Positions 1 to 64,000 of a DNA stretch of 64,000 bases are shown here, one piece after another. The notes below the pieces were generated by a model, which did not search any database, was not told the origin of the DNA, and saw only the letters and a program-made list of their open reading frames with translations. This DNA comes from a virus: positions 1 through 64,000 of IMG/VR virus record IMGVR_UViG_3300023199_000021, one strand, 5' to 3'. The position numbers and the translations under genes were made by a program. The first letter of the stretch is position 1; every line of letters begins with the position of its first letter.

Positions 1-136
1 CCTGCTCTACTGGTTCTTGTGCTGCTGCCGCAACTACGGCTTCGGCAACTTTGTTACTATTCTTGTATTTGCTGCTACAACAACTTATAATGAATATTCC
101 AGCTAGAACTAAACCTACTAAATTTTTATTGAACAT
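1..136 (-). CDS. lipoprotein N-terminus, cut by the window edge
   Basis: Reads leftward off the window. The 45 visible codons encode an export signal with a Cys pair at about residues 19-20 that fits a lipobox, then a short linker. They are identical to the start of the complete lipoprotein at 34837..35736, so this is a second copy of that gene or the torn end of a duplication. Nothing left of base 1 can be judged. Confidence 0.6.
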   Translation of the reverse strand, partial: MFNKNLVGLVLAGIFIISCCSSKYKNSNKVAEAVVAAAAQEPVEQ

Positions 137-237
137 AGCTATAACCTTTCGTGTAAACGTTAACTTAGCCCGAAAGGCTATACACCAAAAGTGCAGCTAC
201 GGAAAGTCGAACTCCGGCCACCTGCATGGCAAGCAGG
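1..237. repeat. direct repeat, copy 1 (at least 237 bp)
   Basis: Bases 1-237 are identical to 35601-35837. The match stops at base 238, inside the anticodon stem of tRNA-Gly. Its left limit is unknown because the window starts inside it. It holds the first 45 codons of a lipoprotein gene, its upstream region and the 3' half of tRNA-Gly. It may be a real duplication or an assembly overlap. Confidence 0.97.
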
Positions 238-262
238 AATGCTACCGTAACACCTTAACTGC
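192..262 (-). tRNA. tRNA-Gly(GCC)
   Basis: Folds as a full cloverleaf: acceptor GCAGTTA/TAGCTGC (one G-U pair), anticodon stem CCTGC/GCAGG with loop TTGCCAT, T-loop TTCGACT. CCA is not encoded. The 3' half lies in the long direct repeat and is duplicated at 35792..35837 without its 5' half. Confidence 0.85.
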
Positions 263-272
263 ATTACCTATC

Positions 273-602
273 TTATCTTCGTGGAGGATAAGGATAGTAT
301 CTTGACTGTCCAGTACGATAGTTAAAAGTACTATAGCCTCTGATGCTAGAAAAACTAGCGTTAATTCCAAATTTTACATAACGTCGATCCGGTGACACAA
401 CGACAGGTCCAACATTCAATGAGGTTCCTGTTGGAAACCACTGTACCACAGGGTAGTAACCTACATTGTGATAGTGATAGTGGGTGTGTGGATGATTGTG
501 CCAGTGTCCGTTGTGATGGTGCCACTCACCTTGTTGTGCAAAAGTGGTGCTGACAAACAAACCCGCGATCAAAAACGCCGTGATGATTAAAAGCTTCTTC
601 AT
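273..602 (-). CDS. secreted His-rich small protein
   Basis: 109 residues. A classical Sec signal peptide (Lys-Lys then a hydrophobic run, about residues 1-22, ending near AQQ) precedes a segment with about a dozen His residues in HxH spacing (residues 27-47) that looks metal-binding. The C-terminal half contains a VSPDRRYVKFGINASF stretch that reminds me of short secreted proteins of planctomycetes; this is memory, not a search. The start is fixed by the signal peptide, yet the perfect promoter at 605..633 would start RNA at about 598, inside the gene. Function unknown; exported, possibly periplasmic. Confidence 0.75.
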   Translation of the reverse strand: MKKLLIITAFLIAGLFVSTTFAQQGEWHHHNGHWHNHPHTHYHYHNVGYYPVVQWFPTGTSLNVGPVVVSPDRRYVKFGINASFSSIRGYSTFNYRTGQSRYYPYPPRR

Positions 603-604
603 TT

Positions 605-633
605 ATTATACCCTCAAATTGGCAAATTGTCAA
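605..633 (-). promoter_or_regulatory. sigma70 promoter, perfect consensus
   Basis: -35 TTGACA at 628-633, 17-bp spacer, GG then -10 TATAAT at 605-610. The predicted transcript starts near 598, just past the ATG at 602-600. It would therefore serve the downstream tRNA-Gly better than the secreted-protein gene. Confidence 0.8.
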
Positions 634-740
634 GGGAATTTCTAGAAACATGAGCATTGTTGTAGGTGTAGCGACAAGTCGTAAGCGTTGCTTCCAACTT
701 AGTTTCCTGCTCTTTGTTCGGATAGATTCTGTATTTAAGA

Positions 741-1088
741 CTAATCATTGAACTTCTGATTCTCTATGTATTTCTTAATAGTTTCACCTGAAACTGTGCC
801 AGCAGAACCATAATACGTTCCTCTGCTGAACAACCCTGAACCCCAAAAGAAACGACTCTTGAGGTTATTGAATTCTTTGAAGATATCAACTGTTAAGATT
901 GATTTAATGGTTGTTGCAACCATCAAGCAATCACGCTCTTTGGTTTGAACAAAGTGGTCTGCCTCGTCCCATTCTAAATACCCCAAAATCCAGTCAGTTT
1001 CCAATAATTCTTCAACAGTATTGAATTCTGCGGCCTGAGGATCGGGGCCACCCACAAATCGGGGGATATGTTGAATTGCTCTATACAT
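741..1088 (-). CDS. chimeric small protein with IS200-type TnpA C-terminus
   Basis: 115 residues made of two unlike parts. Residues 1 to about 56 resemble a small phage protein (start MYRAIQHIPRFVGGPDPQ). Residues about 57-112 match the C-terminal third of Y1 (IS200/IS605) transposases: a KSI...IFKEF helix, a WGSGLFSRGTYYGSAG strand region, and a final helix with the usual catalytic-tyrosine setting KYIENQ. The HUH half of the transposase is absent, so this cannot be a working transposase. The reading frame is continuous across the junction. Function unknown. Confidence 0.65.
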   Translation of the reverse strand: MYRAIQHIPRFVGGPDPQAAEFNTVEELLETDWILGYLEWDEADHFVQTKERDCLMVATTIKSILTVDIFKEFNNLKSRFFWGSGLFSRGTYYGSAGTVSGETIKKYIENQKFND

Positions 1089-1091
1089 AAG

Positions 1092-1162
1092 TGCAAGATA
1101 TCAGAATCGAACTGATAATTTCTGGTTGGAAGCCAGATGTTTTACCATTAAACTAATCTTGC
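1092..1162 (-). tRNA. tRNA-Gly(TCC)
   Basis: Acceptor GCAAGAT/ATCTTGC pairs perfectly. Anticodon arm TCTGG/CCAGA with loop CTTCCAA; T-arm ATCAG-TTCGATT-CTGAT. No encoded CCA. Confidence 0.9.
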
Positions 1163-1182
1163 CAGTGGTCGCCTTCCGACAG

Positions 1183-1256
1183 TGGGAGCGGTGGGATTCG
1201 AACCCTCAAACATCTGATCCTAAATCAAACGGCTTTGCCAATTTGCCTACCTGAGC
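1183..1256 (-). tRNA. tRNA-Leu(TAG)-like, acceptor stem does not pair
   Basis: Anticodon arm TTTGA/TCAGA with loop TTTAGGA (anticodon TAG, U33 present), good D- and T-loops, short 5-nt variable loop. The 5' arm GCTCAGG cannot pair with the 3' arm CGCTCCC, and the T-stem has one mismatch. Probably a chimera or decayed tRNA. Confidence 0.45.
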
Positions 1257-1384
1257 ATAAAGCTTTGCTTAAGTACTACTGATGTTAGGTATCCAAAGCA
1301 CGCCTCCGCTATTTTGCTATCTCGCACACGCCTTTCGGCCCGATACAGAAAAACGCCACGGAGGAACTGCGAATTGCTTGAATA

Positions 1385-2035
1385 TTATTCGTTTGACAAG
1401 TCAAACTTTTCGTCGTCTGAATAAGCCAAAGCAGCACTTACTGATTGGCCCGATGCCCCTCTGTTGGACATTTGGCGAGCGGCCTTTAGCTTGTCACTGG
1501 TTGTACCATAAGCCTTTGAGGTCTTGCTACGCTTCAAATTCACAACATTTGAAAGGTCGATGTTAAGGTCAGTACCAACCTTTTCATCTAGTTCTACACC
1601 AAGGAACACGAACTGCCAAGAGTATTTCTCTTTTTGTTCCTTAATCATATTAGCAACTTGCTGATACGAATATTCCTTACTGGCGTTCTCATGACCATCG
1701 GTAGAAATTACCACGGTCACTAGTGATGGTCTTTCATCTTCTGGCGTCTGTGCCAATCTCTGTCCGACAGTAGTAATAGCCTTACCTACTGCATCGCACA
1801 TAGCTGTCATCCCACGAGGGACTAGCTCATACTTCGGAACATCCTTGATATTAACGCCATCATGAACAACATCGTAAACATCGTCAAACTCCACGAATGT
1901 CAATCGACACTCACCTTCTTCATTTCTCTGGTCATCAATCATGCGATTGATAGCATTCTGTGCTTCTTCTTGACAGGCTCCCATTGAACCTGATCGGTCG
2001 GAGATAAACACAAACTCTACAAGGTCTTGTTTCAT
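1385..2035 (-). CDS. vWA-domain protein
   Basis: 216 residues from the ATG at 2035, chosen because AAGGA lies just upstream. A von Willebrand A fold is indicated by the MIDAS motif DRSGSM near residue 11 and a later STDGHE segment. Such proteins bind Mg2+ and partner proteins; the phage partner is unknown. The frame also runs open upstream into the C-terminal half of the peptidyl-tRNA hydrolase-like gene with no stop between, so a fusion product is possible. Cytoplasmic. Confidence 0.75.
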   Translation of the reverse strand: MKQDLVEFVFISDRSGSMGACQEEAQNAINRMIDDQRNEEGECRLTFVEFDDVYDVVHDGVNIKDVPKYELVPRGMTAMCDAVGKAITTVGQRLAQTPEDERPSLVTVVISTDGHENASKEYSYQQVANMIKEQKEKYSWQFVFLGVELDEKVGTDLNIDLSNVVNLKRSKTSKAYGTTSDKLKAARQMSNRGASGQSVSAALAYSDDEKFDLSNE

Positions 2036-2355
2036 AGTCTTTTCCTTACTTAACAATTGATATTTCTTAAACAATTGCCTTTCCTCGTCTTCTACAATCG
2101 GTCTGGTCGCAAAAGCAGTCAAATCAACGTCGTCTTCCCTGAACTCTGCTACAAGTATACCATTTGATTTGGCTTTGTCAAGGGCAGCTTTCAGTTTTTT
2201 TCGTTTTTCACACCAATCAGAACCATATGAGGGTGGTCGCCAATGTAGGGCCACCGATAGGTCGATTCGATTGAGACGTGTGCTGCCTGAACAGCTTGTT
2301 GGGGACGACTCAAATCCTGACGAACAAAAACATACATGTAGTTCTTCCGAATCAT
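2036..2355 (-). pseudogene. PTH2-like peptidyl-tRNA hydrolase, split by a frameshift
   Basis: The ATG at 2355 begins a product containing [19 protein letters not shown] and [12 protein letters not shown], typical of phage PTH2-type peptidyl-tRNA hydrolases, which free tRNA from stalled peptides. The frame ends at a TGA right after a run of seven A (about 2195-2201). The family C-terminus (LKAALDK..., LTAFATRPI, LFKKYQLL) continues in the -1 frame. The junction reads A-AAA-AAC-TGA, a known -1 slippery sequence, so the break may be programmed, a real mutation or a homopolymer miscall. The -1 frame continues into the vWA gene. Confidence 0.65.
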
Positions 2356-2518
2356 GACTTCTCCCCCGTAACCAAAGCGTGGTTATTATCATCAATATAC
2401 AAGTAACCGTTCAATCAAACTTGGAAAAACTTACCTAAGCAAAATTGTTTAGCGAAACCAAGCGGCAAGGCTCTTATCTAGATTATCACCACTAGGATTA
2501 CGGTATGGTCTTTTTAAG

Positions 2519-2591
2519 TAGGCGATACAGGAATCGAACCCATTCTTCTGGTTCCGTAGACCAGCGTGCCAATCCTTCACACCCATCGCCC
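2519..2591 (-). tRNA. tRNA-Arg(ACG)
   Basis: Acceptor GGGCGAT/ATCGCCT (G-U at the first pair), anticodon arm CTGGT/ACCAG with loop CTACGGA, T-loop TTCGATT, discriminator A. Confidence 0.85.
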
Positions 2592-2596
2592 ATCAA

Positions 2597-2929
2597 TTAT
2601 TGATCAAACATCGCGTCTAGGTTTTGAGCCAACCCAATACCTCGAACGAAGTCTGAAATTCTTTGCTTGTCATCGCTCAGCACCAAAAGCATTCTGCCTC
2701 CAGCACCAGACTCATTATCTACTTCATCACCTGTGTCCGCAAAGATAGGGTACACTTCTCCCGGCTTATGGAAAGCCTCTACCATTTCGCGAGGAACTTC
2801 TTGGGCGTAAACATCTTCGTCGTAGCGATATTCCCCGTCTTCGTTTCTCCAAATTCTAAAACGATATAGCTTTAGCGGTTCTTGATCCATATTGTAGATT
2901 ACAGGTTGTTTGGTGTCAATTGAATCCAT
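2597..2929 (-). CDS. hypothetical protein
   Basis: 110 residues, rich in acidic and aromatic residues, no recognised family. An alternative start is Met14, since AAGAGG sits only two bases from the first ATG. It lies between tRNA-Arg and the tRNA-Leu pair. No signal peptide or membrane segment. Confidence 0.6.
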   Translation of the reverse strand: MDSIDTKQPVIYNMDQEPLKLYRFRIWRNEDGEYRYDEDVYAQEVPREMVEAFHKPGEVYPIFADTGDEVDNESGAGGRMLLVLSDDKQRISDFVRGIGLAQNLDAMFDQ

Positions 2930-3053
2930 ATCATCCTCTTGTCACGGACAATGCCTACAACCACAGCTACAACACCATCCTCGTTTTAACAAATACGTCG
3001 CGGTAAGAACTTCCTACCGTCCTCAATATAGTAATCTTCGTTTTCGATCACAG

Positions 3054-3127
3054 TGGTACAGGCGGGACTCGAGCCCGCAACTACTAGTTTTTGAAACTAA
3101 TTCCTCTGCCAATTGGGAAACCGTACC
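3054..3127 (-). tRNA. tRNA-Leu(CAA), short variable arm
   Basis: Acceptor GGTACGG/CTGTACC, anticodon arm TTAGT/ACTAG with loop TTCAAAA, T-arm GCGGG-CTCGAGT-CCCGC. The variable loop is only TAGTT, whereas bacterial tRNA-Leu normally has a long arm. Confidence 0.75.
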
Positions 3128-3174
3128 TTGGAGCGGCTGAGTTATTCATCCTCTAACGCCCGCCGCGAAGCAAG

Positions 3175-3248
3175 TAGTGCCGGTGGGAATCGAACCCACA
3201 ACTACAAGATTTTAAGTCTTGTTCCTCTGCCTATTGGGATACGGCACC
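3175..3248 (-). tRNA. tRNA-Leu(TAA), short variable arm
   Basis: Acceptor GGTGCCG/CGGCACT (terminal G-U), anticodon arm CAAGA/TCTTG with loop CTTAAAA, T-arm GTGGG-TTCGATT-CCCAC, variable loop TAGTT. It shares the D-arm and variable-loop style of the preceding tRNA-Leu(CAA), suggesting common origin. Confidence 0.8.
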
Positions 3249-3258
3249 GTACAGTAAG

Positions 3259-3332
3259 TGAGTGATATAGGACTCGAACCTATGACTTTCACTTTGTAAG
3301 AGTAGCACTCTTGCCAACTGAGTTAATCGCCC
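3259..3332 (-). tRNA. tRNA-Val(TAC)
   Basis: Anticodon loop CTTACAA, T-arm ATAGG-TTCGAGT-CCTAT, acceptor GGGCGAT/ATCACTC with one C-A mismatch and one mismatch at the base of the anticodon stem. Slightly degenerate. Confidence 0.7.
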
Positions 3333-3343
3333 GTCTGTATCAA

Positions 3344-3706
3344 TTACACACCGGCTTTCCCGACGTACATCAAAACTCTGCCATTTTTTCTATGATTTCC
3401 CATGCGTCGATAGGTGTATTGTTCACCAGTTTTAGGGTCTTCATAGATATATTTAGTAGCTGACAAAGATAACATTGTCTCCACGATATCTCGCGTTGAA
3501 AACTTTTCCTCGTACATGGCATCTGCTACCATTATAACGTCTGATTCCTCAATGTCAAGCTCTTGAGCAGCTTTTTGCTTAAATTTTTCTGGTCCCTCAA
3601 TAGCAATACCTTGCTTGATCGCTTTCTTTTTGGCACCGGGGCCTGTGAAACACTTACCTTGGTCTCCCCATTTCCAACCATTATCGCCGCATTGTTTTAA
3701 AGGCAT
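3344..3706 (-). CDS. hypothetical Cys/Gly-motif protein
   Basis: 120 residues from the ATG at 3706, preceded by GGAGAA at proper spacing; the frame further upstream overlaps tRNA-Ser and is not coding. The N-terminus carries a GWKWG...GKCFTGPGAKKKA pattern followed by a basic KQGIAI stretch, which I have seen in small phage proteins of unknown role; the rest is helical. A promoter-like sequence lies inside (3531..3558). Confidence 0.7.
   Translation of the reverse strand: MPLKQCGDNGWKWGDQGKCFTGPGAKKKAIKQGIAIEGPEKFKQKAAQELDIEESDVIMVADAMYEEKFSTRDIVETMLSLSATKYIYEDPKTGEQYTYRRMGNHRKNGRVLMYVGKAGV
3531..3558 (-). promoter_or_regulatory. intragenic sigma70-like promoter
   Basis: TTGACA at 3553-3558, 16-bp spacer, TATAAT at 3531-3536. 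It could raise expression of the tRNAs downstream. It lies in coding sequence, so it may be fortuitous. Confidence 0.4.
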
Positions 3707-3730
3707 GCGTATTCTCCATTGATTAATGTA

Positions 3731-3814
3731 TAAGCGGGGGGGGATTCGAACCCCCACGAGTCATTAACTCCTAACTGTCTAGTAAACAGCGGCCACCACC
3801 AAATTGGCTTGCCC
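3731..3814 (-). tRNA. tRNA-Ser(ACT)
   Basis: Class II tRNA: anticodon arm GCTGT/ACAGT with loop TTACTAG, long variable arm GAGT-TAAT-GACTC, T-arm GGGGG-TTCGAAT-CCCCC. The acceptor GGGCAAG/CCCGCTT has two mismatches. A34 is unusual because AGY Ser tRNAs normally have GCT. Confidence 0.65.
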
Positions 3815-3818
3815 TTCT

Positions 3819-3998
3819 CTATCGCCCGAACAAGGTTCTCACCTTCTCCCAAAGCGTCTTTTCCTTTTCTTTCTTTTTAAAGCGATGCATTCTTTCAACT
3901 ACCTTATTGTAGTCCTCAACAAACTGATTTGATTTTTCCTGCCATCTTTTTTGAGCCTTTTGAAATTGACTATCGCTGAGTCCTGAGTCTCCACACAT
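3819..3998 (-). CDS. small basic helical protein
   Basis: 59 residues from the ATG at 3998 (weak AGAGAA upstream); the frame extends further up, but that part has no ribosome site. Mostly charged helix with a Lys-rich run FKKKEKEK near residue 44, ending LFGR. It lies between tRNA-Ser and tRNA-Ala. Function unknown. Confidence 0.55.
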   Translation of the reverse strand: MCGDSGLSDSQFQKAQKRWQEKSNQFVEDYNKVVERMHRFKKKEKEKTLWEKVRTLFGR

Positions 3999-4093
3999 TG
4001 TTGTTCTCTTATTTTGAAAGTCGTACACCTGAGAGTTGCCACCTTCAACCGCCCGCTCATGAAACGAACAGCCCGTATACGTCGGTGGCAAGT

Positions 4094-4165
4094 GGAGCCG
4101 AGGGGAATTGAACCCCTAACCTTCTGCGTGCAAGGCAGATGCTCTCCCAATTGAGCTACGACCCC
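4094..4165 (-). tRNA. tRNA-Ala(TGC)
   Basis: Acceptor GGGGTCG/CGGCTCC, D-arm GCTC...GAGC, anticodon arm TCTGC/GCAGA with loop CTTGCAC, T-arm AGGGG-TTCAATT-CCCCT. Confidence 0.93.
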
Positions 4166-4174
4166 ATAATTAAG

Positions 4175-4246
4175 TGGAGAATACGGGACTTGAACCCGTA
4201 ATACCAGAATGCCATTCTAGCGTGTTCCCAATTACACTAATTCCCC
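4175..4246 (-). tRNA. tRNA-Ala(GGC)
   Basis: Acceptor GGGGAAT/ATTCTCC, anticodon arm CTAGA/TCTGG with loop ATGGCAT, T-arm ACGGG-TTCAAGT-CCCGT. Ten bases upstream of tRNA-Ala(TGC). Confidence 0.85.
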
Positions 4247-4319
4247 ATCAGTGGGGCGAATGATGTACATCTGGCAAACTGTAGTGCTGCACAACGTTGT
4301 AGACTACTGATGGGCGATC

Positions 4320-4679
4320 CTAATCTTCGTCTTCTCTTTCTTGAAGTTCGATGCCCAACTGTTGCAACTCCTTGTTTACTTTATCAATAATGTCCTCTGG
4401 ATTGTCGTCGTATTCGATTTCTAACATAACACTTTCTTTGTTTGCTGGTGATTTTTCCCAATCTCTCCACAACGGTTTTTCTTCGTATCCACAACCGGGA
4501 CAAGTAAATGCTCTGGAACAAATACAAATAGAGTCATGAATTAAATGTCCGCACCCTTCACACGCCCATGACGAAACGCAGCCGGGATGAATATTTTGTA
4601 GTATAGCATCGCTTCTCCACTGTGCCTGTTCATCATTCCAAGCCTTCGGATCATCTACTTTTTTACCTAAAGTTAACAT
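4320..4679 (-). CDS. zinc-ribbon hypothetical protein
   Basis: 119 residues. The central part carries Cys-x2-Cys pairs (CEGCGH near residue 40 and CPGCGYEE near residue 60) plus further Cys/His between, so one or two bound zinc ions are likely. The C-terminus is acidic (ending EREDED). It overlaps the end of the TnpB remnant by a few bases. Role unknown. Confidence 0.7.
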   Translation of the reverse strand: MLTLGKKVDDPKAWNDEQAQWRSDAILQNIHPGCVSSWACEGCGHLIHDSICICSRAFTCPGCGYEEKPLWRDWEKSPANKESVMLEIEYDDNPEDIIDKVNKELQQLGIELQEREDED

Positions 4680-4795
4680 ATTTTACCTTTTAATACATCG
4701 TTCATTTCATTTCGTTGGCAGCCGAAACACTTAGCAAGTTTTTGCTGTTGTTCGTCGTTTGGGTAAATCCTGAATTTGTATGTGTAGTGAGCCAT
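4673..4795 (-). pseudogene. TnpB N-terminal remnant (IS605 family)
   Basis: A 40-codon frame starting MAHYTYKFRIYPNDEQQQKL and continuing AKCFGCQRNEMN. The YKFRIYPN-EQ...FGC.R pattern is the N-terminal hallmark of OrfB/TnpB proteins of about 400 residues. The RuvC-like and zinc-finger parts are missing, so no nuclease activity is expected. It lies antisense to the start of the HNH gene. With the TnpA tail at 741..1088 it indicates an old IS200/IS605 insertion. Confidence 0.6.
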
Positions 4796-5050
4796 AAACC
4801 TTTATTTTCTGTAGATGATGTTATTGCTAAATTTGGCGATAATCCCTCTTGTTATTTAACTGGTCAACCGATAGACATATCTAAACCACGAACTTATTCC
4901 TTTGACCATATTATACCAAAGTCTCGCGGCGGAGATAATAGCTTGGATAACTTAGGTTTATGCACAAAGGCTGCAAATCAAGCTAAGAATGATATGACTC
5001 TTGATGAATTCATTAATTCCTGCAAACAAGTTGTAAAACACAATACTTAG
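4787..5050 (+). CDS. HNH nuclease domain, probably truncated
   Basis: 87 residues from a GTG at 4787; the frame is open from 4715, but that part is antisense to the TnpB remnant. The HNH core is plain: a CYLTG turn, TYSFDHIIPKSRGGDNSLDN with the catalytic His, then CTKAANQAKNDMT. Free-standing homing nucleases of this type are usually longer at the N-terminus. It is a plus-strand gene inside a minus-strand tRNA array, which suggests a mobile insertion. Probably DNA nicking if active. Confidence 0.65.
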   Translation: MSHKPLFSVDDVIAKFGDNPSCYLTGQPIDISKPRTYSFDHIIPKSRGGDNSLDNLGLCTKAANQAKNDMTLDEFINSCKQVVKHNT

Positions 5051-5121
5051 AGGCCGATCTCGGTATCGATCCGAGGTCTTCTGAATACAAAACAGATATT
5101 CTTCCATTGAACTAATCGGCC
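5051..5121 (-). tRNA. tRNA-Thr(TGT)
   Basis: Perfect acceptor GGCCGAT/ATCGGCC, loop TTTGTAT (anticodon TGT), T-arm CTCGG-ATCGATA-CCGAG, discriminator U. The anticodon stem has one mismatch next to the loop. Confidence 0.8.
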
Positions 5122-5205
5122 ATATGAGGACAACGCAATCCTCGGTCAGACAGCTAAAACTGCTGCGTTAATGCTTCACGGTGTTTTTCGTCCGTTTAGT
5201 CTGAC

Positions 5206-5412
5206 TCATAATTCTATTTTATCGAGAATGTAGTCAATACCAATGTCTTTGTCGCTCCACCACACAAGGCGATAATCGTATGTCACACTGTAATTATACC
5301 ATCGAATGATCGGTTTGTCAAGAGGAATCTTCCGATAAACCCATTTCCATCCGATTTGGTGACGTTTGGCAGGGTTCCAGCTATAGGTATAGGCCGGAAC
5401 ACCTGATACCAT
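5206..5412 (-). CDS. small hypothetical protein, possible internal leaderless start
   Basis: 68 residues, rich in Trp and Tyr, no known family and no clear ribosome site at the first ATG. A perfect promoter lies inside it (5293..5321). Its predicted RNA start coincides with an in-frame GTG at 5286, so the expressed form may be only the last 27 residues on a leaderless message. Confidence 0.4.
   Translation of the reverse strand: MVSGVPAYTYSWNPAKRHQIGWKWVYRKIPLDKPIIRWYNYSVTYDYRLVWWSDKDIGIDYILDKIEL
5293..5321 (-). promoter_or_regulatory. sigma70 promoter, perfect consensus
   Basis: TTGACA at 5316-5321, 17-bp spacer, GG-TATAAT with the -10 at 5293-5298. Likely drives tRNA-Thr and the genes to its left. 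Confidence 0.75.
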
Positions 5413-5472
5413 TTTTCACTCTTGGTTTTGATAACCCACTTGCGACGTTCTTTGTACTTCAATTCTTCGAAG

Positions 5473-5823
5473 TTATGTGGAACACTCAGCTTCAGCCTTA
5501 TCCGCAATTTCGCGGAGTTGTCGTGCCTTGTATTCTTTTGCCAGTTGCTCAGTTGAAAAAAACGGTTCGCCCTTACGGATGTAATACGGCTGGCCACCGC
5601 CGTACGACGACCACATATCTTTTGAGACGTTGTGGACGCGGGACCAGCAAATTGGATTGTCCTGCGTCGCACGACACACGTACCAAACTACCATACCTGG
5701 TAGAACTGTTACCCCGTCTTCTGTTTTTGGCAACGCTTCGCGTAAACGACACAATTCCGCATAACTGTCGGATGAACGCGAAGTCGCTACTGCCTCGGTC
5801 AAATTCGTTTTTTCGTTTGTCAT
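5473..5823 (-). CDS. hypothetical protein
   Basis: 116 residues from the ATG at 5823, preceded by AGGAAAACA. Central VLPGMVVWYVCRATQDNP could form a beta-rich segment; the C-terminus is helical and charged. No recognised family. It is the first clear gene downstream of the 6088..6115 promoter. Confidence 0.65.
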   Translation of the reverse strand: MTNEKTNLTEAVATSRSSDSYAELCRLREALPKTEDGVTVLPGMVVWYVCRATQDNPICWSRVHNVSKDMWSSYGGGQPYYIRKGEPFFSTEQLAKEYKARQLREIADKAEAECST

Positions 5824-5869
5824 TGTTTTCCTCAACTATTAGGGATTTCCGAATTGTTCCGCGACTCGG

Positions 5870-6016
5870 TTATCCTTCACCCGTAAAAGTTTCTGCAAAA
5901 TGATCGACGACATGCTTGCGGGAAAGCTCGACGGTTCTGTTCTTCTGGTTGCCTCTATGTTTCGATTTGAACTTAAGAAAACCTGCCCCTTTGAAAAAAT
6001 AAAAAAGAAGGAGCAT
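5870..6016 (-). CDS. possible 48-residue protein
   Basis: A short frame with a hydrophobic N-terminus (LLLFYFF) then a basic part with a KHRGNQKNRTVELSRKH segment. It lies directly downstream of a strong promoter but has no clear ribosome site. A 55-codon plus-strand frame overlaps it, so the call is weak. Confidence 0.3.
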   Translation of the reverse strand: MLLLFYFFKGAGFLKFKSKHRGNQKNRTVELSRKHVVDHFAETFTGEG

Positions 6017-6087
6017 AAGTCCCAGAGTGTTAGGTCGTCAATTCATGGTAGGCGAAGTAACTCTTAGGATCGCTACCTTCTTCTTGT

Positions 6088-6115
6088 ATTATACTGTCCG
6101 TTTTTCAGTTGTCAA
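6088..6115 (-). promoter_or_regulatory. sigma70 promoter
   Basis: TTGACA at 6110-6115, 16-bp spacer, TATAAT at 6088-6093; sits just after the ssb stop codon and feeds the leftmost genes. Confidence 0.75.
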
Positions 6116-6118
6116 GCA

Positions 6119-6526
6119 TTAAAACGGAACTTCTTCTTCAATTTCTGCGTCCGCTGCCTTCTTGGGTTTAGCGTTGGTTCCACCACCGCCCCCACCATTG
6201 CTACGTGGGCCAAGATTGATTCGTTCCGCGACAACCTTCAACTTGGAACGCTTGACGCCTTCAGCCGTTTCCCAAGTATCCAGTTCCAAACGTCCTTCCA
6301 CCATAATGAAAGCACCCTTGGTCAAGTACTCTGCAAGCGATTCTGCGTGCTTACCCCAGAGGGTAATGTCAACGAAGGTTGGCTGTTCTTGCTTGTCGCC
6401 ATCCTTCGACCAAACACGATTGGAACACATGCCAACATCGGCAACTGCTGTTCCGTTTGGGGTGTATCGCAGTTCAGTGTCTCTTGTAACTCTACCTGAA
6501 CCGATCCACTTGTTAAGATCACTCAT
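6119..6526 (-). CDS. ssb: single-stranded DNA-binding protein
   Basis: 135 residues from the ATG at 6526 (AGGAG upstream). OB-fold SSB: an N-terminal MSDLNKWIGSGRVTRDTELR strand, FVDITLWGK, AEYLTKGAFIMVEGRLE, then a Gly/Asn-rich linker (about residues 107-120) and an acidic tip EIEEEVPF, the docking site for partner repair and replication proteins. It coats single-stranded DNA in replication and recombination. It is the last gene of the long leftward operon. Confidence 0.93.
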   Translation of the reverse strand: MSDLNKWIGSGRVTRDTELRYTPNGTAVADVGMCSNRVWSKDGDKQEQPTFVDITLWGKHAESLAEYLTKGAFIMVEGRLELDTWETAEGVKRSKLKVVAERINLGPRSNGGGGGGTNAKPKKAADAEIEEEVPF

Positions 6527-6566
6527 TCTTACTCTCCTAGTACACCATTTTTTTAACAAACTTACT

Positions 6567-6797
6567 TTATACACTCACGCCACGGTAGCGAAGTGCTTTT
6601 CGGGCCAGACGACGTGCATATGTGGTGCCATTGTTTCGAACTAGCCTGCGGAATTCACCAGCGAAATCCGTATAAGCTAGACGATTTACTACGTCGCGGG
6701 TCGCAATTTCTCTTGTACTCCAACCTGACAACAGGTTAGTAACATCGTTGTCAGTCTCAAGCAACAGGTTCCAGTCTACAGAATTTGTAGTTCTCAT
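6567..6797 (-). CDS. hypothetical protein
   Basis: 76 residues preceded by GAAAGGACA. Helical and strongly basic at the C-terminus (RRLARKALRYRG), which could bind nucleic acid. It sits one gene upstream of ssb in the same operon. No family recognised. Confidence 0.65.
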   Translation of the reverse strand: MRTTNSVDWNLLLETDNDVTNLLSGWSTREIATRDVVNRLAYTDFAGEFRRLVRNNGTTYARRLARKALRYRGVSV

Positions 6798-6809
6798 AAT
6801 TGTCCTTTC

Positions 6810-7121
6810 TTACTCAGTAAAGAGTAAATCCTCGTTTTGCCAAGTGTCTTGTTCATCCTCAAGGTCGTCCTGATCTAACAGGAACTCGAATGGATTTGGA
6901 TGAATCAAGTGTGTTCCTACGTAAATACTTTTCCCTTTTGACTTCAACCTTGCCCAGTCGTAACCTTCCTCACATACTTCATATGATTTGTGTCTTTTGA
7001 AAGGGCCATAGTTGTCGATCATTAACGCGAACTTCATATCAGGGTTTCCCCTCAAAAGTTGTCTAACTGAATTATACTCTGCTCTGATGGCTTTTCGCAA
7101 TTTTTTTTCAGCTATTTTCAT
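6810..7121 (-). CDS. hypothetical protein
   Basis: 103 residues with a basic N-terminal helix and a very acidic C-terminus (DQDDLEDEQD). Its ATG overlaps the stop of the upstream gene (ATGA), so the two are translationally coupled. Function unknown. Confidence 0.7.
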   Translation of the reverse strand: MKIAEKKLRKAIRAEYNSVRQLLRGNPDMKFALMIDNYGPFKRHKSYEVCEEGYDWARLKSKGKSIYVGTHLIHPNPFEFLLDQDDLEDEQDTWQNEDLLFTE

Positions 7122-7402
7122 GAGTTTTGTAACTGCTCAAAAGGATTTGGAAGTTCTACTTTTTTCGTCACACTACCGTCAGGATTTTGTACCTCGGTTT
7201 GTGTGGCACCTTCCATCGGGTTCTGATTCAATTGTACGTTGCTTTGGCCTTGTGGCGAAACTTTTTCCTCACATTCTCTCAAATGTTCTTGGAGTTTAGC
7301 TAGATACTGCTGGTTTTGTTGCAGGGCTTCTTCCGCCTTCTGGATTTCTTGTTTGACAAAATTGATATAGGCCATTGCCATTTCTTCAAGTGTCACAGCC
7401 AT
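7118..7402 (-). CDS. coiled-coil hypothetical protein
   Basis: 94 residues. Residues about 10-46 form a Gln/Glu-rich coiled coil (EEALQQNQQYLAKLQEHL); the rest is a polar Asn/Gln/Pro tail. Reminiscent of small phage chaperone-like proteins, but no firm match. Confidence 0.65.
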   Translation of the reverse strand: MAVTLEEMAMAYINFVKQEIQKAEEALQQNQQYLAKLQEHLRECEEKVSPQGQSNVQLNQNPMEGATQTEVQNPDGSVTKKVELPNPFEQLQNS

Positions 7403-7410
7403 GTTTTCTC

Positions 7411-7755
7411 CTACTGTTTGTAAGCTTTGATTGATTTGATTTTTCCAAAGTCGTCTATCTCGATAATGTCAACGACATTTATCACTGTGCTGTCCTCTGG
7501 AACTAATGAGTTAATTACTATTACAAACTCTACAGCTATGTACTTATCTCTGTAGGCTGTATTCTGAATATGTACGCTAATCAATCCAGTACTATTAAAC
7601 AATGCCTTATTAACACTGAGTACTTCTTCTTTTCCTTTGACATTTACCGCCCAGTCATGCAGCGTAACGCCATCAGCGTACATTCCATCTAGTGCTTCGA
7701 TATCTTTTGCAGCAAAAGCACCCAGATAATTCTTTACAAATTGTACCCAAATCAT
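7411..7755 (-). CDS. SnoaL/NTF2-like fold protein
   Basis: 114 residues from the ATG at 7755, which overlaps the upstream stop as ATGA. The pattern NYLGAFAAKDIEALDGMYAD, HDW, then alternating strands fits SnoaL-like NTF2-fold proteins. Members are small-molecule isomerases/cyclases or binding proteins. Its place at the end of the glycan genes hints at a role on sugar intermediates (inference). Confidence 0.65.
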   Translation of the reverse strand: MIWVQFVKNYLGAFAAKDIEALDGMYADGVTLHDWAVNVKGKEEVLSVNKALFNSTGLISVHIQNTAYRDKYIAVEFVIVINSLVPEDSTVINVVDIIEIDDFGKIKSIKAYKQ

Positions 7756-8423
7756 GAGCAACGGCCTCCGATTGATCCTACGCCACGAGTCTCTACGTCA
7801 ATATTATACTCGGAAAGTAGCTTTTTTAGGTACTGATTGTTGTGTTTTATGTAGTTTTCGTGCCACTGACCAAGCGGAGTGAAAACTTCTGATAAAGTAT
7901 GGAAGACGCCAGATCGCCAGTAAGACAATCTCCCGTCCGGTTGATCCTTGGGATTGAAATAGTACGCACCTGTGTACCCTGTGGTTTCTAACGAAAGCCA
8001 ATAGAGCATGTTGGCGGTCTTTACCCTAGATACTATTCCTTTCAGGGCCTCAGTCTTGAAGATATGAGGAACCAAAAAAAATAGATTGCTCGTACTTTCC
8101 CACAGGTTCAGTTCTTTGTCGAACTCTTTTGCTTTGTGAATACCTATTCTACGTAGCACGATATAGTCAAGCTCATGCTTCCTTGCTACTTCAACCAGTT
8201 TATTGAGTGCTTTAACATCGGGCTGTTCTACTAGCATGTTATTGATAGGTACAAATAAAACATACTCGTCCTCGATATCTGCCAAAGCATCCACCAAAGT
8301 TTCCTGATTGTTCTCTGCGTCTACCTTTATCACAGAATAGTCAGAGCAAAGCTTCTCCGCTTGCCCTACGATGATCTTGTTCAGATCAGTTTCTTGTTTT
8401 ACTGTACAGAATATTGTTTTCAT
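7752..8423 (-). CDS. glycosyltransferase-like protein
   Basis: 223 residues. Alternating strands and helices with YVLFVPINNMLVEQ, where GT-A enzymes usually keep their DxD, and a YWRSGVFHTL segment near the end. I place it among GT-A-like enzymes mainly by context. It overlaps its neighbours by four bases on both sides. Confidence 0.5.
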   Translation of the reverse strand: MKTIFCTVKQETDLNKIIVGQAEKLCSDYSVIKVDAENNQETLVDALADIEDEYVLFVPINNMLVEQPDVKALNKLVEVARKHELDYIVLRRIGIHKAKEFDKELNLWESTSNLFFLVPHIFKTEALKGIVSRVKTANMLYWLSLETTGYTGAYYFNPKDQPDGRLSYWRSGVFHTLSEVFTPLGQWHENYIKHNNQYLKKLLSEYNIDVETRGVGSIGGRCS

Positions 8424-9256
8424 TTGCCTACCTTCTTAAAGAATTCTTTCAAAATGTAATCGCCATGTATGCCAAAACTAAGCTTGCCTTCCAGTACTTC
8501 TTTTGGAGATAAATGATTTGCTATATATCTGTCTCCCGACTTAGTATACCTAGTCGCCAATGGTTGTTTAACTAACCCTGTAACCAAAGCTTCTAACGAA
8601 AAATTAGAGGCGAGGTCTGGTGGAGCATACTTGATTCCTCTTAATTCAAAGAACGGTCTTTGTGCAAAGGAAAAATACCAATCGTCAAAGTTAGGTTTAG
8701 TAGTGAAGTGGTTTCCATGCCAAGGACAAAGGTGGATTGGGAAGTTGGTACTGGCACAAAGTTCCATCATCCTTTTGCTTCTAATACAGAACCCACTGTT
8801 GCCTACAACCCAATGGTCAGGGATTTCGTCTGTGTCTATCTCTATCTTTTCCTGTTTGGCATAGTAACCTCTGATATGATCTTTGAATAGCTCCTTTGGC
8901 CAAGGGGCACCAATGAAATCATAGTCCAAAAATCTATCGTCCCATTTCTCAAAGTTTAAAGGCCAACCGTCTCCCTGACAAGTCATTATAAAGTCATGTT
9001 TACATAGTTCATGCAACTTAAACATTGCAAAATTCTGATAGTCATTAAAGGTCAGCGGAGTAATAGAAAGGTACTCGATGTTTTCATGACGGTATTCGTC
9101 TACAATTGGAGTAGCAGTCAGAAACTTAACGCTTTTGAATTGAGGTATGTCCAATAACCTAGACAGGTTCTTGCCCAATGCATACATAAAGCTATTGAAG
9201 CCTTCTACATATTCACTATCTCTAGTTTTTCCGTCAATTAAAATACAGTCTATCAT
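8420..9256 (-). CDS. DUF5672-like glycosyltransferase
   Basis: 278 residues from the ATG at 9256, which overlaps the upstream stop. The segments FIMTCQGDGWPLN, YDFIGAPWP and VVGNSGFCIRS match the DUF5672 group of putative glycosyltransferases. It likely adds a sugar to the glycan made by this operon; donor unknown. Cytoplasmic. Confidence 0.7.
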   Translation of the reverse strand: MIDCILIDGKTRDSEYVEGFNSFMYALGKNLSRLLDIPQFKSVKFLTATPIVDEYRHENIEYLSITPLTFNDYQNFAMFKLHELCKHDFIMTCQGDGWPLNFEKWDDRFLDYDFIGAPWPKELFKDHIRGYYAKQEKIEIDTDEIPDHWVVGNSGFCIRSKRMMELCASTNFPIHLCPWHGNHFTTKPNFDDWYFSFAQRPFFELRGIKYAPPDLASNFSLEALVTGLVKQPLATRYTKSGDRYIANHLSPKEVLEGKLSFGIHGDYILKEFFKKVGK

Positions 9257-9978
9257 ACTGGTTGCCTTACTGTATACAGGTCTGTGTGGAACAAGCCAGA
9301 TTTTGTCTCGCTCATTAAACAAATACTAAACGCCTTTCGTATTAGTTTTATTTGTTGTGAAACCAAGTGCCACAGCAGAATAGGTTCGGGATGGAAGTGA
9401 CAGCCTTGCGACAGATAGCTTTCTAGATTGCCCAATATTCCGTTGAAATATTTTTCCATACCCTTTTCTGTTCCTATAGCAAACACGTCTCCGACCCCGC
9501 CTCTCCAATCTCCATGCTGAGGAATGAAGATAGAATTATCGTCAACTAAAATCTTAAGTTTTTCTATAATAGGAACACCTAAGATTATTTTATCGCGATA
9601 CCTAACAACTATGTCGTAGTCTTTATCTTTTTGTTCCTGAAAAACTCTCCAGCACCTTTGTATTTTGTAGTACATTGAAACGATGTTGATCGGTTTAGAT
9701 TCTACCCATCTGTTATAGTCTACCCTTGAGTTAATTTCTTGAAGCTTTTTCTCAGAAAAGAATTTAACCTCATGTTTCGATTGGATATCTATCGCCTTTG
9801 GTTTGTATAGCTCCGAGAATTTATCTACTGGTGCTGTATCGTATGTACTTACGTAAAGATCAACTTCTAAATCTGGACCGCCACCACATTGTCCAAGAAC
9901 TGTTGAACAATAATTGGAATATGTATGATTAAATAATCTAATATCCCCCGGCCATAGTACTGCAACTTTAAAGGACAT
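9253..9978 (-). CDS. putative glycosyltransferase-like protein
   Basis: 241 residues with IVVRYRDKIIL, HGDWRGGVGDVFAIGT and GCHFHPEPILLWHL, the layout of a family of phage and capsule-locus proteins thought to be glycosyltransferases. No experimentally known homologue comes to mind. Start overlaps the sulfotransferase gene by 11 bases. Confidence 0.6.
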   Translation of the reverse strand: MSFKVAVLWPGDIRLFNHTYSNYCSTVLGQCGGGPDLEVDLYVSTYDTAPVDKFSELYKPKAIDIQSKHEVKFFSEKKLQEINSRVDYNRWVESKPINIVSMYYKIQRCWRVFQEQKDKDYDIVVRYRDKIILGVPIIEKLKILVDDNSIFIPQHGDWRGGVGDVFAIGTEKGMEKYFNGILGNLESYLSQGCHFHPEPILLWHLVSQQIKLIRKAFSICLMSETKSGLFHTDLYTVRQPV

Positions 9979-10720
9979 AGTAAGACTGCTTCTTCAATTT
10001 GCCGTGATACATTTCTGTTACAATCCCCGGCATTGTCTTTTCGTATATGTGTTTGATGGTTGTATCTGTCGCTTCGCTCAAGAACAAAAACCTGTAGTTT
10101 TTCTTGGCCTCACGAACCTTTTCTTCGTCCAGTATTGTTTGTATCTGTCGTTTTGTAAACCTAACCCCTATCTTGTCGAGAATATACAAGACATTGAAAT
10201 AAAGGTTTTCGTACTTGAGTAGTGTAACAGATTGAACCTCGGAGTAATGTTTGGAGAAACCATCGAAGTAGCTTTTGATAGACCAGCCATCACCTAGAAC
10301 ATCATTGCCGTTCACGGTAATAAACCCATTCACGTCTACTCTAGGTAAATCTCTTTCTTGAAGATAGAAAGAACTTTCGCTATAAAAAGACGCCATCCAA
10401 TACAGGGGAAACCTAACAAAAGCGAAAATATGCTTACCTTTTAATAGCTCTGGCTTGATATGTTGTAGTCCCACATGCTTACGAAAGAAATTAGGATTGT
10501 CCTCTTTGGAGGCCAGCCATTTTATTCCTTCTTCATTCAAGATATGGTTGTATTCCAAGGAGGTCGGCAAAGGTATCTGGTAGTCATTGTTCGTAGGCAG
10601 AACGTCTCCAAACGATATTTGCCTGTCTTTATACGTATCAAATGCATTAAGAACTTGAGCAACAAAGCACCCTGCGGTCTTTGGAATGTGTACAAAAATA
10701 AAGTCGTTGCCTATGATCAT
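9968..10720 (-). CDS. sulfotransferase
   Basis: 250 residues. FIFVHIPKTAG at residues 8-18 is the PAPS 5'-phosphosulfate loop of sulfotransferases, and AFVRFPLYWMASFYSE fits the 3'-phosphate binding strand. It should move sulfate from PAPS to a hydroxyl, here most likely on the glycan. ATGA overlap with the methyltransferase upstream. One of two sulfotransferases in the operon. Confidence 0.8.
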   Translation of the reverse strand: MIIGNDFIFVHIPKTAGCFVAQVLNAFDTYKDRQISFGDVLPTNNDYQIPLPTSLEYNHILNEEGIKWLASKEDNPNFFRKHVGLQHIKPELLKGKHIFAFVRFPLYWMASFYSESSFYLQERDLPRVDVNGFITVNGNDVLGDGWSIKSYFDGFSKHYSEVQSVTLLKYENLYFNVLYILDKIGVRFTKRQIQTILDEEKVREAKKNYRFLFLSEATDTTIKHIYEKTMPGIVTEMYHGKLKKQSYYVL

Positions 10721-11424
10721 TTTTTAGCCTTGATTAAACACCTTTGTTCAAAAGCAGAGTCAATACCGGCATCAAATATCTTAATATTTACGTTGTTATA
10801 ACCAGCTTCATTTAAATCCGTCTTGATTGGTTCTTCAAGAAATTCAACGTAGGAGTAGTTTGTTCTGGCCCATGAAGGGGTCGTATCGCTTTCATAGCTA
10901 ACACCTAGAGATTGCCATGCCTCTTTTACCTTGCCATAGCCTCCAAAGATAATCAATTCTCCGCCGTCTTTTAATTTACTATACAAATCTTTGAGATAAT
11001 AGAGCCTCAATGAATGCAATGCTATGTGGTGAAACACAAATTTAGAGTACACTACATCATAACGGTCGTTTGGTATCTCTTTTAAGTTCCAAGTAAATAA
11101 ATAACCAGAACAGTTATACACATATCTGTTCTCAAGGTTTTGCTGGAAAAGTCTAAGCATCTTCGAAGAGATATCTGCTCCGTCAATCTGTTTAAACTGT
11201 TTGTGCCAAGCGATAATATCTCTGCCTATGCCACAACCAAAGTCAAGACATACCTTCTCTGGATCAGGCTGCAAACCAATAGCGGCTAGATTTCTTAGGG
11301 GGGCTTCTGCCGGTCCACCCAATATACAATTGTCTTGCTTAAGTATTTCGTCAAGCTCGCTAGGCAGATCTGATTCAATAAACTGTTTCACATAACCGAC
11401 ATAATTTTTATGGTCAAGATTCAT
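10717..11424 (-). CDS. SAM-dependent methyltransferase
   Basis: 235 residues. Class I fold: motif I LDFGCGIGRDI near residue 59, DGADISSKML, then YDVVYSKFVFHHI, a post-I loop common in small-molecule methyltransferases. Substrate probably a sugar of the same pathway (context). Confidence 0.8.
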   Translation of the reverse strand: MNLDHKNYVGYVKQFIESDLPSELDEILKQDNCILGGPAEAPLRNLAAIGLQPDPEKVCLDFGCGIGRDIIAWHKQFKQIDGADISSKMLRLFQQNLENRYVYNCSGYLFTWNLKEIPNDRYDVVYSKFVFHHIALHSLRLYYLKDLYSKLKDGGELIIFGGYGKVKEAWQSLGVSYESDTTPSWARTNYSYVEFLEEPIKTDLNEAGYNNVNIKIFDAGIDSAFEQRCLIKAKK

Positions 11425-12787
11425 AGTTATTCAAGAACCTTTCTAGGTCTTCCGGCGTACCCAATCCCCACATATCTTTGCGGGCTATGTTGAAAATCTT
11501 TATCTTTTTACCGTCTTCAATAGCCTCTTGGAATACAGGACACACATAGAACTCACCATTAAATCTGTTATCATTAGCAATCATTTGTTCTGCGTATTTC
11601 ACATAGTCAGAACCCTTAGCCCAATAATATATGCCAACAGTAGCTATATCGCTAATAGGTTCTTTCTCAGCTACTTCACAAACAAAACTATCTTCGCCAA
11701 GACGAACGTAGCTCCATTTCGGGTGGTGAGATTTAAATGTAAGGATACCTGCGTCGATATTGTCTCCCTGCATTGAATACATAAACTCGTTTGAATCCCA
11801 GTTAACATACTGGTCTGAGTTAGCTATCAACAATGGGTTATCGTTGTCGATCAGTTCTTTGGCAAGTAAAGTAGTGCAAGCAGCACCTTCTGTCACACCA
11901 TCGACCTGAATTATTTGACAGTTTTTCACGAGCGAACGCAATAGTGTTTCCAAATGATACTTTTTATAGTGTGACTTTTGAACAATGAAGATATGTCTTG
12001 CTTCGATGTTCAGGTTGTCTACCACTGTTTGAATCATTGTCTTTCCATTAACATCAATGAGAGGTTTAGGAAAGGAGTATCCGGCTTGCTCAAATCGTGA
12101 CCCTGCCCCCGCCATTGGGATTAGGACGTTCATTCTTTTACTCTGCCACTTGTGTTGTTTTTCTGTTTTGTTTATTGTGAAGATTGTTTTTAGCATATCT
12201 ATCCTGCTAACCTCAGAAGGGCTATTAACAGGATGCAAATGGGCACCAGAGTCAAGTGCTGCCTTACGACCAATGTACGAATCTTCAACGATCAAGGTCT
12301 GCTTAGGCGAGACTCCCGCTTTAATTATACTGCGGAGAAACATTTCTGGATTCGGTTTTGGGTTTTTTACGTCCTCGTTTGAAAAAATTTCATCTACATA
12401 CTCAATGAATCCTTTTCGCAGCAACATCATCTTTACGGTATTCTTGATCGAATTAGACGCTACATGTATACTGTATCCGTCTTGCTTGAACATTCTTAAT
12501 GAAGAACGTATTCTTTCATCGTACTCCATTTCGTTGATCAACTCGACCGTCTTTTGTTGTTTCGCCGCCCATATCTGACGATGTAGTTTCTCTGGCAAAC
12601 CCTTTTGTTCGGTCAGCGTGGCGAGTTTCTTTACCGTAGGAAGCCCATCGTAGCTCGACAGGTGTTCCTCTCGGCTGATTTTATATTCCTCCCCCACTTC
12701 GGCAAGGGCCAAGTTTAAAGCCTCGTAGTGAATTTCCTTGGCGTCTACCAGAACACCGTCTAGATCAAAGATCAGGTGTCTAATCAT
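11414..12787 (-). CDS. HAD hydrolase / sugar nucleotidyltransferase fusion
   Basis: 457 residues in two parts. Residues 1 to about 205 are a HAD phosphatase (IFDLDGVLVDA nucleophile motif, VASNS motif II, LIVEDSYIGRKAA). Residues about 219-457 are a GT-A-type nucleotidyltransferase (NVLIPMAGAGSRF, FPKPLIDVNGK, IANSDQYV). It could remove a sugar phosphate and activate a sugar to its NDP form, like heptose or hexose activation enzymes. The fusion is continuous with no internal stop. Confidence 0.85.
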   Translation of the reverse strand: MIRHLIFDLDGVLVDAKEIHYEALNLALAEVGEEYKISREEHLSSYDGLPTVKKLATLTEQKGLPEKLHRQIWAAKQQKTVELINEMEYDERIRSSLRMFKQDGYSIHVASNSIKNTVKMMLLRKGFIEYVDEIFSNEDVKNPKPNPEMFLRSIIKAGVSPKQTLIVEDSYIGRKAALDSGAHLHPVNSPSEVSRIDMLKTIFTINKTEKQHKWQSKRMNVLIPMAGAGSRFEQAGYSFPKPLIDVNGKTMIQTVVDNLNIEARHIFIVQKSHYKKYHLETLLRSLVKNCQIIQVDGVTEGAACTTLLAKELIDNDNPLLIANSDQYVNWDSNEFMYSMQGDNIDAGILTFKSHHPKWSYVRLGEDSFVCEVAEKEPISDIATVGIYYWAKGSDYVKYAEQMIANDNRFNGEFYVCPVFQEAIEDGKKIKIFNIARKDMWGLGTPEDLERFLNNYES

Positions 12788-12788
12788 G

Positions 12789-13517
12789 TTATCCCCACAT
12801 ACATGGCGTCATCGACTTATGTTTTGAGAAATAGCCTCTCTTAAATCCTTCTGTCTTTAAGAAGGGGTTGAGTGTAGAACCTATGTCTAGGTAAGTATTC
12901 TTGTCGTTATGTTCAGTGAATCTATGACACAGTATATTGCCGAAAGGACCACAACAGAAAAGGAAAAGCCATCCTTCCATCTGATCTTCATCAATGATCT
13001 TTATCATACGCTCAAGTTTATGATGGCTGGCTATCCAAGCATTGTTTGTTACTGTACAAAAAATCTTAGGCTCAAAAGGCAGTCTACTAACAACTGAGTT
13101 TTCATGAGCGACTAATGCTACATTGTAATCGTTAAACAAAGGAACGATATTGTCAAGATAGTATTGGTAGTTAGAGTTTACCCATAAGTTAGCCCAAGTC
13201 AATCGCTCGTCTGGTTGTCCACTGAACACCTTCATTTCTAGGTGGGTCAATTCGCCCTGACAACACGGACAAGAAATACCTACATGGTAATGAGGATTCT
13301 TATATTGAAAAGATTCAATAAGCCTATCTCTTGCGTCTGAAAACTCTTTCCCTTCCTTAAACCAAAACTCTCGATTGTTAAGGTCTTTGTCCATCATCAC
13401 CGCCCACTCTCCATCTGCAAACTTAGAGAAAGAGAACGGCTCTTTGTTTCGTAGTTTTTCTTCAAACACTTTAATGTCTTGATCAAAGTGCTTATTCGGT
13501 GGTAGTCCCAGATTCAT
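12789..13517 (-). CDS. GT-D-type glycosyltransferase-like protein
   Basis: 242 residues from the ATG at 13517 (AGGAAG upstream). FSFSKFADGEWAVMM near residue 27 resembles the SxxRxxDGE-type site of DUF1792/GT-D glycosyltransferases. The rest alternates helices and strands. Overlaps the remnant upstream by 26 bases. Confidence 0.6.
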   Translation of the reverse strand: MNLGLPPNKHFDQDIKVFEEKLRNKEPFSFSKFADGEWAVMMDKDLNNREFWFKEGKEFSDARDRLIESFQYKNPHYHVGISCPCCQGELTHLEMKVFSGQPDERLTWANLWVNSNYQYYLDNIVPLFNDYNVALVAHENSVVSRLPFEPKIFCTVTNNAWIASHHKLERMIKIIDEDQMEGWLFLFCCGPFGNILCHRFTEHNDKNTYLDIGSTLNPFLKTEGFKRGYFSKHKSMTPCMWG

Positions 13518-14211
13518 TTGTCTTCCTACAAACAACTATATAGTTCCCGTTGCTCCAATGGCTTCGCTCTTGAACAAACGGTTTCGGGTTAATTACTTTG
13601 GCTCCATCGGAAGTTCTTATCTCCATTGAATACAACTTCTCAACAGCAAGTTCGTCGAATGCTTTTAGTGTTCCGTCTCTGGGGCGAGGATCATTCCAGT
13701 CGTCAACAATAAGAATGAATTCGTCGTCAAGTGCAGGTAACACAAATTTTAAAGCATCGTACTGGTCTTGGCCCCTGTGAGGTCCGTCAAACAAATAGAC
13801 ATTGAACTTGCCAATATTATTATAGTCTATCTTTCTGAAATCATCTTCCAGAAAATCTATTTTGTTCTTTTCGTCAGGTTTGCTCTTACGTTTCCGAACT
13901 GGCTAAAATTGTCTATGCAGATAAGCGGTAACTGGATTCTTGTATGTTGTAGGACAAACCGTAGACCCTCTCTAAGAACCAATTTCTAAATATCTAGGGT
14001 CAGGAATTAAAGACACAAGATTGTTGACGAAATGCCTGTACCTTTTACCAGACATTCCTCTCATATTCAATATCCAATCCGGCAGATTAGACCTATCTTC
14101 AATAGCATCGGCATACGCTTTCTTAATCAGTTTAGCGTATTCGTTGTCATGATCCCCTTGTATTTCCACATAAGGATCAAATGGTAATGCGTCTTTAAGT
14201 TCGTTCGCCAT
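13492..14211 (-). pseudogene. class I methyltransferase, interrupted
   Basis: 240 codons in one overall frame. The N-terminal part reaches motif I (YLEIGS), where the expected Trp is a TAG. A compensated pair of frameshifts follows over about 60 bases, where the second frame would read CIDNFSQFGNV. The original frame resumes with KIDFLEDDF, LFDGPHRGQDQYDA, LIVDDWNDP and a complete C-terminus. This fits a Methyltransf_24-type enzyme. Either decayed or misread sequence. Confidence 0.65.
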
Positions 14212-14790
14212 TATTCACTTTCTCATATACAAAAAACTTAGCACCGCTTCTCGGCATGCATTCTTTTTGTTGATAAACAAGATTGATACCGGCGTCATAC
14301 TTTGATTCTAGATACTGTCGCCATTCAGAATTGTATAGGTGTGCCCCTCTCCCAAAGTTTTCAGGAGGATTGCAACTATCTTGAGCGTAGATAACAATGA
14401 GTTTATCTGCCTTCTCAAACAGCTTGTCTACTGTGGCTCGCATATAGTCTTGTTCTTCACCTAAAATATGGTACAAGACATCAATACACATGGTCATATC
14501 GCATGAGGGACCATCATATTCGTCAAACCTACTGTTAATTATAATACTAAACCTTTATATTTATATTCGGCATCGAAAATGTCAATACCAGTGTAGTCTG
14601 CTTTGACTTGCTTAGCAAGAGACAGGTCGCCGTGTCCAAAGTCCAGAACGGTTTTGATATCGTACTTATCAACGTACTCATTAACCAATTCTACTTTGAA
14701 TTTTAGCAGATCGCCAACGCTTCCAAAACCACTGGTGCCGTGGAGCGACTTTGTATTATATCTCTTTCTCCAATAATCTATTGATCTCAT
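14195..14790 (-). pseudogene. SAM methyltransferase, split by a frameshift
   Basis: From the ATG at 14790 (GGAAGACAAAAG upstream): SIDYWRKRY, TVLDFGHGDLSLAKQV (motif I) and YTGIDIFDAEYKYKG, ending at a TAA near 14545. The adjacent frame carries on with DEYDGPSCDMTMCIDVLYH and a full C-terminal half. One indel near 14540-14550 would restore a normal enzyme of about 198 residues. Confidence 0.65.
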
Positions 14791-15374
14791 TCTTTTGTCT
14801 TCCTTATACAAAGTACTCCGCAGTTCAAGCGTGTGTATCTCGGATTAGGTAAGTCCGAGTTGCCACCATTCAACCTTGGAAGTTCATCAGATATTTTTCT
14901 GTTAAATTCATTCTCAAAGGCCGTTAGGTTCAGACCGGGATAATCAAATGTAATGATTAGTAGCCCGCCTTCTTTTACCTGTTGGTAAAGATTGTCCAAA
15001 ATTCTAATGTGCGGAAAGTTTCTAACTTCTTCAACAGTAGAAACATTCAAAACTATATCGTACCTTTCCTGCAATCCACCTTGTCTTCTGGTGATATCGT
15101 AGTAAAAAGTATTGGGCTGTTCCGACCTTCTAATGTCTGAACTTTCCACCGCCTCCATAGAGAACTTGTTCTCAATGCATTCTTTGAAGATAACATGTAC
15201 GCCCTCAAAGCCCCACGATGTATTGTGAATCAGTGGTTTTTCTACGTCGGAGTACTTGTCTATCAAGTCCAGCACCATTGGGTACTCGTATAGTCTAGAC
15301 CAAGCACCTTTGAACCTAAACATATCGTCGTGCCGATCCTCTGTTGATATGAATCTGAATTCTAGAATTTCCAT
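14787..15374 (-). CDS. methyltransferase-like protein
   Basis: 195 residues. IVLNVSTVEEVRNF and GGLLIITFDYPGL are the motif IV and post-IV parts of class I methyltransferases; the glycine-rich motif I is weak. ATGA overlap with the gene below. Probably acts on the glycan or is a decayed relative. Confidence 0.6.
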   Translation of the reverse strand: MEILEFRFISTEDRHDDMFRFKGAWSRLYEYPMVLDLIDKYSDVEKPLIHNTSWGFEGVHVIFKECIENKFSMEAVESSDIRRSEQPNTFYYDITRRQGGLQERYDIVLNVSTVEEVRNFPHIRILDNLYQQVKEGGLLIITFDYPGLNLTAFENEFNRKISDELPRLNGGNSDLPNPRYTRLNCGVLCIRKTKE

Positions 15375-16018
15375 TAAGCTACCTCGAATGTTTTTATTGC
15401 ATTTTTATACAAAGCAAAGTCTTTCTCGTAGTACTTTTCTACGATCCTTTTGTCTTTTCTGTTTAGGTGTTTCTTCTTGTGTTCCGACTTGTTTTTCTTA
15501 GAAGGAAACTTGTCTGCCTCATGAGAAAGAGTGTGTATGAAGGATGACAGTTCTTCTAATGGAACAAGAGTTACCTTGCGGGGAGGAATGAAGAAGTTGA
15601 TTGAATCGAACGACGACTCCAAATGACTCACTACCCAATACTTTTGATACCACATGTTTCCACGTTCTTTATGATCAAGCGTCACGCATACGTTTCGGAT
15701 AGTATCGAATTCTTCTCTTAGTTCAAAGCCTCGCTTCAAAAACTTTCTGAAAGAAAATCCTTTGTCAAATATATCCGCACACCTAGCATTACCTAGTGGG
15801 TTATGAACCAACCACTTATAGGCAGACAAAGCCTTATCGTAAGGGTCGCGGATCACACTAAACACTTTGGGGTTACGTTTGTATTCTTTCTGGAACAATA
15901 CGTATTGTGCATTGTGAACGCATGGAGTCACAATTAAAACGTCTTCCTTAAGTTTTGTAGACTGTAAGAAAGACTGCGTTGATTCTCCTACACTCTTGGT
16001 TATCCTGATCCAGATCAT
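15374..16018 (-). CDS. sulfotransferase family protein
   Basis: 214 residues. N-terminal WIRITKSVGES matches the PAPS loop in degenerate form; KVFSVIRDPYDKALSAYKW at about residues 50-68 is the strong 3'-phosphate motif. Sulfotransfer_2-like. With the enzyme at 9968..10720 this gives the operon two sulfation steps. Confidence 0.75.
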   Translation of the reverse strand: MIWIRITKSVGESTQSFLQSTKLKEDVLIVTPCVHNAQYVLFQKEYKRNPKVFSVIRDPYDKALSAYKWLVHNPLGNARCADIFDKGFSFRKFLKRGFELREEFDTIRNVCVTLDHKERGNMWYQKYWVVSHLESSFDSINFFIPPRKVTLVPLEELSSFIHTLSHEADKFPSKKNKSEHKKKHLNRKDKRIVEKYYEKDFALYKNAIKTFEVA

Positions 16019-17031
16019 TTTACTTCTCGTTCGAGTATCTTGCGTATTTTAGCCGCAGAGTTACCGTCTCCATATGGACAAGGTTGGTCTACAATAAACT
16101 TGTTGTCCTGCTCAAGCAAGGCTACACGTTCTTCTAAGTTTTCTGGTTGTTGACACATGTATGCGAACACACCGATACCTTCGATTCTTTCTGTTGCCTT
16201 ACGACATACTATTGCTTTCTTCTTTAGGAACGAAGATTCTTCTTGAATGCCACCGCTATCGGTGATAACATACTTACACTTTCGCAACAGATCAATACAC
16301 TGTTTGTGTTCTACTGCGTCAATCACTTCCACATGTTCGAGTAGGTGTTTGTTCTCTTGTAGCTTAGGATTCGGATGCATAGGAAAGATGAACTTGTGAT
16401 GGGTTCTTGCCTTTGCTACCTTATCTATCTCTTTGAACCATTCTTGTATTTGATCTAGATTTTCTCGACGATGCATGGTAACTAGAACAAAGTCCCAAGT
16501 CTCAATAGGTTTAATATCAACCAAAGCGTCAAGCACAGTGTTGCCTACAACATATACGTTCTCTGCTCCTTCGCCTCTACATTTGTAGATATTGTACAGG
16601 GCACCCACTGTAGGACACAGATGAATGCTGGCGAGAGCAGTAATTGCGGCACGATTAAATTCTTCTGGATAAGGGTCGTTATCCCACGTTCTAAGTCCAG
16701 CCTCTAGGTGAATCACCGGAGCTTGTCGATGAAAAGCAGCAAGAGCAACAGCAAAAGCGGTTGTGGTATCCCCCTGCACTATAACATGACTCGCTCCGTA
16801 CATGTTACTTGGGATTTGTTGAAGTATAGAGGAAATAATAGAGTCCAATCGCATATCGCATTGATCCTCAATCTTCAAGTCAATAGTGTCGTACTGCTGA
16901 GCCTCTTTGTCTATAAGACTAGTGTGTTGCCCGGTGAATAGAATCTTGTACGGCATCACGCCTTCGATAGCGTCGATAACCGGTTTGATTTTAATCCACT
17001 CTGGCCTTGTTCCATATGCAATCAATAACAT
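16015..17031 (-). CDS. wecB: UDP-GlcNAc 2-epimerase
   Basis: 338 residues from the ATG at 17031 (TAATG overlap with the upstream stop). Near-full length for WecB/MnaA: AYGTRPEWIKIKPVI, LFTGQH, VQGDTTTAFA, HLEAGLRTWDNDPYPEEFNR, TMHRREN and ITDSGGIQEES. It converts UDP-GlcNAc to UDP-ManNAc in the cytoplasm. Together with the dehydrogenase at 18839..19768 it may supply UDP-ManNAcA. Confidence 0.92.
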   Translation of the reverse strand: MLLIAYGTRPEWIKIKPVIDAIEGVMPYKILFTGQHTSLIDKEAQQYDTIDLKIEDQCDMRLDSIISSILQQIPSNMYGASHVIVQGDTTTAFAVALAAFHRQAPVIHLEAGLRTWDNDPYPEEFNRAAITALASIHLCPTVGALYNIYKCRGEGAENVYVVGNTVLDALVDIKPIETWDFVLVTMHRRENLDQIQEWFKEIDKVAKARTHHKFIFPMHPNPKLQENKHLLEHVEVIDAVEHKQCIDLLRKCKYVITDSGGIQEESSFLKKKAIVCRKATERIEGIGVFAYMCQQPENLEERVALLEQDNKFIVDQPCPYGDGNSAAKIRKILEREVK

Positions 17032-17735
17032 TACCAATCCACCTTTATAAGCATTGTTTTGCTTCTAATTTCTTTGCTGGTTATTTCGTAGTCTTTACGT
17101 TTGTTGTGAATGTTGTTGTCAACAACCTCTTTATTTTCCTTGAGGTTGTGAAGTATTTCATTGTTAACTTCGTAGCTTCCTCCCTTGATACCATACGTCC
17201 TATTACCACAGTCTCCGTCTTCATCAAGACAAACTGCGGGTATATCACCAAAGTATATTTGGTTGTAAGGAATATGTTCAATGGCTTTCGCCGTTAGAAG
17301 ATGGTCCTCGCACCCCCAACCTTGCATCCGGTTTGTCATCCCACCTATCTTTTCAAACGCCTGAGTGCTTGATGTAAAGAAGATGTATCCAATACCTTTG
17401 TTCTGCATGAAGTTCTCTGCTTGTTTTGCCATTACATTAGGAGTATAGATCGTAAAGAATCTAATTTCTCCACGACGACATAGCAGTTGCCCAAAATGTC
17501 TGGGGCCAAATGCTATTATAGTATCGACCGGCAGATAACAAAATGTATCATCGGGACCACATTGTAACAGGTCAAATCCTATATTTATTGATTTACCTAA
17601 GTTGTATTGCCTATCGTTATCTTGCTGAACAATTATTAGTTCATGCTCGGTCTTTCTAAGCATATACTCATAAACAGGCAGTACCTTGTTTAGATAAACT
17701 TCTCTGTCTCTTTGTGGTATTACTAACTTAAGCAT
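17031..17735 (-). CDS. GT-A glycosyltransferase
   Basis: 234 residues. Starts LKLVIPQRDR, has a DDTFCYLPVDTII nucleotide-binding region and, near residue 133, GGMTNRMQGWGCEDHLL, the acceptor-side motif of galactosyltransferase-like GT2/GT7 proteins. Likely one of the chain-building enzymes. Confidence 0.8.
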   Translation of the reverse strand: MLKLVIPQRDREVYLNKVLPVYEYMLRKTEHELIIVQQDNDRQYNLGKSINIGFDLLQCGPDDTFCYLPVDTIIAFGPRHFGQLLCRRGEIRFFTIYTPNVMAKQAENFMQNKGIGYIFFTSSTQAFEKIGGMTNRMQGWGCEDHLLTAKAIEHIPYNQIYFGDIPAVCLDEDGDCGNRTYGIKGGSYEVNNEILHNLKENKEVVDNNIHNKRKDYEITSKEIRSKTMLIKVDW

Positions 17736-18148
17736 TTTATTCTTAGTTTAATTTCTGTTGTACAAGTCCCGTTTCCATAAGGCAAGTAAACGAGTACTAT
17801 TCCTTTATCATTCAACCACTCTTGAGTAAAGCCCATTTGTGAGTAGTAGTCTCTGGTCGCCCAGTCTGAGCCTACAGCAATGATCTGCGGCTGAACCTTT
17901 TCAATAGCAATCTTGCTATCGGCCCCGCCCTCATTGCACACTACTTCATCAACATACCTACAACCCAAGAGTACCCTTTTTCTTTCTTCGTAAGGTATAA
18001 CCGGAGCTACACCTTTGTATGCCTCAATGAATTCGTCAGTGTTCAGGCTTACAATAACTTTATCGGCCAATGCCTTACAAAACTTTAAAAAATCGACGTG
18101 TGAAGCATGGAACAAATCAAAAGTCCCGCCTGTATAAAGCCTTTTCAT
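17723..18148 (-). CDS. cytidylyltransferase-like enzyme
   Basis: 141 residues from the ATG at 18148 (ATGA overlap). YTGGTFDLFHASHVDFLK near residue 5 is the nucleotidylyltransferase signature of glycerol-3-phosphate cytidylyltransferase-like proteins, though the usual HxGH reads HASH. The C-terminus has a CTTEIKLRIK segment where ISTTxIxxRI is typical. It may form a CDP- or NDP-activated polyol or sugar. Confidence 0.75.
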   Translation of the reverse strand: MKRLYTGGTFDLFHASHVDFLKFCKALADKVIVSLNTDEFIEAYKGVAPVIPYEERKRVLLGCRYVDEVVCNEGGADSKIAIEKVQPQIIAVGSDWATRDYYSQMGFTQEWLNDKGIVLVYLPYGNGTCTTEIKLRIKCLS

Positions 18149-18897
18149 CACTCAGCCTTGTCTCTTTGAAGTCTCCATCCAAGCCCACGTAGCCTTTGAA
18201 CCACAGCGTTTCTTTCTTTGTAAAACTTGTTGTGGTTTCTTACAGCAGAACTTGCGACTGCATCAATACCTAACTGGACACCATACAACGAACTCCATTT
18301 CTTTCTGTCGTTCATTGGGTGCGGAGGAACATATGTGTTGATACCACCATGTATTTGACACATTGCAGAGAAATGCATATCTTCTCCATTATCCCATACT
18401 GGTTTTTCCATCCACATGTATTTGATATATTCAGCGGGGAAGAACCAAGCGTGACCAACAAGGTCAACTTCTACTGTTTGCTCATTGGCATTTACCCAAC
18501 CGTCTCTGATGTTAGGTTGATACGCACAGTCTGTACGTAGACGCACACCAACGCCTCCCATGATGCCGGGAGTTTCGTGGTGTGTATTAATACAATTCTC
18601 AAACCATTCAGGACCGGGAATAGTATCGTCATCAAAGATAGCAGTAAACTCAGTGTCCACCAAGCACGCCAAAGCGAACCTACCACAGTACTTCCAATTG
18701 TAGTTGGATGGTACAGTTCTGATGTTGTGTTCTTTGATCAGCTTCTCTACCTCTCCCCAATCAAAATAGTGGAGTTCTTCTGAGTCATTCATCCAGATAA
18801 AGATTTGTTCTGGAGGAATAGTCTGCTTTAGTAGAGATTCAATCTGTGCTTGGAGATTCTGTGGTCTGCGGTAACAGTTCAGAATTACAGTTATCAT
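18148..18897 (-). CDS. GT2 glycosyltransferase
   Basis: 249 residues. VILNCYRRPQNLQAQIESLLKQ at the N-terminus and AIFDDDTIPGPEWFEN (DDD metal site near residue 90) are GT2 family motifs. The gene starts inside the end of the UDP-sugar dehydrogenase gene (59-base overlap). Confidence 0.85.
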   Translation of the reverse strand: MITVILNCYRRPQNLQAQIESLLKQTIPPEQIFIWMNDSEELHYFDWGEVEKLIKEHNIRTVPSNYNWKYCGRFALACLVDTEFTAIFDDDTIPGPEWFENCINTHHETPGIMGGVGVRLRTDCAYQPNIRDGWVNANEQTVEVDLVGHAWFFPAEYIKYMWMEKPVWDNGEDMHFSAMCQIHGGINTYVPPHPMNDRKKWSSLYGVQLGIDAVASSAVRNHNKFYKERNAVVQRLRGLGWRLQRDKAE

Positions 18898-19768
18898 TTA
18901 ATACAGCCCTTCCTTTTAGTTTTTCCCATTCAAGGTCGCCCCTGATATCAACATTGTAATTCCAAGCCTCAGCTAACATTTCAAATGGTAGACCGTTATC
19001 CTCAAGAAGATTAATCATACCAGATAAGTCCTTCGGGAAACAACTTCCGCCAAATCCTCGCTTACCATCAGGACCGGGAACCTGCCAGTGTAGATCGCCC
19101 AGTCTTGGATCGGCCTGAATAGCCTTGTCGATAAACTGCGTGTAATCAATATCTAACGTATCGCATAGATCGTATATATGATTAGCAAAAGTAACTTTCA
19201 TCGAGAAGAAAGTGTTAGTAAGATACTTGATCATTTCGGCCTCTGTAGGAGTAACAAACACGCACTCACAACGAGGCCCCCATATTCCTTTGTGGAATGA
19301 TTCAAGGTTACGTCGGATAGGATTTGATTTCGGTTGAATCAATCCAAATAGATGTTTCTTAGCTGATCTGAAATCTTCATAAGCGTTACGCTCAGTCAAA
19401 AACTCAGGGTTGGTTACTAAGATCAAATTGCTATGTTCCTCTAGCATATCCATAGTGGTGCCGGGAACCATTGTAGATTTAAGAAGTACTATTGGACACT
19501 TATTATGTTCTCTAGCCCAAAAATTCAGGAGTCTCACGGCCTCCCTGACTATGCCTGTATAGCACTTGCCGTTGCCGTCCATCGGGGTCGGCAAACAAAG
19601 ATAAATGATATCTGAATACGTGACTACTTTAGAATACCCGTAGTCTGCCTCGATACCACCTTTAATGTCGTATGAGATTACGTCGTGATCCGAATGTTCA
19701 TTAAGAAGTTTCTCGATAGCTCCACCAACGAACCCACGTCCAATAATTCCTATGCGTAATTTCAGCAT
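18839..19768 (-). CDS. UDP-sugar 6-dehydrogenase
   Basis: 309 residues. Rossmann start IGIIGRGFVGGAIE, CLPTPMD, a STMVPGTT segment, VTNPEFLTE, and the catalytic-Cys loop GFGGSCFPKD near residue 246. It oxidises the C6 alcohol of a UDP-hexose with NAD: UDP-glucose to the uronate, or UDP-ManNAc to UDP-ManNAcA given the epimerase beside it. It lacks the last third found in many homologues of 390 residues or more. Confidence 0.88.
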   Translation of the reverse strand: MLKLRIGIIGRGFVGGAIEKLLNEHSDHDVISYDIKGGIEADYGYSKVVTYSDIIYLCLPTPMDGNGKCYTGIVREAVRLLNFWAREHNKCPIVLLKSTMVPGTTMDMLEEHSNLILVTNPEFLTERNAYEDFRSAKKHLFGLIQPKSNPIRRNLESFHKGIWGPRCECVFVTPTEAEMIKYLTNTFFSMKVTFANHIYDLCDTLDIDYTQFIDKAIQADPRLGDLHWQVPGPDGKRGFGGSCFPKDLSGMINLLEDNGLPFEMLAEAWNYNVDIRGDLEWEKLKGRAVLNDNCNSELLPQTTESPSTD

Positions 19769-19770
19769 AA

Positions 19771-20610
19771 TTATCCTTCCACAATACTCCAGAATTTCTT
19801 TGGAGATTCGCTACACAATTTGTGTAGTCCTTCTAGCCCATGCTTTTTGAAGTCATGGACAGCACCAATGTTATCACTACAATCCAGCTTCATACCGCAT
19901 AAGATTGCTTCTCCTACCGCCCGACAGAAAGGTTCAAACTTCATTGGGTGATAGTATAATGTTTCGTATTTGTTAAGTAGATCAGGGACCCTACTGTAAT
20001 CGACCTTGCCAAGCCATTCTACGTTAGGCATTGATCTAGCGGTTAGTTCAAGGTTCGGGGAACCCCACGCTGCCACCACAAAGCGTTTGTTTGGGTTCAT
20101 CAGAGCATATCTAAAGAAGTTCTGAGTCCCCTTTAAATAATACATAAACCCCATATACAAAATTTTATTTTCTCTGTTATTTTCTCTGTTGAAAAACAGC
20201 TTTGTGTCAATCGGAGAGGTAATGATATCGGCATTAGGAAAGATATCACCATACAACTCTTTGAATGTATTCAGGTGATATTCAGACAGGAAGAAGTTGT
20301 GCTTAGTAGAACCAAACAGATTTTTTCTGAGTCTTTCAGGCAGGTATGAGTTAGAGTCATGTTCATAGCGAACGTGAAACGGATGGTTCAGCAAAAACTC
20401 TACAACTTTACTGCGACGATACAGATGCTCAAGGTTTCCTGAAACCACCAGATCAAACTCGCGTGCTAGCAACTCGTCCTGACTATCGTAGTTGAAGAAC
20501 TCGATTGTAAGTCCTCGTTCTTGTCCTTCTTGTATGATGAAAGAGTCTGTCCTTTGGGCACCACCGATATTGTGCTTCAATCCAAAATCAGCTATCCATA
20601 AGACTTTCAT
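19771..20610 (-). CDS. GT4-like glycosyltransferase
   Basis: 279 residues, GT-B fold: VLWIADFGLKHNIGGAQRTD at the N-terminus and FCRAVGEAILCGMKL near residue 235, the E-x7-E-like donor site of GT4 enzymes. Shorter than usual at about 360 residues. Uses an NDP-sugar; acceptor unknown. Confidence 0.8.
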   Translation of the reverse strand: MKVLWIADFGLKHNIGGAQRTDSFIIQEGQERGLTIEFFNYDSQDELLAREFDLVVSGNLEHLYRRSKVVEFLLNHPFHVRYEHDSNSYLPERLRKNLFGSTKHNFFLSEYHLNTFKELYGDIFPNADIITSPIDTKLFFNRENNRENKILYMGFMYYLKGTQNFFRYALMNPNKRFVVAAWGSPNLELTARSMPNVEWLGKVDYSRVPDLLNKYETLYYHPMKFEPFCRAVGEAILCGMKLDCSDNIGAVHDFKKHGLEGLHKLCSESPKKFWSIVEG

Positions 20611-21175
20611 TCAACACCCTATTCCTTCCAAATATCTTATCGTAATTGAAGAAACGCCACCTGTTGTACGTCTCTACATGTTCATCATAGCATACATGCT
20701 TTATATATTCATGAAGATCGTACCATTCGTCAAAGAACATTTCATGGCGACATACGCTATACATCCAGTTAGGAATAGCCGCCTTACCTTGACGACAACA
20801 TACCATGACAGGTTTTCTTTGATAAGCAGCCATACAGTTCTCGTGGTATGAGCCACACATATGGGCATCGCGATCAATATAAAGAATCAATGCGTCCGCT
20901 TTGTCTACCATACGATAGTCGTCAGCAGCAACAGGTTTCATTTTCTCGTGTACTTCTTGATATCTACTCTGTTGTTTAAGCATGTTGATTTTTTTGTAGT
21001 ATAAGTCATCCTCGTTCTCCGAATCAAACATTGGCTTATCGCTAGGGCAAAGTACTCCTATGTTATGATTCCATAGAAAGCTTTTAATCCTAGTCCTCCA
21101 ACCGGCACCCCGGTCGGCTACATCGTCCATTGGGCCAGCCAAATAGAACATGGCCCCATCAAGTCTATGCTTCAT
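20588..21175 (-). CDS. nucleoside 2-deoxyribosyltransferase-like protein
   Basis: 195 residues from the ATG at 21175, overlapping the upstream stop as TAATG. FYLAGPMDDVADRGAGWR near residue 9 and VDKADALILYIDRDAHMCGSYHE match nucleoside deoxyribosyltransferase/TIR-SAVED-like Rossmann proteins. It may exchange bases on deoxynucleosides or act on nucleotide-linked sugars. Confidence 0.7.
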   Translation of the reverse strand: MKHRLDGAMFYLAGPMDDVADRGAGWRTRIKSFLWNHNIGVLCPSDKPMFDSENEDDLYYKKINMLKQQSRYQEVHEKMKPVAADDYRMVDKADALILYIDRDAHMCGSYHENCMAAYQRKPVMVCCRQGKAAIPNWMYSVCRHEMFFDEWYDLHEYIKHVCYDEHVETYNRWRFFNYDKIFGRNRVLNESLMDS

Positions 21176-21684
21176 TATCCTGTTACACCTACTACTACCA
21201 TTCTCCACAAGGCACCAGTCCCGCTAACGTCCTCTAAGGTGAACTGGCGATCACTGGCACCTACGCTGGCACCAGAAATAGGATCACTGTATTGCCAAAC
21301 AGCATACGGCTTAATCAGTTGATTGCCTGAACCACCGTTCCATGGTTCGGTCCACGCCGTTCCACCAGTCGCATGAATAGCGATATCGGCACCGAATACA
21401 GTTTCCATGTTCTCTACAACTATACTCTTGACTTTAGAAAATTGGATGGATGCATTTGTACCAAATACAACTTTTTCTAGTGCCTGCAAATTAAAAATCT
21501 CTTTCCCACCCGATGGCAAGGTTCCACTTGCAATAACACCGTAGTTGACCTGTAACGATCCGGTTCCATTAGTCAAAGCCTGACTATAATCAAGAGAAGC
21601 TGATTCGTTCTGGGTGTTTGCTCCAGTTTTGATCAATGTAAAGTTTACATCGTTCTCAATCGTTGCGGTTGCATTAATATTCAT
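21175..21684 (-). CDS. virion-associated beta-rich protein
   Basis: 169 residues, Gly/Thr/Ser-rich beta protein with AVWQYSDPISGASVGASDRQFTL-type repeats near the end, like small phage collar or tail-associated proteins. It is the only structural-looking gene on the minus strand; perhaps it displays the glycan or binds it. Confidence 0.5.
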   Translation of the reverse strand: MNINATATIENDVNFTLIKTGANTQNESASLDYSQALTNGTGSLQVNYGVIASGTLPSGGKEIFNLQALEKVVFGTNASIQFSKVKSIVVENMETVFGADIAIHATGGTAWTEPWNGGSGNQLIKPYAVWQYSDPISGASVGASDRQFTLEDVSGTGALWRMVVVGVTG

Positions 21685-21692
21685 TTAGTCCC

Positions 21693-22130
21693 CTATCTTC
21701 TTCTCAATTTAACATGTTTCAGCCTATACGGTTCTAGGTATGTTCCGGTTATTTCCGACTTCTTCGCTGGACCCATGTACAGAAAGGTATATGCAGTGTC
21801 TTTGTTGGAGGCACCATAGGCTTGGATGCCCCGCTCGGTAATTTCCGCAACTTTAAATACACCAGTACTGCCCATGCAGATTTTTTCACCTGCGGCACCG
21901 TCTTCGGAGTCTCGTTGAGAGATATAATAAGGACCAGTACCTTGGATTACCTTAATATATGACCCAATTTCCAGTTCTCTCCAATTTTTTACTTCATTTT
22001 TGATAGGAGTGTTCTTGGAAATGAACTCATTACCACAATGCTTACAAACACGTTGTCTGGAGGCATTGATCTCTTTACAGGATGGACACAACTTCTGTCC
22101 ACGACGCAACTTAACCTTCTGGTTCTTCAT
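21693..22130 (-). CDS. zinc-ribbon protein
   Basis: 145 residues. N-terminal CPSCKEINASRQRVCKHCG is a four-Cys zinc ribbon; the middle is a small beta domain (YIKVIQGTGPYYIS). The protein begins and ends with the similar basic string KVKLRR. Nucleic-acid binding is plausible. Confidence 0.7.
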   Translation of the reverse strand: MKNQKVKLRRGQKLCPSCKEINASRQRVCKHCGNEFISKNTPIKNEVKNWRELEIGSYIKVIQGTGPYYISQRDSEDGAAGEKICMGSTGVFKVAEITERGIQAYGASNKDTAYTFLYMGPAKKSEITGTYLEPYRLKHVKLRRR

Positions 22131-22458
22131 ACTCTAAATCTCCATGCCAATTGTGGATATCGAAAACTACTCTGTGCAAAATATCTACTACATAGCCGGG
22201 ATAGTACTCATACAATCCTATGTCAAATTTAATAGGCTTGGGTAGTTTTGTGAACTTATTCCCAAGCCTAAAATGATTGAAATAGTCTTCGTAGAATTTC
22301 TCAGCTACAGGAGGCCACTTAACGCTGTAAACTATGCTTCCGCGATAATTTAACATCGTTAATACTTTTGGACTGACCTCAACACACTTATGATCAAGGT
22401 CAAATGCTTCCTGACACGCCAACGACAGTGGACAGCGACCACGTTTGGATTGTCCCAT
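22111..22458 (-). CDS. hypothetical protein
   Basis: 115 residues from the ATG at 22458. The first in-frame ATG (22491) lies inside the -10 box of the promoter and would not be in the RNA. First gene of the 16-kb operon that holds the glycan genes. Aromatic-rich (FYEDYFNHFRLG); no family recognised. Confidence 0.65.
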   Translation of the reverse strand: MGQSKRGRCPLSLACQEAFDLDHKCVEVSPKVLTMLNYRGSIVYSVKWPPVAEKFYEDYFNHFRLGNKFTKLPKPIKFDIGLYEYYPGYVVDILHRVVFDIHNWHGDLEYEEPEG

Positions 22459-22489
22459 CTTGATATGCTTTCGGCGTACTACAATCTCC

Positions 22490-22516
22490 ATTATACCATA
22501 ATTTTCCGATTGTCAA
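22490..22516 (-). promoter_or_regulatory. sigma70 promoter of the glycan/ssb operon
   Basis: TTGACA at 22511-22516, 15-bp spacer, GG-TATAAT at 22490-22495. It is the only clear promoter found upstream of the run of overlapping genes down to ssb at 6.1 kb. Confidence 0.7.
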
Positions 22517-22523
22517 GAGATTT

Positions 22524-22559
22524 TTGAAAAAAATTTCGGCCAGAACCTTTAAAAAGGCC
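22524..22559 (-). terminator. possible intrinsic terminator
   Basis: In minus orientation GGCC, a 14-nt loop with an inner CCTTT/AAAGG, GGCC, then GAAA and seven T. It separates the kinase remnant from the promoter of the glycan operon. Confidence 0.45.
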
Positions 22560-22561
22560 AC

Positions 22562-22831
22562 TTATTTGATGATATCGAAGATTTTTTGTGCTGCGTTAGC
22601 ATCAGCGTCGATCATTATGCAAGGAACACCCAGAGTAACCATAGTTTTTAGGATATACTCGCCAATATCCTTAGCCTCTTGGAATGTCTGGTTTCTTCCT
22701 ACTGGATTATACGCCTTTTTGCGTCTTAAGAAGAAATTGTAGTTGTCAAACGAGTTAAATTGCTCTACAACATAATCAAAGAACGAAGGAGGCCATTCTT
22801 CCTCTTTGCCGTAGATATAAAGCAATCGCAT
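22562..22831 (-). CDS. C-terminal half of an AAA/NadR-type kinase
   Basis: 89 residues. NYNFFLRRKKAYNPVGRNQT followed by EEAK-like helices and GVPCIMIDADANAAQKIF matches the lid and C-terminus of AAA_28-type nucleotide-binding kinases. The P-loop half is missing, so catalysis is unlikely. Its start lies in the tail of the broken glycosylase gene, pointing to a deletion joint. Confidence 0.55.
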   Translation of the reverse strand: MRLLYIYGKEEEWPPSFFDYVVEQFNSFDNYNFFLRRKKAYNPVGRNQTFQEAKDIGEYILKTMVTLGVPCIMIDADANAAQKIFDIIK

Positions 22832-22837
22832 GTTGAC

Positions 22838-23064
22838 TCAACCAATGGTAATTACACCGATTTGACCTAGCCCAGATCGCACAAGGATGATTTTTTTGCG
22901 TAGCCTTGTAGAATTTGACCTGATCGGTCGTCTGGATGCCTGTGTCAAGCTCCCAGTGGCTCGTACAGAGCAATTGAGCGATTCTAGGATCATCTTCACC
23001 ACATGCTTGTCGCATTGGTACTGAGCCGCTAGGACGGGATTCTCGTCTAAGAAAAAATGTTCAT
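22838..23064 (-). pseudogene. pyrimidine-dimer glycosylase-like gene, frameshifted
   Basis: Reads MNIF, then (one T short in a T run) FLDENPVLAAQYQCDKHVVKMILES, then (second shift) AQLLCTSHWE and NHPCAIWARSNRCNYHWLSQHAIAL. This is the conserved order of the Pyr_excise family of T4 endonuclease V-like enzymes, which cut at UV dimers. Two shifts and loss of the C-terminus make it inactive if the sequence is right. Confidence 0.65.
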
Positions 23065-23070
23065 GACACA

Positions 23071-23099
23071 ATCTTACAAGTTCATTTTGGGATTGTCAA
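23071..23099 (-). promoter_or_regulatory. weak sigma70-like promoter
   Basis: TTGACA at 23094-23099, 17-bp spacer, TAAGAT at 23071-23076, upstream of the glycosylase remnant. Confidence 0.4.
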
Positions 23100-23169
23100 G
23101 GTTAAAACTGGGGTTCGACGGTAAATGAACCGTAATTTTCGGCCAAGGAAATTTTGGATCATCACGATG

Positions 23170-23304
23170 TCATCGCTCTTTGTATGGAACAATAGAACCG
23201 TCTTTTTTTTCTACAAAAATATTGTTTGCACGCCAGATTGTACGCTCTGCAACAGTCTTGTGCAATTTGCCCTCGTGAATAACCAAAATCTCATATCGTC
23301 TCAT
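23170..23304 (-). CDS. small hypothetical protein
   Basis: 44 residues, start MRRYEILVIHEGKL, preceded by AAGGA at good spacing and placed right after the PcfJ-like gene. Beta-strand-rich with a KKDGS turn. No family recognised; good coding character for its size. Confidence 0.6.
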   Translation of the reverse strand: MRRYEILVIHEGKLHKTVAERTIWRANNIFVEKKDGSIVPYKER

Positions 23305-23313
23305 AACAATCCT

Positions 23314-24753
23314 TTAAAATGGAAGTTCTTCTAATGGTAATGGTTCTGCGTAAGAAACGGCATTATCAGAAACCCTAATGCCACTCTCTTTGATTTTCTC
23401 ATTGATCGCCTTATGCAATTCCTTCTGTGCCCAATGGCAAGCATCGTTCAGTTCGTTACATGGCCCTCTAGCTTGCAAAATACGACCAGATGGAGAAACT
23501 TCTACTGTTGCTCTTTTTCTACCATGTTCTATATGATAGATGTAGCAATTACCATTGACACAACGATAGGCATAGCTACCAACACAATGCTTCATGTTGG
23601 AACTCTCCATTTCTAGATGACCCACAGTAGAAAGCCACTCAACCCCCTCAAGACCAATCTCGCCCCAAGGTGGTTCAGCCAACTTCTTGTCGCTAGTGTA
23701 TTTAACTCCACCACTTGTTCTTGCTTGGAAGTTACGTGGATCATTGTGCCACTTGTAGCTACGCATAAACAAGCCTTTTAGGTTTCCGTTGTATGGATCA
23801 GGGTAGTCCGACAGCCATCTTTTAAAATACATGATGGACTGTAGCCGGTTCATTCTAAAATCCAAGCCTCGGTAGCGAGCCATACGTGCAGCACGAATGA
23901 TATCGTCATTGCTGGACTTGCGGAAGATACCTGCGTGCCTATTTTCTCCCTGATTGTCTTGCCAGTATTGGTCGCCAGTGAACACATTATCCAAAGCAAA
24001 CAGAATTTTACTTCTGCCATATAAAGCCTCGTCTAAATGCACACGAGCAATATCAACCAGAACGTCACAATGCATACGTCTAGGCATCGCCATCAGGGTC
24101 TTGTTTAAAGCCTTGTAGGTCTTACCAGTGTCAGAATATAAACCCATCCAGTTATCAAGCCCACAGCCTCGTCTGTCGAAATCCCTAGTAGCCCATCTCA
24201 AAGCGTAGCAGGCAGCAGGATAGCTAATCATATCGCTGATTAAGTATTTGGAAGACTTTAACTTCTTTACTAATTCATCAAAAAGAATTCTGTTAGGACC
24301 GCACGCAGCGTTAATAGAACGAGAAAGCTGACGTAGCTCAGGATCAATGTTTTTATCAATCATCTTATGCCAGTGTTCAGCAAATCTTTTTCTAATACAA
24401 TAGAGTGCTTTTCCAACAATCCATTTCTTTATCTTCTTCGGCATAGGCTGTTCTTCGCCGCCGTTTTGATCTAACCAGAACTGAGGTACGGTAAAATTGC
24501 AATTAGGATGACCAATATAAAACTTACCCTGCTCAAAGGGTTCTTGAAGAAGTTTATGGATTACGTCTTTTTGAATATCGCGATATTGAGCAAAGTTATA
24601 ATCAGTACGACCAAAATTTACATCTTGTTTATTGCGTGCAACATCAATAACAGACACGGTAAACTCGCGTGCTACAATATCTGCCTGACTAGTGGTTACA
24701 GTGTTGGTTATTCTGAAACCGTTCTTAATTTTTTCGAACTGAAATTTAAACAT
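23314..24753 (-). CDS. PcfJ-domain protein
   Basis: 479 residues from the ATG at 24753 (AGGA upstream). The C-terminal part, EWLSTVGHLEMESSNMKHCV followed by GSYAYRC and ATVEVSPSGRILQARGPCN, is the conserved core of PcfJ-like proteins known from conjugative elements and large phages. The upstream 350 residues are helical and basic. Molecular role unknown; linked to DNA processing in mobile elements. Ends LPLEELPF, close in style to an SSB-type tail. Confidence 0.8.
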   Translation of the reverse strand: MFKFQFEKIKNGFRITNTVTTSQADIVAREFTVSVIDVARNKQDVNFGRTDYNFAQYRDIQKDVIHKLLQEPFEQGKFYIGHPNCNFTVPQFWLDQNGGEEQPMPKKIKKWIVGKALYCIRKRFAEHWHKMIDKNIDPELRQLSRSINAACGPNRILFDELVKKLKSSKYLISDMISYPAACYALRWATRDFDRRGCGLDNWMGLYSDTGKTYKALNKTLMAMPRRMHCDVLVDIARVHLDEALYGRSKILFALDNVFTGDQYWQDNQGENRHAGIFRKSSNDDIIRAARMARYRGLDFRMNRLQSIMYFKRWLSDYPDPYNGNLKGLFMRSYKWHNDPRNFQARTSGGVKYTSDKKLAEPPWGEIGLEGVEWLSTVGHLEMESSNMKHCVGSYAYRCVNGNCYIYHIEHGRKRATVEVSPSGRILQARGPCNELNDACHWAQKELHKAINEKIKESGIRVSDNAVSYAEPLPLEELPF

Positions 24754-24923
24754 CGTTGAAATTCCTGCGGACAAATACGCGATTCACAATCGGGACAATG
24801 ATAATAGCCGACTAACGAGAACATACCTTGAAATTGTGCTTTTTCGTGTCCACACCAGCCTATCTCACTCATACTACGAACGGGATAGTCTGGCAGGAAA
24901 CGAATCTCTTTAGGGTCGATCAT
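24708..24923 (-). CDS. small Cys-rich protein
   Basis: 71 residues with Cys/His at WCGHE (residue 24 on) and YHCPDCESRIC (residue 41 on), a likely zinc finger. ATGA overlap with the membrane protein upstream and overlap with the PcfJ-like gene downstream. Function unknown. Confidence 0.65.
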   Translation of the reverse strand: MIDPKEIRFLPDYPVRSMSEIGWCGHEKAQFQGMFSLVGYYHCPDCESRICPQEFQRCLNFSSKKLRTVSE

Positions 24924-25078
24924 GTTAAGATTCCTACAACGGTTGCAGCGATACCAAAGATCGTTGCTCCGTACAAGAAGTAGGCTTGATCGAACTGTTG
25001 CTTGACAAAATGACTTGTCACAAACAGCATAACAGAGTACATTACCATTGTCAAACCAAAAAACTGTAGTGCGGTCAT
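24920..25078 (-). CDS. small membrane protein
   Basis: 52 residues with two hydrophobic helices (about residues 5-22 and 34-52). ATGA overlaps on both sides couple it to RuvB and to the Cys-rich protein. Likely inner-membrane; role unknown. Confidence 0.65.
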   Translation of the reverse strand: MTALQFFGLTMVMYSVMLFVTSHFVKQQFDQAYFLYGATIFGIAATVVGILT

Positions 25079-25983
25079 AGTGCCACCCTTCCTTTAGTCG
25101 TCTTACTAATCTTACCTTGCTGTAGCAGAAACGGCTCTACTACTTCTTCGATAGTTTCCCTATCAATATTCAAACTGGACGAAATCGTACTTACGCCGAC
25201 CGGTCCCTTTTGTTTTTTCAGAAAATCCATGTATCGTCTGTCGTTCTCGGTAGAACCGTCCAGTCCGATTCCTCTCATGCTCAGAGAAGCCTCCAGACCG
25301 GCCTCAGAAACGACTTCTAGGCTCTTGGCGATACGGTAGTCACGTACCCATTCCAGAAGCCCATTCGCGATCCTCGGCGTTCCTCGGCTTGCCTTCGCTA
25401 GCATGGTCTTGGCAGCGTCAGTCAACGGAACTCGCAGTTTGTCGCAGTTCATTCCAACCAGCTTCGACAATGTAGGAACATCATATAACTCAAGAGTAAA
25501 CTGGAGTTTAAATCGGTCCCTGAACGGAGCAGACAATGCTCCCGGTTCTGTCGTAGCTCCGACAATAGTGAACTTTGGAATGGGAATAGATATGACCGAT
25601 CCGCCATCAGGTGTATCTCCTTCTACTGCCATATCTAGCTTAAAGTCTTCCATGATTGGATACAGGAATTCTTCTGCCAGCTTGGTCATATGGTGAATTT
25701 CGTCGATAAACAGAATCTGCCTTTCTTTTACTCGCATAATATAAGGCACGATGCTTTTAATCGAACGTAGATTAGCACCATTGGCAGTCTGAATACTCAC
25801 ACCTAGCTCATTAGCCAAAGCATTAGCCAACGTGGTCTTACCTAGACCGGGAGGGCCTGAAAACAGAGTATGATTCAGTGCGTCGTTGCGATTGTTCGCG
25901 GACTTCACTGAAATCAACAAAGAATTAAGAAGGTTCTCTTGGCCTATCAGATTATCTAATCGTGATGGTCTAAGTTCATTCAT
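25075..25983 (-). CDS. ruvB: RuvB-like Holliday junction helicase
   Basis: 302 residues from the ATG at 25983 that overlaps the upstream stop. LRPSRLDNLIGQ, Walker A SGPPGLGKTTLA, Walker B ILFIDEIHHM, VGATTEPGALSAPFRDRF (sensor and Arg finger), then a winged-helix C-terminus with RGTPRIAN. AAA+ motor for branch migration in recombination-dependent replication or repair. Immediately follows a RuvA-like gene. Confidence 0.93.
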   Translation of the reverse strand: MNELRPSRLDNLIGQENLLNSLLISVKSANNRNDALNHTLFSGPPGLGKTTLANALANELGVSIQTANGANLRSIKSIVPYIMRVKERQILFIDEIHHMTKLAEEFLYPIMEDFKLDMAVEGDTPDGGSVISIPIPKFTIVGATTEPGALSAPFRDRFKLQFTLELYDVPTLSKLVGMNCDKLRVPLTDAAKTMLAKASRGTPRIANGLLEWVRDYRIAKSLEVVSEAGLEASLSMRGIGLDGSTENDRRYMDFLKKQKGPVGVSTISSSLNIDRETIEEVVEPFLLQQGKISKTTKGRVAL

Positions 25984-26380
25984 TGGGGGCTCCTGCGTTT
26001 GCAAAAGCTAGTTTAACTAGTACAGATGGTTCAACATCGTCAGGAATATCGTTGTCGCTGATCGCCTTCGCAAGAAAGTTATCAGCTTCGTCGCGTGACC
26101 AACCGTATTTTACAATAGCTTTCTTTGCTAATACGTAGGCGTTGCCAAACGGATGCTTGTTGGGATAGCTTTTGGGTTTAGGTTTAGGGCTTGTAGATCG
26201 TTTCTTCGGAGTGATTACAACCGCGACTGGTCGTACCACAATGTTCTCGTTGCAGCCTTCACAACGATAACAAACAGACTTCTTAGTTGGAACCTGCTTG
26301 TTTCTCAATCGAAAGAAAAGCTTGCAGTTCGGACAACGATAGTTGATATCAAGTTCGAACGAATAAAATTCTGCGTCCAT
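25976..26380 (-). CDS. zinc-finger protein with RuvA-C-like domain
   Basis: 134 residues. An N-terminal CPNC...CYRCEGC zinc ribbon (residues 16-45), a Pro/Lys linker, then a three-helix domain YVLAKKAIVKYGWSRDEADN resembling RuvA domain III, the part that contacts RuvB. Overlap with ruvB supports a two-component branch-migration motor. Confidence 0.7.
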   Translation of the reverse strand: MDAEFYSFELDINYRCPNCKLFFRLRNKQVPTKKSVCYRCEGCNENIVVRPVAVVITPKKRSTSPKPKPKSYPNKHPFGNAYVLAKKAIVKYGWSRDEADNFLAKAISDNDIPDDVEPSVLVKLAFANAGAPNE

Positions 26381-26389
26381 AATAAAAGT

Positions 26390-26420
26390 GGGGGCCGGTT
26401 ATTAGCCGAACCCCCTCTCG
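26390..26420 (-). terminator. possible terminator or attenuator
   Basis: Minus orientation GGGGG..CGG/CCG..CCCCC hairpin followed by CTTTTATT, between the acidic protein and the RuvA-like gene. The U-run is broken, so partial read-through is likely. Confidence 0.45.
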
Positions 26421-26441
26421 TTTGCGTTGTCCGACAATCAA

Positions 26442-26813
26442 TTATACTTCGGGATCGTCAGATTCCTCTGTCCAATCGTCAGACACTTCCACTTCCACGT
26501 CTTCCCGGTCCTCATTGGGATCAGGTTCAACGTCGGATTGTGCTACCACAGAGAAGTATGCACCTGCGAAAATCTCTCCAAAGTCTGCATCGTCAATAGT
26601 GGTAGTGAATACGAATGGAGTTTTTTCTCCTTCGTTAGCCGCCTCTACCCTGAACTCCTGACCTTTGAAAACATTGAACTCATAAGAGTACTTATTTTCA
26701 TCCAATCGAATATCCAGAGCAGGATCGGCTTTCACTAACACCCTGAGTCTGCGGGTAAAACTTTCGTCTGGTGAAACACCATCTACTGCGGGTACGTTTA
26801 CTTGATATTTCAT
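26442..26813 (-). CDS. acidic hypothetical protein
   Basis: 123 residues, beta-rich with a strongly acidic tail (about residues 95-121). ATGA overlap with the rIIB-like gene. No family recognised. Confidence 0.7.
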   Translation of the reverse strand: MKYQVNVPAVDGVSPDESFTRRLRVLVKADPALDIRLDENKYSYEFNVFKGQEFRVEAANEGEKTPFVFTTTIDDADFGEIFAGAYFSVVAQSDVEPDPNEDREDVEVEVSDDWTEESDDPEV

Positions 26814-27877
26814 TCAATTCTCCCAATATCACTCATACGTGTTCCGATGAAGCGTCGAAATTGCGGATAACAGTTTGGTTCTGGGTCCAGCAGTTTACCA
26901 AGGATACTGTCGTGATCCTTCGCGACTACCTCGGCATATCTTGTACCGCTTTTACCACTACGCTTTTGGTAGAAGAACTCAATCTCGTCACCGATTTCCA
27001 AATCGTCGAAATCCAATTCCTCAACTTCATCGTCATCTACTTCCTCCCACTCAAAGTCTTCTAAGTCTTCGTCACCTTCATCTTTCCACTCGTCACCTTC
27101 GTTGGTAGCAAAATGATAGTCCAACTCTCCCTCGAAATCCTTAAGTGAGAAGTATTCGCAAGCACGCAGCTTTTGACAGCTTGAATCCAGAGGAATGGAA
27201 ACTACGTTCATCGGATTGATCTTAACGATCACGCACTTGTCTGATACTTTTGCATCCTTGGTGAAGTTACCGAAACTATTAACGTAGGACAGAGTACCGG
27301 CATGAAGACCTTTTGAGCAACCAACCCTACGGTCGTCGTCAACAAGGTTTCTACGCTCACGAACGTACTTACCGGGAGTATTGTCGAACTGACCCTTATA
27401 CTTGTCCGTGTAGTCGTAACGAACAGCCTTGTAAGCAAGGAAGTCACCATCTTCGCAGATAGGCAGACTCTTATGCTCCAAGAAGTCGTACAACTCCTGT
27501 GTAACAGTGTAGCTTGGGTTTTGCATCAACTTCTTCAAGAAATTAACCAGAGGCATTACTGGCAACTTCTCGTCCATGAAAGTCAAGATGCGTTCAACAA
27601 CAGTCCCATGACAAGTTTCCTCGACACCGTTTTCGTCTCGATAGACAACATTGCCACCTTCGATACGAAGTTCTCCATCATTAAGACGCTGTTCATTAAG
27701 GTAGTTCTTAATTACAGTAGCCTTTTCTACCATCTGAGCCAGCGTATCTTCATCTACACCGTCTCGTAGTCCTTGCAATACATCGTCGTAACGGTCATGG
27801 CTTTTAGTAACATAGTACTGTTTGCCGCTCGCCACAAAGCTGATATTGCCTTCACCACTCTTAATCCAAGCAACCAT
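26810..27877 (-). CDS. rIIB: rIIB-like protein
   Basis: 355 residues. Central ELYDFLEHKSLPICEDGDFL with AYKAVR, VDDDRRVGCSKGLHAG and VIVKINPMNVVSIPLD are the conserved blocks of T4 rIIB-like proteins, followed by an acidic C-terminus. T4 rII proteins are membrane-associated and needed against the lambda Rex exclusion system; no rIIA is visible here. Located between the sigma factor and recombination genes. Confidence 0.85.
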   Translation of the reverse strand: MVAWIKSGEGNISFVASGKQYYVTKSHDRYDDVLQGLRDGVDEDTLAQMVEKATVIKNYLNEQRLNDGELRIEGGNVVYRDENGVEETCHGTVVERILTFMDEKLPVMPLVNFLKKLMQNPSYTVTQELYDFLEHKSLPICEDGDFLAYKAVRYDYTDKYKGQFDNTPGKYVRERRNLVDDDRRVGCSKGLHAGTLSYVNSFGNFTKDAKVSDKCVIVKINPMNVVSIPLDSSCQKLRACEYFSLKDFEGELDYHFATNEGDEWKDEGDEDLEDFEWEEVDDDEVEELDFDDLEIGDEIEFFYQKRSGKSGTRYAEVVAKDHDSILGKLLDPEPNCYPQFRRFIGTRMSDIGRIE

Positions 27878-27889
27878 AATAATTAAACT

Positions 27890-28144
27890 CCCTCAACAAG
27901 AATTAAACGTGTTAATAGCAGAAACGATCCAGTCGGCACGCTCGGCAGTAATATCCCAGCTACGACTGTCAATGTAGTCCCAAAGCATTGGGTATTTTCG
28001 TTGGGACTCGGCTTACAGGCCAACAATGTCTGCGTCAACCTTCGACTGAGTAAAACCAGAGCTTCCTTCCCCGAAGGCGTTAGCATTACAGAAAAAGAAA
28101 CCTCAACACCGTTCGCCTGATCGGTTTCATATTCACCGAAAACA
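27890..28144 (-). pseudogene. degenerate small gene
   Basis: Between the sigma factor and rIIB-like genes, frames complement each other. One reads GEYETDQANGVEVSFSV. The next reads NAFGEGSSGFTQSKVDADIV then, after a TAA, AESQRKYPMLWDYIDSRS and a C-terminus ending NTFNSC. A shift near 28080 plus one nonsense codon would account for it. Family unknown. Confidence 0.5.
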
Positions 28145-28927
28145 TCAATGGCAATACGCTAACTCCCTTTCGCGGAAGATGCGTCTAAGAGTTTTCTTGG
28201 TCTTGCGTATACTTTCTGATACTTCATCCAGTGTACAACTTACTTCCTGAGCGACTAGACGAGTCTTGTTGTTTCGGTTCAGGAAGTCAATCCAAGTAAG
28301 AAAGATTTTTCTATCCTTCTCGCTCTCGACACATTCTTCAAGCAAAGAAATTAGGTCTGCCAAACATCCTTTGATGTTAGTATCTCCACTTGTCTCGTGT
28401 TCGTCCTTGTTATGAAGACGTGGATTAAGTAGAGAAAGATCAACTCTCTTGCCACTCATGATACGCAGAAGCAATTTGATACGCTTGTCGGTCAGACCGG
28501 TCGCCTCTTTAATTTCTTCTGGCTCAGTGACCCCTGAGGTTTTAATCTTGTTGATATCCTCAGCCGCTTGGCGAGTCATATCGTACTTGCTCTTAATATT
28601 GTAACGGTTATCCTTGATCATATCAATCAAAGCGTTACGAATATAGTAGGTTGCTACTGTGGTAATAGAAGCCTTGCTAATGTCCCAGTTGTCAACTGCT
28701 CGAATAAGAGCCATGTTTCCATGTTGGATCATATCCTCAATATCAACATGCTTATTGTTGTTTTGGAACTTCTTCGCAAGGTCATATACCAGAGGCAGGC
28801 AGGAGTAAATTACTTGACTGCGGGCGTTCTCGTCGCCCTCTTGAATCGCTGTGTAGAGAACAGCTTGATCTGCTTTTGACATTGGGCTGTACACTGATCT
28901 AATGTCGTCTTTGTATTGGGTGTTCAT
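28145..28927 (-). CDS. sigma70-family RNA polymerase sigma factor
   Basis: 260 residues. Region 2 is clear: LVYDLAKKF, DIEDMIQHGNMALIRAVDNW and TVATYYIRNALIDMI. Region 4 is suggested by TRLVAQEVSCTLDEVSESIR. It likely redirects host RNA polymerase to later promoters. A strong promoter lies upstream at 29036..29064. First gene of the recombination/rIIB operon. Confidence 0.85.
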   Translation of the reverse strand: MNTQYKDDIRSVYSPMSKADQAVLYTAIQEGDENARSQVIYSCLPLVYDLAKKFQNNNKHVDIEDMIQHGNMALIRAVDNWDISKASITTVATYYIRNALIDMIKDNRYNIKSKYDMTRQAAEDINKIKTSGVTEPEEIKEATGLTDKRIKLLLRIMSGKRVDLSLLNPRLHNKDEHETSGDTNIKGCLADLISLLEECVESEKDRKIFLTWIDFLNRNNKTRLVAQEVSCTLDEVSESIRKTKKTLRRIFRERELAYCH

Positions 28928-28993
28928 TCTGTTTCCTTATAAAGACTAAATGGGATTTTATAAGTGCTGTAACTTCAATGATACTCTACTGTT

Positions 28994-29458
28994 TCACAAT
29001 CTCTGGCACAAAAACTGAGAAAGTTCACTTTCAGTATTATACCCTCTTGATCGGAGTTTGTCAAGTGCTTTTTTCTCGGATTGTGCTTCGATTATTTCTT
29101 TTGGATTTTTTGCTACCTTACCGTTCTTGAATTGTTTAAAAAAGCCATATCTTTTAGATCGGCCTTTCGGAGTCAGAACTTTAAGGTCTTTCAAAGTTTC
29201 GTTAAAAAACTTCACCTGCTGAACCACAGGAGCGTCGTCTGACCACAGTTCAATGTCATGGGCGAGCCTGATGCCAGCCTTGGTAGCGAAGTGCCGTGAG
29301 AAGGCAACCTCGGCCCTTGTATTCTCCCCAAAGAACTCGGTCATCCAGCCTCGAATATCCTGCTTGTTGCCCAATCTAGCTTGGCCGCGACAAACATCGC
29401 TGGAACGTAGTTCACGAGCCTTGTCACCCCATGTTATTGGGGTCTTAGTCTTGCTCAT
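28994..29458 (-). CDS. hypothetical protein
   Basis: 154 residues, basic and helical, ending FLCQRL. Contains the promoter of the sigma gene in its last 30 codons. ATGA overlap with the gene upstream. Function unknown. Confidence 0.7.
   Translation of the reverse strand: MSKTKTPITWGDKARELRSSDVCRGQARLGNKQDIRGWMTEFFGENTRAEVAFSRHFATKAGIRLAHDIELWSDDAPVVQQVKFFNETLKDLKVLTPKGRSKRYGFFKQFKNGKVAKNPKEIIEAQSEKKALDKLRSRGYNTESELSQFLCQRL
29036..29064 (-). promoter_or_regulatory. sigma70 promoter of the sigma/rIIB/ruvB operon
   Basis: TTGACA at 29059-29064, 17-bp spacer, GG-TATAAT at 29036-29041; about 100 bp of leader before the sigma gene. Confidence 0.8.
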
Positions 29459-29937
29459 ATCTTCTCTAGGTCTCCTACTGGATAGGCAACGATGTCAGTA
29501 GTAGGAACTTCTCTCTTGTAAAGTTCTTCCATTGTTTTTGCGGAAGGCTTATCGTCTTCGTCAGTAAACGTAGAACTAAATTCTTCAAACGACATATTTC
29601 TTTGTGGTTGGCCGAACTTGACATAAGCAATAGGTTCCCACATCCATTTTGGATATAGGTCTGACCATCGCTTATACATCATCATGTGTCGATCACGCCT
29701 ATGAGCGACGATAAAAAGACAGTCATCAGGGGTAAGATCATCATATTCAGATTCATCAACGTGATCTTTTACTTTCCAAATAATTTGTCCCTGATGCATT
29801 TCAACAAACAGTGGGCCGGTAAGAATACCTATGACTTCGCCCATAGAAGGCAGGCCCATTTTCTTAGAAATTACAGAGTCCCCAATACCGAACTCTGTTT
29901 CTTTGACGATTAGTTCGTCCAACTTTTCTTTGTCCAT
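29455..29937 (-). CDS. hypothetical protein
   Basis: 160 residues. The first half has a beta-barrel-like FGIGDSVISKKMGLPSMGEV pattern, as in small KOW/SH3-like domains; the C-terminus is acidic. TAATG overlap with the desaturase-like gene. Function unknown. Confidence 0.7.
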   Translation of the reverse strand: MDKEKLDELIVKETEFGIGDSVISKKMGLPSMGEVIGILTGPLFVEMHQGQIIWKVKDHVDESEYDDLTPDDCLFIVAHRRDRHMMMYKRWSDLYPKWMWEPIAYVKFGQPQRNMSFEEFSSTFTDEDDKPSAKTMEELYKREVPTTDIVAYPVGDLEKI

Positions 29938-30311
29938 TAAACACCATCCCTTTCTGGTGACATACGTTTAGGTTTGATTCCCACTAAAGCAATTATACTC
30001 TCCAACCTTCGCCAAAAGTTTATTCTTTCCAGAACTGCATTGGTAAAATTTGTGAGGGTACAATAGTACTTGTCGTGTGGAGGTTTGTGATGCTTAGCGT
30101 GCTGTTGTGCGGATTGCACAATGCCTGCGTCCTGTAGAAACCTGATCACAAAGTTATTGTTTTTTCTGTGATTCCATGTATGTACCTCGTTCCCTAGTGA
30201 GGCTAATATCGCCGTAAGGAACAGGGGCCATAGCCAACCATAAATAAGGGTAACAATTACCACTAAAATTAAAGCAGGAACTACCGGCTGAGTGCCTAAC
30301 CAATACAGCAT
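29937..30311 (-). CDS. lipid desaturase-domain protein (CarF/TMEM189-like)
   Basis: 124 residues. Two hydrophobic helices (about residues 8-40) then ASLGNEVHTWNHR (HxxxH), QDAGIVQSAQQHAKHHKPPH (HxxHH) and YYCTLTNFTNAVLERINFWR. These His blocks are the di-iron signature of the plasmanylethanolamine desaturase family, which makes the plasmalogen vinyl ether. Family proteins are longer at the N-terminus with more His motifs, so this one may be truncated. Membrane protein. Confidence 0.7.
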   Translation of the reverse strand: MLYWLGTQPVVPALILVVIVTLIYGWLWPLFLTAILASLGNEVHTWNHRKNNNFVIRFLQDAGIVQSAQQHAKHHKPPHDKYYCTLTNFTNAVLERINFWRRLESIIALVGIKPKRMSPERDGV

Positions 30312-30324
30312 CGCGATATAAAAA

Positions 30325-30438
30325 GTTACCCTGCGGGAATCAAACCCACTTACACTTCACACTCTTACGCCTTGCATTTCGAACTACTTAGCTTATTGAG
30401 TCTAGCTAATCGTGTACGCCGCCAAGGTTCTAGAGTAA
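30325..30438 (-). ncRNA. tRNA-like element with non-canonical middle
   Basis: The 3' part looks like a tRNA: T-arm GTGGG-TTTGATT-CCCGC and acceptor strand AGGGTAA, which can pair with TTACTCT about 80 nt upstream. In between is no standard D- or anticodon arm, only a hairpin TTAGCT/AGCTAA with a 10-nt loop. Likely a decayed or unusual tRNA. Confidence 0.35.
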
Positions 30439-30536
30439 TCGTGTACCGGCGAACTTGCTTTCTTGGTTAGTGCCTTCATTCCAGCAACAGGCTTAGGTGA
30501 AGGCTCAAGCATCGCGGCCTGTGTCGGGATGCTCAT
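30402..30536 (-). CDS. possible 44-residue protein
   Basis: Short frame starting MSIPTQAAMLEPSPKP, no clear ribosome site, overlapping the tRNA-like element. Could be the detached N-terminus of the desaturase-like gene or chance. Confidence 0.25.
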   Translation of the reverse strand: MSIPTQAAMLEPSPKPVAGMKALTKKASSPVHDYSRTLAAYTIS

Positions 30537-30580
30537 GGAATTAAACTAACTACCAGCATTTTACAAAAAGCAAGTTCAAG

Positions 30581-30656
30581 TGACCCATATCGGAATCGAA
30601 CCGATGAACCCCACCTTGAGAGGGGGGCGATAATAACCAGCATCATCTAATGGGTC
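30581..30656 (-). tRNA. tRNA-Glu(CTC)
   Basis: Acceptor GACCCAT/ATGGGTC perfect, T-arm ATCGG-TTCGATT-CCGAT, anticodon loop CTCTCAA with one mismatch in its stem. Confidence 0.75.
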
Positions 30657-30742
30657 ATATATTTGTGGAAGATAACTTTATCTTCCTGTTTTTTTGTGAT
30701 TGATCTGGTTATTTGGTGTATAACTAGATGGATCACATTTAA

Positions 30743-30815
30743 GGGTGATATAGCGGAATTGAACCGCTTCCTTCTGCTTCACAGGCAGAAATGCAACCTT
30801 CACACTCATATCACC
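30743..30815 (-). tRNA. tRNA-His(GTG)
   Basis: Acceptor GGTGATA/TATCACC perfect, discriminator C as expected for His, anticodon arm TCTGC/GCAGA with loop CTGTGAA. Confidence 0.9.
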
Positions 30816-30829
30816 ATATTGGAGTTATC

Positions 30830-31372
30830 ATGCCAAGAACAATGATCGAATTGACCTGTTGCTTTTGTGGCAAATCTTTTGAAAAAGAATTAAGGTATCA
30901 CAAGAGGAATCAAAAAAAGGGCATTACTACTACTTTTTGTTCACGATCCTGCTCGTCAAAATATACTCAATCAAAAAACCCTGAATTAATGCACAACCTT
31001 GTCATGGGGTCTGAAATCGACGAGCTATCTCCATTTAGGAAATACTGGTCTAGTGTTCGTCGCCGCTGTAAAAATAAGGATTTAGTATTGTCGATTGATA
31101 TTCTCGATTTAAAGAATCAGTGGGAGAAGCAAGAGGGACTTTGTGCCCTGTCCAATCTACCTATAATACTTCCTCAGTCAAGTTCTTCTCATTCTAATAC
31201 TAACGATCCTTATCTCGCCAGCCTTGATCGTATTGATCCCGATAAAGGTTATGAACCAGATAACATTCAGTGGGTTTGCTTAATAGGTCAGTATTGCAAA
31301 AATGTATACTCTATGGAAGATGTAATACGATTTTGTAATGCTGTAAGCAAAAGAGCCGATGGATGGGTTTGA
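30830..31372 (+). CDS. HNH-type homing nuclease
   Basis: 180 residues from the ATG at 30830 (GGAG upstream). N-terminal zinc knuckle CCFCGKSF...FCSRSCSSK (residues 8-40); C-terminal SLDRIDPDKGYEPDNIQWVC and GQYCKN resemble the HNH/DRID-type active site of phage homing nucleases. Plus-strand gene inside the minus-strand tRNA array between tRNA-His and tRNA-Phe, typical of an inserted selfish gene. Confidence 0.75.
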   Translation: MPRTMIELTCCFCGKSFEKELRYHKRNQKKGITTTFCSRSCSSKYTQSKNPELMHNLVMGSEIDELSPFRKYWSSVRRRCKNKDLVLSIDILDLKNQWEKQEGLCALSNLPIILPQSSSSHSNTNDPYLASLDRIDPDKGYEPDNIQWVCLIGQYCKNVYSMEDVIRFCNAVSKRADGWV

Positions 31373-31426
31373 ACCACCAAACACTGTCGTGTTTCATACA
31401 GCCGCTTTCCGTTAGCGTATATCGGC
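31354..31426 (-). tRNA. tRNA-Phe(GAA), slightly degenerate
   Basis: Acceptor GCCGATA/CATCGGC (last pair mismatched), D-arm CGC/GCG, loop ATGAAAC, T-arm GGTGG-TTCAAAC-CCATC. One mismatch in the anticodon stem and U as discriminator. Overlaps the 3' end of the HNH gene. Confidence 0.6.
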
Positions 31427-31433
31427 ACTCAAG

Positions 31434-31514
31434 CCCCGCAGATTGGATTCGAACCAATTTCTTCCTACCTAGTGGTACCGTCCGTACTCGCGAGAATAAC
31501 GGACTGACTGCGAG
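31434..31514 (-). ncRNA. tRNA-like element lacking a normal anticodon arm
   Basis: Acceptor CTCGCAG/CTGCGGG pairs fully (one G-U) and the T-arm ATTGG-TTCGAAT-CCAAT is perfect. The middle is a helix GTCCGT/ACGGAC with a 13-nt loop containing palindrome CTCGCGAG, then a small TACC/GGTA hairpin. No anticodon can be assigned. Confidence 0.4.
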
Positions 31515-31628
31515 ATAAAAAAGTGGTCTGAGACTATGACTCAACTTATAAGTGTCTTTACGCCGATTACTCGACGCTATTCTTGAAGGACATTATGCTG
31601 CCCTATGTATCGTATTGTCAAAGATCAA

Positions 31629-31964
31629 TTAAAGCGGACCTATATCTATGAGGTAATGTCTTCGTTCCATCAGGAACAATTCGGCCAGCTTGTATTTGTT
31701 TATCATCCCTCTATGTTTTTTAGCATCTAGAGACGATAGGTTGTGTCTTAAGTCTGCCAGTTTAACTTCGATTGCAATGTCGTTGCTGTATTGATGATAT
31801 TCCTCACTCTCTCGGTGAGTCAGAGCGTCCAATGCCCTTACGATCCTGTCTCCGAACCCATGATTCTCTATGTCTTGTAGAGTAACATCGGTATCTTCAA
31901 CAACGTCATGTAAAAGAGCGACGATCTTTTCTTCTGGTGTTGTTACCAGTGTCGTCCTCTTTCA
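31629..31964 (-). pseudogene. HD-domain (SpoT/MESH1-like) hydrolase remnant
   Basis: The frame ending at 31629 encodes PEEKIVALLHDVVEDTDVTL, ALDALTHRESEEYHQYS, VKLADLRHNL: the HD motif and the following conserved helix of (p)ppGpp hydrolases. The family N-terminus with the first metal His is missing. The only ATG (31964), just 2-3 nt after the predicted RNA start, is in another frame. Truncated and frame-broken unless a rare start codon is used. Confidence 0.55.
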
Positions 31965-31973
31965 TACTCCTAT

Positions 31974-32001
31974 ATTATACTTTACTTTTTCTCTTTGTCA
32001 A
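31974..32001 (-). promoter_or_regulatory. sigma70 promoter
   Basis: TTGACA at 31996-32001, 16-bp spacer, TATAAT at 31974-31979. Predicted start about 31967, so the HD message would be almost leaderless. Confidence 0.75.
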
Positions 32002-32161
32002 GATCTTCCTCGATTTTTATCTTGATTTTCAGAGGAAGTTCGCCGGCTTGACCCCGTAGGATTTCTCCTAACTTGTAGGTGGCATTATCTTCTACAACAA
32101 AAACAATCTCAACGCCATCTTTAATCTCAGCGATTAAATCTTTCAGTTTAAATAAATCCAT
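31982..32161 (-). CDS. small hypothetical protein
   Basis: 59 residues from the ATG at 32161 (AGAGAA upstream); the frame upstream is a tRNA-like element. Strand-helix-strand layout with an acidic/basic C-terminus (KIKIKIEEDLDKEKK). Its last codons carry the HD-gene promoter. Function unknown. Confidence 0.6.
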   Translation of the reverse strand: MDLFKLKDLIAEIKDGVEIVFVVEDNATYKLGEILRGQAGELPLKIKIKIEEDLDKEKK

Positions 32162-32180
32162 AGGATTCTCTCTTGTGTCG

Positions 32181-32268
32181 TCGAGTTGGAAGGACTCGAA
32201 CCTACGCGAGCCTGACCTCACCTGCCCTTTGACCGTCAGTTCAGGATATCAGGTCGCACAGCAACTTG
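32181..32268 (-). ncRNA. tRNA-like element with non-canonical middle
   Basis: 88 nt. Acceptor CAAGTTG/CAACTCG pairs at six of seven positions; T-loop TTCGAGT with a four-pair stem. The middle folds as a rod (GACCT/AGGTC, CCTG/CAGG) rather than D- and anticodon arms. Same type as 31434..31514. Confidence 0.35.
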
Positions 32269-32317
32269 TTATTAAGCTTATTTATTACTCGGTCTGAATA
32301 AACAGGGGTTGCTCCCC

Positions 32318-32509
32318 TTAGCTTATATTCTCTTTGATTTCTGCTGTAGCACGAACTTCTGTGATACAACTTGCTAGTTCACCTTCTGGACCGTCAAAGA
32401 ACTCTTGCTTGACGTATACTTGTCCCAAACTAACACGTTCATCAGCTTCCTCTTGTGTCATACCTTCGTGTTTAACAAAGTGTTGCTTGGCCTGTTCTCT
32501 TACTGCCAT
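32318..32509 (-). CDS. small hypothetical protein
   Basis: 63 residues from the ATG at 32509; start uncertain because the frame is open through tRNA-Asp upstream, and an alternative longer form would add a hydrophobic stretch. Helical, charged, with an EGMTQEEADERV segment. No family recognised. Confidence 0.5.
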   Translation of the reverse strand: MAVREQAKQHFVKHEGMTQEEADERVSLGQVYVKQEFFDGPEGELASCITEVRATAEIKENIS

Positions 32510-32591
32510 TTCCCACAGTCGATCCAAGGCCCATAAGAACCAAAACAAAAGGCGATGCGACCTTTTTCTGAGGCTTGTACGAACCTCATAG

Positions 32592-32664
32592 CGACCCATA
32601 CAGGAGTCGAACCCGTAATCTCCGCCGTGACAAGGCGGCATGTTTCCATCAACACCTATGGGCC
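32592..32664 (-). tRNA. tRNA-Asp(GTC)
   Basis: Acceptor GGCCCAT/ATGGGTC, discriminator G as expected for Asp, anticodon arm CCGCC/GGCGG with loop TTGTCAC, T-arm ACGGG-TTCGACT-CCTGT. Confidence 0.9.
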
Positions 32665-32803
32665 TTAAAAGCTACGTATTGCCTGACGTAGCACAGGTAT
32701 AACTATAGCTTTTCTTTTATCGTCTGTCAGTTGCCCTCTGTTACGAAACCACTTCAACTCCCGTTGGATATCCCGTCTAGTAGGGAGTGTTTAAGCTATT
32801 CAT
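32665..32803 (-). pseudogene. small gene with one extra base
   Basis: ATG at 32803 gives MNSLNTP then stops; one base skipped gives TRRDIQRELKWFRNRGQLTD and a C-terminus ending RQAIRSF at a TAA. The coding character of the second frame is good, so a single-base insertion is likely. Family unknown. Confidence 0.5.
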
Positions 32804-32879
32804 AACTTGGATTAACTAGTATGTTTACAACCGCAGCAAACAGACTATCTAGGTGCCACCCTAGCATTCACGGCATGTT

Positions 32880-33353
32880 TCAATTATACTCTGGGTAGTG
32901 TATCTCGGCATGGCAATTTTTACATACCAGATCGCATTTTCCCACTACTTCATTCAGGTATACTTTTAACGATCTGTGTCTTAGTTTCTTGAAGTCTGGG
33001 TCTTTTTGCTTGGAGTCTCTATGATGAAAGTCTAATGCAGCAAGGTTTTTATTATATCCACACTTACAGCATTTGCCACCAAGTTGTTCGACCGCAATTT
33101 TCTTTTTCTTTAAGTACCGATCTTTTTCGTCTGTCGTTCGACACTTACGGCAGGCAGTATATCTCCCGCTTGCAAATCTCTTTTTGTCTTTGGTTCCACA
33201 GTAGGAGCAGCAATACTTCCTGTCGGGCTTTTTAAGTTCATACTTATTTGCCCAATACCGAACGGTTGTTAAACTGCATCCTAGTATTTCTGCTATCGAC
33301 CTATAGCTTTTGCCCTGTTTCACCAGTTGTGTTAGCTGTTTCTTCTCTATCAT
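32880..33353 (-). CDS. HTH-HNH endonuclease
   Basis: 157 residues from the ATG at 33353 (GGAGG upstream). N-terminal helix-turn-helix GKSYRSIAEILGCSLTTVRY; two Cys pairs CSYCG and CRKC; then GGKCCKCGYNKNLAALDFHH and LVCKNCHAEIHYPE, the zinc-bound HNH core. A typical phage homing or mobile nuclease. Sits between tRNA-Asp and tRNA-Pro. Confidence 0.85.
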   Translation of the reverse strand: MIEKKQLTQLVKQGKSYRSIAEILGCSLTTVRYWANKYELKKPDRKYCCSYCGTKDKKRFASGRYTACRKCRTTDEKDRYLKKKKIAVEQLGGKCCKCGYNKNLAALDFHHRDSKQKDPDFKKLRHRSLKVYLNEVVGKCDLVCKNCHAEIHYPEYN

Positions 33354-33420
33354 TGGTATATACCTCCATAATAGTATACACCATTCTAGCTCAACTTGTA
33401 CACAAAAAATTGTGCAAAAG

Positions 33421-33496
33421 TCGGGGTGACTGGATTCGAACCAGCGTGCCCCTGCTCCCAAAGCAGGTCGGATCACCAAGCTCCCGACACACCCCG
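33421..33496 (-). tRNA. tRNA-Pro(TGG)
   Basis: Acceptor CGGGGTG/CACCCCG perfect, anticodon arm CCTGC/GCAGG with loop TTTGGGA, T-arm GCTGG-TTCGAAT-CCAGT. Confidence 0.93.
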
Positions 33497-33576
33497 TAAA
33501 TCACTGTTAATTACTCCAACTTTTGAAGAAAGGAATGACTCGAAACAATCCAGCCTTATCTCTCATCTGTATCCCT

Positions 33577-33604
33577 ATTATACCCTAAAAGTTCTCATTG
33601 TCAA
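33577..33604 (-). promoter_or_regulatory. sigma70 promoter
   Basis: TTGACA at 33599-33604, 16-bp spacer, GG-TATAAT at 33577-33582, about 75 bp before tRNA-Pro. Confidence 0.75.
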
Positions 33605-33776
33605 GAGTTTCTTGAGGATTTTCTGGGATTTTTTCTTCTCCTGTTCCGCATTCCTCGATAAATTGAAGCAGATCACCAAGGCGACTGTTGATCACCCAAC
33701 GTTCTTCACCAAATTCAGTATCATTCATGATACCTTCAATTTCGTTCTTCACGTACTGTCGTTCTACTTCATTCAT
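33585..33776 (-). CDS. small acidic hypothetical protein
   Basis: 63 residues from the ATG at 33776 (GGAGAG upstream). Acidic, helical (start MNEVERQYVKNEIEG), Pro/Glu-rich tail. Its 3' end overlaps the promoter of tRNA-Pro. Function unknown. Confidence 0.6.
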   Translation of the reverse strand: MNEVERQYVKNEIEGIMNDTEFGEERWVINSRLGDLLQFIEECGTGEEKIPENPQETLDNENF

Positions 33777-33789
33777 ATTACTCTCCAAG

Positions 33790-33861
33790 TGGGGGTAGAA
33801 GGATTCGAACCCTCAATAACTGCTTAGAAGGCAGTTGTGATTTCCCTTTCACCATACCCCC
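33790..33861 (-). tRNA. tRNA-Arg(TCT)
   Basis: Acceptor GGGGGTA/TACCCCC perfect, anticodon arm ACTGC/GCAGT with loop CTTCTAA, T-arm GAGGG-TTCGAAT-CCTTC. Confidence 0.93.
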
Positions 33862-33864
33862 ATA

Positions 33865-34071
33865 CTAACCTGTAGCTTGCGGTGTTTGTATCTCAGATAC
33901 AATAATGCCCTTTTCCAAAAAGTCCGATACAATTTGTCGTCGCATATTTTCCTGAGTAGGTTTTAGTTCGTATTTCTTTTCGAACTTAGCCCCATTTATA
34001 TTGACGGTTTTATTGACCGGTGTAGCGGTTTCTTCTTTCTTTCCGACTATGCGGAACTGATACATCGCCAT
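33865..34071 (-). CDS. small hypothetical protein
   Basis: 68 residues, start MAMYQFRIVGKKEE; beta-strand then basic linker then helix NMRRQIVSDFLEKG. First gene after the promoter at 34225..34252, with a leader of about 145 bp. No family recognised. Confidence 0.6.
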   Translation of the reverse strand: MAMYQFRIVGKKEETATPVNKTVNINGAKFEKKYELKPTQENMRRQIVSDFLEKGIIVSEIQTPQATG

Positions 34072-34224
34072 TTATATTCCCAAAAAAAGTTGCTACGAGG
34101 TTATTATACACCCGTTAAGATGTTTTTTGCTTCATTTGCGGGACTTTTCCGTATACCAACTCAATTTTCTCTTTCAGAAAATCAGCAAGAACCAATCCAA
34201 AAAGAAGGGGGTTGTTACACTCCT

Positions 34225-34252
34225 ATTATACCATACACTTCGGGGTTGTCAA
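34225..34252 (-). promoter_or_regulatory. sigma70 promoter
   Basis: TTGACA at 34247-34252, 16-bp spacer, GG-TATAAT at 34225-34230, immediately after the TatA-like stop. Confidence 0.75.
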
Positions 34253-34253
34253 G

Positions 34254-34508
34254 TTATTTTTTCAAAGCGGATTCCAAATCTCGCTTGATTGTTTCTCCTG
34301 ACTTTTTAAGTTCATCGACCTCGCCTTTGATCAAAGCAGCTTCCTTCTCTACCTCTTGCATACCAGCCTTAAAGGATGGCAACACCTTACCGGCATTACG
34401 AGCCAGCTTGGGCAGGGCACTTGCTCCGAACAACAGAACAACGATACCTGCGATGATCAACATTTCCGGTACTCCCGGCATAGCAAATGCTAAAAGACTT
34501 ACATTCAT
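34254..34508 (-). CDS. tatA: TatA/E-like twin-arginine translocase subunit
   Basis: 84 residues. Short N-terminus, single membrane helix EMLIIAGIVVLLFGASALPK with the conserved Phe-Gly hinge, then amphipathic KLARNAGKVLPSFKAGMQE and a charged tail. Size and order match TatA. It could form or disturb the host Tat pore, or act as a small membrane-thinning protein. Met10 is an alternative start. Confidence 0.8.
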   Translation of the reverse strand: MNVSLLAFAMPGVPEMLIIAGIVVLLFGASALPKLARNAGKVLPSFKAGMQEVEKEAALIKGEVDELKKSGETIKRDLESALKK

Positions 34509-34518
34509 ACCTTTTCTT

Positions 34519-34809
34519 CTAGAAAATCAAATAGTTGTTGTTTCCATTGGTTACGACTTTCAACATGAAGTCTTTCAGTCTAACATGGCCCTCAGTCGGA
34601 GGTTCCCAATCTTGAACCTTATCAATCATACTTTGGTATCGAGCCTTTTGCTCTTTCTTTTCCATCAAAGATTTTTCTGCCTCGGCACGCACACGTCCTC
34701 TTTCTGCAAAGAAATCTTCTAGCAGTTGATCACGACTCTTGACTTTGATTGATATATTTCGTCTCGTAATGTACGTTCGCCAGTGATAGGGATATGGACA
34801 TTCTGCCAA
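34519..34809 (-). CDS. hypothetical protein
   Basis: 96 residues; a central charged helix (EDFFAERGRVRAEAEKSLME) likely coiled, and a C-terminal DWEPPTEGHVRLKDF segment. Lies between the lipoprotein and TatA-like genes. Function unknown. Confidence 0.55.
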   Translation of the reverse strand: MAECPYPYHWRTYITRRNISIKVKSRDQLLEDFFAERGRVRAEAEKSLMEKKEQKARYQSMIDKVQDWEPPTEGHVRLKDFMLKVVTNGNNNYLIF

Positions 34810-34836
34810 TCACGCCCCCTGCGGCTTCGCTCATTT

Positions 34837-35736
34837 TTAGTCCCTCAGCCATACATCACTTAGTTCGTCACGCATAAACTTCCTAATAGGTTCTGCGTCG
34901 GCAGAAGTACGTAACGAGTGTCTTAGTTGTTCTTGCTTATCCCACTTAAGTTCGTCCAAGTCTTTACCTGTAAAGTAAACCTTGTGTGCCATGTTTAGCA
35001 TCATTTTAACGAACTCTTTAAACTGGACCTGAGTGTTCCAGTAGTTACTATCTTTGTCTTTGATAGCCATACACAATGCGGTACAGTATATGGAGAACTC
35101 CATTACACCACTCACCCCATCTGACCATTCCCCGTTATGCCTTCCCTTTTTGATATCCTGTACGTCTACCAATCCACCTGCGATGTAAGCTACCCATTCG
35201 TCTACCAGATACAAAGGTCGGTCATCCCATGCTGTTTGGCCTATCACATATGTCTTGTATCTATTCCACCTTAGACTTTGTGGTACGTATGGTGCCACTT
35301 CTCGTTTACGCATGTTGGGTTCTTTTACGTAAAAAACACACCCAGTCGGCACGTAGAAGGCATTTAGTTTCTCTGTATATCCAATCTCTTTTTGCTTGGC
35401 GTTTCTTAAATCAGAGTTCAAAAAATGGACTGACTCATGTGCGTTGGTGCCTCGATTATATTCTAGAACAGGGTCTTTAACTCTGTTGATAATCTCAGCA
35501 TACTCACTGTCCTCGTTCAGTCTTTGCTTATAGATTGGAATACCAATCAAGTCTACACTTGGGTCGGGTTCCGGTTGTGGTTCCGGTTCAGGTGTGGGGT
35601 CCTGCTCTACTGGTTCTTGTGCTGCTGCCGCAACTACGGCTTCGGCAACTTTGTTACTATTCTTGTATTTGCTGCTACAACAACTTATAATGAATATTCC
35701 AGCTAGAACTAAACCTACTAAATTTTTATTGAACAT
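34837..35736 (-). CDS. lipoprotein with HExxH motif
   Basis: 299 residues. Signal peptide with lipobox-like IISCC (Cys at about 19-20), an Ala-rich then Pro/Glu-rich linker (about residues 29-60), then a globular domain with NAHESVHFLNSDLRN near residue 99; HESVH fits the zinc-protease HExxH motif. A possible periplasmic metallopeptidase or wall-acting protein, lipid-anchored. Its first 45 codons are duplicated at base 1-136. Confidence 0.75.
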   Translation of the reverse strand: MFNKNLVGLVLAGIFIISCCSSKYKNSNKVAEAVVAAAAQEPVEQDPTPEPEPQPEPDPSVDLIGIPIYKQRLNEDSEYAEIINRVKDPVLEYNRGTNAHESVHFLNSDLRNAKQKEIGYTEKLNAFYVPTGCVFYVKEPNMRKREVAPYVPQSLRWNRYKTYVIGQTAWDDRPLYLVDEWVAYIAGGLVDVQDIKKGRHNGEWSDGVSGVMEFSIYCTALCMAIKDKDSNYWNTQVQFKEFVKMMLNMAHKVYFTGKDLDELKWDKQEQLRHSLRTSADAEPIRKFMRDELSDVWLRD

Positions 35737-35837
35737 AGCTATAACCTTTCGTGTAAACGTTAACTTAGCCCGAAAGGCTATACACCAAAAGTGCAGCTAC
35801 GGAAAGTCGAACTCCGGCCACCTGCATGGCAAGCAGG
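35601..35837. repeat. direct repeat, copy 2
   Basis: Identical to bases 1-237. It stops inside the tRNA-Gly anticodon stem; beyond 35837 the sequence differs completely from copy 1. Confidence 0.97.
35792..35837 (-). tRNA. tRNA-Gly 3' half, truncated
   Basis: Contains the anticodon loop, T-arm and 3' acceptor strand identical to tRNA-Gly(GCC) at 192..262, but the 5' half is replaced by the tail of a membrane-protein remnant. Not functional as a tRNA. Confidence 0.75.
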
Positions 35838-35940
35838 GAGGTTCCGGCTCAGGTGCCGGTTTACTTTTCTTGAATTTCCAATAACTATATGCAAGTACTG
35901 CTACGATTAGTGCGATACCAAAATACTGTTACCAGTCCAT
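35838..35940 (-). pseudogene. membrane-protein remnant cut at the repeat joint
   Basis: After GGAG, ATG GAC TGG is followed at once by TAA, then in the same frame QYFGIALIVAVLAYSYWKF (one membrane helix) and KKSKPAPEPEPP, where it runs into the tRNA-Gly half. Nonsense at codon 4 and loss of the C-terminus. Confidence 0.55.
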
Positions 35941-36210
35941 ATAAACTCCGGTGCTGTGAGCCACACTTAACCCCAAGTCTCACATTCCATATCATACCCA
36001 CCGGGAGCAGGATGGTTGCTATAGGGTACTTCACTGTACTCTTTCGGCAACGGCGAATGCAGTCGGTTTGGACTCACGATCATTAAAGTAATTGATACTA
36101 CCCTCTGGATCGCCAGTGTTGGGTTTACGCTGAGTAGAAACTTTGATAAACGAAGTTACTTGATCAGCAGGTCCAACAACAGACAAACGGTTTACACAAT
36201 GATTAGGCAT
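35930..36210 (-). pseudogene. DUF1281/Api92-like gene, frameshifted
   Basis: ATG at 36210 gives MPNHCVNRLSVVGPADQV, the usual start of Api92/DUF1281 ferredoxin-like proteins. After one shift the next frame gives PLPKEYSEVPYSNHPAPGGY and MECETWG, and a second shift gives VKCGSQH. The C-terminus is lost at the repeat joint. Confidence 0.6.
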
Positions 36211-36221
36211 ACTTGCTCCAA

Positions 36222-36398
36222 TTACTCGAATGCTTGATCTTGAGTAAAGCCTGCGAGTTGATACTGCTTCATTACTTTACGCATGACTTGGCCCTGATTA
36301 TGTACAGACTCCATCATAGGCTTGCTGTTAAGCAGATGATCGTAAACAGAGGCAGCTTGACCAGCAGCATTGTCAATAGCGTCAAAAGCATTAGACAT
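36222..36398 (-). CDS. small hypothetical protein
   Basis: 58 residues, start MSNAFDAIDNAAGQAASVY; Gln/Met-rich helices (VHNQGQVMRKVMKQYQLAG). GGAG lies 8-9 bases upstream. Overlaps the end of the methyltransferase remnant. Function unknown. Confidence 0.65.
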   Translation of the reverse strand: MSNAFDAIDNAAGQAASVYDHLLNSKPMMESVHNQGQVMRKVMKQYQLAGFTQDQAFE

Positions 36399-36841
36399 TT
36401 TTTTTCTCCAATTTGTATATTACGTAGCTAGAGGTTCGATTAACTACTGGCAGGTCCAGATCAACGAAAGCCTGGTAAGTACCGATAGAAGTAAAACCGT
36501 TTAAATTCTTTTTGTCGTTTCTTACAGAAATGTAAGCAACACCATCCCATTCCAGCAATGCCAGAATGTTGTCAATGACACCAAGACCACTCATGCTGTG
36601 GCAAAACATTCAGTACAAAGTTGCACATGATAGTTTCGTATTGCAAGTTTCTCAAAGGTTGATCGCGATAATAAGGATCATATCCTTCGATGCACAGTTC
36701 GTCACAGTCAAAGTCCTTGCCGCAACCGTAATCTAGACAGCGACCTTGCAACAGATCATTCTCTGACAGATATCGGACAGGTGCCGACAGGTTCTTGCGA
36801 GTAATAGCGGTCTTGTGGGCGTTCTCAGTAGTTTAGCACAT
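36391..36841 (-). pseudogene. SAM methyltransferase, interrupted
   Basis: A ribosome site AGGAAAAC and ATG at 36841 are followed at codon 3 by TAA. The same frame then carries NAHKTAITRKNLSAPVRYLS, CLDYGCGKDFDCDEL (motif I) and IMCNFVLNVLPQHEWSW. One extra base shifts it to VIDNILALLEWDGVAYISVR and a normal C-terminus. This is a common phage methyltransferase family; two lesions. Confidence 0.65.
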
Positions 36842-36882
36842 GTTTTGTTTTCCTAAAAAAGAAAGGTACAGAGGCTTATCAC

Positions 36883-36996
36883 CTAAACGATTCTCAGGTC
36901 CGGTATCGCCTCGGCAGCTTTATCATAGTCTTCATTATGCTTCTCATAATAAAACTGCCAGAAGCGGTCGAACAATTCCTGTTTTGTCTCAATCAT
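36883..36996 (-). CDS. small hypothetical protein
   Basis: 37 residues, start MIETKQELFDRFWQFYYEKH; its ATG overlaps the phosphoesterase stop (ATGA), which supports real translation. Helical, charged. Function unknown. Confidence 0.55.
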   Translation of the reverse strand: MIETKQELFDRFWQFYYEKHNEDYDKAAEAIPDLRIV

Positions 36997-37658
36997 TCTA
37001 CCACCTTTCCGTTCTTGGTTACTTTCATTTTACCATCCAGATCGAGAAAATCAAGCTCGTTGATACAAAAAAATCGAGTCCCGTCAATTTTTCGGTGCCA
37101 GTTGCGATGCCAGTGCCCAAAAAACCAGAGTTTTGGTTTGTGAATCTGGAACATCACGCTCAACGCTTGCTGTGTCCTGCACGAGTAGTCTTCGGGCCAG
37201 CCAAAATGTTTCATAACTTGTGGCGAAGAAAAGTTATGCTTGATTGAACTGGGGCAGTCGTGCGTGATCATAATGTCAGGCTGTACCTGCTCATATAGAT
37301 CAATCGCATCTTCCAATTCTTCGATACTTAGTTCTTCCTCATACCACCAAGTCTTTTGACCAGATAGTATGTAGTTACTAATACGAGGCAGGGCGTCAAT
37401 ACTGACGCTGCCCCTAACAAAAAAGAACTCAATGCCGTTAAGTTGCCAAGTACCATAATCCCCCAAGCTCAAACTTGTGTTGTGATACACGTCGTAGTTG
37501 TCATGGTTTCCGCCGACAAACCTATGGCACGCTGGATCGGCCTTGATTTTACTGTAATCAAAACCAAGATCACCAACTTGCACAGAGTAATCACACTGTT
37601 TAATCAGTTGATTATAATTGTCGATCTTACCATGTACGTCACCAATAATTCTAATCAT
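36993..37658 (-). CDS. calcineurin-like metallophosphoesterase
   Basis: 221 residues with the five metallophosphatase motifs in order: GDVHGK (6), VGDLGF (27), GGNHDN (48), MITHDCPSS (about 134) and FGHWHRNWH (about 184). Two-metal hydrolase; phage relatives act on phosphomonoesters, nucleotides or 2',3'-cyclic ends. Coupled to small genes on both sides. Confidence 0.9.
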   Translation of the reverse strand: MIRIIGDVHGKIDNYNQLIKQCDYSVQVGDLGFDYSKIKADPACHRFVGGNHDNYDVYHNTSLSLGDYGTWQLNGIEFFFVRGSVSIDALPRISNYILSGQKTWWYEEELSIEELEDAIDLYEQVQPDIMITHDCPSSIKHNFSSPQVMKHFGWPEDYSCRTQQALSVMFQIHKPKLWFFGHWHRNWHRKIDGTRFFCINELDFLDLDGKMKVTKNGKVVE

Positions 37659-37769
37659 TTCTTTTCCACAACATTTCCTATGATGAATCCATTGAACAAC
37701 GCAGGCAATAGCTCACGACCCCATCAACGAAGCACCTACTACGAGCCCACCGCATATACATGCAATCAT
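37655..37769 (-). pseudogene. small membrane protein with one extra base
   Basis: ATG at 37769 overlaps the upstream stop (ATGA); MIACICGGLVVGASLMG is a membrane helix. Skipping one base joins it to RELLPALFNGFIIGNVVEKK, whose TGA overlaps the phosphoesterase ATG. The two coupled junctions show it was one gene of 38 residues. Confidence 0.6.
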
Positions 37770-38020
37770 TGTTGATTATCTTTCTTCCTCAAATGTTCTG
37801 CCATTCGTCCGTGACCTTCGATCCAGATTCTTCCTATGTTCATTAAGAATCGAACTGTTTCGTAATCAATTATACCTTCTTCTGTCACATCTAGACAAAA
37901 TTCCCACCCACCATGATCACGGAGATAGATACCCATATCTTTTACAGTAAAAGATTGGTGATTACCATCATCTTCATAAAGACGAAGAACAGTACCGATT
38001 CCCAATACCTTTTTAGCCAT
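37766..38020 (-). CDS. hypothetical protein
   Basis: 84 residues; beta-rich first half (GIGTVLRLYEDDG) and a helical, His/Lys-rich C-terminus. Coupled to the membrane-protein remnant. Function unknown. Confidence 0.65.
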   Translation of the reverse strand: MAKKVLGIGTVLRLYEDDGNHQSFTVKDMGIYLRDHGGWEFCLDVTEEGIIDYETVRFLMNIGRIWIEGHGRMAEHLRKKDNQQ

Positions 38021-38025
38021 CGTTC

Positions 38026-38211
38026 TTAATTTCTAATAAAAAATCTGCGGTCTGTAACAGGTACATCGCACCCACTGAAAGAGATATGCACTCTCTTGCC
38101 GTAGTTGGTATTGATCTTCATGACCACACCATCGCTTAGATGTAGTTCGACTGAGGTACTATCCAATACTACTTTATTAATCCTATGTACTATACTCTCT
38201 CCAAATCTCAA
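38026..38211 (-). CDS. small beta-rich protein
   Basis: 61 residues (VVLDSTSVELHLSDGVVMKI), all strands, likely a small barrel. Overlaps the end of the glycosylase-like remnant. Function unknown. Confidence 0.6.
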   Translation of the reverse strand: MRFGESIVHRINKVVLDSTSVELHLSDGVVMKINTNYGKRVHISFSGCDVPVTDRRFFIRN

Positions 38212-38701
38212 GGTCGAATTCTGCGGGAGTCATACTCTCTGGAACCTTTTTAACAAACGTCTGCTCCAATGTCAAGTTTTTTTCAGTCGGAGTAGATTTT
38301 CCTTGGTCCCGCATCCAACGAATGATATGAGTGTCCAATGCAGCGTGCTGTACGCCTCGACGTGAGAACATAATAAAGAACCGTGAGGTTTTACACGCCT
38401 CTAGATCGCTCACAGAGGCTTTACGGAGGTCCAGCCCAGAATAGATCAGTTCCCAGATAGTTTTAGCTTTTTGCGAATGACAACCAATGCCCAAATCTTT
38501 CAGCCGACACACCAAAGCTTGTTTGGGTGTATCAGCAAGATCGCGATAAATCGACCACTAATCTCCATCACAAAACTTACGGAGTTTTTAAACGGACATG
38601 GAGTAGGACCAACATAGTTCATCACAAACGCAGAAGATCAACAGTTCTTCCAACTACTCGTCAGTATAGTCGTACCGTACAATGTTCTTTGGATCAATCA
38701 T
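38183..38701 (-). pseudogene. 8-oxoguanine glycosylase-like gene with three in-frame stops
   Basis: 173 codons in one unbroken frame: MIDPKNIVRYDYTDE, TAG, LEELLIFCVC..., TAA, KLRKFCDGD, TAG, WSIYRDLADTPKQALVCRL and LGIGCHSQKAKTIWELI, then ACKTSRFFIMFSRRGVQHAA, LDTHIIRWMRDQG. The last block matches phage relatives of helix-hairpin-helix DNA glycosylases. The ATG overlaps the upstream gene. Non-functional unless stops are suppressed; the region after the last TAG could still be made from an internal start. Confidence 0.55.
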
Positions 38702-39035
38702 AGTCTCGCTTTATCTTTTCAGCAATTTGTTTTCCTTTTTCTGAAAGAGTATAGACGAATTCGCCTTCCTCGCTCAGTTCTACTTCCAGTGTACCATCCG
38801 ATACCATCTTTGTCAAGGTAAAACCTGTAACAAGCTTGGCATATTCTTCCTGAATATCTTCATCAGAAAATTCTGCTAGCCCTTCGGCCTCGAACTGCCC
38901 CAAAACGTAGCCGACGATGATCCCGTCCGCTATCATTCGTAATGGATGATTCTCGTCATTAAATTCGTTCGCAGCATATAATGCCAACTGTAATAGTTGT
39001 TGTTCATTCACTAATGCATTGATAAATCTATTCAT
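38694..39035 (-). CDS. hypothetical protein, winged-helix-like C-terminus
   Basis: 113 residues. The N-terminal half is helical; the C-terminus (LTKMVSDGTLEVELSEEGEF then YTLSEKGKQIAEKI) has the recognition-helix-plus-wing look of a winged helix. No close family. First gene of a leftward block. Confidence 0.65.
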   Translation of the reverse strand: MNRFINALVNEQQLLQLALYAANEFNDENHPLRMIADGIIVGYVLGQFEAEGLAEFSDEDIQEEYAKLVTGFTLTKMVSDGTLEVELSEEGEFVYTLSEKGKQIAEKIKRDYD

Positions 39036-39109
39036 TTAAAAACCCTCTCAACTTTCTAATTCAAACAATTTATGTACGGCATCACACGTAGCATATCCAT
39101 AATCTCATG

Positions 39110-39487
39110 TTATCGGGACTTAACGTTAACGAATCGACCGAGCTTCAACTGCAATTCCAATGCATCGAAGTCGTGCAATTCACCGTCACGCCACGATGCG
39201 GAGTTCATCATGTAGCTCAACGCCACGGCCAACTGCCCGACCGTTGATCGCAATTGATCGTCCTTGACGCTCGTGCTGCGGATGCTTTGCACCAACACGT
39301 CCGCAAGGTAGCTCATTCGTTCGTTGAACTGTCCCGGTAGAACGCAAACCCGATCCATGCACCCTGCTTCACGAAGAACCGCCCCGGTCAATTCCTCTGG
39401 TGCGATCGACGCTCGACGTTCTATTGCAGACTTGATCTCATCCGCCCGTGAACGCCGAGTTTTCTTCAAATCTGTTTCTGTAGTCAT
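39110..39487 (-). CDS. hypothetical protein
   Basis: 125 residues, basic N-terminus (KKTRRSRADEIKSAIERR) then helical bundle. Base composition is more GC-rich than its neighbours, hinting at recent acquisition. Transcribed from the promoter at 39566..39593. Function unknown. Confidence 0.7.
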   Translation of the reverse strand: MTTETDLKKTRRSRADEIKSAIERRASIAPEELTGAVLREAGCMDRVCVLPGQFNERMSYLADVLVQSIRSTSVKDDQLRSTVGQLAVALSYMMNSASWRDGELHDFDALELQLKLGRFVNVKSR

Positions 39488-39565
39488 TCTCTTACCTTTT
39501 TGTTAGCGTCAACAACATGGGGGATCAGTTCACATTCTTCAAACCGTTTTGCTTTCCATACTTCT

Positions 39566-39593
39566 ATTTTACCGTTTAAAACGAGAATGTCAA
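39566..39593 (-). promoter_or_regulatory. sigma70 promoter
   Basis: TTGACA at 39588-39593, 16-bp spacer, TAAAAT at 39566-39571; about 70 bp before the gene at 39487. Confidence 0.65.
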
Positions 39594-39736
39594 GAGGAAA
39601 CTTTCAAAATTCCGAAAACGGCAAAGATATCTAGCCAGCAGAAGTAGAATATCGTGTATACGGATAATGATAGCAACAAATATATCTATGAACTACCACA
39701 AGTCTTGCTCGATGGAAACCATCTGTTGAACTGCAT
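39590..39736 (-). pseudogene. small membrane protein with in-frame TAG
   Basis: 49 codons: MQFNRWFPSSKTCGSS, TAG, then IYLLLSLSVYTIFYFCWLDI and FAVFGILKVSS. The ATG overlaps the upstream stop (TAATG) and the final TGA sits in the next promoter's -35, so the outer frame looks genuine. One nonsense codon cuts off the membrane helix. Confidence 0.5.
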
Positions 39737-39929
39737 TATTCTTCCTTTTCAAACATCAGAGAAATAGCATTACGCATACCGTTCACGATAGGACGCAACT
39801 TCTCGTTGTCACAGCCCCATACATACACCCTGTTCCACGCCTGCTGATATGGTTTAAACTTCTTACGATTCGGGCAGCGTCGGGGAGATTGTTGAACACC
39901 ACAATGTCTTTTGGTTTGATTTCTTGCAT
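39736..39929 (-). pseudogene. small gene split by a frameshift
   Basis: ATG at 39929 (AGGA upstream) reads MQEIKPKDIVVFNNLPDAAR. The second frame continues KKFKPYQQAWNRVYVWGCDN and ends MFEKEE. One indel near 39860 would give a protein of about 64 residues. Family unknown. Confidence 0.5.
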
Positions 39930-39950
39930 TTTTCCTGTATTCCAATTCAA

Positions 39951-40121
39951 TTATGTCTTAAAGGACTTTTTAACGGCAATTCCAAGACAATAGAAGTAAC
40001 CGCCTAGTAATAATGACCCTATGAGCCTGTATTCCATGACCTCGCTAAAAGTGGTGACAGCGACTCCCCCTAAGATACTTATTGACAGGAGCAGCGTCCA
40101 GACTTGAGCTATTTTTTTCAT
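39951..40121 (-). CDS. small membrane protein
   Basis: 56 residues from the ATG at 40121: MKKIAQVWTLLLSISILGGV and LIGSLLLGGYFYCLGIAV form two membrane helices. The frame is open to an ATG at 40187, giving a polar 22-residue extension that may or may not be made. Confidence 0.6.
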   Translation of the reverse strand: MKKIAQVWTLLLSISILGGVAVTTFSEVMEYRLIGSLLLGGYFYCLGIAVKKSFKT

Positions 40122-40377
40122 AATTCTTCGATTTTTCCCACCTCCAACCATCTGAAAAGATACATAGTCTTTTGTATATTCATCCATAAATGATATACAT
40201 GATTCTCTACTAGTACTATACTACTATACAGACAGAATTCCCATCGGCAGTTGTAGTAGGTCGAAAAGTTCCATCGAACACTTTACTCGGCAATAAGTGA
40301 CTTTTTGCTCCAAAACCCGAAATTTTGGGGAAATTTTTACATTCAACAATTTAAGAAACCTGTCCGGTTCAGCCTCT

Positions 40378-40405
40378 ATTGTACCATGCTATATACAGAA
40401 GTCAA
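40378..40405 (-). promoter_or_regulatory. sigma70-like promoter
   Basis: TTGACT at 40400-40405, 16-bp spacer, GG-TACAAT at 40378-40383. Lies in the divergent 40188-40474 gap, which shows no other feature. Confidence 0.55.
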
Positions 40406-40474
40406 GACTTTTTCTGGGGTATTTTAAAGTAGTAGAGAAAATCTTTTACTCTCTTAGCGAAACGAGATCAAAAA

Positions 40475-40639
40475 ATGTCGAAAACAATCTTCTGGGGTGT
40501 TTTCCTTGTAATTTTTATTCCCACCGCAACATTGGCACTACTCACTAGTCTGTGGTATATATGGGCCAGTCTGTATACTATGTTAATAGTCGGCATGGTC
40601 ACTGAGGCGTATTTTGTTAGAAAAGAAAAGAGAAAATAG
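40475..40639 (+). CDS. small membrane protein
   Basis: 54 residues with two membrane helices (about residues 4-18 and 22-44) and a basic tail VRKEKRK. Weak ribosome site (ACGAGA). First gene of a short rightward island inside the leftward region. Function unknown. Confidence 0.6.
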   Translation: MSKTIFWGVFLVIFIPTATLALLTSLWYIWASLYTMLIVGMVTEAYFVRKEKRK

Positions 40640-40731
40640 CGGGTACACACCACCCAATTATACTTTTTTCAAGAATCTTCCAAAAAATTTCCGGTTTTTT
40701 CCCGCCAGAACTTTCGCCGGAGGTACAATAT

Positions 40732-40833
40732 ATGGTAGAAGGGAATATTAGTGTACTGAGGTCAAGGTACAGACTTGAAGGTGGAACAGCAACAATGGCA
40801 ATTACGGACTCTACTGGGTGTTTAATAAAGTAG
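40732..40833 (+). CDS. possible 33-residue protein
   Basis: MVEGNISVLRSRYRLEGGTA followed by TMAITDSTG; a good GGAGG lies 8 bases before the ATG. Small but with a proper initiation site. Confidence 0.45.
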   Translation: MVEGNISVLRSRYRLEGGTATMAITDSTGCLIK

Positions 40834-40869
40834 AGAAAATAATTATAATAAAGTATTAAAGGGGAAGAT

Positions 40870-41097
40870 ATGGATTTACCAGACAATGTGTTCGAGAGGG
40901 ATAAGAGACTGAATGAGATTGCTAAAGAGTTCTTCAAGATAGACTTTGAAAGTTCAGAGTTTCATATCGTCATGCAAAGTGCCCTTATTTCTTTACTACT
41001 TAAAAAGGGTATTTTTACAGAAGAAGAATTCTCGGCTGAGACAGAGGAAGTCGGTACAGCGTATAAGCTCATGAAATATCGAAATTCTTTGCAATAA
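40870..41097 (+). CDS. small helical protein
   Basis: 75 residues, acidic and helical, preceded by GGGGAAG. Start MDLPDNVFERDKRLNEIA. No family recognised. Continues the rightward island. Confidence 0.65.
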   Translation: MDLPDNVFERDKRLNEIAKEFFKIDFESSEFHIVMQSALISLLLKKGIFTEEEFSAETEEVGTAYKLMKYRNSLQ

Positions 41098-41117
41098 GAG
41101 GTTGGAATAGTGTATAA
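41087..41117 (+). promoter_or_regulatory. possible rightward promoter
   Basis: TTGCAA at 41088-41093 region, about 18-bp spacer, TATAAT at 41112-41117; predicted RNA start near 41124, exactly at the 5' arm of the paired element 41123..41186. Confidence 0.45.
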
Positions 41118-41259
41118 TTGTGGTAGACAAGTTGGGGCTGGCCCTAGAGAGGACACCGAGTTAAGTGATTTAACTTTTTTGTCTACGGCATTTATCATGG
41201 GGTGGAATGAGAAAGCCGTTCGGGAACTGGGAATGGCACTTTCCCAACTTTTGCATTAA
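41110..41259 (+). CDS. possible 49-residue protein (GTG start)
   Basis: GTG at 41110 with AGAGG 8 bases upstream; reads VYNCGRQVGAGPREDTELSD, LTFLSTAFIMGWNEKAVREL. Competes with the structured-RNA reading of the same bases. Confidence 0.35.
   Translation: MYNCGRQVGAGPREDTELSDLTFLSTAFIMGWNEKAVRELGMALSQLLH
41123..41186 (+). ncRNA. possible structured leader or small RNA
   Basis: Ends pair perfectly (GTAGACAA with TTGTCTAC). Inside are GGG-CTGG-CCC and AGTTAA/TTAACT followed by T6, the look of a terminator whose U-run is captured by the closing stem. Starts at the predicted transcription start. Confidence 0.35.
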
Positions 41260-41522
41260 AGCCGGGAGCCAAGTTCGGTCACAATTTAACAGATGATGAT
41301 TTTGAACCCTGTGAGGCTGAAGGTTACGTCATCAGGATAGCGGATTCTTTTCCTTATGACGAGTTTCGACAGAATTGTGCAAAATTTGTACGAGCCAATC
41401 ATGTCCAAACGGATCAGAACTGGATGACAGCCCCGATGCACCCGAATAAACTCAAAATTGATGGACTCGTTCCATTTTCTGCCTTATTCTTAGGTAACAA
41501 TAAATATCGGAGGCATCAATGA
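41211..41522 (+). pseudogene. RNA ligase C-terminal remnant
   Basis: No start codon after the TGA at 41208. FALKPGAKFGHNLTDDDFEP, CEAEGYVIRIADSFPYDEF and FVRANHVQTDQNWM match the C-terminal part of the adenylating domain and the tail of DRB0094/T4-Rnl2-like RNA ligases. The catalytic Lys half is gone. Intact relatives reseal cleaved tRNAs. Confidence 0.6.
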
Positions 41523-41578
41523 CTGTTGAAGACGACTTACTTATCTTTTTCTAAATAATTCGACAGAACTGACGTGTT

Positions 41579-41698
41579 ATGAGATTACTAAGGACTATAC
41601 TAGCCACAGTACTCATGATGATCGCCAGCCTGTTTAAAATTCTCTGCATCTCTATTGCTCCTGCCGATCTTAAGCAATCGTTCAAGGATAATATCTAA
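41579..41698 (+). CDS. small hydrophobic peptide
   Basis: 39 residues: a basic N-terminus, membrane helix TILATVLMMIASLFKILCIS, polar tail. No clear ribosome site. Confidence 0.4.
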   Translation: MRLLRTILATVLMMIASLFKILCISIAPADLKQSFKDNI

Positions 41699-41728
41699 GT
41701 AACCTCTTTGCTACTTTACCCAACTCAC

Positions 41729-41791
41729 AAAACTCGCGTGCTAATGACTATCGCGGGACTGCTAAAGCTAGTTAGGCTGGTTCAGTGATTG
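41729..41791. repeat. imperfect repeat, copy A
   Basis: About 62 bp beginning AAAACTCGCGTGCTA; partner at 41838. The shared 15-mer is exact, then GACTAT, GACTGC and AAGC blocks recur with substitutions. Intergenic. Confidence 0.6.
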
Positions 41792-41837
41792 TTTCAAAAA
41801 ACTCCAGTGTTATACAGTCTGATTAGACTATCTTAAT

Positions 41838-41900
41838 AAAACTCGCGTGCTATAGACTATTTCCGACTGCCATAAGCCAGTTGGGGTGCGTCAATTAATT
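41838..41900. repeat. imperfect repeat, copy B
   Basis: Second copy, 109 bp right of copy A. The rest of 41699-41970 holds no gene, only these repeats and the terminator. Confidence 0.6.
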
Positions 41901-41917
41901 TGAGCAAAGATAATTCC

Positions 41918-41947
41918 AAAAAAAAACCCCACCCCCGAAGGGTGAGG
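41918..41947 (-). terminator. intrinsic terminator after the DUF932 gene
   Basis: Minus orientation CCTCACCC-TTCGG-GGGTGGGG (one G-U) followed by nine T. Confidence 0.85.
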
Positions 41948-41970
41948 TTGTGTACACTGGTCCAGGCCGA

Positions 41971-42927
41971 TTAGGTTGCCAACGCCACGGCCTGAGCCAG
42001 GGCGTCACGGCTTTGGTTACCGTTTTGGCCGAACCACAGAGAGTTTAGCCGGTTCGCGGGGTTGCGACCCTTCTCGTAGTTCAGGTATTCGGTCACAGCG
42101 TTATACGCTGCCCACCAAGTACCCTTAACTCCCGGCAGGTCGTTACCCTTGCCAGTTTCGAACAGGTTTTCCACCTGTGCTATGATGTTGGCGGAACGAG
42201 TCGAGATATCTTCCTCGTTCTTATAGTGCTGCTTGAACACGATTCGAACGTACTTCTGCAAATCCTCGGAATTGATCGAGCGAGAAGCAAGGAGCCGGTA
42301 TTCGTCGCAGGTTGTTTCAAACTCCTGATCCGCGAGATTCATAATATCTCGCAACTTCTCAACATTTTCCTTGACAAACTTGTGGTGACGCACGCGAATC
42401 AATTTGGATGCCTTGCAGTTTCGGGCAAGGGCCTCGGTATTCGCACACACAACGCGAATCGGAGTAAATCCGAAGTGAACCGCGAGCTTGCCATCGTGAC
42501 CGTTGGAGAGCAGGGCGAACTTGGAAATCTCGTCACCAGGGACGATCTGCGAATTGTCCAATGCCAGTTGACAGAGAACCCAGATTCGCTCGCCATTTCG
42601 GAGCGAGCCAGCGGTATGCCAAGCCATATCACCGGATTCTACCAACGGTTCGAACACCTTGAACGCCGAAGCATTTTGCAGAGGGGTCCAGTGAGGGCCG
42701 ACAACACCCAGAACCTGATCATCGGATTCACGCACGCTCACCTGTGCGGGAACTTCGGCATACTCACCATTGGCGAGCTTACGGTAAACCGGCTCGGTAT
42801 TAACCTCCCAGTTCAAACCAGCCTTTTCCATGACTTGTGCGGTCGATTCCGAACCGTCCAACTTCTCACCGATTCCATGCCACGGAACTTCACCAAAATA
42901 CGTCATCGTTTCAACTGCTGTGGACAT
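41971..42927 (-). CDS. DUF932 phage/plasmid-like protein
   Basis: 318 residues. PWHGIGEKLDGSESTAQVME, VGPHWTPLQNASAFKVFEPL, GSLRNGERIWVLCQL and LSNGHDGKLAVHFGFTPIRV are the conserved blocks of the DUF932 (TIGR03299) family found in phages and plasmids; function not established. Strong promoter and terminator make it a one-gene unit. GC-richer than neighbours. Confidence 0.88.
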   Translation of the reverse strand: MSTAVETMTYFGEVPWHGIGEKLDGSESTAQVMEKAGLNWEVNTEPVYRKLANGEYAEVPAQVSVRESDDQVLGVVGPHWTPLQNASAFKVFEPLVESGDMAWHTAGSLRNGERIWVLCQLALDNSQIVPGDEISKFALLSNGHDGKLAVHFGFTPIRVVCANTEALARNCKASKLIRVRHHKFVKENVEKLRDIMNLADQEFETTCDEYRLLASRSINSEDLQKYVRIVFKQHYKNEEDISTRSANIIAQVENLFETGKGNDLPGVKGTWWAAYNAVTEYLNYEKGRNPANRLNSLWFGQNGNQSRDALAQAVALAT

Positions 42928-42974
42928 AAAGCATCTCCTAAAAAAAACAGAAAATTGTTGCTCTCGATACTTCT

Positions 42975-43002
42975 ATTATACCAAAAGATTACTCGTTGTC
43001 AA
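42975..43002 (-). promoter_or_regulatory. sigma70 promoter of the DUF932 gene
   Basis: TTGACA at 42997-43002, 16-bp spacer, GG-TATAAT at 42975-42980; leader about 41 nt. Confidence 0.8.
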
Positions 43003-43213
43003 GGTCGGAAAACAAATTTTTCCAACAATTATCGCAGGTCTGCGAAATGAGCATTTCACGCTCACCGGCACTCAGGTATGGCATAACGTCATGAATGTAG
43101 GCTCCGGCACACCATTCGTTCCAGTCTGCAATATCAAACCAGATTGTGACAGGGTTGCCACACATGACGCAGGAAAGCGTCAGGCTAGTTTCTCGTTCGG
43201 TTGTGGGCATCAT
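42989..43213 (-). CDS. small zinc-binding protein
   Basis: 74 residues with CVMCG (about residue 15) and CDNCW (about residue 60), a probable treble-clef or ribbon. Overlaps the DUF932 promoter at its 3' end. Function unknown. Confidence 0.65.
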   Translation of the reverse strand: MMPTTERETSLTLSCVMCGNPVTIWFDIADWNEWCAGAYIHDVMPYLSAGEREMLISQTCDNCWKNLFSDLDNE

Positions 43214-43231
43214 TTTTTTTCCGAAAAATCC

Positions 43232-43274
43232 AAAAAAACCCCACCACTAGTGCAGGGTTTTAGTCATCGTGGGG
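43232..43274 (-). terminator. intrinsic terminator
   Basis: Minus orientation CCCCAC/GTGGGG closing a loop that holds CACTAGTG, followed by seven T. Ends the GP88 unit. Confidence 0.65.
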
Positions 43275-43355
43275 TTGAAGCCATAAGGTGACCACAGTTA
43301 GGAGGATCAGGATTGCAAGCATCCACCCCACTAACAGGTGGTGAAGCTCAGGCAT
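43260..43355 (-). CDS. 31-residue membrane peptide
   Basis: MPELHHLLVGWMLAILILLT then VVTLWLQPHDD. ATG overlaps the end of the GP88-like gene, with GGGGGAGAG just upstream, an excellent ribosome site. One membrane helix; its codons run into the terminator. Possibly a small lysis or signalling peptide (inference). Confidence 0.6.
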   Translation of the reverse strand: MPELHHLLVGWMLAILILLTVVTLWLQPHDD

Positions 43356-44112
43356 TCTCTCCCCCATACGAACCTTTTCCTTTCAATGCTTTCAATGCCT
43401 CAGAAGCGTCGGAACCCCGCGGTTGAGTACCGTGAATTAGCAGGGCAAAATCTTGATCGGCAATGCTAGGTCGAGACGCATGGCTATCATCATGGTCGAT
43501 TTCCAGACCCAGGCTATCGGCTTCGGCGGCGGAAAAAATAACCTTGGCCGAACGAAAACCATGCTCGGCAATCATGCTATCATGCCGACCGCCATAGCTT
43601 GCAGTCAAAACAAAATTGTCCAGACTATCAACATCGGATCGACGTGCCAACCAATATGGCAGACTTTTCGTGTATGCGTAGAACAATCGGTCAGAATGAC
43701 GGATCGCCATTGCTACCCATGCATCGAAGTAGGCTTGTGTGAAAAAATCACCTGCCACATGAATCCGGCAGACACCGAGATTTTTCGGCATCGACTGGTT
43801 AAGTAGTTGGAACATATCATCGGCAGACTTCAATTCGCGAAGATTGTGGTCGCGAAGATTATAGACGCTGTTATATTGCACTTCCTGCGAAGCAGAAAAA
43901 CAACGGAATTGAGTTTTAGGACCGTCCATGATTTGCCGTTTTCCGTTTGGTAAAATGGTAGCTTTGGACAGGCATTGTTCGGCAAACGGACACGACCATC
44001 CGGAAAGCAAGTCTAGACTATAGACTTTCCTCTTATCTTGCAGAAATTCCACTAATTCAGGGACCTCATACAATGCTTCGGTTTTGGCGTTTGCTGGCGA
44101 GTACTTCAACAT
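43348..44112 (-). CDS. GP88-family phage protein
   Basis: 254 residues. Cys set in GWSCPFAEQC...FRCFSAS, then CRIHVAGDFFTQAYFDAWVA and LFYAYTKSLPYWLARR, LTASYGGRHDSMI. This order matches the phage gene product 88 family; cysteines may bind metal or an Fe-S cluster. Function not established. Single-unit transcription from 44144..44171. Confidence 0.8.
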   Translation of the reverse strand: MLKYSPANAKTEALYEVPELVEFLQDKRKVYSLDLLSGWSCPFAEQCLSKATILPNGKRQIMDGPKTQFRCFSASQEVQYNSVYNLRDHNLRELKSADDMFQLLNQSMPKNLGVCRIHVAGDFFTQAYFDAWVAMAIRHSDRLFYAYTKSLPYWLARRSDVDSLDNFVLTASYGGRHDSMIAEHGFRSAKVIFSAAEADSLGLEIDHDDSHASRPSIADQDFALLIHGTQPRGSDASEALKALKGKGSYGGENA

Positions 44113-44143
44113 ACGATTTATCCTTTCGAGTTCTTATACTTCC

Positions 44144-44171
44144 ATTATACAATAGTTATCGGCATTGTCAA
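44144..44171 (-). promoter_or_regulatory. sigma70 promoter of the GP88 unit
   Basis: TTGACA at 44166-44171, 16-bp spacer, TATAAT at 44144-44149. Confidence 0.8.
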
Positions 44172-44281
44172 CCCTAAAACTTTAGAAAAAACAAAGTCGA
44201 ATAATCTTTTCCGTCAAACATATTAGGGCTATCGTTTCTGATAAAATTGCCCTTAACCGGCAGGGGATGAACTCTACAGGG

Positions 44282-44303
44282 CAGCGTTCACGTTGTAACG
44301 CTG
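44282..44303. other. perfect 7-bp hairpin
   Basis: CAGCGTT-CACGTTGT-AACGCTG. No T run, so not a clear terminator. The 44172-44308 stretch has no gene. Confidence 0.5.
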
Positions 44304-44308
44304 TTTGG

Positions 44309-44492
44309 CTACTCACTTGATATATTGGAAAATGTAAGAGACGGGTTTGCCTTTTGTCCCAACCACCTATAACCCGAAAGGTCAGTGGTCAGGCCGCATT
44401 GATCAGGTGCGGGATTTTACGACCATCGCTTTTTACCGCGAATCACTTTCGCATCAATCAGAGCGTTACGGCCTTGTTCGTTCGTGTAACGG
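44309..44492 (-). pseudogene. possible out-of-frame tail of the gene at 44493..44711
   Basis: A +1 frame starting at the 3' end of the upstream gene reads IWYDRYTNEQGRNALIDAKV, IRGKKRWS, then TAA and NPAPDQCGLTTDLSGYRWLG. It could be the lost C-terminus or chance. Confidence 0.3.
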
Positions 44493-44711
44493 TCATACCA
44501 GATTGGCTCTTTTCTTGAAGTTTGCACGAGCTTCTAGCTCTTGGCTTTCCATGAAGTAGCTTCCACAGAATGTTGCCTGGGGAGCAAAGTCAGTGGCTTG
44601 CCACGTTACCCACTGACCTTCCCAATAACAGAGATAGGTCCACATTCCGCGACTGAAAACCTTGTCGATGACCTTTGCACCGTTAGGTAGGATTTCGGCT
44701 TCTTTCATCTT
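44493..44711 (-). CDS. hypothetical protein
   Basis: 72 residues from the ATG at 44711 (GAGGGG upstream). MKEAEILPNGAKVIDKVFSR then CYWEGQWVTWQ, similar in style to small phage proteins with a WxTW core. May have lost its C-terminus by a frameshift. Confidence 0.6.
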   Translation of the reverse strand, partial: KMKEAEILPNGAKVIDKVFSRGMWTYLCYWEGQWVTWQATDFAPQATFCGSYFMESQELEARANFKKRANLV

Positions 44712-44718
44712 ATCCCCT

Positions 44719-44859
44719 CTACAGATAATAAACAACAAACGATTCGGGATCAACACCAGAGTGTTCTAGGTTGCCCATGATTTCTTCAAGTTTGGCTCTA
44801 TCACCGACCGTAGCCGATTGACACTCGCCACTCTTGTCTATCCATTCGAGTCGCCACAC
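44719..44859 (-). CDS. small protein (GTG start)
   Basis: 46 residues: VWRLEWIDKSGECQSATVGD then RAKLEEIMGNLEHSG. GGGAGGG upstream. Overlaps the preceding gene out of frame. Confidence 0.55.
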   Translation of the reverse strand: MWRLEWIDKSGECQSATVGDRAKLEEIMGNLEHSGVDPESFVVYYL

Positions 44860-45008
44860 GAGAATTTTCCCTCCCCAGCGAGCTTTTCGGCTTCTTTGAG
44901 ACTCATTTGGCTCGATCCTTCGAATTTCAATCCGTTACGGCTAATCGAAGTAATCTTTACCTCGGATCCATCAACATTCAGACTATAGCCCAAACCGATA
45001 AGCATCAT
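44838..45008 (-). CDS. small hypothetical protein
   Basis: 56 residues, start MMLIGLGYSLNVDGSEVKIT; GGAG upstream. Beta strands then a Lys/Glu helix. Function unknown. Confidence 0.6.
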   Translation of the reverse strand: MMLIGLGYSLNVDGSEVKITSISRNGLKFEGSSQMSLKEAEKLAGEGKFSCGDSNG

Positions 45009-45053
45009 TATTGATACTCCTTCATTACTTTATGGAACTGTGCCGATAACTCA

Positions 45054-45332
45054 TTACTTGTCGAACAGTTTGAACAGTGGCGATAACAGCGAGCCAACGA
45101 AAGGAATTTCGATTTTCCAGATTGTTCGTTCAGCGTAGAATTGACGCCAACCTGACAATGTGCGGCAGGTTAGCAGGGTTCGCGAACGCCGGAATAGCCG
45201 ATCATACCAGCGGTAACAGTTTGGCATGATAACAGGGTCTTTCACCGTATCACGCTTGGTTTCAACGATACCAAAGCGAATAGCCTCCCCCGCGGCGGGT
45301 TGGAGATAGTTGAGAATTACGAGACTTTTCAT
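45054..45332 (-). CDS. hypothetical protein
   Basis: 92 residues from the ATG at 45332 (GAAAG upstream). The open frame above it overlaps a TATAAT at 45370-45375, so earlier ATGs would not be transcribed from there. Arg/Trp-rich (CYRWYDRLFRRSRTLL). Function unknown. Confidence 0.55.
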   Translation of the reverse strand: MKSLVILNYLQPAAGEAIRFGIVETKRDTVKDPVIMPNCYRWYDRLFRRSRTLLTCRTLSGWRQFYAERTIWKIEIPFVGSLLSPLFKLFDK

Positions 45333-45428
45333 GTTTTCGTTTCTTTCGTGAACTTTGTTTGTTTTCTTCATTATACAGGATAGCGATTTGATTTTAACTG
45401 CTTTCGTTCTATACACAGAACCTTGCTA

Positions 45429-45833
45429 TTAAAGTTCGTTTTTGAGGTCATCAGCATCAATTAAGCCACCGGAAACCATACCGCCAACTAAAGCGACTTC
45501 AGCAAGGTATTGTGCTAGTTCATCGGTTTCATTGTTGGAGTAATCCAATTCGCGGTCGATATCGCGACCCTTAACTTGTGCGGCTAATCGCTCTATATTG
45601 CGAGCCTTAATCGCTTTGATCTTTTGGTACTCGTACTCTTTCACGTCGCACATTTTATGCAATCGTGCGAGCGTGCGACCGCCACGAGTGTTATCGTGCA
45701 TTTCTTCGGGTAACCAGCTATTCGGCACTATGATTATCTCGCGAATTGCGTTGCTCAAATTGTGAAACATACGCTGAGTTTCAATAGGCAGAGAATTGAA
45801 GGTTTCGTGACTTAGGTGAGTTTCGTTTTTCAT
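45429..45833 (-). CDS. hypothetical protein
   Basis: 134 residues, helical; start MKNETHLSHETFNSLPIETQ, end ADDLKNEL. No family recognised. Driven by the promoter at 45867..45894 with a leader of about 27 nt. Confidence 0.7.
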   Translation of the reverse strand: MKNETHLSHETFNSLPIETQRMFHNLSNAIREIIIVPNSWLPEEMHDNTRGGRTLARLHKMCDVKEYEYQKIKAIKARNIERLAAQVKGRDIDRELDYSNNETDELAQYLAEVALVGGMVSGGLIDADDLKNEL

Positions 45834-45866
45834 TTCGTTTTTCCTTATCGTGTTTCGTATACTAAT

Positions 45867-45894
45867 ATTGTACCATATGGTTCGGGCTTGTCAA
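45867..45894 (-). promoter_or_regulatory. sigma70 promoter
   Basis: TTGACA at 45889-45894, 16-bp spacer, GG-TACAAT at 45867-45872. The rest of 45895-46182 has no supported gene, only 24-25-codon frames. Confidence 0.7.
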
Positions 45895-46182
45895 CTAAAT
45901 TCGGCCTAATTTCATCAAAATTTGCAGAAAAGATTTTTTAATCGTCGTAATCGGCTTTGGATAGGTGGGGTTTTTTCAATGTCAAATGAAATCGTTGGGA
46001 TACCCCGAAAAACCGCAGGTGGTTCTCACACAACAAGCGACCCAAAAAGGAAATGACCACTTTTATTTTTCAGAAACCGCTGGCGTTTCAGAGGAAACCA
46101 CCACTTTTAAGATAGCCTCAAGCTCAATGAGACTCATTTCAGAATGTTCAGATTTGGCCTGTCCCCGCCACTACAGCTTCTT

Positions 46183-46389
46183 TTACTGTGGATTGTGTGT
46201 GGCAAGTCCGCAAATTCCACGGCCTGCCTTCTTCTTGACTCCAAGGTTTTGTCGCATTTTTCTGACTGCTTGTAGAGTCACTTGTCTACCTGATTGTTCA
46301 GTCAAAGCATCGGCAATTTCTTGGTCTTTCATACGATATGCATTATCTCGAATGAAGTTTTTCTCATTTTCAGACCATTTTACATTCAT
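46183..46389 (-). CDS. small HTH DNA-binding protein
   Basis: 68 residues: MNVKWSENEKNFIRDNAYRM, DQEIADALTEQ, VTLQAVRKMRQNLG form a helix-turn-helix of the type in small phage regulators. Divergent from the late operon, whose promoter starts right beside its ATG, so it may regulate the switch (inference). Confidence 0.65.
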   Translation of the reverse strand: MNVKWSENEKNFIRDNAYRMKDQEIADALTEQSGRQVTLQAVRKMRQNLGVKKKAGRGICGLATHNPQ

Positions 46390-46404
46390 TTCCCCAATAT
46401 CTCC

Positions 46405-46434
46405 TTGAAAAAGTAGTCATAACGTGTATATACT
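46405..46434 (+). promoter_or_regulatory. promoter of the rightward operon
   Basis: TTGAAA at 46405-46410, then TATATACT with a -10 at 46427-46434 depending on register (16- or 18-bp spacer). Only clear promoter before the structural genes. Confidence 0.55.
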
Positions 46435-46482
46435 ATTGTAGTATCGAATGACAACTTTTGGCTTTATCCAATGGAGAAATAA

Positions 46483-46671
46483 ATGAAAGCCCCACAACAT
46501 ACTATTAAACAGTCCACGCTAAAGGCCGTTGCAAGTGAAGAATTGCAGGCTGAGGTTGGGCAAGAGCTTGCTTCCGCAGCACCGGAAGAAGAAACACCTA
46601 GTATGGAAGAAGTACTCGCTTCTGCTGAAGCTGAAGATGAAGTATCTGACGAGGAAGAAGATGAGGGTTAA
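46483..46671 (+). CDS. small acidic protein
   Basis: 62 residues; short basic N-terminus then almost entirely Glu/Ala/Ser (EEETPSMEEVLASAEAEDEV). GGAG upstream. Could mimic DNA or bind basic proteins. Confidence 0.65.
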   Translation: MKAPQHTIKQSTLKAVASEELQAEVGQELASAAPEEETPSMEEVLASAEAEDEVSDEEEDEG

Positions 46672-46924
46672 GCTTTACTACGACGGGAATCCCGCACATA
46701 CCAAAGTAGTAGACCAAGAAACCGGCGAACTTATTGAAGGTGTTGTGTCTGCACATGTAGATATCGACGCCTTTAATGGTTATGCGACGTTGGTTCTTGC
46801 AGATTTTAAAGCAGAAATCTCAGACATAGAAGTGAGAGAAGATGAAAATCCCGCAGGGGTACACGGAGCAGGAAGTTCTGGAGATAATCGAGAGAATATC
46901 GAACAGACTAGCATCGACGTTTAA
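46661..46924 (+). CDS. hypothetical protein
   Basis: 87 residues from the ATG at 46661 (GAGGAAG upstream), overlapping both neighbours. Beta-rich: VKLYYDGNPAHTKVVDQETG, GYATLVLADFKAEI. Function unknown. Confidence 0.6.
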   Translation: MRVKLYYDGNPAHTKVVDQETGELIEGVVSAHVDIDAFNGYATLVLADFKAEISDIEVREDENPAGVHGAGSSGDNRENIEQTSIDV

Positions 46925-47444
46925 GTTTGGCTATCATGAATTAGATGATATGAAACAACAAGCTGCGTTGTTCGCGTGGCAAGGACTGGACAACTATGAT
47001 GACGTGAGGCCACTCGAAAACTTTCTTTGGGTACACGTTCGCAATAGGCTCTACAACTTTAAACGTAACAACTACGCTAGACCAGACAAACCCTGTGATA
47101 ACTGCCCACTAAATGCCTATGTAAATCACGAATGTACAGCCTTCGCCAATATGATGGACTGTGAATATTATGCTAAATGGTTCGAACGTAATCAGGTCAA
47201 GAAGAACCTTATGAGTACGAAAGAGCATGATGATTACTTTGATCGTGACGACATCCCAATCGAAGACAAAATCCTTAGTAAAGAGATATACGAGTTGATC
47301 AACTCTAATATGCCTATTACTATGAGGGAAGATTGGATTAGGTATATCAATAAGGTCAAACTCCCAAAGAGCAAGAGGGAACTTCTATTCGAAAAAATCT
47401 TAGACATTTTAAAGGAGAATGGAATTGGGCCGCAAACGTGGTAA
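46842..47444 (+). CDS. sigma-like factor (possible late sigma)
   Basis: 200 residues. FGYHELDDMKQQAALFAWQG and YDDVRPLENFLWVHVRNRLY, FKRNNYARPDKPC resemble the region 2 helices of phage sigma-like proteins; CDNC/HECTAF Cys residues follow. It heads the rightward operon, suggesting control of late transcription. Overlaps both neighbours. Confidence 0.7.
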   Translation: MKIPQGYTEQEVLEIIERISNRLASTFKFGYHELDDMKQQAALFAWQGLDNYDDVRPLENFLWVHVRNRLYNFKRNNYARPDKPCDNCPLNAYVNHECTAFANMMDCEYYAKWFERNQVKKNLMSTKEHDDYFDRDDIPIEDKILSKEIYELINSNMPITMREDWIRYINKVKLPKSKRELLFEKILDILKENGIGPQTW

Positions 47445-48291
47445 GCTCTCAAAGCAGGAGCAAAACTATATTGAACAGAACTGTTTCGATCTTTCTTTGG
47501 AAGAAATCGCAAACAATCTAAACCGCACAATTGAGCCGGTTAAGAAGTACATCGACAAGAAGAATCTCAAAGCACGAGACTTGACCGATGACGAACACCT
47601 CTTAGCTACTTTACGATCCCGTTATTATTTCAAAGAGCTTGACAAGCAATTGAATGACGGAGAGATCATACTGTTCGAACATATGTGGATTGACTATTTC
47701 AAGCAATTCAACGAAGACGTTACACACACCGAGGAAATGCAAATCCTTGAAGTGATCAGAACAGAAATTCTTATCAATCGCTCGATGGAAGATCGCCAGA
47801 AGATCATGGAAAACATCGACACTCTTGAGAAGCTTATTGATGAAGAAATGAATAAGCCCACTGACTTCCAAGATACGCAGGCTCTAGCTGTGTTTCAAAC
47901 CCAACTTGGGGCTATGATCGGTAGCAAGTCATCCTATATCAATGAACACGAAAAACTTCTTACCAAGAAGGAACGATACCTGAAAGACTTGAAGGGTACT
48001 CGTGACCAACGTAAGCGTATCAGTGACGATGCCAAAACCAACTTCGGTATGTGGATGCGTCAGCTAGATAACCTTGAAATGCGTGAGAAGGAAGGCTTTG
48101 ATATGGAAGTACAGGCGATAGCTGCTGATAAAGCCCGTAAGAGATTAGCCGAGCTTCACGAATATGAAGATGGCGAAGTAGATCAGCCATTACTTAATTC
48201 CGAAACCGTAATAGACTTTGAGGATAATAAAAATGAAGACACCGAACTTCGATCTGACGAGACTAAAGACTCAGATCAAGAAAACAACTGA
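47419..48291 (+). CDS. HTH protein, candidate terminase small subunit
   Basis: 290 residues. N-terminal HTH (KLSKQEQNYIEQNCFDLSLE, IANNLNRTIEPVKKYI), a long coiled-coil middle (about residues 100-220), acidic tail. Position before terminase and this layout fit a small terminase subunit that recognises pac/cos DNA. Confidence 0.6.
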   Translation: MELGRKRGKLSKQEQNYIEQNCFDLSLEEIANNLNRTIEPVKKYIDKKNLKARDLTDDEHLLATLRSRYYFKELDKQLNDGEIILFEHMWIDYFKQFNEDVTHTEEMQILEVIRTEILINRSMEDRQKIMENIDTLEKLIDEEMNKPTDFQDTQALAVFQTQLGAMIGSKSSYINEHEKLLTKKERYLKDLKGTRDQRKRISDDAKTNFGMWMRQLDNLEMREKEGFDMEVQAIAADKARKRLAELHEYEDGEVDQPLLNSETVIDFEDNKNEDTELRSDETKDSDQENN

Positions 48292-48412
48292 CCAAAACAT
48301 CATGGTCTTTGACTATGGTCCAACCAAGAAGCTTTTGTATTTGATGTTATCTATTAAGACAGTATATATTCCTTCTCGTGTGTATCCAGAGTTTGATCCG
48401 TGGGAAAGATAA
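48233..48412 (+). CDS. small hypothetical protein
   Basis: 59 residues from the ATG at 48233 (GAGGAT upstream), overlapping the previous gene. NIMVFDYGPTKKLLYLMLSI, no family recognised. Confidence 0.6.
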   Translation: MKTPNFDLTRLKTQIKKTTDQNIMVFDYGPTKKLLYLMLSIKTVYIPSRVYPEFDPWER

Positions 48413-48418
48413 TGGGGT

Positions 48419-48555
48419 ATGTCGTTCAAGCGAGTAAAGCTTTTCAACAAAGGCGAAATTTTACACGACTACTACGTAGAGGAACTTAAAGGCATCCGGT
48501 AAGACAAACATAGTTCTTGCCGTTGGAGACTCAGCAGTATTACTAGGAACTTGCT
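48419..48555 (+). pseudogene. small gene with one extra base
   Basis: MSFKRVKLFNKGEILHDYYV, EELKGIR, stop; skipping one C near 48497 joins GKTNIVLAVGDSAVLLGTC, whose TAA overlaps the next gene's region as TAATG. A competing 24-codon frame starts at 48412. Confidence 0.45.
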
Positions 48556-48556
48556 A

Positions 48557-49630
48557 ATGATTGTTTCACCGGAAATTTATAAACTGGTCGAGCGACAAGT
48601 CGATCAATTTAAAAACTTCACATCTGGACACGTCATGAATCGCTATCCGTTAGGCGGTAGCGACTTGATTGTTCGTTTCAAGGGTCACGAAACTCAAATC
48701 TTGAAGAACATTGAACTGTTTCAAGAAAAACAAATCGTGAACGCACGCTGTAGATTGTTGGCATCGTATTTGGAAGATGCCGCTAAAATCTATCCGCAAA
48801 TCCAAGACCTTGACTTGATCATTCCTGTGTGCTTCTCAGATACATCTGACGCACCACTTCAAGATATTCCGTGTCTAGTATTCAGCAAGACGGCCTTTTC
48901 AAACAACATTCTAATTCCTTCTCCTAACAACCTCGTAGGACACTGGGAAGTAGAAACCGTAAATGCATTTGATAGTCCTATCCAAGACAAGACCGAAATG
49001 ATGTGCTTTGTAGGATCATTCACTGGCAATCTGGAAGACTTGGCAAATAACATTCGTTTGAAGCTCGCCGCACAAGCCTCGAACAGTCCAAACTACTTCT
49101 GCCGATTGATACGTCCACCGAATATGGAAGAAGAACGATTCGCAAATGTACTAGTAGAATCCAAGAAGCTGTATCCAGAATTATCAGATGATATCATTCT
49201 GAACGACGAAAAGAAGATGGGCCTTATCGACCAGTTGGAATACAAGTACCAGATTTGTGTTGACGGACATACATGTGCGTGGGCACGACTGCCTTGGCAA
49301 ATGAAAGCTAACTGTGTGCCTATTAAGATTCGCAACCACAGACACAATTGGCAAGAGTGGTTCTATCCATTGCTTCAACCTAATAAACACTTCCTAGAAG
49401 TAGACATTAGTGAAGTAGATATGGCATATGACTATCTCAACAACAATCCACAGGCTTGCAGAGATATCTCAGAGGCAGGTAAAGCTTTTGTTGATAAATA
49501 TTGCGGTCCAAAGCTTGCCTTGGATGTTTTTGTTCAAACTCTTTTACTACTTAATGAGAAACAAGATAACAAGTACCATGTAAAAGCCGAACAGGACCAG
49601 AACGGCACAGGCGATATGAGAAGGGTATAA
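48557..49630 (+). CDS. GT90/CAP10-like glycosyltransferase
   Basis: 357 residues from MIVSPEIYK. YKYQICVDGHTCAWARLPWQ, MKANCVPIKI, WFYPLLQPNKHFLEVD and AYDYLNNNPQACRDISEAGK are the C-terminal motifs of GT90 (LPS/capsule glucosyl- or xylosyltransferases). First of two sugar genes embedded in the late operon, perhaps acting on virion proteins. Confidence 0.8.
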   Translation: MIVSPEIYKLVERQVDQFKNFTSGHVMNRYPLGGSDLIVRFKGHETQILKNIELFQEKQIVNARCRLLASYLEDAAKIYPQIQDLDLIIPVCFSDTSDAPLQDIPCLVFSKTAFSNNILIPSPNNLVGHWEVETVNAFDSPIQDKTEMMCFVGSFTGNLEDLANNIRLKLAAQASNSPNYFCRLIRPPNMEEERFANVLVESKKLYPELSDDIILNDEKKMGLIDQLEYKYQICVDGHTCAWARLPWQMKANCVPIKIRNHRHNWQEWFYPLLQPNKHFLEVDISEVDMAYDYLNNNPQACRDISEAGKAFVDKYCGPKLALDVFVQTLLLLNEKQDNKYHVKAEQDQNGTGDMRRV

Positions 49631-49631
49631 A

Positions 49632-50786
49632 ATGAAGAAAACCGCATTAGTTACTGGAATCACCGGACAAGATGGTTCATATTTGGCCGAGCTATTGATT
49701 GAAAAGGGCTACAATGTTATTGGGCTAGTAAGACGTACTAGTACAAATAACACTAGTCGAATTCAACATATTTTGTCGAGTGACCAGCTAGAACTAGTAG
49801 AAGGCGAAATTTCTGACTCAGGATCGGTGTATTCTATAATAGAAGTTTACAAGCCAGATGAAGTTTACAATTTGGCTGCACAATCTCATGTTGGCACTTC
49901 TTTCGAGCAACCGGAATATACGTTTCAGGTTGACGCAATAGGACCGCTTAATTTTTTGCAGGCAATCAGAAGACATTCTCCTGACAGTAGATTCTATCAG
50001 GCTTCAACTAGTGAGCTTTTTGGAAAGAACTTTACTGAACGATCAGGCTTGTTCGACGGTCGTACATCAAAGAAATTCCAAGACGAGGAAACTATGTTTA
50101 TGCCTCAATCGCCCTATGCAGCGGCTAAACTAGCTGCTCATAATCTAGTGCGTATTTATCGTGATGGTTACGGCCTACACGCATCATGTGGCATCTTGTT
50201 TAATCATGAGAGTGAGAGACGTGGTGAGAATTTTGTCACACGTAAGATTACTAAGTGGATTGGAGATTTTCGTAGATGGTCAATAGATCATTTCATTAAG
50301 GATTTCGATATGCAGTCTGATGAAGATAACACGGCAATTCGTTTTATGGATAACGTAATCATCGGCTATAACAAAAGCAAGCGTTTCGGTCCTCCATTTC
50401 CAAAACTAAGACTAGGTAATCTTGACGCTTATCGTGATTGGGGTCATGCGGAAGACTATGTTCGTGCTATGTGGCTTATGCTACAGCAGGACACTCCAGA
50501 CGATTATGTAATCGCTACTGGTGAAACTCATTCAGTCCGTGACTTTTTACGAGAGGCTTTCAATGAAATTGGTATTCAGAACTTTGAACCATTTGTTGTT
50601 ATCGACCCTAAGTTTTATCGCCCCGCAGAGGTTGAATTCCTATGCGGTTGTCCTGATAAAGCGAAGGATCAGCTAGGTTGGGAACCGAAGGTTTCGTTTA
50701 AAGAACTAGTAACACGTATGGTTCGGAGAGATATTCATGGGCAAAAAAAGACCCCACAAACCCTACAGCAAGAGACAATACTATAA
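49632..50786 (+). CDS. gmd: GDP-mannose 4,6-dehydratase
   Basis: 384 residues. ALVTGITGQDGSYLAELLIE (NAD site), VRRTSTNNTSRIQHI, YNLAAQSHVGTSF, STSELFG, PQSPYAAAKLAAHNLVR (catalytic Tyr-x3-Lys), LFNHESERRGENFVTRKIT. Makes GDP-4-keto-6-deoxymannose, precursor of fucose, rhamnose or perosamine-type sugars. The C-terminal end overlaps the HNH gene. Confidence 0.93.
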   Translation: MKKTALVTGITGQDGSYLAELLIEKGYNVIGLVRRTSTNNTSRIQHILSSDQLELVEGEISDSGSVYSIIEVYKPDEVYNLAAQSHVGTSFEQPEYTFQVDAIGPLNFLQAIRRHSPDSRFYQASTSELFGKNFTERSGLFDGRTSKKFQDEETMFMPQSPYAAAKLAAHNLVRIYRDGYGLHASCGILFNHESERRGENFVTRKITKWIGDFRRWSIDHFIKDFDMQSDEDNTAIRFMDNVIIGYNKSKRFGPPFPKLRLGNLDAYRDWGHAEDYVRAMWLMLQQDTPDDYVIATGETHSVRDFLREAFNEIGIQNFEPFVVIDPKFYRPAEVEFLCGCPDKAKDQLGWEPKVSFKELVTRMVRRDIHGQKKTPQTLQQETIL

Positions 50787-51111
50787 ATCCAAAAAAAGAG
50801 CATTTCGCAACAGTAGAGACTTCAATAGTCCTGAGTACTCTAAGTGGCGAGAAGACATAAAGAAGCGAGACAACTACACCTGCCAATGGCCGGGGTGTCT
50901 ATCCAGAAAGCAAATACAAGTTCACCATATCAAGACTTGGGCCAAATATCCCGGTCTTAGATTTGTAAGTGTTAACGGTATCACGCTTTGCCGCAAATGT
51001 CATGATTCAATTAAAGGGAAAGAGGTCGATTACGAGTCCTTCTTCCTGAAATTGTTAGAATGGCAGATGCTTGACAAGATTAAAAAATACAACGAGAACA
51101 AGAACAAATAA
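50737..51111 (+). CDS. HNH endonuclease, packaging-associated type
   Basis: 124 residues. Basic N-terminus, CQWPGC, IQVHHIKTWAKYPGLRFVSV, ITLCRKCHDSIKGKE: a zinc HNH fold. HNH proteins just before terminase often nick concatemers in packaging. Located 1 kb before terL. Confidence 0.85.
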   Translation: MGKKRPHKPYSKRQYYKSKKRAFRNSRDFNSPEYSKWREDIKKRDNYTCQWPGCLSRKQIQVHHIKTWAKYPGLRFVSVNGITLCRKCHDSIKGKEVDYESFFLKLLEWQMLDKIKKYNENKNK

Positions 51112-51416
51112 TGTACAAGTACAGAGCAAAAGTACTCCGGGTCGTCGATGGAGATACTGTTGACTTGGAGATTGACCTTGGTTTTAATATCAAGACTAAA
51201 AAGATCAGAAGCTGACTTTTAAATGTCGATACGCCTGAGCGGGGCCACGAAGATTGGGCCTTCGCTACTTGTTGTTTTGCTGACCTTCTTACGGACATTC
51301 AAGACGAAGAAGGTTATATTATCGTCTAAACTTCCAAGACAGATAAGTATGGTAGATGGTTAGTGTACTTTGAAGGTGTTAACGAGGAACTTGCAAAGAG
51401 ATGGCCCTATGTGTGA
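51111..51416 (+). pseudogene. SNase-like nuclease with two in-frame stops
   Basis: 102 codons in one frame; ATG overlaps the HNH stop. AKVLRVVDGDTVDLEIDLGF, then TGA (51213) where the catalytic Arg before LLNVDTPERG belongs, AFAT, then TAA (51327), TSKTDKYGRWLVYFEG. Thermonuclease family; not functional as read. Confidence 0.65.
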
Positions 51417-51642
51417 TTTCAGAGGACCGCCTAGTGCGGTGAAAAACTTAGATACGGGTGAGATTATTACCATTGATCAAGTAGATCAAGTAAAACAGGC
51501 CAATGGTACTGATTACGATCATCCCGATCTATACGGACCAAAGATTAAGGACGTTACTGAACCAGGATTATATCATATCTGTGCTACCGGAGCTTTCTAT
51601 GCTTACTTTGATGATCCCACTAGATACGAGTTTATTCGATGA
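51409..51642 (+). CDS. hypothetical protein
   Basis: 77 residues from the ATG at 51409, start MCDFRGPPSAVKNLDTGEII. Overlaps the SNase remnant and the ERCC4 gene. Function unknown. Confidence 0.6.
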   Translation: MCDFRGPPSAVKNLDTGEIITIDQVDQVKQANGTDYDHPDLYGPKIKDVTEPGLYHICATGAFYAYFDDPTRYEFIR

Positions 51643-52118
51643 ACGACAAATTCACAGTCATTCGAGATACAAGAGAGAAACCGGCATTTGGCTGGTCTTT
51701 TGAGCCCGATGCGTATTGCGAAGGTACAATCGTACAAAAGGTTGATACCGGAGACTATACCATTGGGGGTCTGGAAGACTACGTTTGCATTGAACGTAAA
51801 CAGTCGATTGATGAGTTCGCACGCAATTGCGTAGAAAAAAGGTGGCAGGACTGCATGAGGCGTATGTCCGAGTGCCGTTTCTCTTTTATTCTTTTTGAAT
51901 TTTCTTGGGACGATGTAGATAACTATCCAGCATCAGCCAAAGTCCCCAAACGAGTTAAAAACAAGTTACGAATACCTGTTAAATATATCAGGAAAGTAAT
52001 CCACACAGCTAGGGATCAATACGGCATCCGTGTACTAGCGTGTGACAATAGGATCAAAGCGGAGCAGGTTGCATACCGAATTTTGAGAAAAGCACATGAG
52101 TTACACTTACGACGTTGA
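51639..52118 (+). CDS. ERCC4-type nuclease
   Basis: 159 residues. VIRDTREKPAFGW, KVDTGDYTIGGLEDYVCIER and RKQSIDEFA give the XPF/MUS81 nuclease signature (D, GDY, ERK). Likely cuts branched DNA before packaging, as other phage resolvases do. ATGA-type overlap with neighbours, directly before terL. Confidence 0.85.
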   Translation: MNDKFTVIRDTREKPAFGWSFEPDAYCEGTIVQKVDTGDYTIGGLEDYVCIERKQSIDEFARNCVEKRWQDCMRRMSECRFSFILFEFSWDDVDNYPASAKVPKRVKNKLRIPVKYIRKVIHTARDQYGIRVLACDNRIKAEQVAYRILRKAHELHLRR

Positions 52119-55100
52119 ATCCTATGATTACGCTTGGTTACGCTTAAAGCAAGAAGACGTAAAAGATATCCAGAACCCATTGCTAGAACTGGGCGAGTGG
52201 GAACAGGAGAATTTTCATCTTCATGTTTTAAAAATCCTGCGTAACCCTAAATACATACACTGGACAATAAAGCACATACTCAACATAGACCTGTTATCCG
52301 AACAAGTGGTAATTATGCAGGAGCTATGGACGAAATCATTCCCGATGTATATCGCTTCTCGTGGTTTCGGAAAGAGTTTCTTATTGGCTGTTTATGCTAC
52401 TTTACGATGTTTACTAATCCCCGGTTCGAAGATAGTAATCGTAGGTGCAGCCTTCCGACAGTCCAAGGTGATCTTTGAATACATGGACGTAATTTGGAGA
52501 AATGCTCCAATCCTACGCAGTCTATGTAATGACGCCAGTGGTCCTAGACGTGATGTTGACCGTTGTACTCTGAAAGTGAACGATAGCTGGACTATCGCTG
52601 TTCCATTGGGTGACGGTAACAAGATTCGTGGTCTTCGTGCCCACACTATTATCGCTGACGAGTTCAACTCTATTCCAGTTGAAATTTATGAAACCGTTGT
52701 TACTGGTTTTGCTTCTGTATCTAAAGACCCAACAGGTAACGTGAAGAATGCCGCTAAGCGTAAGGCTATGAAAGAAGACGGTGTATGGAGTGATCAACAG
52801 GAGGTTAGATACCAAGAGCGTCATAAGAACCAATCCATCCTTTCTGGTACAGCCGGTTATGGCTTTGAGCCATATGCCGATTACTGGCGTAAGTACAAAC
52901 TTACTATCAATAGTAAAGGGGACATGTCTAAAGTAACTCGCGAAAATGGCGACGATATAGGAGACGACATTCCCGATTACATGAAGCGTTTGAATTGGGA
53001 GGAATTCTCAATTATCCGTATTCCTTATGAGCTGATTCCCGAAGGGTTTATGGATGACCAACAGGTATCACGTTCTCGTGCCACTATGCATAGCGGTATT
53101 TATCTTATGGAGTACGGAGCATGCAAAGACCCTAATACCCTTATCACTACAGACAAGGGCGTTAAAAAAATAATAGACGTAGAGGTTGGAGACTTGGTTT
53201 TAACTCACAAAGGTAGGTTTCGCAAAGTAACCAAGAAGCTTTTTAGAAGATTTAGAGATAATATCGTTCGATATAGAACTCTTGGATATAATAAAAGTGT
53301 TGGGGTTACGCCAAACCATCCCTATTGGACAGACGAAGATAACTTTAAACAGATTGGATCTAGTCTTACCAAGACAAGCCTTGTAAATTTAAACGAGCTT
53401 AGTGGTAGACCATCTTTTTGTGTTGAAGATGTATGTACTGATATTTTAGAAACTTTAGATGGTTTTAAATTTTACCCTAAAGGTAGCCAGTCTCGTGTTG
53501 GTTTAAAAGAACAAAGGGTTATTCGAAATAATATATGTGGATATAGTAGTCTTCAATTGTCTGAAAGGTTTGATATATCTCAGTCTTCTGTTGTTCGTAT
53601 ACAAAATAATAAAAATGTACCTAAAAACAGCATACCTACCAATATTGAACTAAACTATGATTTTGGTTTAATAGTTGGGTATTATGCCGCCGAGGGTTTT
53701 ATAGGTGTAGACGGTAGACAGGTAGAGTTTGCATTAGACGGACATAAAGATACGGAATATCAAAAACAACTTTTGGAAGCCATCTTTAACGTTTTTGGAT
53801 TTCATGGCAAATCTTATATTAAAGATAAAAATACTATTTCTATAGCTATAAATAGCAGATTAGTATCAGAGGTTATGAAGTTTGTTTGTCCGGGTCTGTC
53901 TGAAGATAAACTAATTAATCACGATATTCTTTTCTCTAACGAAAAGTTTCTAAAAGGGGTAGTCGAAGGCTATTGGAATGGAGACGGACATATTAGGGAT
54001 TCTGGAGCCTTTGTACATTGTATTAATCAATCTCTTTTAAATCAAATTAGACTATGTTTATCATATTTTAATATATCTTCTTCATTAATGGATGGATCTC
54101 AAGACAATGATTTTCATTTAAAAATTACTGGAGATAATTTTAGAAATTTTATTGCAGAGTTTTATGGAGAAATTATTAGTTCTTCTTCTAGAAAACAAAA
54201 TATAATCAACGATGGCTGTAAAACAGAATTACCAATAACAGAGTCGTACTTAGATAAATATGATGGCTTTGTTTATAACTTAGAGGTTGAAGAAGACAAT
54301 TCCTATTCTGGTCTAAATGCAACTGTTCATAATTGTTTCGCTAAAGACTCTCAAGGATTTTTCAAACGTACTCTAATTGAATCATGTGTAGCTCACGAGG
54401 CCAATATAGGTAAAGACTCGTGGCCTCTATACTGTCACCAGCCGTTCGACGTAGTTACGCGAGGGCGATCCGACAGGAAATACGTCTTTGGGATTGACCC
54501 CGCTTCTGAGGTAGACAATTTTGCTATCATCATACTTGAGTTGCATCAAAGTCACCAGAGGCTCGTTTATTCTTGGACGACTAACAAGAAAGACTTTCAG
54601 ACACGTAAGAAACTGGGCCTCACAGAGATAGACGATTACTATAGCTTCTGTGTGCGTAAGATACGTGATCTGATGCAGATGTTCCCATGCGTGCGTATCG
54701 GTATTGACTCCCAAGGCGGTGGTTATCAAATTGCCGAAGGTTTGCGTGACCCAGATAAGATGCGTGAAGAACTGAACGAACAACCAATTCTTGAAATCAT
54801 TGAAGAAGGTAAGGAAAAAGATACTAACCGTCTACCGGGACTTCATATTCTTGAGTTTATCAATTTTGCTAGTGCAGACTGGACTTCTCAAGCTAACCAC
54901 GGTCTACGTAAGGATATGGAGGACAAGTTCTTCTTGTTCCCACGTTTCGACCAGCTAACTCTGGGTATGATCTCAGCCCAAGATGAAATCAGGTTTAAAG
55001 AACTTAAGAAGCAGATTGGAGATAGTGCTGATCTCAAATTGTACGACACGTTGGAGGATGTTGTAATGGATATTGAAGATTTAAAAATGGAACTTTCCAC

Positions 55101-55398
55101 TATTATGGTTACTCGTACAGCATCGGGGCGTGAGAAATTTGATACTCCAGAGATTAAGTTAGGTATAGGCAAGAAGGGTCGTATGCGTAAAGACCGTTAC
55201 TCTGCCTTGGTTATCGCTAACATGATAGCTCGATCTATGCACAGAGAAATTCCTCCTAACCCAACATATAATGTGGTTGGTAGGGTAGCTCAAAGTATTG
55301 ATAAGGGAAAAGACAAGGGTAAAATGTATTATGGGCAAGAGTGGGCTGCTGGATATGGTTCCCATGCCGTAACCGTAGTAAGAAGAAATGTCTTTTAA
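52096..55398 (+). CDS. terL: terminase large subunit with intein
   Basis: 1100 codons; 696 residues after splicing. ATPase: Walker A SRGFGKS (88-94), Walker B TIIADEF (184-190). Nuclease domain after the intein: VFGIDPASEVDNFAIIILE, VRIGIDSQGGGYQIAEGL, and later acidic residues. It cuts and pumps DNA into the prohead. The intein is inserted between Ala342 and Cys747. Confidence 0.93.
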   Translation: MSYTYDVESYDYAWLRLKQEDVKDIQNPLLELGEWEQENFHLHVLKILRNPKYIHWTIKHILNIDLLSEQVVIMQELWTKSFPMYIASRGFGKSFLLAVYATLRCLLIPGSKIVIVGAAFRQSKVIFEYMDVIWRNAPILRSLCNDASGPRRDVDRCTLKVNDSWTIAVPLGDGNKIRGLRAHTIIADEFNSIPVEIYETVVTGFASVSKDPTGNVKNAAKRKAMKEDGVWSDQQEVRYQERHKNQSILSGTAGYGFEPYADYWRKYKLTINSKGDMSKVTRENGDDIGDDIPDYMKRLNWEEFSIIRIPYELIPEGFMDDQQVSRSRATMHSGIYLMEYGACKDPNTLITTDKGVKKIIDVEVGDLVLTHKGRFRKVTKKLFRRFRDNIVRYRTLGYNKSVGVTPNHPYWTDEDNFKQIGSSLTKTSLVNLNELSGRPSFCVEDVCTDILETLDGFKFYPKGSQSRVGLKEQRVIRNNICGYSSLQLSERFDISQSSVVRIQNNKNVPKNSIPTNIELNYDFGLIVGYYAAEGFIGVDGRQVEFALDGHKDTEYQKQLLEAIFNVFGFHGKSYIKDKNTISIAINSRLVSEVMKFVCPGLSEDKLINHDILFSNEKFLKGVVEGYWNGDGHIRDSGAFVHCINQSLLNQIRLCLSYFNISSSLMDGSQDNDFHLKITGDNFRNFIAEFYGEIISSSSRKQNIINDGCKTELPITESYLDKYDGFVYNLEVEEDNSYSGLNATVHNCFAKDSQGFFKRTLIESCVAHEANIGKDSWPLYCHQPFDVVTRGRSDRKYVFGIDPASEVDNFAIIILELHQSHQRLVYSWTTNKKDFQTRKKLGLTEIDDYYSFCVRKIRDLMQMFPCVRIGIDSQGGGYQIAEGLRDPDKMREELNEQPILEIIEEGKEKDTNRLPGLHILEFINFASADWTSQANHGLRKDMEDKFFLFPRFDQLTLGMISAQDEIRFKELKKQIGDSADLKLYDTLEDVVMDIEDLKMELSTIMVTRTASGREKFDTPEIKLGIGKKGRMRKDRYSALVIANMIARSMHREIPPNPTYNVVGRVAQSIDKGKDKGKMYYGQEWAAGYGSHAVTVVRRNVF
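53122..54333 (+). mobile_element. intein with LAGLIDADG endonuclease
   Basis: 404 codons from Cys343 to Asn746. Block A CKDPNTLITTDKGVKKI, block B VGVTPNHPYW (T-x-x-H), two dodecapeptide motifs LIVGYYAAEGFIG and VVEGYWNGDGHIRD, block G ending VHN before Cys747. All splicing residues are present, so self-splicing and homing look possible. AT-richer codon use than the flanking exteins supports horizontal gain. Confidence 0.93.
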
Positions 55399-55460
55399 TA
55401 CCCATTGGTGTATAAATCAATAGGTATTGATCTTACCGATTATTTTGGAGATAAAATAAA

Positions 55461-56024
55461 ATGAATTTCGTAATCAATAAAAACCTAGACCCTGATTGTG
55501 CTTGCTTATGCGTAACAGAGTCTAACCCTTCCGGTATCGGTATCTGTTACAAGCCCTTAAGGATCGAAACCTTTGGTGGTCCGATCACTAGTCCTAATCC
55601 TAACACCGACCGTGTTTGTGTCAAAGTTTATGGAGACTTTGCAGCTTGCCAAGGGGGTCAAACGGTTACTTGCGATCAGGTAAGTGGTGTTATGAGCATC
55701 GGTATCGCTGGACCTAGAGGAACCATTGAAGTAACAGGAAATCCTATTCCAATTAAGGCACCTCCGGACACGAGAGCGGCTAGTCTTTGTACCTTCTCTA
55801 AAACCATGTGTTTCAATATCACTAGTGGCGATGCCGCATTTGAAGGACCGGGAAATGGTGGTAAAAATAATTCCGGCAGAGGCGGCGGTCGAGGCCGAGT
55901 AACCATTATTGATCCGAACGATGGTATATTTACTCAAGAAGAATTCACTAACACTCAAACTATGGCTAGTGGTGAAGTTGGTGATGGTATTGCCCAAGAC
56001 AAAGTATTAGAACTACCAGAGTAG
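55461..56024 (+). CDS. Cys-rich structural-type protein
   Basis: 187 residues with many paired Cys in the first third (DCACLCV, CVKVYG, ACQGGQTVTC) and a Gly/Asn-rich hinge (about residues 130-147). Between terL and portal. Ends with TAG seven bases before the portal ATG, showing TAG is a real stop here. Confidence 0.65.
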   Translation: MNFVINKNLDPDCACLCVTESNPSGIGICYKPLRIETFGGPITSPNPNTDRVCVKVYGDFAACQGGQTVTCDQVSGVMSIGIAGPRGTIEVTGNPIPIKAPPDTRAASLCTFSKTMCFNITSGDAAFEGPGNGGKNNSGRGGGRGRVTIIDPNDGIFTQEEFTNTQTMASGEVGDGIAQDKVLELPE

Positions 56025-56031
56025 GTCCATA

Positions 56032-58194
56032 ATGAGTAAGAACAAATATCCTAAGTCAACTAATGATGCTCGTACAGCTATGGCCCCAGAAGCTTATGTA
56101 AGCTGGGATTCCGATAATGCTGGCGAGCGTAGTAGAGCTATGATTACATATGGTCAAGCTTTGGAAGAATCTCTACACTCAGCAAGTGCAAATATTCAAA
56201 GAGATTTCCGTGGTCTGACCAACAACATCGACGGTAGACCGGGGTTGTGTGGGCATGATTTTGATTGGTTTAGACCGGGGCAATCAGCACCAGTTAAGCC
56301 AAAAGATATCATTGCTTTTGCTAGATATGCATACAGACGTATCGGCCTTATCCACAACGCTATTGACCTGATGGGTGACTTCTCAGCCCAAGGTATTAGA
56401 CTAGTTCACCCAAACAAAAGAATTGAAAGATTCTACAGTGATTGGTTTCAACATGTTCAGGGTCATAGAGTCTCAGAGCGTCTTGGGCATCTTCTCTTTA
56501 GAGAAGGGAACGTACCAATTAGGCATTATACTGCAAAGATCAACAAAAAGAAAAGGTTAGATATGCAAAAGACCGTTGGTGCTTCCGACGTTCGTTTTGA
56601 TATCGATGACCCCATTTTCGTCAAGAACGAAATCCCTTGGAGATACTCTTTTATCGACCCTCTCTTGGTCGAGCCTATTGGTGGATCACTAGGTAATCTA
56701 TCCAACAAGAAGTTATTGGCACTTAAGGTTCCTCTGGCCTTAAAGAATGATATTTGTAAGTTGCAACAAAGCCAAGACCCAGCGGCTAGAGATGTATTAG
56801 GCAAGATTTCGCCGGATATCCTTAAGGCTGTTGAGACAAATAGCGACATTGTTCTTCCGCCAGATAAGACTAACATTTTCTACTATAAAAAAGACGATTG
56901 GCAAGTATGGGCCGATCCGATGACGTACTCTGCGTTCGAGCCGCTTAATCTATATCAACGATTGCAGTTGACAGACAAGGCCGCTTTGGACGGTGCGATG
57001 AACAAGATTCGCGTATGGAAAATCGGTAGTCTTGAACATAAGCTAGCACCAACACCGACCGCTTCTTCTACTTTAGCAGATATGCTTGGAGCTAACGTAG
57101 GTGGCGGTACAATCGACATTGTATGGGGTCCAGATATCGAGCTTATCGAAACAAGTAGCGATATCCAATCTTACCTTGGTGAAGAAAAGTATAGACCAAC
57201 CCTTATGGCTATCTATGCAAGCCTTGGTATCCCTCCTACACTTACCGGTACATTTGATGCCAACGGTACAACCAACAACTTCATCGCATTGAAGACTTTG
57301 GTTGAACGTCTGAACTATGTTCGCAATATCATCGTTGAGTTTTGGAACGAGCAAATCCGTATAGTTCAAAAGGCAATGGGTTTCCGCAAGCCAGCAAGTG
57401 TCGAGTTCGACATTATGTACCTTGAAGACCCAGCCTCTATGATGACTATACTGCTTAATATGGCTGATAGAAATATCATTAGCGATGAATTCGTACAAAG
57501 AAATATCAAGGCAAATCCTGATATCGAAAACCGTCGAGTTCAAACTGAAGTCAAAACAAGAGAGAGCAAGAACATGGAGAAGATTAGTCCTTACCATGGA
57601 GTAGATAAGCAGCAAGCATTGAAGAAGATTGCTCTGCAAACCGGGGTGTCTACACCTTCCGAAGTCGGTCTTGAACTAGAGAAGAAGAAAAGTGGTGAAA
57701 AATCACTAATGCAGATGAAAGAATTCCAAATGAAAATCTCTAAGACTCAGAATAGGCCTCCTTCAAACAAGGCACCGGGATTGCCGGGAAGACCTAAGAA
57801 CTCCAATGACACAACAAAAAGAAAACCAAAACAGTTCCATCCTAAGATTAAAGCCGCTGCTGAATTATGGGCGAAGCAAACGCAAGAGAAGATATCGGAT
57901 ATTTTGAATCCCGTTATCCTAGAGAACTTTGCTAAGTCTTCACTACGTAATTTAAATGCACAAGAGTTTGACGAGCTAGAACAAATAAAATTCGAAGTTT
58001 TGTGTAATCTATCTATGGGACAAGAAGTTAATAGCCGAACAGTTGCCGAGGCAGCTAAAAAGCCACTTAAAGCTATTCATGCTGAATTTGACGAGTGGTT
58101 AGAAGATGCCAAAAAGCACATGGGCAAGTTAACTATTGAACAGGTACGCGACCTGCGTGCATCCTACTACGTATATCATAATTATGGGAAATAA
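56032..58194 (+). CDS. portal protein
   Basis: 720 residues. FARYAYRRIGLIHNAIDLMG, a long helix/strand body, PTLTGTFDANGTTNNFIALK and ASMMTILLNMADRN fit phage portal proteins, followed by a basic C-terminal part. Dodecameric DNA gate of the head. Order terL-portal-protease is standard. Confidence 0.85.
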   Translation: MSKNKYPKSTNDARTAMAPEAYVSWDSDNAGERSRAMITYGQALEESLHSASANIQRDFRGLTNNIDGRPGLCGHDFDWFRPGQSAPVKPKDIIAFARYAYRRIGLIHNAIDLMGDFSAQGIRLVHPNKRIERFYSDWFQHVQGHRVSERLGHLLFREGNVPIRHYTAKINKKKRLDMQKTVGASDVRFDIDDPIFVKNEIPWRYSFIDPLLVEPIGGSLGNLSNKKLLALKVPLALKNDICKLQQSQDPAARDVLGKISPDILKAVETNSDIVLPPDKTNIFYYKKDDWQVWADPMTYSAFEPLNLYQRLQLTDKAALDGAMNKIRVWKIGSLEHKLAPTPTASSTLADMLGANVGGGTIDIVWGPDIELIETSSDIQSYLGEEKYRPTLMAIYASLGIPPTLTGTFDANGTTNNFIALKTLVERLNYVRNIIVEFWNEQIRIVQKAMGFRKPASVEFDIMYLEDPASMMTILLNMADRNIISDEFVQRNIKANPDIENRRVQTEVKTRESKNMEKISPYHGVDKQQALKKIALQTGVSTPSEVGLELEKKKSGEKSLMQMKEFQMKISKTQNRPPSNKAPGLPGRPKNSNDTTKRKPKQFHPKIKAAAELWAKQTQEKISDILNPVILENFAKSSLRNLNAQEFDELEQIKFEVLCNLSMGQEVNSRTVAEAAKKPLKAIHAEFDEWLEDAKKHMGKLTIEQVRDLRASYYVYHNYGK

Positions 58195-58196
58195 AC

Positions 58197-59771
58197 ATGA
58201 GCGATCAAATAGCCGTATATGACATTGAGCGTGACTGCGGTTTAGAAAATCAAATTCGCTCCCAAACTTCTGTAGCATTTACTGCTCCTATCATAAGCGT
58301 TGATCCGAAAGGCGATATCGACTTTAGCCGAATCACAAAGGCTTCCGCCGATCTATTCGACCTAGCATCTGCCGCGATTAATGATCCTGACTTATATCAT
58401 GTTTTCTCTATTCTGGTTTCTACCGTATGGAATAGAAATGATGATGTATTTGACAAGGAAGAAGTTTGGGCTGCACGTCACACTTCACGTTTTAAGCCTA
58501 CCAATCTTGAGCATGATGAAAAGCAAATGGTTGGTGGCATTATCAATAGTTGGCCCGTAGACGTTGACTTTAATCTAATTCCAGATGATACAAAAGCGGA
58601 AGCTTTACCAGATGAATACCATCTATTAGTATCTTCTGTAATATTTAGGCAATGGCAAGACCCTGATCTAAGGGCAAGGGCAGAACAGTTGATTTCAGAG
58701 ATCGAAGCAGACGAAAAGTTTGTTTCTATGGAATGCATTTTCCGTGGCTTTGATTATGCTGTCGTTTCACCTGATGGTAAGAACCATGTAGTTCCAAGAA
58801 ACCAATCTACAGCGTTCTTAACACAGCATCTACGAGCCTATGGTGGTCCCGGTGTGTATCAGGGCCACAAGGTTGGGCGTGTGCTAAGACGTATCACATT
58901 TAGTGGTAAAGGCTTTGTTAATCGTCCAGCAAATCCAGATAGTATTATCTTCGATAAGGACCATATTTTCTCTTTTGCGAATGTCCAAGAAGGTAAAAGT
59001 CTATTTTTAAATCAAAATGGTGTAACTAGTAATACAGAGAAGCAACTTTCTTCTGAAGTTAATATCTCAGACAAGGAGAATAACAAAATGTCTAATGAAC
59101 TTTTGACTGATCAAAACAAAGAGCTTAAGGACGCTCTGGCCTCTGCACAAGCAGAAATCAAAGAGCTAAACCAAAAGCTTTCTGAGGCGAGCGTTTCAAC
59201 ATATGAGAACAAGATCGAAAAACTAGAAGCCGCTGTCGCAGAGTTGGAATCTCAAGTCAGCGATCTTGAATCAAAGTTGAGCGAAGCCAACGAGAAAAAC
59301 GAATCTCTTGAAGCAGACCTGTCCGCTAAGTCCGAAGAACTATCCACTGTGAAAGCAACTATAGATAAGATGGAAGACGAAAAGAAAAAGAAAGACCGTA
59401 AAGATGCTATGGTCAAGGCTGGTCTGTCTACCGAAGAAGCAGAAGCAAAATATGAAAGTTTTGCTGAGCTTTCTGATGAAGTCTTCGAAACTATCCTTGA
59501 AACTATGGCAGAAATGCACAAGGACAAGGAAGATAAGAAGAAGAAAAAGGAAGAAGCTATAACTGACGACGAATCTAGCGAAGACGATGATGATTCATCT
59601 GACGATGACGCAGAAGACTCAACTGACGCATCTGATCTAGTAGATGGTGAAACCGAAGAAGGTAACCATGCCGCAGCCGGTGAAACCGATGGCGATGAAT
59701 TGTCTACCGCTCGTGCAGGCTTGCAGAAGTGGGTAGAAGATTGCATCATGAACAAAACTGAATCCAAATAA
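58197..59771 (+). CDS. prohead protease-scaffold fusion
   Basis: 524 residues. Residues 1 to about 260: protease-like domain with PTNLEHDEKQMVGGI, SMECIFRGFDYAV and ITFSGKGFVNRPANPDS. Residues about 295-480: long coiled coil and very acidic stretch, typical of scaffold. An in-frame ATG at 59087 after AAGGAG could give scaffold alone. Confidence 0.8.
   Translation: MSDQIAVYDIERDCGLENQIRSQTSVAFTAPIISVDPKGDIDFSRITKASADLFDLASAAINDPDLYHVFSILVSTVWNRNDDVFDKEEVWAARHTSRFKPTNLEHDEKQMVGGIINSWPVDVDFNLIPDDTKAEALPDEYHLLVSSVIFRQWQDPDLRARAEQLISEIEADEKFVSMECIFRGFDYAVVSPDGKNHVVPRNQSTAFLTQHLRAYGGPGVYQGHKVGRVLRRITFSGKGFVNRPANPDSIIFDKDHIFSFANVQEGKSLFLNQNGVTSNTEKQLSSEVNISDKENNKMSNELLTDQNKELKDALASAQAEIKELNQKLSEASVSTYENKIEKLEAAVAELESQVSDLESKLSEANEKNESLEADLSAKSEELSTVKATIDKMEDEKKKKDRKDAMVKAGLSTEEAEAKYESFAELSDEVFETILETMAEMHKDKEDKKKKKEEAITDDESSEDDDDSSDDDAEDSTDASDLVDGETEEGNHAAAGETDGDELSTARAGLQKWVEDCIMNKTESK
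59087..59092 (+). promoter_or_regulatory. possible internal start for scaffold
   Basis: AAGGAG a few bases before an in-frame ATG (MSNELLTDQNKELKD) at the protease/scaffold border, as seen for nested scaffold genes in other phages. Confidence 0.5.
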
Positions 59772-59791
59772 TTTTATTGGGAGAATATACA

Positions 59792-60247
59792 ATGGCTCTA
59801 AAAGGTGATCGTGTAGAACATCTGACAGATATCAGTTTTTACAAGAGTGATACCGTTGTTGAACGCGGTGGCATTGTTGTACATTCTACTGGTGGTTCTG
59901 GTGCAGCTATGGACGACGCTCTAGCACAAGTTGCTGCCGTTGCGGCCTATACTGACGAACCGGCTGGTCTGTTACTGAACGATGTTGTTAATATTGACCT
60001 AACCCGTCAACAATACAATGTACACAAAGACGAAATACAACTGGGTGGCAAGGTTACTCTGTTGCGTCGTGGTACTGTCGTTACTGACCAAATCTCTGGT
60101 ACTCCTGTAGTCGGAGAACAAGCTCACTTTGCTCTTGATGGTCGCTTGACCACCACTAGCGAAGAAAGCACTAGTGATCAGGTTGGTCGTTGGCTATCTG
60201 TGAAGGATGCTGATGGTTTCGCTAAAGTCGAAATCAACATCGTCTAA
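59792..60247 (+). CDS. head decoration-like protein
   Basis: 151 residues from the ATG at 59792 (GGGAGAA upstream). Gly/Val/Thr-rich beta protein (GGIVVHSTGGSGAAMDDALA) directly before the capsid gene, the usual place for a decoration or fibre-stabilising protein. Confidence 0.7.
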   Translation: MALKGDRVEHLTDISFYKSDTVVERGGIVVHSTGGSGAAMDDALAQVAAVAAYTDEPAGLLLNDVVNIDLTRQQYNVHKDEIQLGGKVTLLRRGTVVTDQISGTPVVGEQAHFALDGRLTTTSEESTSDQVGRWLSVKDADGFAKVEINIV

Positions 60248-60271
60248 TCAACATATTAGGAGAGTAATCTA

Positions 60272-61273
60272 ATGAAAAACTTTTTTGACTATAACCCAGA
60301 AATGGAAGCTATTCTAAGGCAGTCCGGTTCAGCCAACAAGGATGAATCTTTAGCGGCTGTTGCAGAACTAGCTAAAGCTCTGGAAACCCCGTTGCGTAAG
60401 GGCGTAATGAGCGGAGATATCCTAGCTGGTATCTACGAAATCATTAACCTAGCTCCCGGTGCAACGAGCGAGTTTCCTCTTGACTTCCTAGCTCCCGGTA
60501 CTGAGAAGGATTTTGTGGCGTACACAATTCCTAATCACGGTAGAATTCCAGAACGTCACGTAGAAGGTGACTACGTAATGGTCCCAACCTACGACATTGG
60601 TGCCTCTATCGACTGGTTACTAAAGTATGCCCGCGATACTCGTTGGGATGTTGTTGGTCGTGCTATGGACGTTATGCGTTCTCAGTTCACAAAGAAGATG
60701 AACGATGACGGATGGCACACTCTTATTTCCGCTGGTGTTGACCGTAACATCTTGGTTTATGACCCAGATGCTGCAACCGGCCAATTTTCTAAGAGACTAG
60801 TTTCTCTGATGAAAGTTACTATGCGTCGTAACGGTGGCGGTAACTCCACTTCAATCAATCGTGGTCGTCTAACCGACCTATTCTTGAGTCCAGAAGCTAT
60901 CGAAGATATCCGTAACTGGGGTGTTGACGAAGTTGACGAAATCACTCGTCGTGAGTTGATTACTCAAGAAGGCGGTCTAATGACCCGTATCTTCCAAGTA
61001 AACCTACATGACCTTGATGAACTTGGCGACGACCAAGAATATCAACTATTCTACGAGAACGATCTATCAGGTACTCTACCTGGTGGCGACTCTGAGATCG
61101 TTGTGGGTCTTGATATGAGCAGCAACGACAGCTTTGTAATGCCTGTTCGTGCTGGTCTTCAAATCTTCGAAGACGACACATTGCATCGTCAAAGACGTGC
61201 TGGCCTATATGGTTGGGCAGAGCATGGCTTCGCAGTACTAGATAACAGACGAGTTCTTCTAGGCTCATTCTAA
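60272..61273 (+). CDS. major capsid protein
   Basis: 333 residues, HK97-type size and position. N-terminal helix, APGTEKDFVAYTIPNHGRIP, a spine-like RWDVVGRAMDVMRSQFTKKM, GRLTDLFLSPEAIEDIRNWG and FVMPVRAGLQIFEDDTLHRQ. Followed by a strong terminator, as common for capsid genes. Confidence 0.88.
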   Translation: MKNFFDYNPEMEAILRQSGSANKDESLAAVAELAKALETPLRKGVMSGDILAGIYEIINLAPGATSEFPLDFLAPGTEKDFVAYTIPNHGRIPERHVEGDYVMVPTYDIGASIDWLLKYARDTRWDVVGRAMDVMRSQFTKKMNDDGWHTLISAGVDRNILVYDPDAATGQFSKRLVSLMKVTMRRNGGGNSTSINRGRLTDLFLSPEAIEDIRNWGVDEVDEITRRELITQEGGLMTRIFQVNLHDLDELGDDQEYQLFYENDLSGTLPGGDSEIVVGLDMSSNDSFVMPVRAGLQIFEDDTLHRQRRAGLYGWAEHGFAVLDNRRVLLGSF

Positions 61274-61304
61274 TCTGTGCTGTTACAAAAAAAACAGAAA
61301 TAGG

Positions 61305-61336
61305 CCAGTGGTGGCGGTGCTGCCACTGGTTTTTTT
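61305..61336 (+). terminator. terminator after the capsid gene
   Basis: CCAGTGG...CCACTGG hairpin followed by seven T. Confidence 0.85.
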
Positions 61337-61350
61337 ATGGGAGAACAAGC

Positions 61351-61434
61351 ATGAAGATTTTGCTTTGGATAATCGAACATGAAAAACTGTGGAGCTTGCC
61401 AGAAAGAGAAACAGTTTGGACTTTAGAATGTTAA
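61351..61434 (+). CDS. 27-residue protein
   Basis: MKILLWIIEHEKLWSLPERE then TVWTLEC; excellent GGGAGAAC site. Its W-x-L-x-R rhythm resembles the end of the protein at 62484..63080. Confidence 0.6.
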   Translation: MKILLWIIEHEKLWSLPERETVWTLEC

Positions 61435-61445
61435 GGCGGTGATAT

Positions 61446-62096
61446 ATGAGCATAACAGCAAATGATCTAGTGTTTTACGCTAGTGCCAATATGCCGCAAG
61501 ACGATTCTTCTCCTGCTGGCGGTGATATTAACACTGGCCTTAGAGTGGTCTTTGAAGATATTCCTGTTACTGGGATTGTTAGAGCAGTAAGCAATAGTGC
61601 TGCTGATTCTGGCAATCTTACTGTTGTAGGTAGAAACAATGTGGGTGTCATTGTTTCTGATACGTTTGGACTTAGTGGAACAACTCCTGTTTCTGGAACT
61701 CAGGTATTTGAAAGGGTACTGGTGGCTACGGTTGATGCTTTAGCTACAGGTAATATTACTCTGTCAGAACCGGTTAGTTCTTCTTCTGGTATCGGAACAA
61801 TATACGCAAACGAAAGTGGATTCTTGAGGCCCTTCTATGATGCTACTGCCGAACCTTTCGGTGGATCAAATAAGGTATTATATGAGAAGGTCTTTTTGAA
61901 AAACAACAATTCAGTAAACACTTTACTGAATGCAAATATCACCGAGATATCATCTGGTCTATTTTCTATCATAGATTTTGGACTTGAGAAATCTCAACAG
62001 TATGTAGAGTTTGTTGGAAACAGAACAACCGCTCCGACTGGGTGCTACGTTTTTCACAATCAATGGATGGCAACTTTTAATCACAGACAATGTTAA
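61446..62096 (+). CDS. structural protein, possibly frameshifted at its end
   Basis: 216 residues; beta-rich, FLRPFYDATAEPFGGSNKVL and YEKVFLKNNNSVNTLLNANI as in phage head/tail surface proteins. The last residues (ATFNHRQC) look unnatural, and the +1 frame continues LLITDNVNFFGNIFSDDFDT, so the real gene may run to 62484. Confidence 0.65.
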   Translation: MSITANDLVFYASANMPQDDSSPAGGDINTGLRVVFEDIPVTGIVRAVSNSAADSGNLTVVGRNNVGVIVSDTFGLSGTTPVSGTQVFERVLVATVDALATGNITLSEPVSSSSGIGTIYANESGFLRPFYDATAEPFGGSNKVLYEKVFLKNNNSVNTLLNANITEISSGLFSIIDFGLEKSQQYVEFVGNRTTAPTGCYVFHNQWMATFNHRQC

Positions 62097-62484
62097 CTTT
62101 TTTGGTAATATCTTCTCTGACGATTTTGATACGCCGTTCTCTACAGAGCAAGGTGTAAAACTAGCACAGGCTCAGGTATCTAACCTGATTGACAAAGTAG
62201 CTCCGAATACAAGTGATTTGGTGCTTGCTGGCATTGTAACAACAGGCGATATTACAACTCAAACAACAACCCTGCAATCTAGCCTTCCTACAGGAGTGGT
62301 CGCAGAACTAAATAACACACAATATGACGGTGTGCCATTCGGTGATATCATGGCGATATTGCTTTCAATGGCACAGGGACGAATCGTGGAATCAGCAAGT
62401 GGCGTATTTGAATTCTATGCCCAAGACAATTCCGCTATACTTTACACACTAACGAAATCTGGCAATGAGAGAAATAGAAGCTAA
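62011..62484 (+). CDS. structural protein (continuation or separate gene)
   Basis: 157 codons; good coding character from about 62085 on (FFGNIFSDDFDTPFSTEQGV, LLSMAQGRIVESASGVFEFY), no ribosome site near its start. Probably the C-terminal part of the preceding gene. The SGVFEFYAQDNSAILYTLTK end is common in phage structural proteins. Confidence 0.55.
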   Translation: MLETEQPLRLGATFFTINGWQLLITDNVNFFGNIFSDDFDTPFSTEQGVKLAQAQVSNLIDKVAPNTSDLVLAGIVTTGDITTQTTTLQSSLPTGVVAELNNTQYDGVPFGDIMAILLSMAQGRIVESASGVFEFYAQDNSAILYTLTKSGNERNRS

Positions 62485-63080
62485 TGGTTATTGGAACAGG
62501 CTTGACCTCTATTTCAACGTATGGTTGGTTTACCGATCCTACGTTATCGGATAATCTTACACCCGTATCTACCTTCGGCTGGTATTATGTCGAGGGTGGT
62601 AGTGGTGTTATTGCCGTTTCTGTTCCTTATTCTATTCCAGCAGAATACAAGGCACAGATAGAAAGAGACAACAATGTTCCAGTAGAAAGCTTACTAACAC
62701 AGCTTTCATCGCTGGATATACCAGTCGAACACTTACAGGGTATTTCGGCATTTGATACACTCAGGGTTGAAGTTCTTGAAACTTCATTCGTGATTGCTTC
62801 ACCGCAAATTCCTGTCGAGAACTTGGCTAGTATTTTAACAGAGAATCAAATCCCTGTTGAGATATTGGCTCCCGGTTTTGTTCTGGTTGCAGACAAAAGC
62901 ATTCCGATTGAAATTGTCGGAGGCATCTTGTCTGATAACAATATTCCGATTGAAATAATTGGTGAAGAACAATTCTGGATACTCGACCCAAGAGGCGTAC
63001 TGTGGACTATTGAAGATTGTGGCATATTGTGGATTAGGGAAAATCATGGCAATAATTTATGGAACCTAGACGAGAGATAA
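62484..63080 (+). CDS. structural protein with IPVE repeats
   Basis: 198 residues. A short unit IPVE(x)L/I recurs at least six times (about residues 70-155), each spaced 15-25 residues. C-terminus FWILDPRGVLWTIEDCGILW. Tail or surface protein likely. Confidence 0.65.
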   Translation: MVIGTGLTSISTYGWFTDPTLSDNLTPVSTFGWYYVEGGSGVIAVSVPYSIPAEYKAQIERDNNVPVESLLTQLSSLDIPVEHLQGISAFDTLRVEVLETSFVIASPQIPVENLASILTENQIPVEILAPGFVLVADKSIPIEIVGGILSDNNIPIEIIGEEQFWILDPRGVLWTIEDCGILWIRENHGNNLWNLDER

Positions 63081-63083
63081 AAC

Positions 63084-63410
63084 ATGGGTGTAACAGCAAA
63101 TCAAGAATTATGCAAACAACCTTCCGAAAAAAGAAAATTTGGAATGGAGTTCGCTAGTTTAATGGATACCTCTGGCGGCGAAGTAATTTCAAGCATTGAC
63201 GCCGTTACTTCTGAGACAATTTCTGGTGGAGTATCAGATTTAACAATCACTTTACCTTCAATTGTCAATGGTGTAGCTACTAACAGCAGAGTTGAAGTGT
63301 GGATTGAAGCTGGAACAGCAGGCAATAGATACAGAATTGAAATCTTGGTCACAACTTCTGATGGTCAAATATTAGAAGGTGATGGAATTCTTAAAGTAAC
63401 AGATAGGTAA
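63084..63410 (+). CDS. small structural protein
   Basis: 108 residues; VEVWIEAGTAGNRYRIEILV and TTSDGQILEGDGILKVTDR match small phage head/tail-joining beta proteins. Four-base spacing to both neighbours. Confidence 0.65.
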   Translation: MGVTANQELCKQPSEKRKFGMEFASLMDTSGGEVISSIDAVTSETISGGVSDLTITLPSIVNGVATNSRVEVWIEAGTAGNRYRIEILVTTSDGQILEGDGILKVTDR

Positions 63411-63413
63411 CAA

Positions 63414-63965
63414 ATGGCTACTTGGCAAAATACTAGTTTACTAATGCTTCGTACTATGCTAAATGATGCAGGTTGCGGAGAGGCTTCCTACAGCAACACC
63501 AGATTGGAGCAGTTGTTAATTACTGCTGCTTATTTTTTACCGGTCGATATCAATTTCGACAGCAATTATGTTGTTGATGTAGAACAAAACACAATAACTC
63601 CCGATCCTATTAGTCAAGCCGATGGTCCTGAGTTTGTTAACTTCATGGTCTTGAGAGCGGCGTGTATGGCTGATGAAGGCAATTTTAGAAATTCAGCACT
63701 TTTACAGGGAGTAAAAGCCAGATGTGGTCCTGCTGTATTAGAACTTGGTTCATACGGTCGATACTTGAAAGAATTGTTGACTGCTGGACCTTGTAAATCT
63801 TACGAAGACTTGAAAAATGAATACAACTTTAGCTACGAGGGAAGACGCATTATTCGTGCAGTTATGTCTCCGTTCGTATCTAACGATTTCTATCCACCTA
63901 TGGGTGGTGCTGGTAACGGACAACTCGATACTAGTAATCTTTGGAGAAACAGAAATTCCTATTAG
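63414..63965 (+). CDS. head-tail connector-like protein
   Basis: 183 residues, helical; LRTMLNDAGCGEASYSNTRL, LLITAAYFLPVDINF, VLRAACMADEGNFRNSA resemble gp6/gp15-type connector proteins. Position after the capsid genes agrees. Confidence 0.65.
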   Translation: MATWQNTSLLMLRTMLNDAGCGEASYSNTRLEQLLITAAYFLPVDINFDSNYVVDVEQNTITPDPISQADGPEFVNFMVLRAACMADEGNFRNSALLQGVKARCGPAVLELGSYGRYLKELLTAGPCKSYEDLKNEYNFSYEGRRIIRAVMSPFVSNDFYPPMGGAGNGQLDTSNLWRNRNSY

Positions 63966-63975
63966 GAGATAAACA

Positions 63976-64000
63976 ATGTCCATTATATTTCAACCGAAAG
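63976..64000 (+). CDS. next structural gene, cut by the window edge
   Basis: AGGAGATAAACA then ATG; only MSIIFQPK is visible. Confidence 0.6.

Follow-up and report, generated by a model that had tools for sequence, protein, structure and literature searches.

A predicted glycan cassette with sulfotransferase-like genes fills an exchangeable slot in the genome of an uncultured marine phage

Mycobacteriophage virions carry glycans on their capsid and tail-tube subunits that are associated with phage glycosyltransferase (GT) genes (Freeman et al. 2023, Cell Host Microbe, as relayed in PMC12619734). The phage studied here resembles them in having phage GT genes and a link to glycans, which in its case is predicted from its genes. 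It combines donor-sugar synthesis, sulfotransferases and a core of a GT2, an epimerase and a GT-D-like enzyme. Bacterial O-antigen and capsule loci are a second point of reference, as they share constant flanks around a variable middle as well as UDP-GlcNAc 2-epimerase, perosamine synthetase, N-formyltransferase and GDP-mannose 4,6-dehydratase (GMD). Unlike these loci, the present one is phage-borne, comes without flippase, polymerase and ligase, and has soluble GTs only. Sulfotransfer_3 genes are known from Synechococcus phage S-SRM01 and from metagenomic phages of the OM43 type, where they are counted as auxiliary and their function 'remains unclear' (PMC10580990). Such marine phage sulfotransferases (PHROG 3347, Sulfotransfer_3) and the present ones are alike in being marine phage genes, but the latter lie inside a glycan-assembly operon. 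Phage sulfotransferases thereby gain a direct, testable role, as they are located inside a recurrent glycan-assembly module. Synechococcus phages S-PRM1, S-CAM9 and S-8S55 encode a full-length homologue of the HAD/nucleotidyltransferase fusion (~58% identity), whereas the GT2, the GT-D-like protein and both sulfotransferases have no match among INPHARED phages.

The window, i.e. the whole 64,000-nucleotide stretch analysed here, is half of a 130,845-bp IMG/VR phage genome. Its source is an uncultured marine virus of bacteria, a tailed phage, which belongs to a large lineage without INPHARED members. Relatives of this phage carry Planctomycetota-type genes, which suggests Planctomycetota as the host of the lineage. 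Planctomycetota are polysaccharide-rich, sulfatase-rich hosts and have been described as binding sulfated polysaccharides and taking them up whole. Few described phages of Planctomycetota were found in the literature searched, and the finding also points to this group of phages. A host search with the major capsid protein (MCP) against bacterial genome contigs returned five MAGs from four unrelated groups, which were judged to be mis-binned and were discarded.

The initial annotation had placed one 16-kb glycan operon, read as one run of overlapping genes, at positions 6,119-22,491. Its gene content largely stands but its extent does not: the glycan cassette proper covers 7,752-20,610 on the minus strand (the strand of all window features below unless stated otherwise) and holds about 15 genes. 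These are tightly spaced, mostly by -4 to +12 bp, but the run is broken by lesions in two methyltransferase genes. The SSB-like gene, the nucleoside 2-deoxyribosyltransferase (NDT)-like gene and the small flanking genes are outside the cassette. On one side, the slot is bordered by a non-glycan protein (6,119-6,574) that is, judging by its sequence, probably SSB-like and has orthologues at the same place in two relatives, G001 and G021 (73-78% identity), and by a SnoaL-like protein (7,411-7,761; PF12680, 1.4e-10; 42-44% in the same relatives). The NDT-like gene (20,588-21,208) had been counted into the glycan pathway, but its family match (PF15891, 1.4e-5) is below the cut-off and a role in nucleotide metabolism is more probable.

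At the heart of the cassette lies a set of three genes that recurs among phages and is reported here for the first time as a phage core, namely a GT2 (18,148-18,897; PF00535, 6e-7), a UDP-GlcNAc 2-epimerase (16,015-17,037; PF02350, 3.5e-67; PDB 5enz, 1.5e-47) and a GT-D-like glycosyltransferase (12,789-13,535). The epimerase, already named in the initial annotation, matches its family over the full length, and residues D90, E112, E126 and H189, which we take from WecB to be the catalytic Asp, Glu, Glu and His, are invariant in 47 phage proteins. The DDD and ED residues of the GT2 are likewise invariant in 41 proteins. Although the GT-D-like protein scores below the cut-off of the PF22882 profile (2e-4; 21.1 bits against 27), its homologues form a strong family across phages; they occur in ~41 epimerase loci, and their DGE (in 41 proteins) and D-x-G motifs are invariant. 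In 36 of 46 phage loci, both GT genes share the strand of the epimerase gene and are at most 5 kb away from it, and in 23 both directly adjoin it; the underlying epimerase set amounts to ~39 clusters at 80% identity.

Comparison with relatives shows that the slot is an exchangeable cassette, a new observation of this work. The closest complete relative, G001, has the same flanks around a different middle, in which an aminotransferase gene closest to perosamine synthetases (3bn1, 4.7e-67) accompanies a formyltransferase gene with a GDP-4-amino-4,6-dideoxymannose formyltransferase among its best matches (5vyr, 5e-16). These perosamine-type enzymes would use the product of a GMD common to both phages. 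A third phage (G021/L082) keeps most of the window's cassette at ~45-67% protein identity and, on the sequence evidence, this conservation in a second phage is far beyond chance. Since relatives fill the same slot with different sugar-making genes, the virus may wear exchangeable sugar coats. If a putative N-formylperosamine cassette is indeed exchanged for a sulfated ManNAc-type one between otherwise syntenic genomes in a serotype-like manner, coat diversification in viruses would parallel that of O-antigens in bacteria.

The variable middle is enclosed by constant outer genes, with the dehydrogenase, GT1 and u169 on one side, SnoaL/SSB on the other, and GMD and a GT90-like enzyme in the late operon. 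The latter two were confirmed as annotated: GMD (49,632-50,786, plus strand; PF16363, 2.5e-117; 1rpn, 1.9e-93) is kept at 61-76% identity in at least 12 relatives, the GT90-like enzyme (48,551-49,630, plus strand; PF05686, 3.8e-11) at 37-48% in three relatives, and the pair lies upstream of terL. The HAD phosphatase/nucleotidyltransferase fusion (11,414-12,787; PF13419, 3e-26, and PF00483, 3e-10; 67% in L082) and the TagD/ECT-like cytidylyltransferase (17,723-18,151; PF01467, 1e-15; 3elb, 7e-22; 1coz, 4e-15) were also recovered.

The dehydrogenase (18,839-19,768) belongs to the nucleotide-sugar dehydrogenase family as proposed (PF03721 and PF00984; 55% in G001, 44-46% in G021), but no C-terminal, UDP-binding domain was found by Pfam, and this short form is common to the three phages. 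As one domain is missing, its activity is doubtful. Its closest solved relatives are UDP-Glc dehydrogenase (3vtf, 1.8e-21) and GDP-Man dehydrogenase (1mfz, 4e-20), followed at a distance by the UDP-ManNAc dehydrogenase Cap5O (4e-4), which does not support an enzyme of the WecC type. The proposal that epimerase and dehydrogenase together produce ManNAcA was abandoned, because the dehydrogenase of G001 comes without any epimerase match, the enzyme resembles UDP-Glc/GDP-Man dehydrogenases and the third domain is missing in all three phages.

Two sulfotransferases had been proposed, of which ST2 (15,374-16,018; 53% in L082) holds: it exceeds the curated cut-off of PF03567 (3.4e-5; 24.5 bits against 22) and aligns to phage PF03567 proteins with hhalign (E 2e-9, probability 96). 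Its MIWIRITKSVGEST and IRDPYDKALS motifs, presumably the 5'-PSB and 3'-PB (R-x7-S) sites, align with those of phage PF03567 members. ST1 (9,968-10,720) is a probable PAPS-dependent sulfotransferase, identified by motifs and weak matches but by no curated profile. It displays a 5'-PSB-like HIPKTAG and a 3'-PB-like R-x7-S motif (within FVHIPKTAG and FVRFPLYWMAS), a weak match to PHROG 3347 'galactose-3-O-sulfotransferase' (0.0036), a distant homologue in syntenic position (24% identity) and an hhalign match to PF03567 proteins of phages (E 7e-5, probability 63). Pfam gave no match even with E values of up to 0.1 allowed, a viral scan in which ST1 was the query gave no relative, and the AlphaFold model (pLDDT 29.7) is too low in confidence to read the fold.

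Sulfotransferase-like genes of several subfamilies adjoin the core in six contigs (the window, L082, L181, L147, L150 and L188), an arrangement that is also new here. The gene of L181 matches PF03567 (1e-13), while those of L147, L150 and L188 form one family, with a match of L147 to PF13469 below the cut-off (4e-4). In G010, a sulfotransferase-like gene lies beside an SDR dehydratase gene. The pairing of donor-sugar synthesis with sulfotransferases, considered unusual in the initial annotation, is thus recurrent, being seen in L082, L181, L147, L150, L188 and G010. Sulfation appears to be an option rather than a rule, as 43 of 47 epimerase-core records have no PF03567 match.

Profile searches support five of the about seven glycosyltransferase-like proteins initially counted. 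Besides the GT2 and the GT-D-like protein, these are a DUF5672 protein (8,420-9,256; PF18922, 4e-14), a family labeled as of unknown function in Pfam that we take to be GT-like, a GT7-like galactosyltransferase-type protein (17,031-17,735; PF02709, 4.8e-6) and GT1 (19,771-20,610; PF00534, 6.7e-7), which belongs to the constant part of the locus (58% and 55% in G001 and G021). The other two have no Pfam support as GTs. The cassette-edge protein gtA (7,752-8,423) has no Pfam family over the cut-off and no PHROG match, and has a 34% orthologue at the same edge in G001. The possible GT gtX (9,253-9,978) matches PHROG 13607 (function unknown, 7e-13), and comparison of reading frames indicates a probable C-terminal frame change.

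Two methyltransferase genes are open, a SAM methyltransferase (10,717-11,424; PF13649, 1.7e-11) and a methyltransferase-like protein (14,787-15,374; PF13489, 0.0012, below the cut-off; 57% in L082), but two others are broken, which weakens the proposal of a methylated glycan. In mtB (13,492-14,211), which has no homologue in L082, three lesions were found by eye in a three-frame translation, an apparent nonsense codon and two frame changes. A frameshift splits mtC (14,195-14,811) into ORFs 14,195-14,497 and 14,539-14,811, which lie in different frames and match a single intact 194-aa gene of L082 at 55%. None of the 72 genes comparable with G001 is broken, and mtC is the only one of 45 comparable with G021, so the lesions seem clustered in the cassette; general sequencing error is unsupported by the G001 comparison. 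Together with a GC content of 40.0%, the fourth lowest among 241 windows of equal size, this clustering would suit decaying cargo, i.e. a cassette taken from a bacterial polysaccharide locus that has little function in this phage. We regard this as highly improbable, as the remaining cassette genes are open, most being conserved at ~45-67% with G021, the catalytic residues of the core are invariant and phages that have diverged still keep this type of cassette, while the lesions are possibly a local assembly error.

A simple hydropathy scan detected no TM-like segment in the cassette proteins and, tape measure hydrophobic stretches aside, no multipass membrane protein of at least 150 aa in the genome, hence no flippase, polymerase or ligase. 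A lipid-linked O-antigen or capsule system is not supported, since the same scan of the genome gave no candidate for a membrane phosphoglycosyltransferase, flippase or polymerase. These absences make host-surface remodelling less likely than virion decoration. Addition of the glycan to a host envelope polysaccharide or protein during infection, blocking superinfection or altering receptors, would agree with the polysaccharide-rich, sulfatase-rich host hinted at by the Planctomycetota-type genes in relatives. The GTs of temperate phages are a known precedent (PMC12619734). However, the many soluble GTs also speak against it and the cassette diversity within the lineage fits particle decoration equally well or better, so that we consider host-surface modification unlikely.

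A glycan on the phage DNA bases, with sulfation as a further step of hypermodification, was also weighed. Base-modification systems with a GT and a sulfotransferase have been proposed for phages (PMC10829341, citing earlier work), and the slot adjoins the SSB-like gene. The number of GTs, however, far exceeds what base modification needs. The ThyA-family enzyme (genome positions 124,216-125,181) keeps the GVPFN that we take to mark thymidylate synthases, instead of the Asp of hydroxymethylases, and we deem a DNA-bound glycan very unlikely.

The most likely function, which we give about an even chance, is that the cassette enzymes assemble an exchangeable sulfated glycan on virion proteins in the cytosol. 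We infer its sugars, sulfation, acceptor and role as follows. The epimerase would supply UDP-ManNAc, a further activated building block (sugar or polyol) may come from the HAD/nucleotidyltransferase and the cytidylyltransferase, and transfer of sugars would fall to the GT2 and the GT-D-like enzyme. One or two PAPS-dependent sulfotransferases, drawing on host PAPS, would modify the chain, with the methyltransferases (two broken) among the accessories. Chain building by these soluble enzymes would take place in the cytosol, straight on the virion proteins, and leave the particles with a negatively charged coat that can be exchanged. Among cultured phages, none with this cassette and a demonstrated glycan was found. 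It is quite unlikely, yet conceivable, that a widespread undescribed core module and independently acquired sulfotransferases create variable sulfated virion coats that serve, in a Planctomycetota-infecting lineage, as adhesion bait for uptake and as a shield.

A speculative candidate for a virion protein or glycan acceptor, by linkage, is the beta-rich protein u169 (21,175-21,684), for which the structure model is poor (low confidence, pTM 0.57). PDB matches to needle knobs, viral jelly rolls, CBMs and others were too weak to be used for its identity. Alignment scans with u169, GT1 and ST2 returned only already-known relatives or near-copies of them. Orthologues of u169 (53-56% identity) occur in the same order in G001 and L082, and in those relatives that were found the gene is a direct or close neighbour of gt1.

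The glycan cassette occupies 7,752–20,610 on the minus strand. SSB-like and SnoaL-like genes border it at one end; at the other lie the genes for u169 (a beta-rich protein), u126 and a Zn-ribbon-like protein. Most of the enzymes named for the operon in the initial annotation were borne out by Pfam, with some assignments in need of correction. The GDP-mannose 4,6-dehydratase (GMD) and GT90 genes that it placed in the late operon are indeed both found there, upstream of terL, and GMD is kept in a dozen relatives at 61–76% identity.

Most of the relative G001 (126 kb, major capsid protein (MCP) 92%) runs collinear with the window genome. Its locus retains u169, GT1 and the dehydrogenase at one edge and gtA (a cassette-edge gene of unknown family), SnoaL and SSB at the other. 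The middle differs, encoding a DegT aminotransferase, a formyltransferase, FkbM and other methyltransferases and several glycosyltransferases (GTs), without an epimerase or PF03567 match. Given the same flanks and a different middle, this is a slot in which glycan cassettes are exchanged. A scan of IMG/VR with the sulfotransferase gene ST2 (15,374–16,018) returned one relative, L082 (record G021, 52.9 kb), with flanks identical in kind and nearly the same gene order. It carries homologues (about 45–67% identity) of GT1, the dehydrogenase, GT2, the epimerase, ST2, two methyltransferases, GT-D, the HAD phosphatase/nucleotidyltransferase (HAD/NT) fusion and the cytidylyltransferase; after these come a further sulfotransferase-like gene (PF03567 21.2 bits against a cut-off of 22) and a GT-like gene.

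An epimerase-alignment scan yielded 48 phage loci (33–58% identity), and gene clustering placed GT2 and GT-D homologues at most of them. Of the 46 loci whose epimerase ORF is complete, 36 have both genes on the epimerase strand and no more than 5 kb away, and in 23 both directly adjoin the epimerase. At 80% identity the epimerases fall into about 39 clusters, so most of these loci are independent. The catalytic residues of the epimerase are kept without exception, as are DDD and ED in GT2 and the DGE motif in GT-D. At E 1e-5, neither GT2 nor GT-D has a match in INPHARED. A window-type MCP (66–67%) is carried by just 3 of the 47 epimerase-core records searched, many of which are fragments, so the core may reach beyond the window's phage lineage. 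The window core is not contiguous: the cytidylyltransferase and GT7 genes separate its members, as do ST2 and the methyltransferases. Glycan islands and sulfotransferases of phages, like virion glycosylation, belong to kinds already known; the open-access literature searched yielded neither the core trio, nor its exchangeable accessories, nor sulfotransferases inside such an operon.

The proposal of two sulfotransferases stands for ST2, which exceeds the PF03567 cut-off; ST1 (9,968–10,720) is a probable sulfotransferase by its motifs and weak matches. More than one subfamily of sulfotransferase-like genes adjoins the core, at L181 (PF03567 1e-13) and at L147, L150 and L188, which share one family (L147: PF13469 4e-4, below cut-off). 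At L160, two PF03567 genes lie ~8 kb from the core. The relative G010 (MCP 74%) encodes several PF03567 genes, of which four or more exceed the cut-off and one neighbours an SDR dehydratase and GT-like genes, as well as a Stf0-type gene (PF09037 4.8e-7). A PF03567 match is absent from 43 of the 47 core records, which marks sulfation, as judged from sequence, as accessory to the core.

The epimerase product is predicted, with good support from the enzyme's family, to be UDP-ManNAc. Its suggested conversion to ManNAcA by an epimerase–dehydrogenase pair was not upheld: the dehydrogenase occurs in G001 without the epimerase, resembles UDP-Glc/GDP-Man dehydrogenases and, in each of the three phages, is missing its C-terminal domain. 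The HAD/NT fusion, also present in cyanophages, and the cytidylyltransferase suggest a second activated precursor. The nearest matches of the G001 aminotransferase are perosamine synthetases (3bn1, 230 bits; best non-perosamine match 175 bits), and GDP-4-amino-4,6-dideoxymannose formyltransferase is among the best matches of its formyltransferase. Together with the GMD common to both phages, the G001 cassette is predicted to make GDP-N-formylperosamine. Outside the cassette, the genome has additional genes for GTs, nucleotidyltransferases and TylF-type methyltransferases (genome 89,621–96,809, 113,331–114,882 and 128,315–129,406).

Two methyltransferase-like genes are broken, mtC by a frameshift and mtB by three apparent lesions. 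A local assembly error is possible; no frame break occurs among 72 genes comparable with G001, and mtC is the only one among 45 comparable with G021. The lesions fit a true loss of modification genes.

A lipid-linked route is disfavoured by hydropathy scanning, which detected no TM-like segment in any cassette protein and, tape measure stretches aside, no membrane protein of ≥150 aa with multiple passes. The GVPFN motif is retained in the ThyA-family enzyme, arguing weakly against DNA hypermodification. On the model of the virion glycosylation described for mycobacteriophages (cited in PMC12619734), a virion protein would be the simplest acceptor left.

The complete IMG/VR virus record measures 130,845 bp, of which the window covers the first 64,000. 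G001 synteny continues across the contig end, supporting a circular or permuted complete genome. An exact 237-bp repeat lies at both record ends (window 1–237, genome 130,609–130,845) and at 35,601–35,837, forming the common 5' part of two lipoprotein-like genes and the contig ends. The window holds 16 tRNA genes and, as read from the sequence and relatives, genes for terminase with a probable intein, portal, protease and MCP. TerL (52,096–55,398) has a ~345-aa insert with intein-like ends that is missing from G001 TerL. IMG/VR contains at least 599 relatives of the MCP, and a set of 50,697 phage records contains none; neither MCP nor portal matches a Pfam family at E 0.01. An MCP paralogue (BLASTP E 3e-15), whose N-terminus is twin-arginine-like, lies in the replication-side gene block (genome 108,426–109,457; L108:4426–5457). 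At 61,446–62,484, two structural-type ORFs in different frames overlap by 86 bp and may be one frameshifted gene.

With moderate confidence, the host is assigned to the Planctomycetota. G010 carries DUF1501 (1e-133; genes at 51,662–55,952), PSCyt1/PSCyt2/PSD1 and, alone among the records, SBP_bac_10, all families typical of this phylum. DUF1501 is absent from the window genome. Of 45 records that are related or carry the core, 12 have it, in up to four copies each, among them G001 (19,262–20,380) and G021 (32,564–33,685); it is not exclusive, because 2 of 14 control genomes also match. In G010, a PF03567 sulfotransferase gene lies between the PSCyt1/PSCyt2/PSD1 protein gene and DUF1501.
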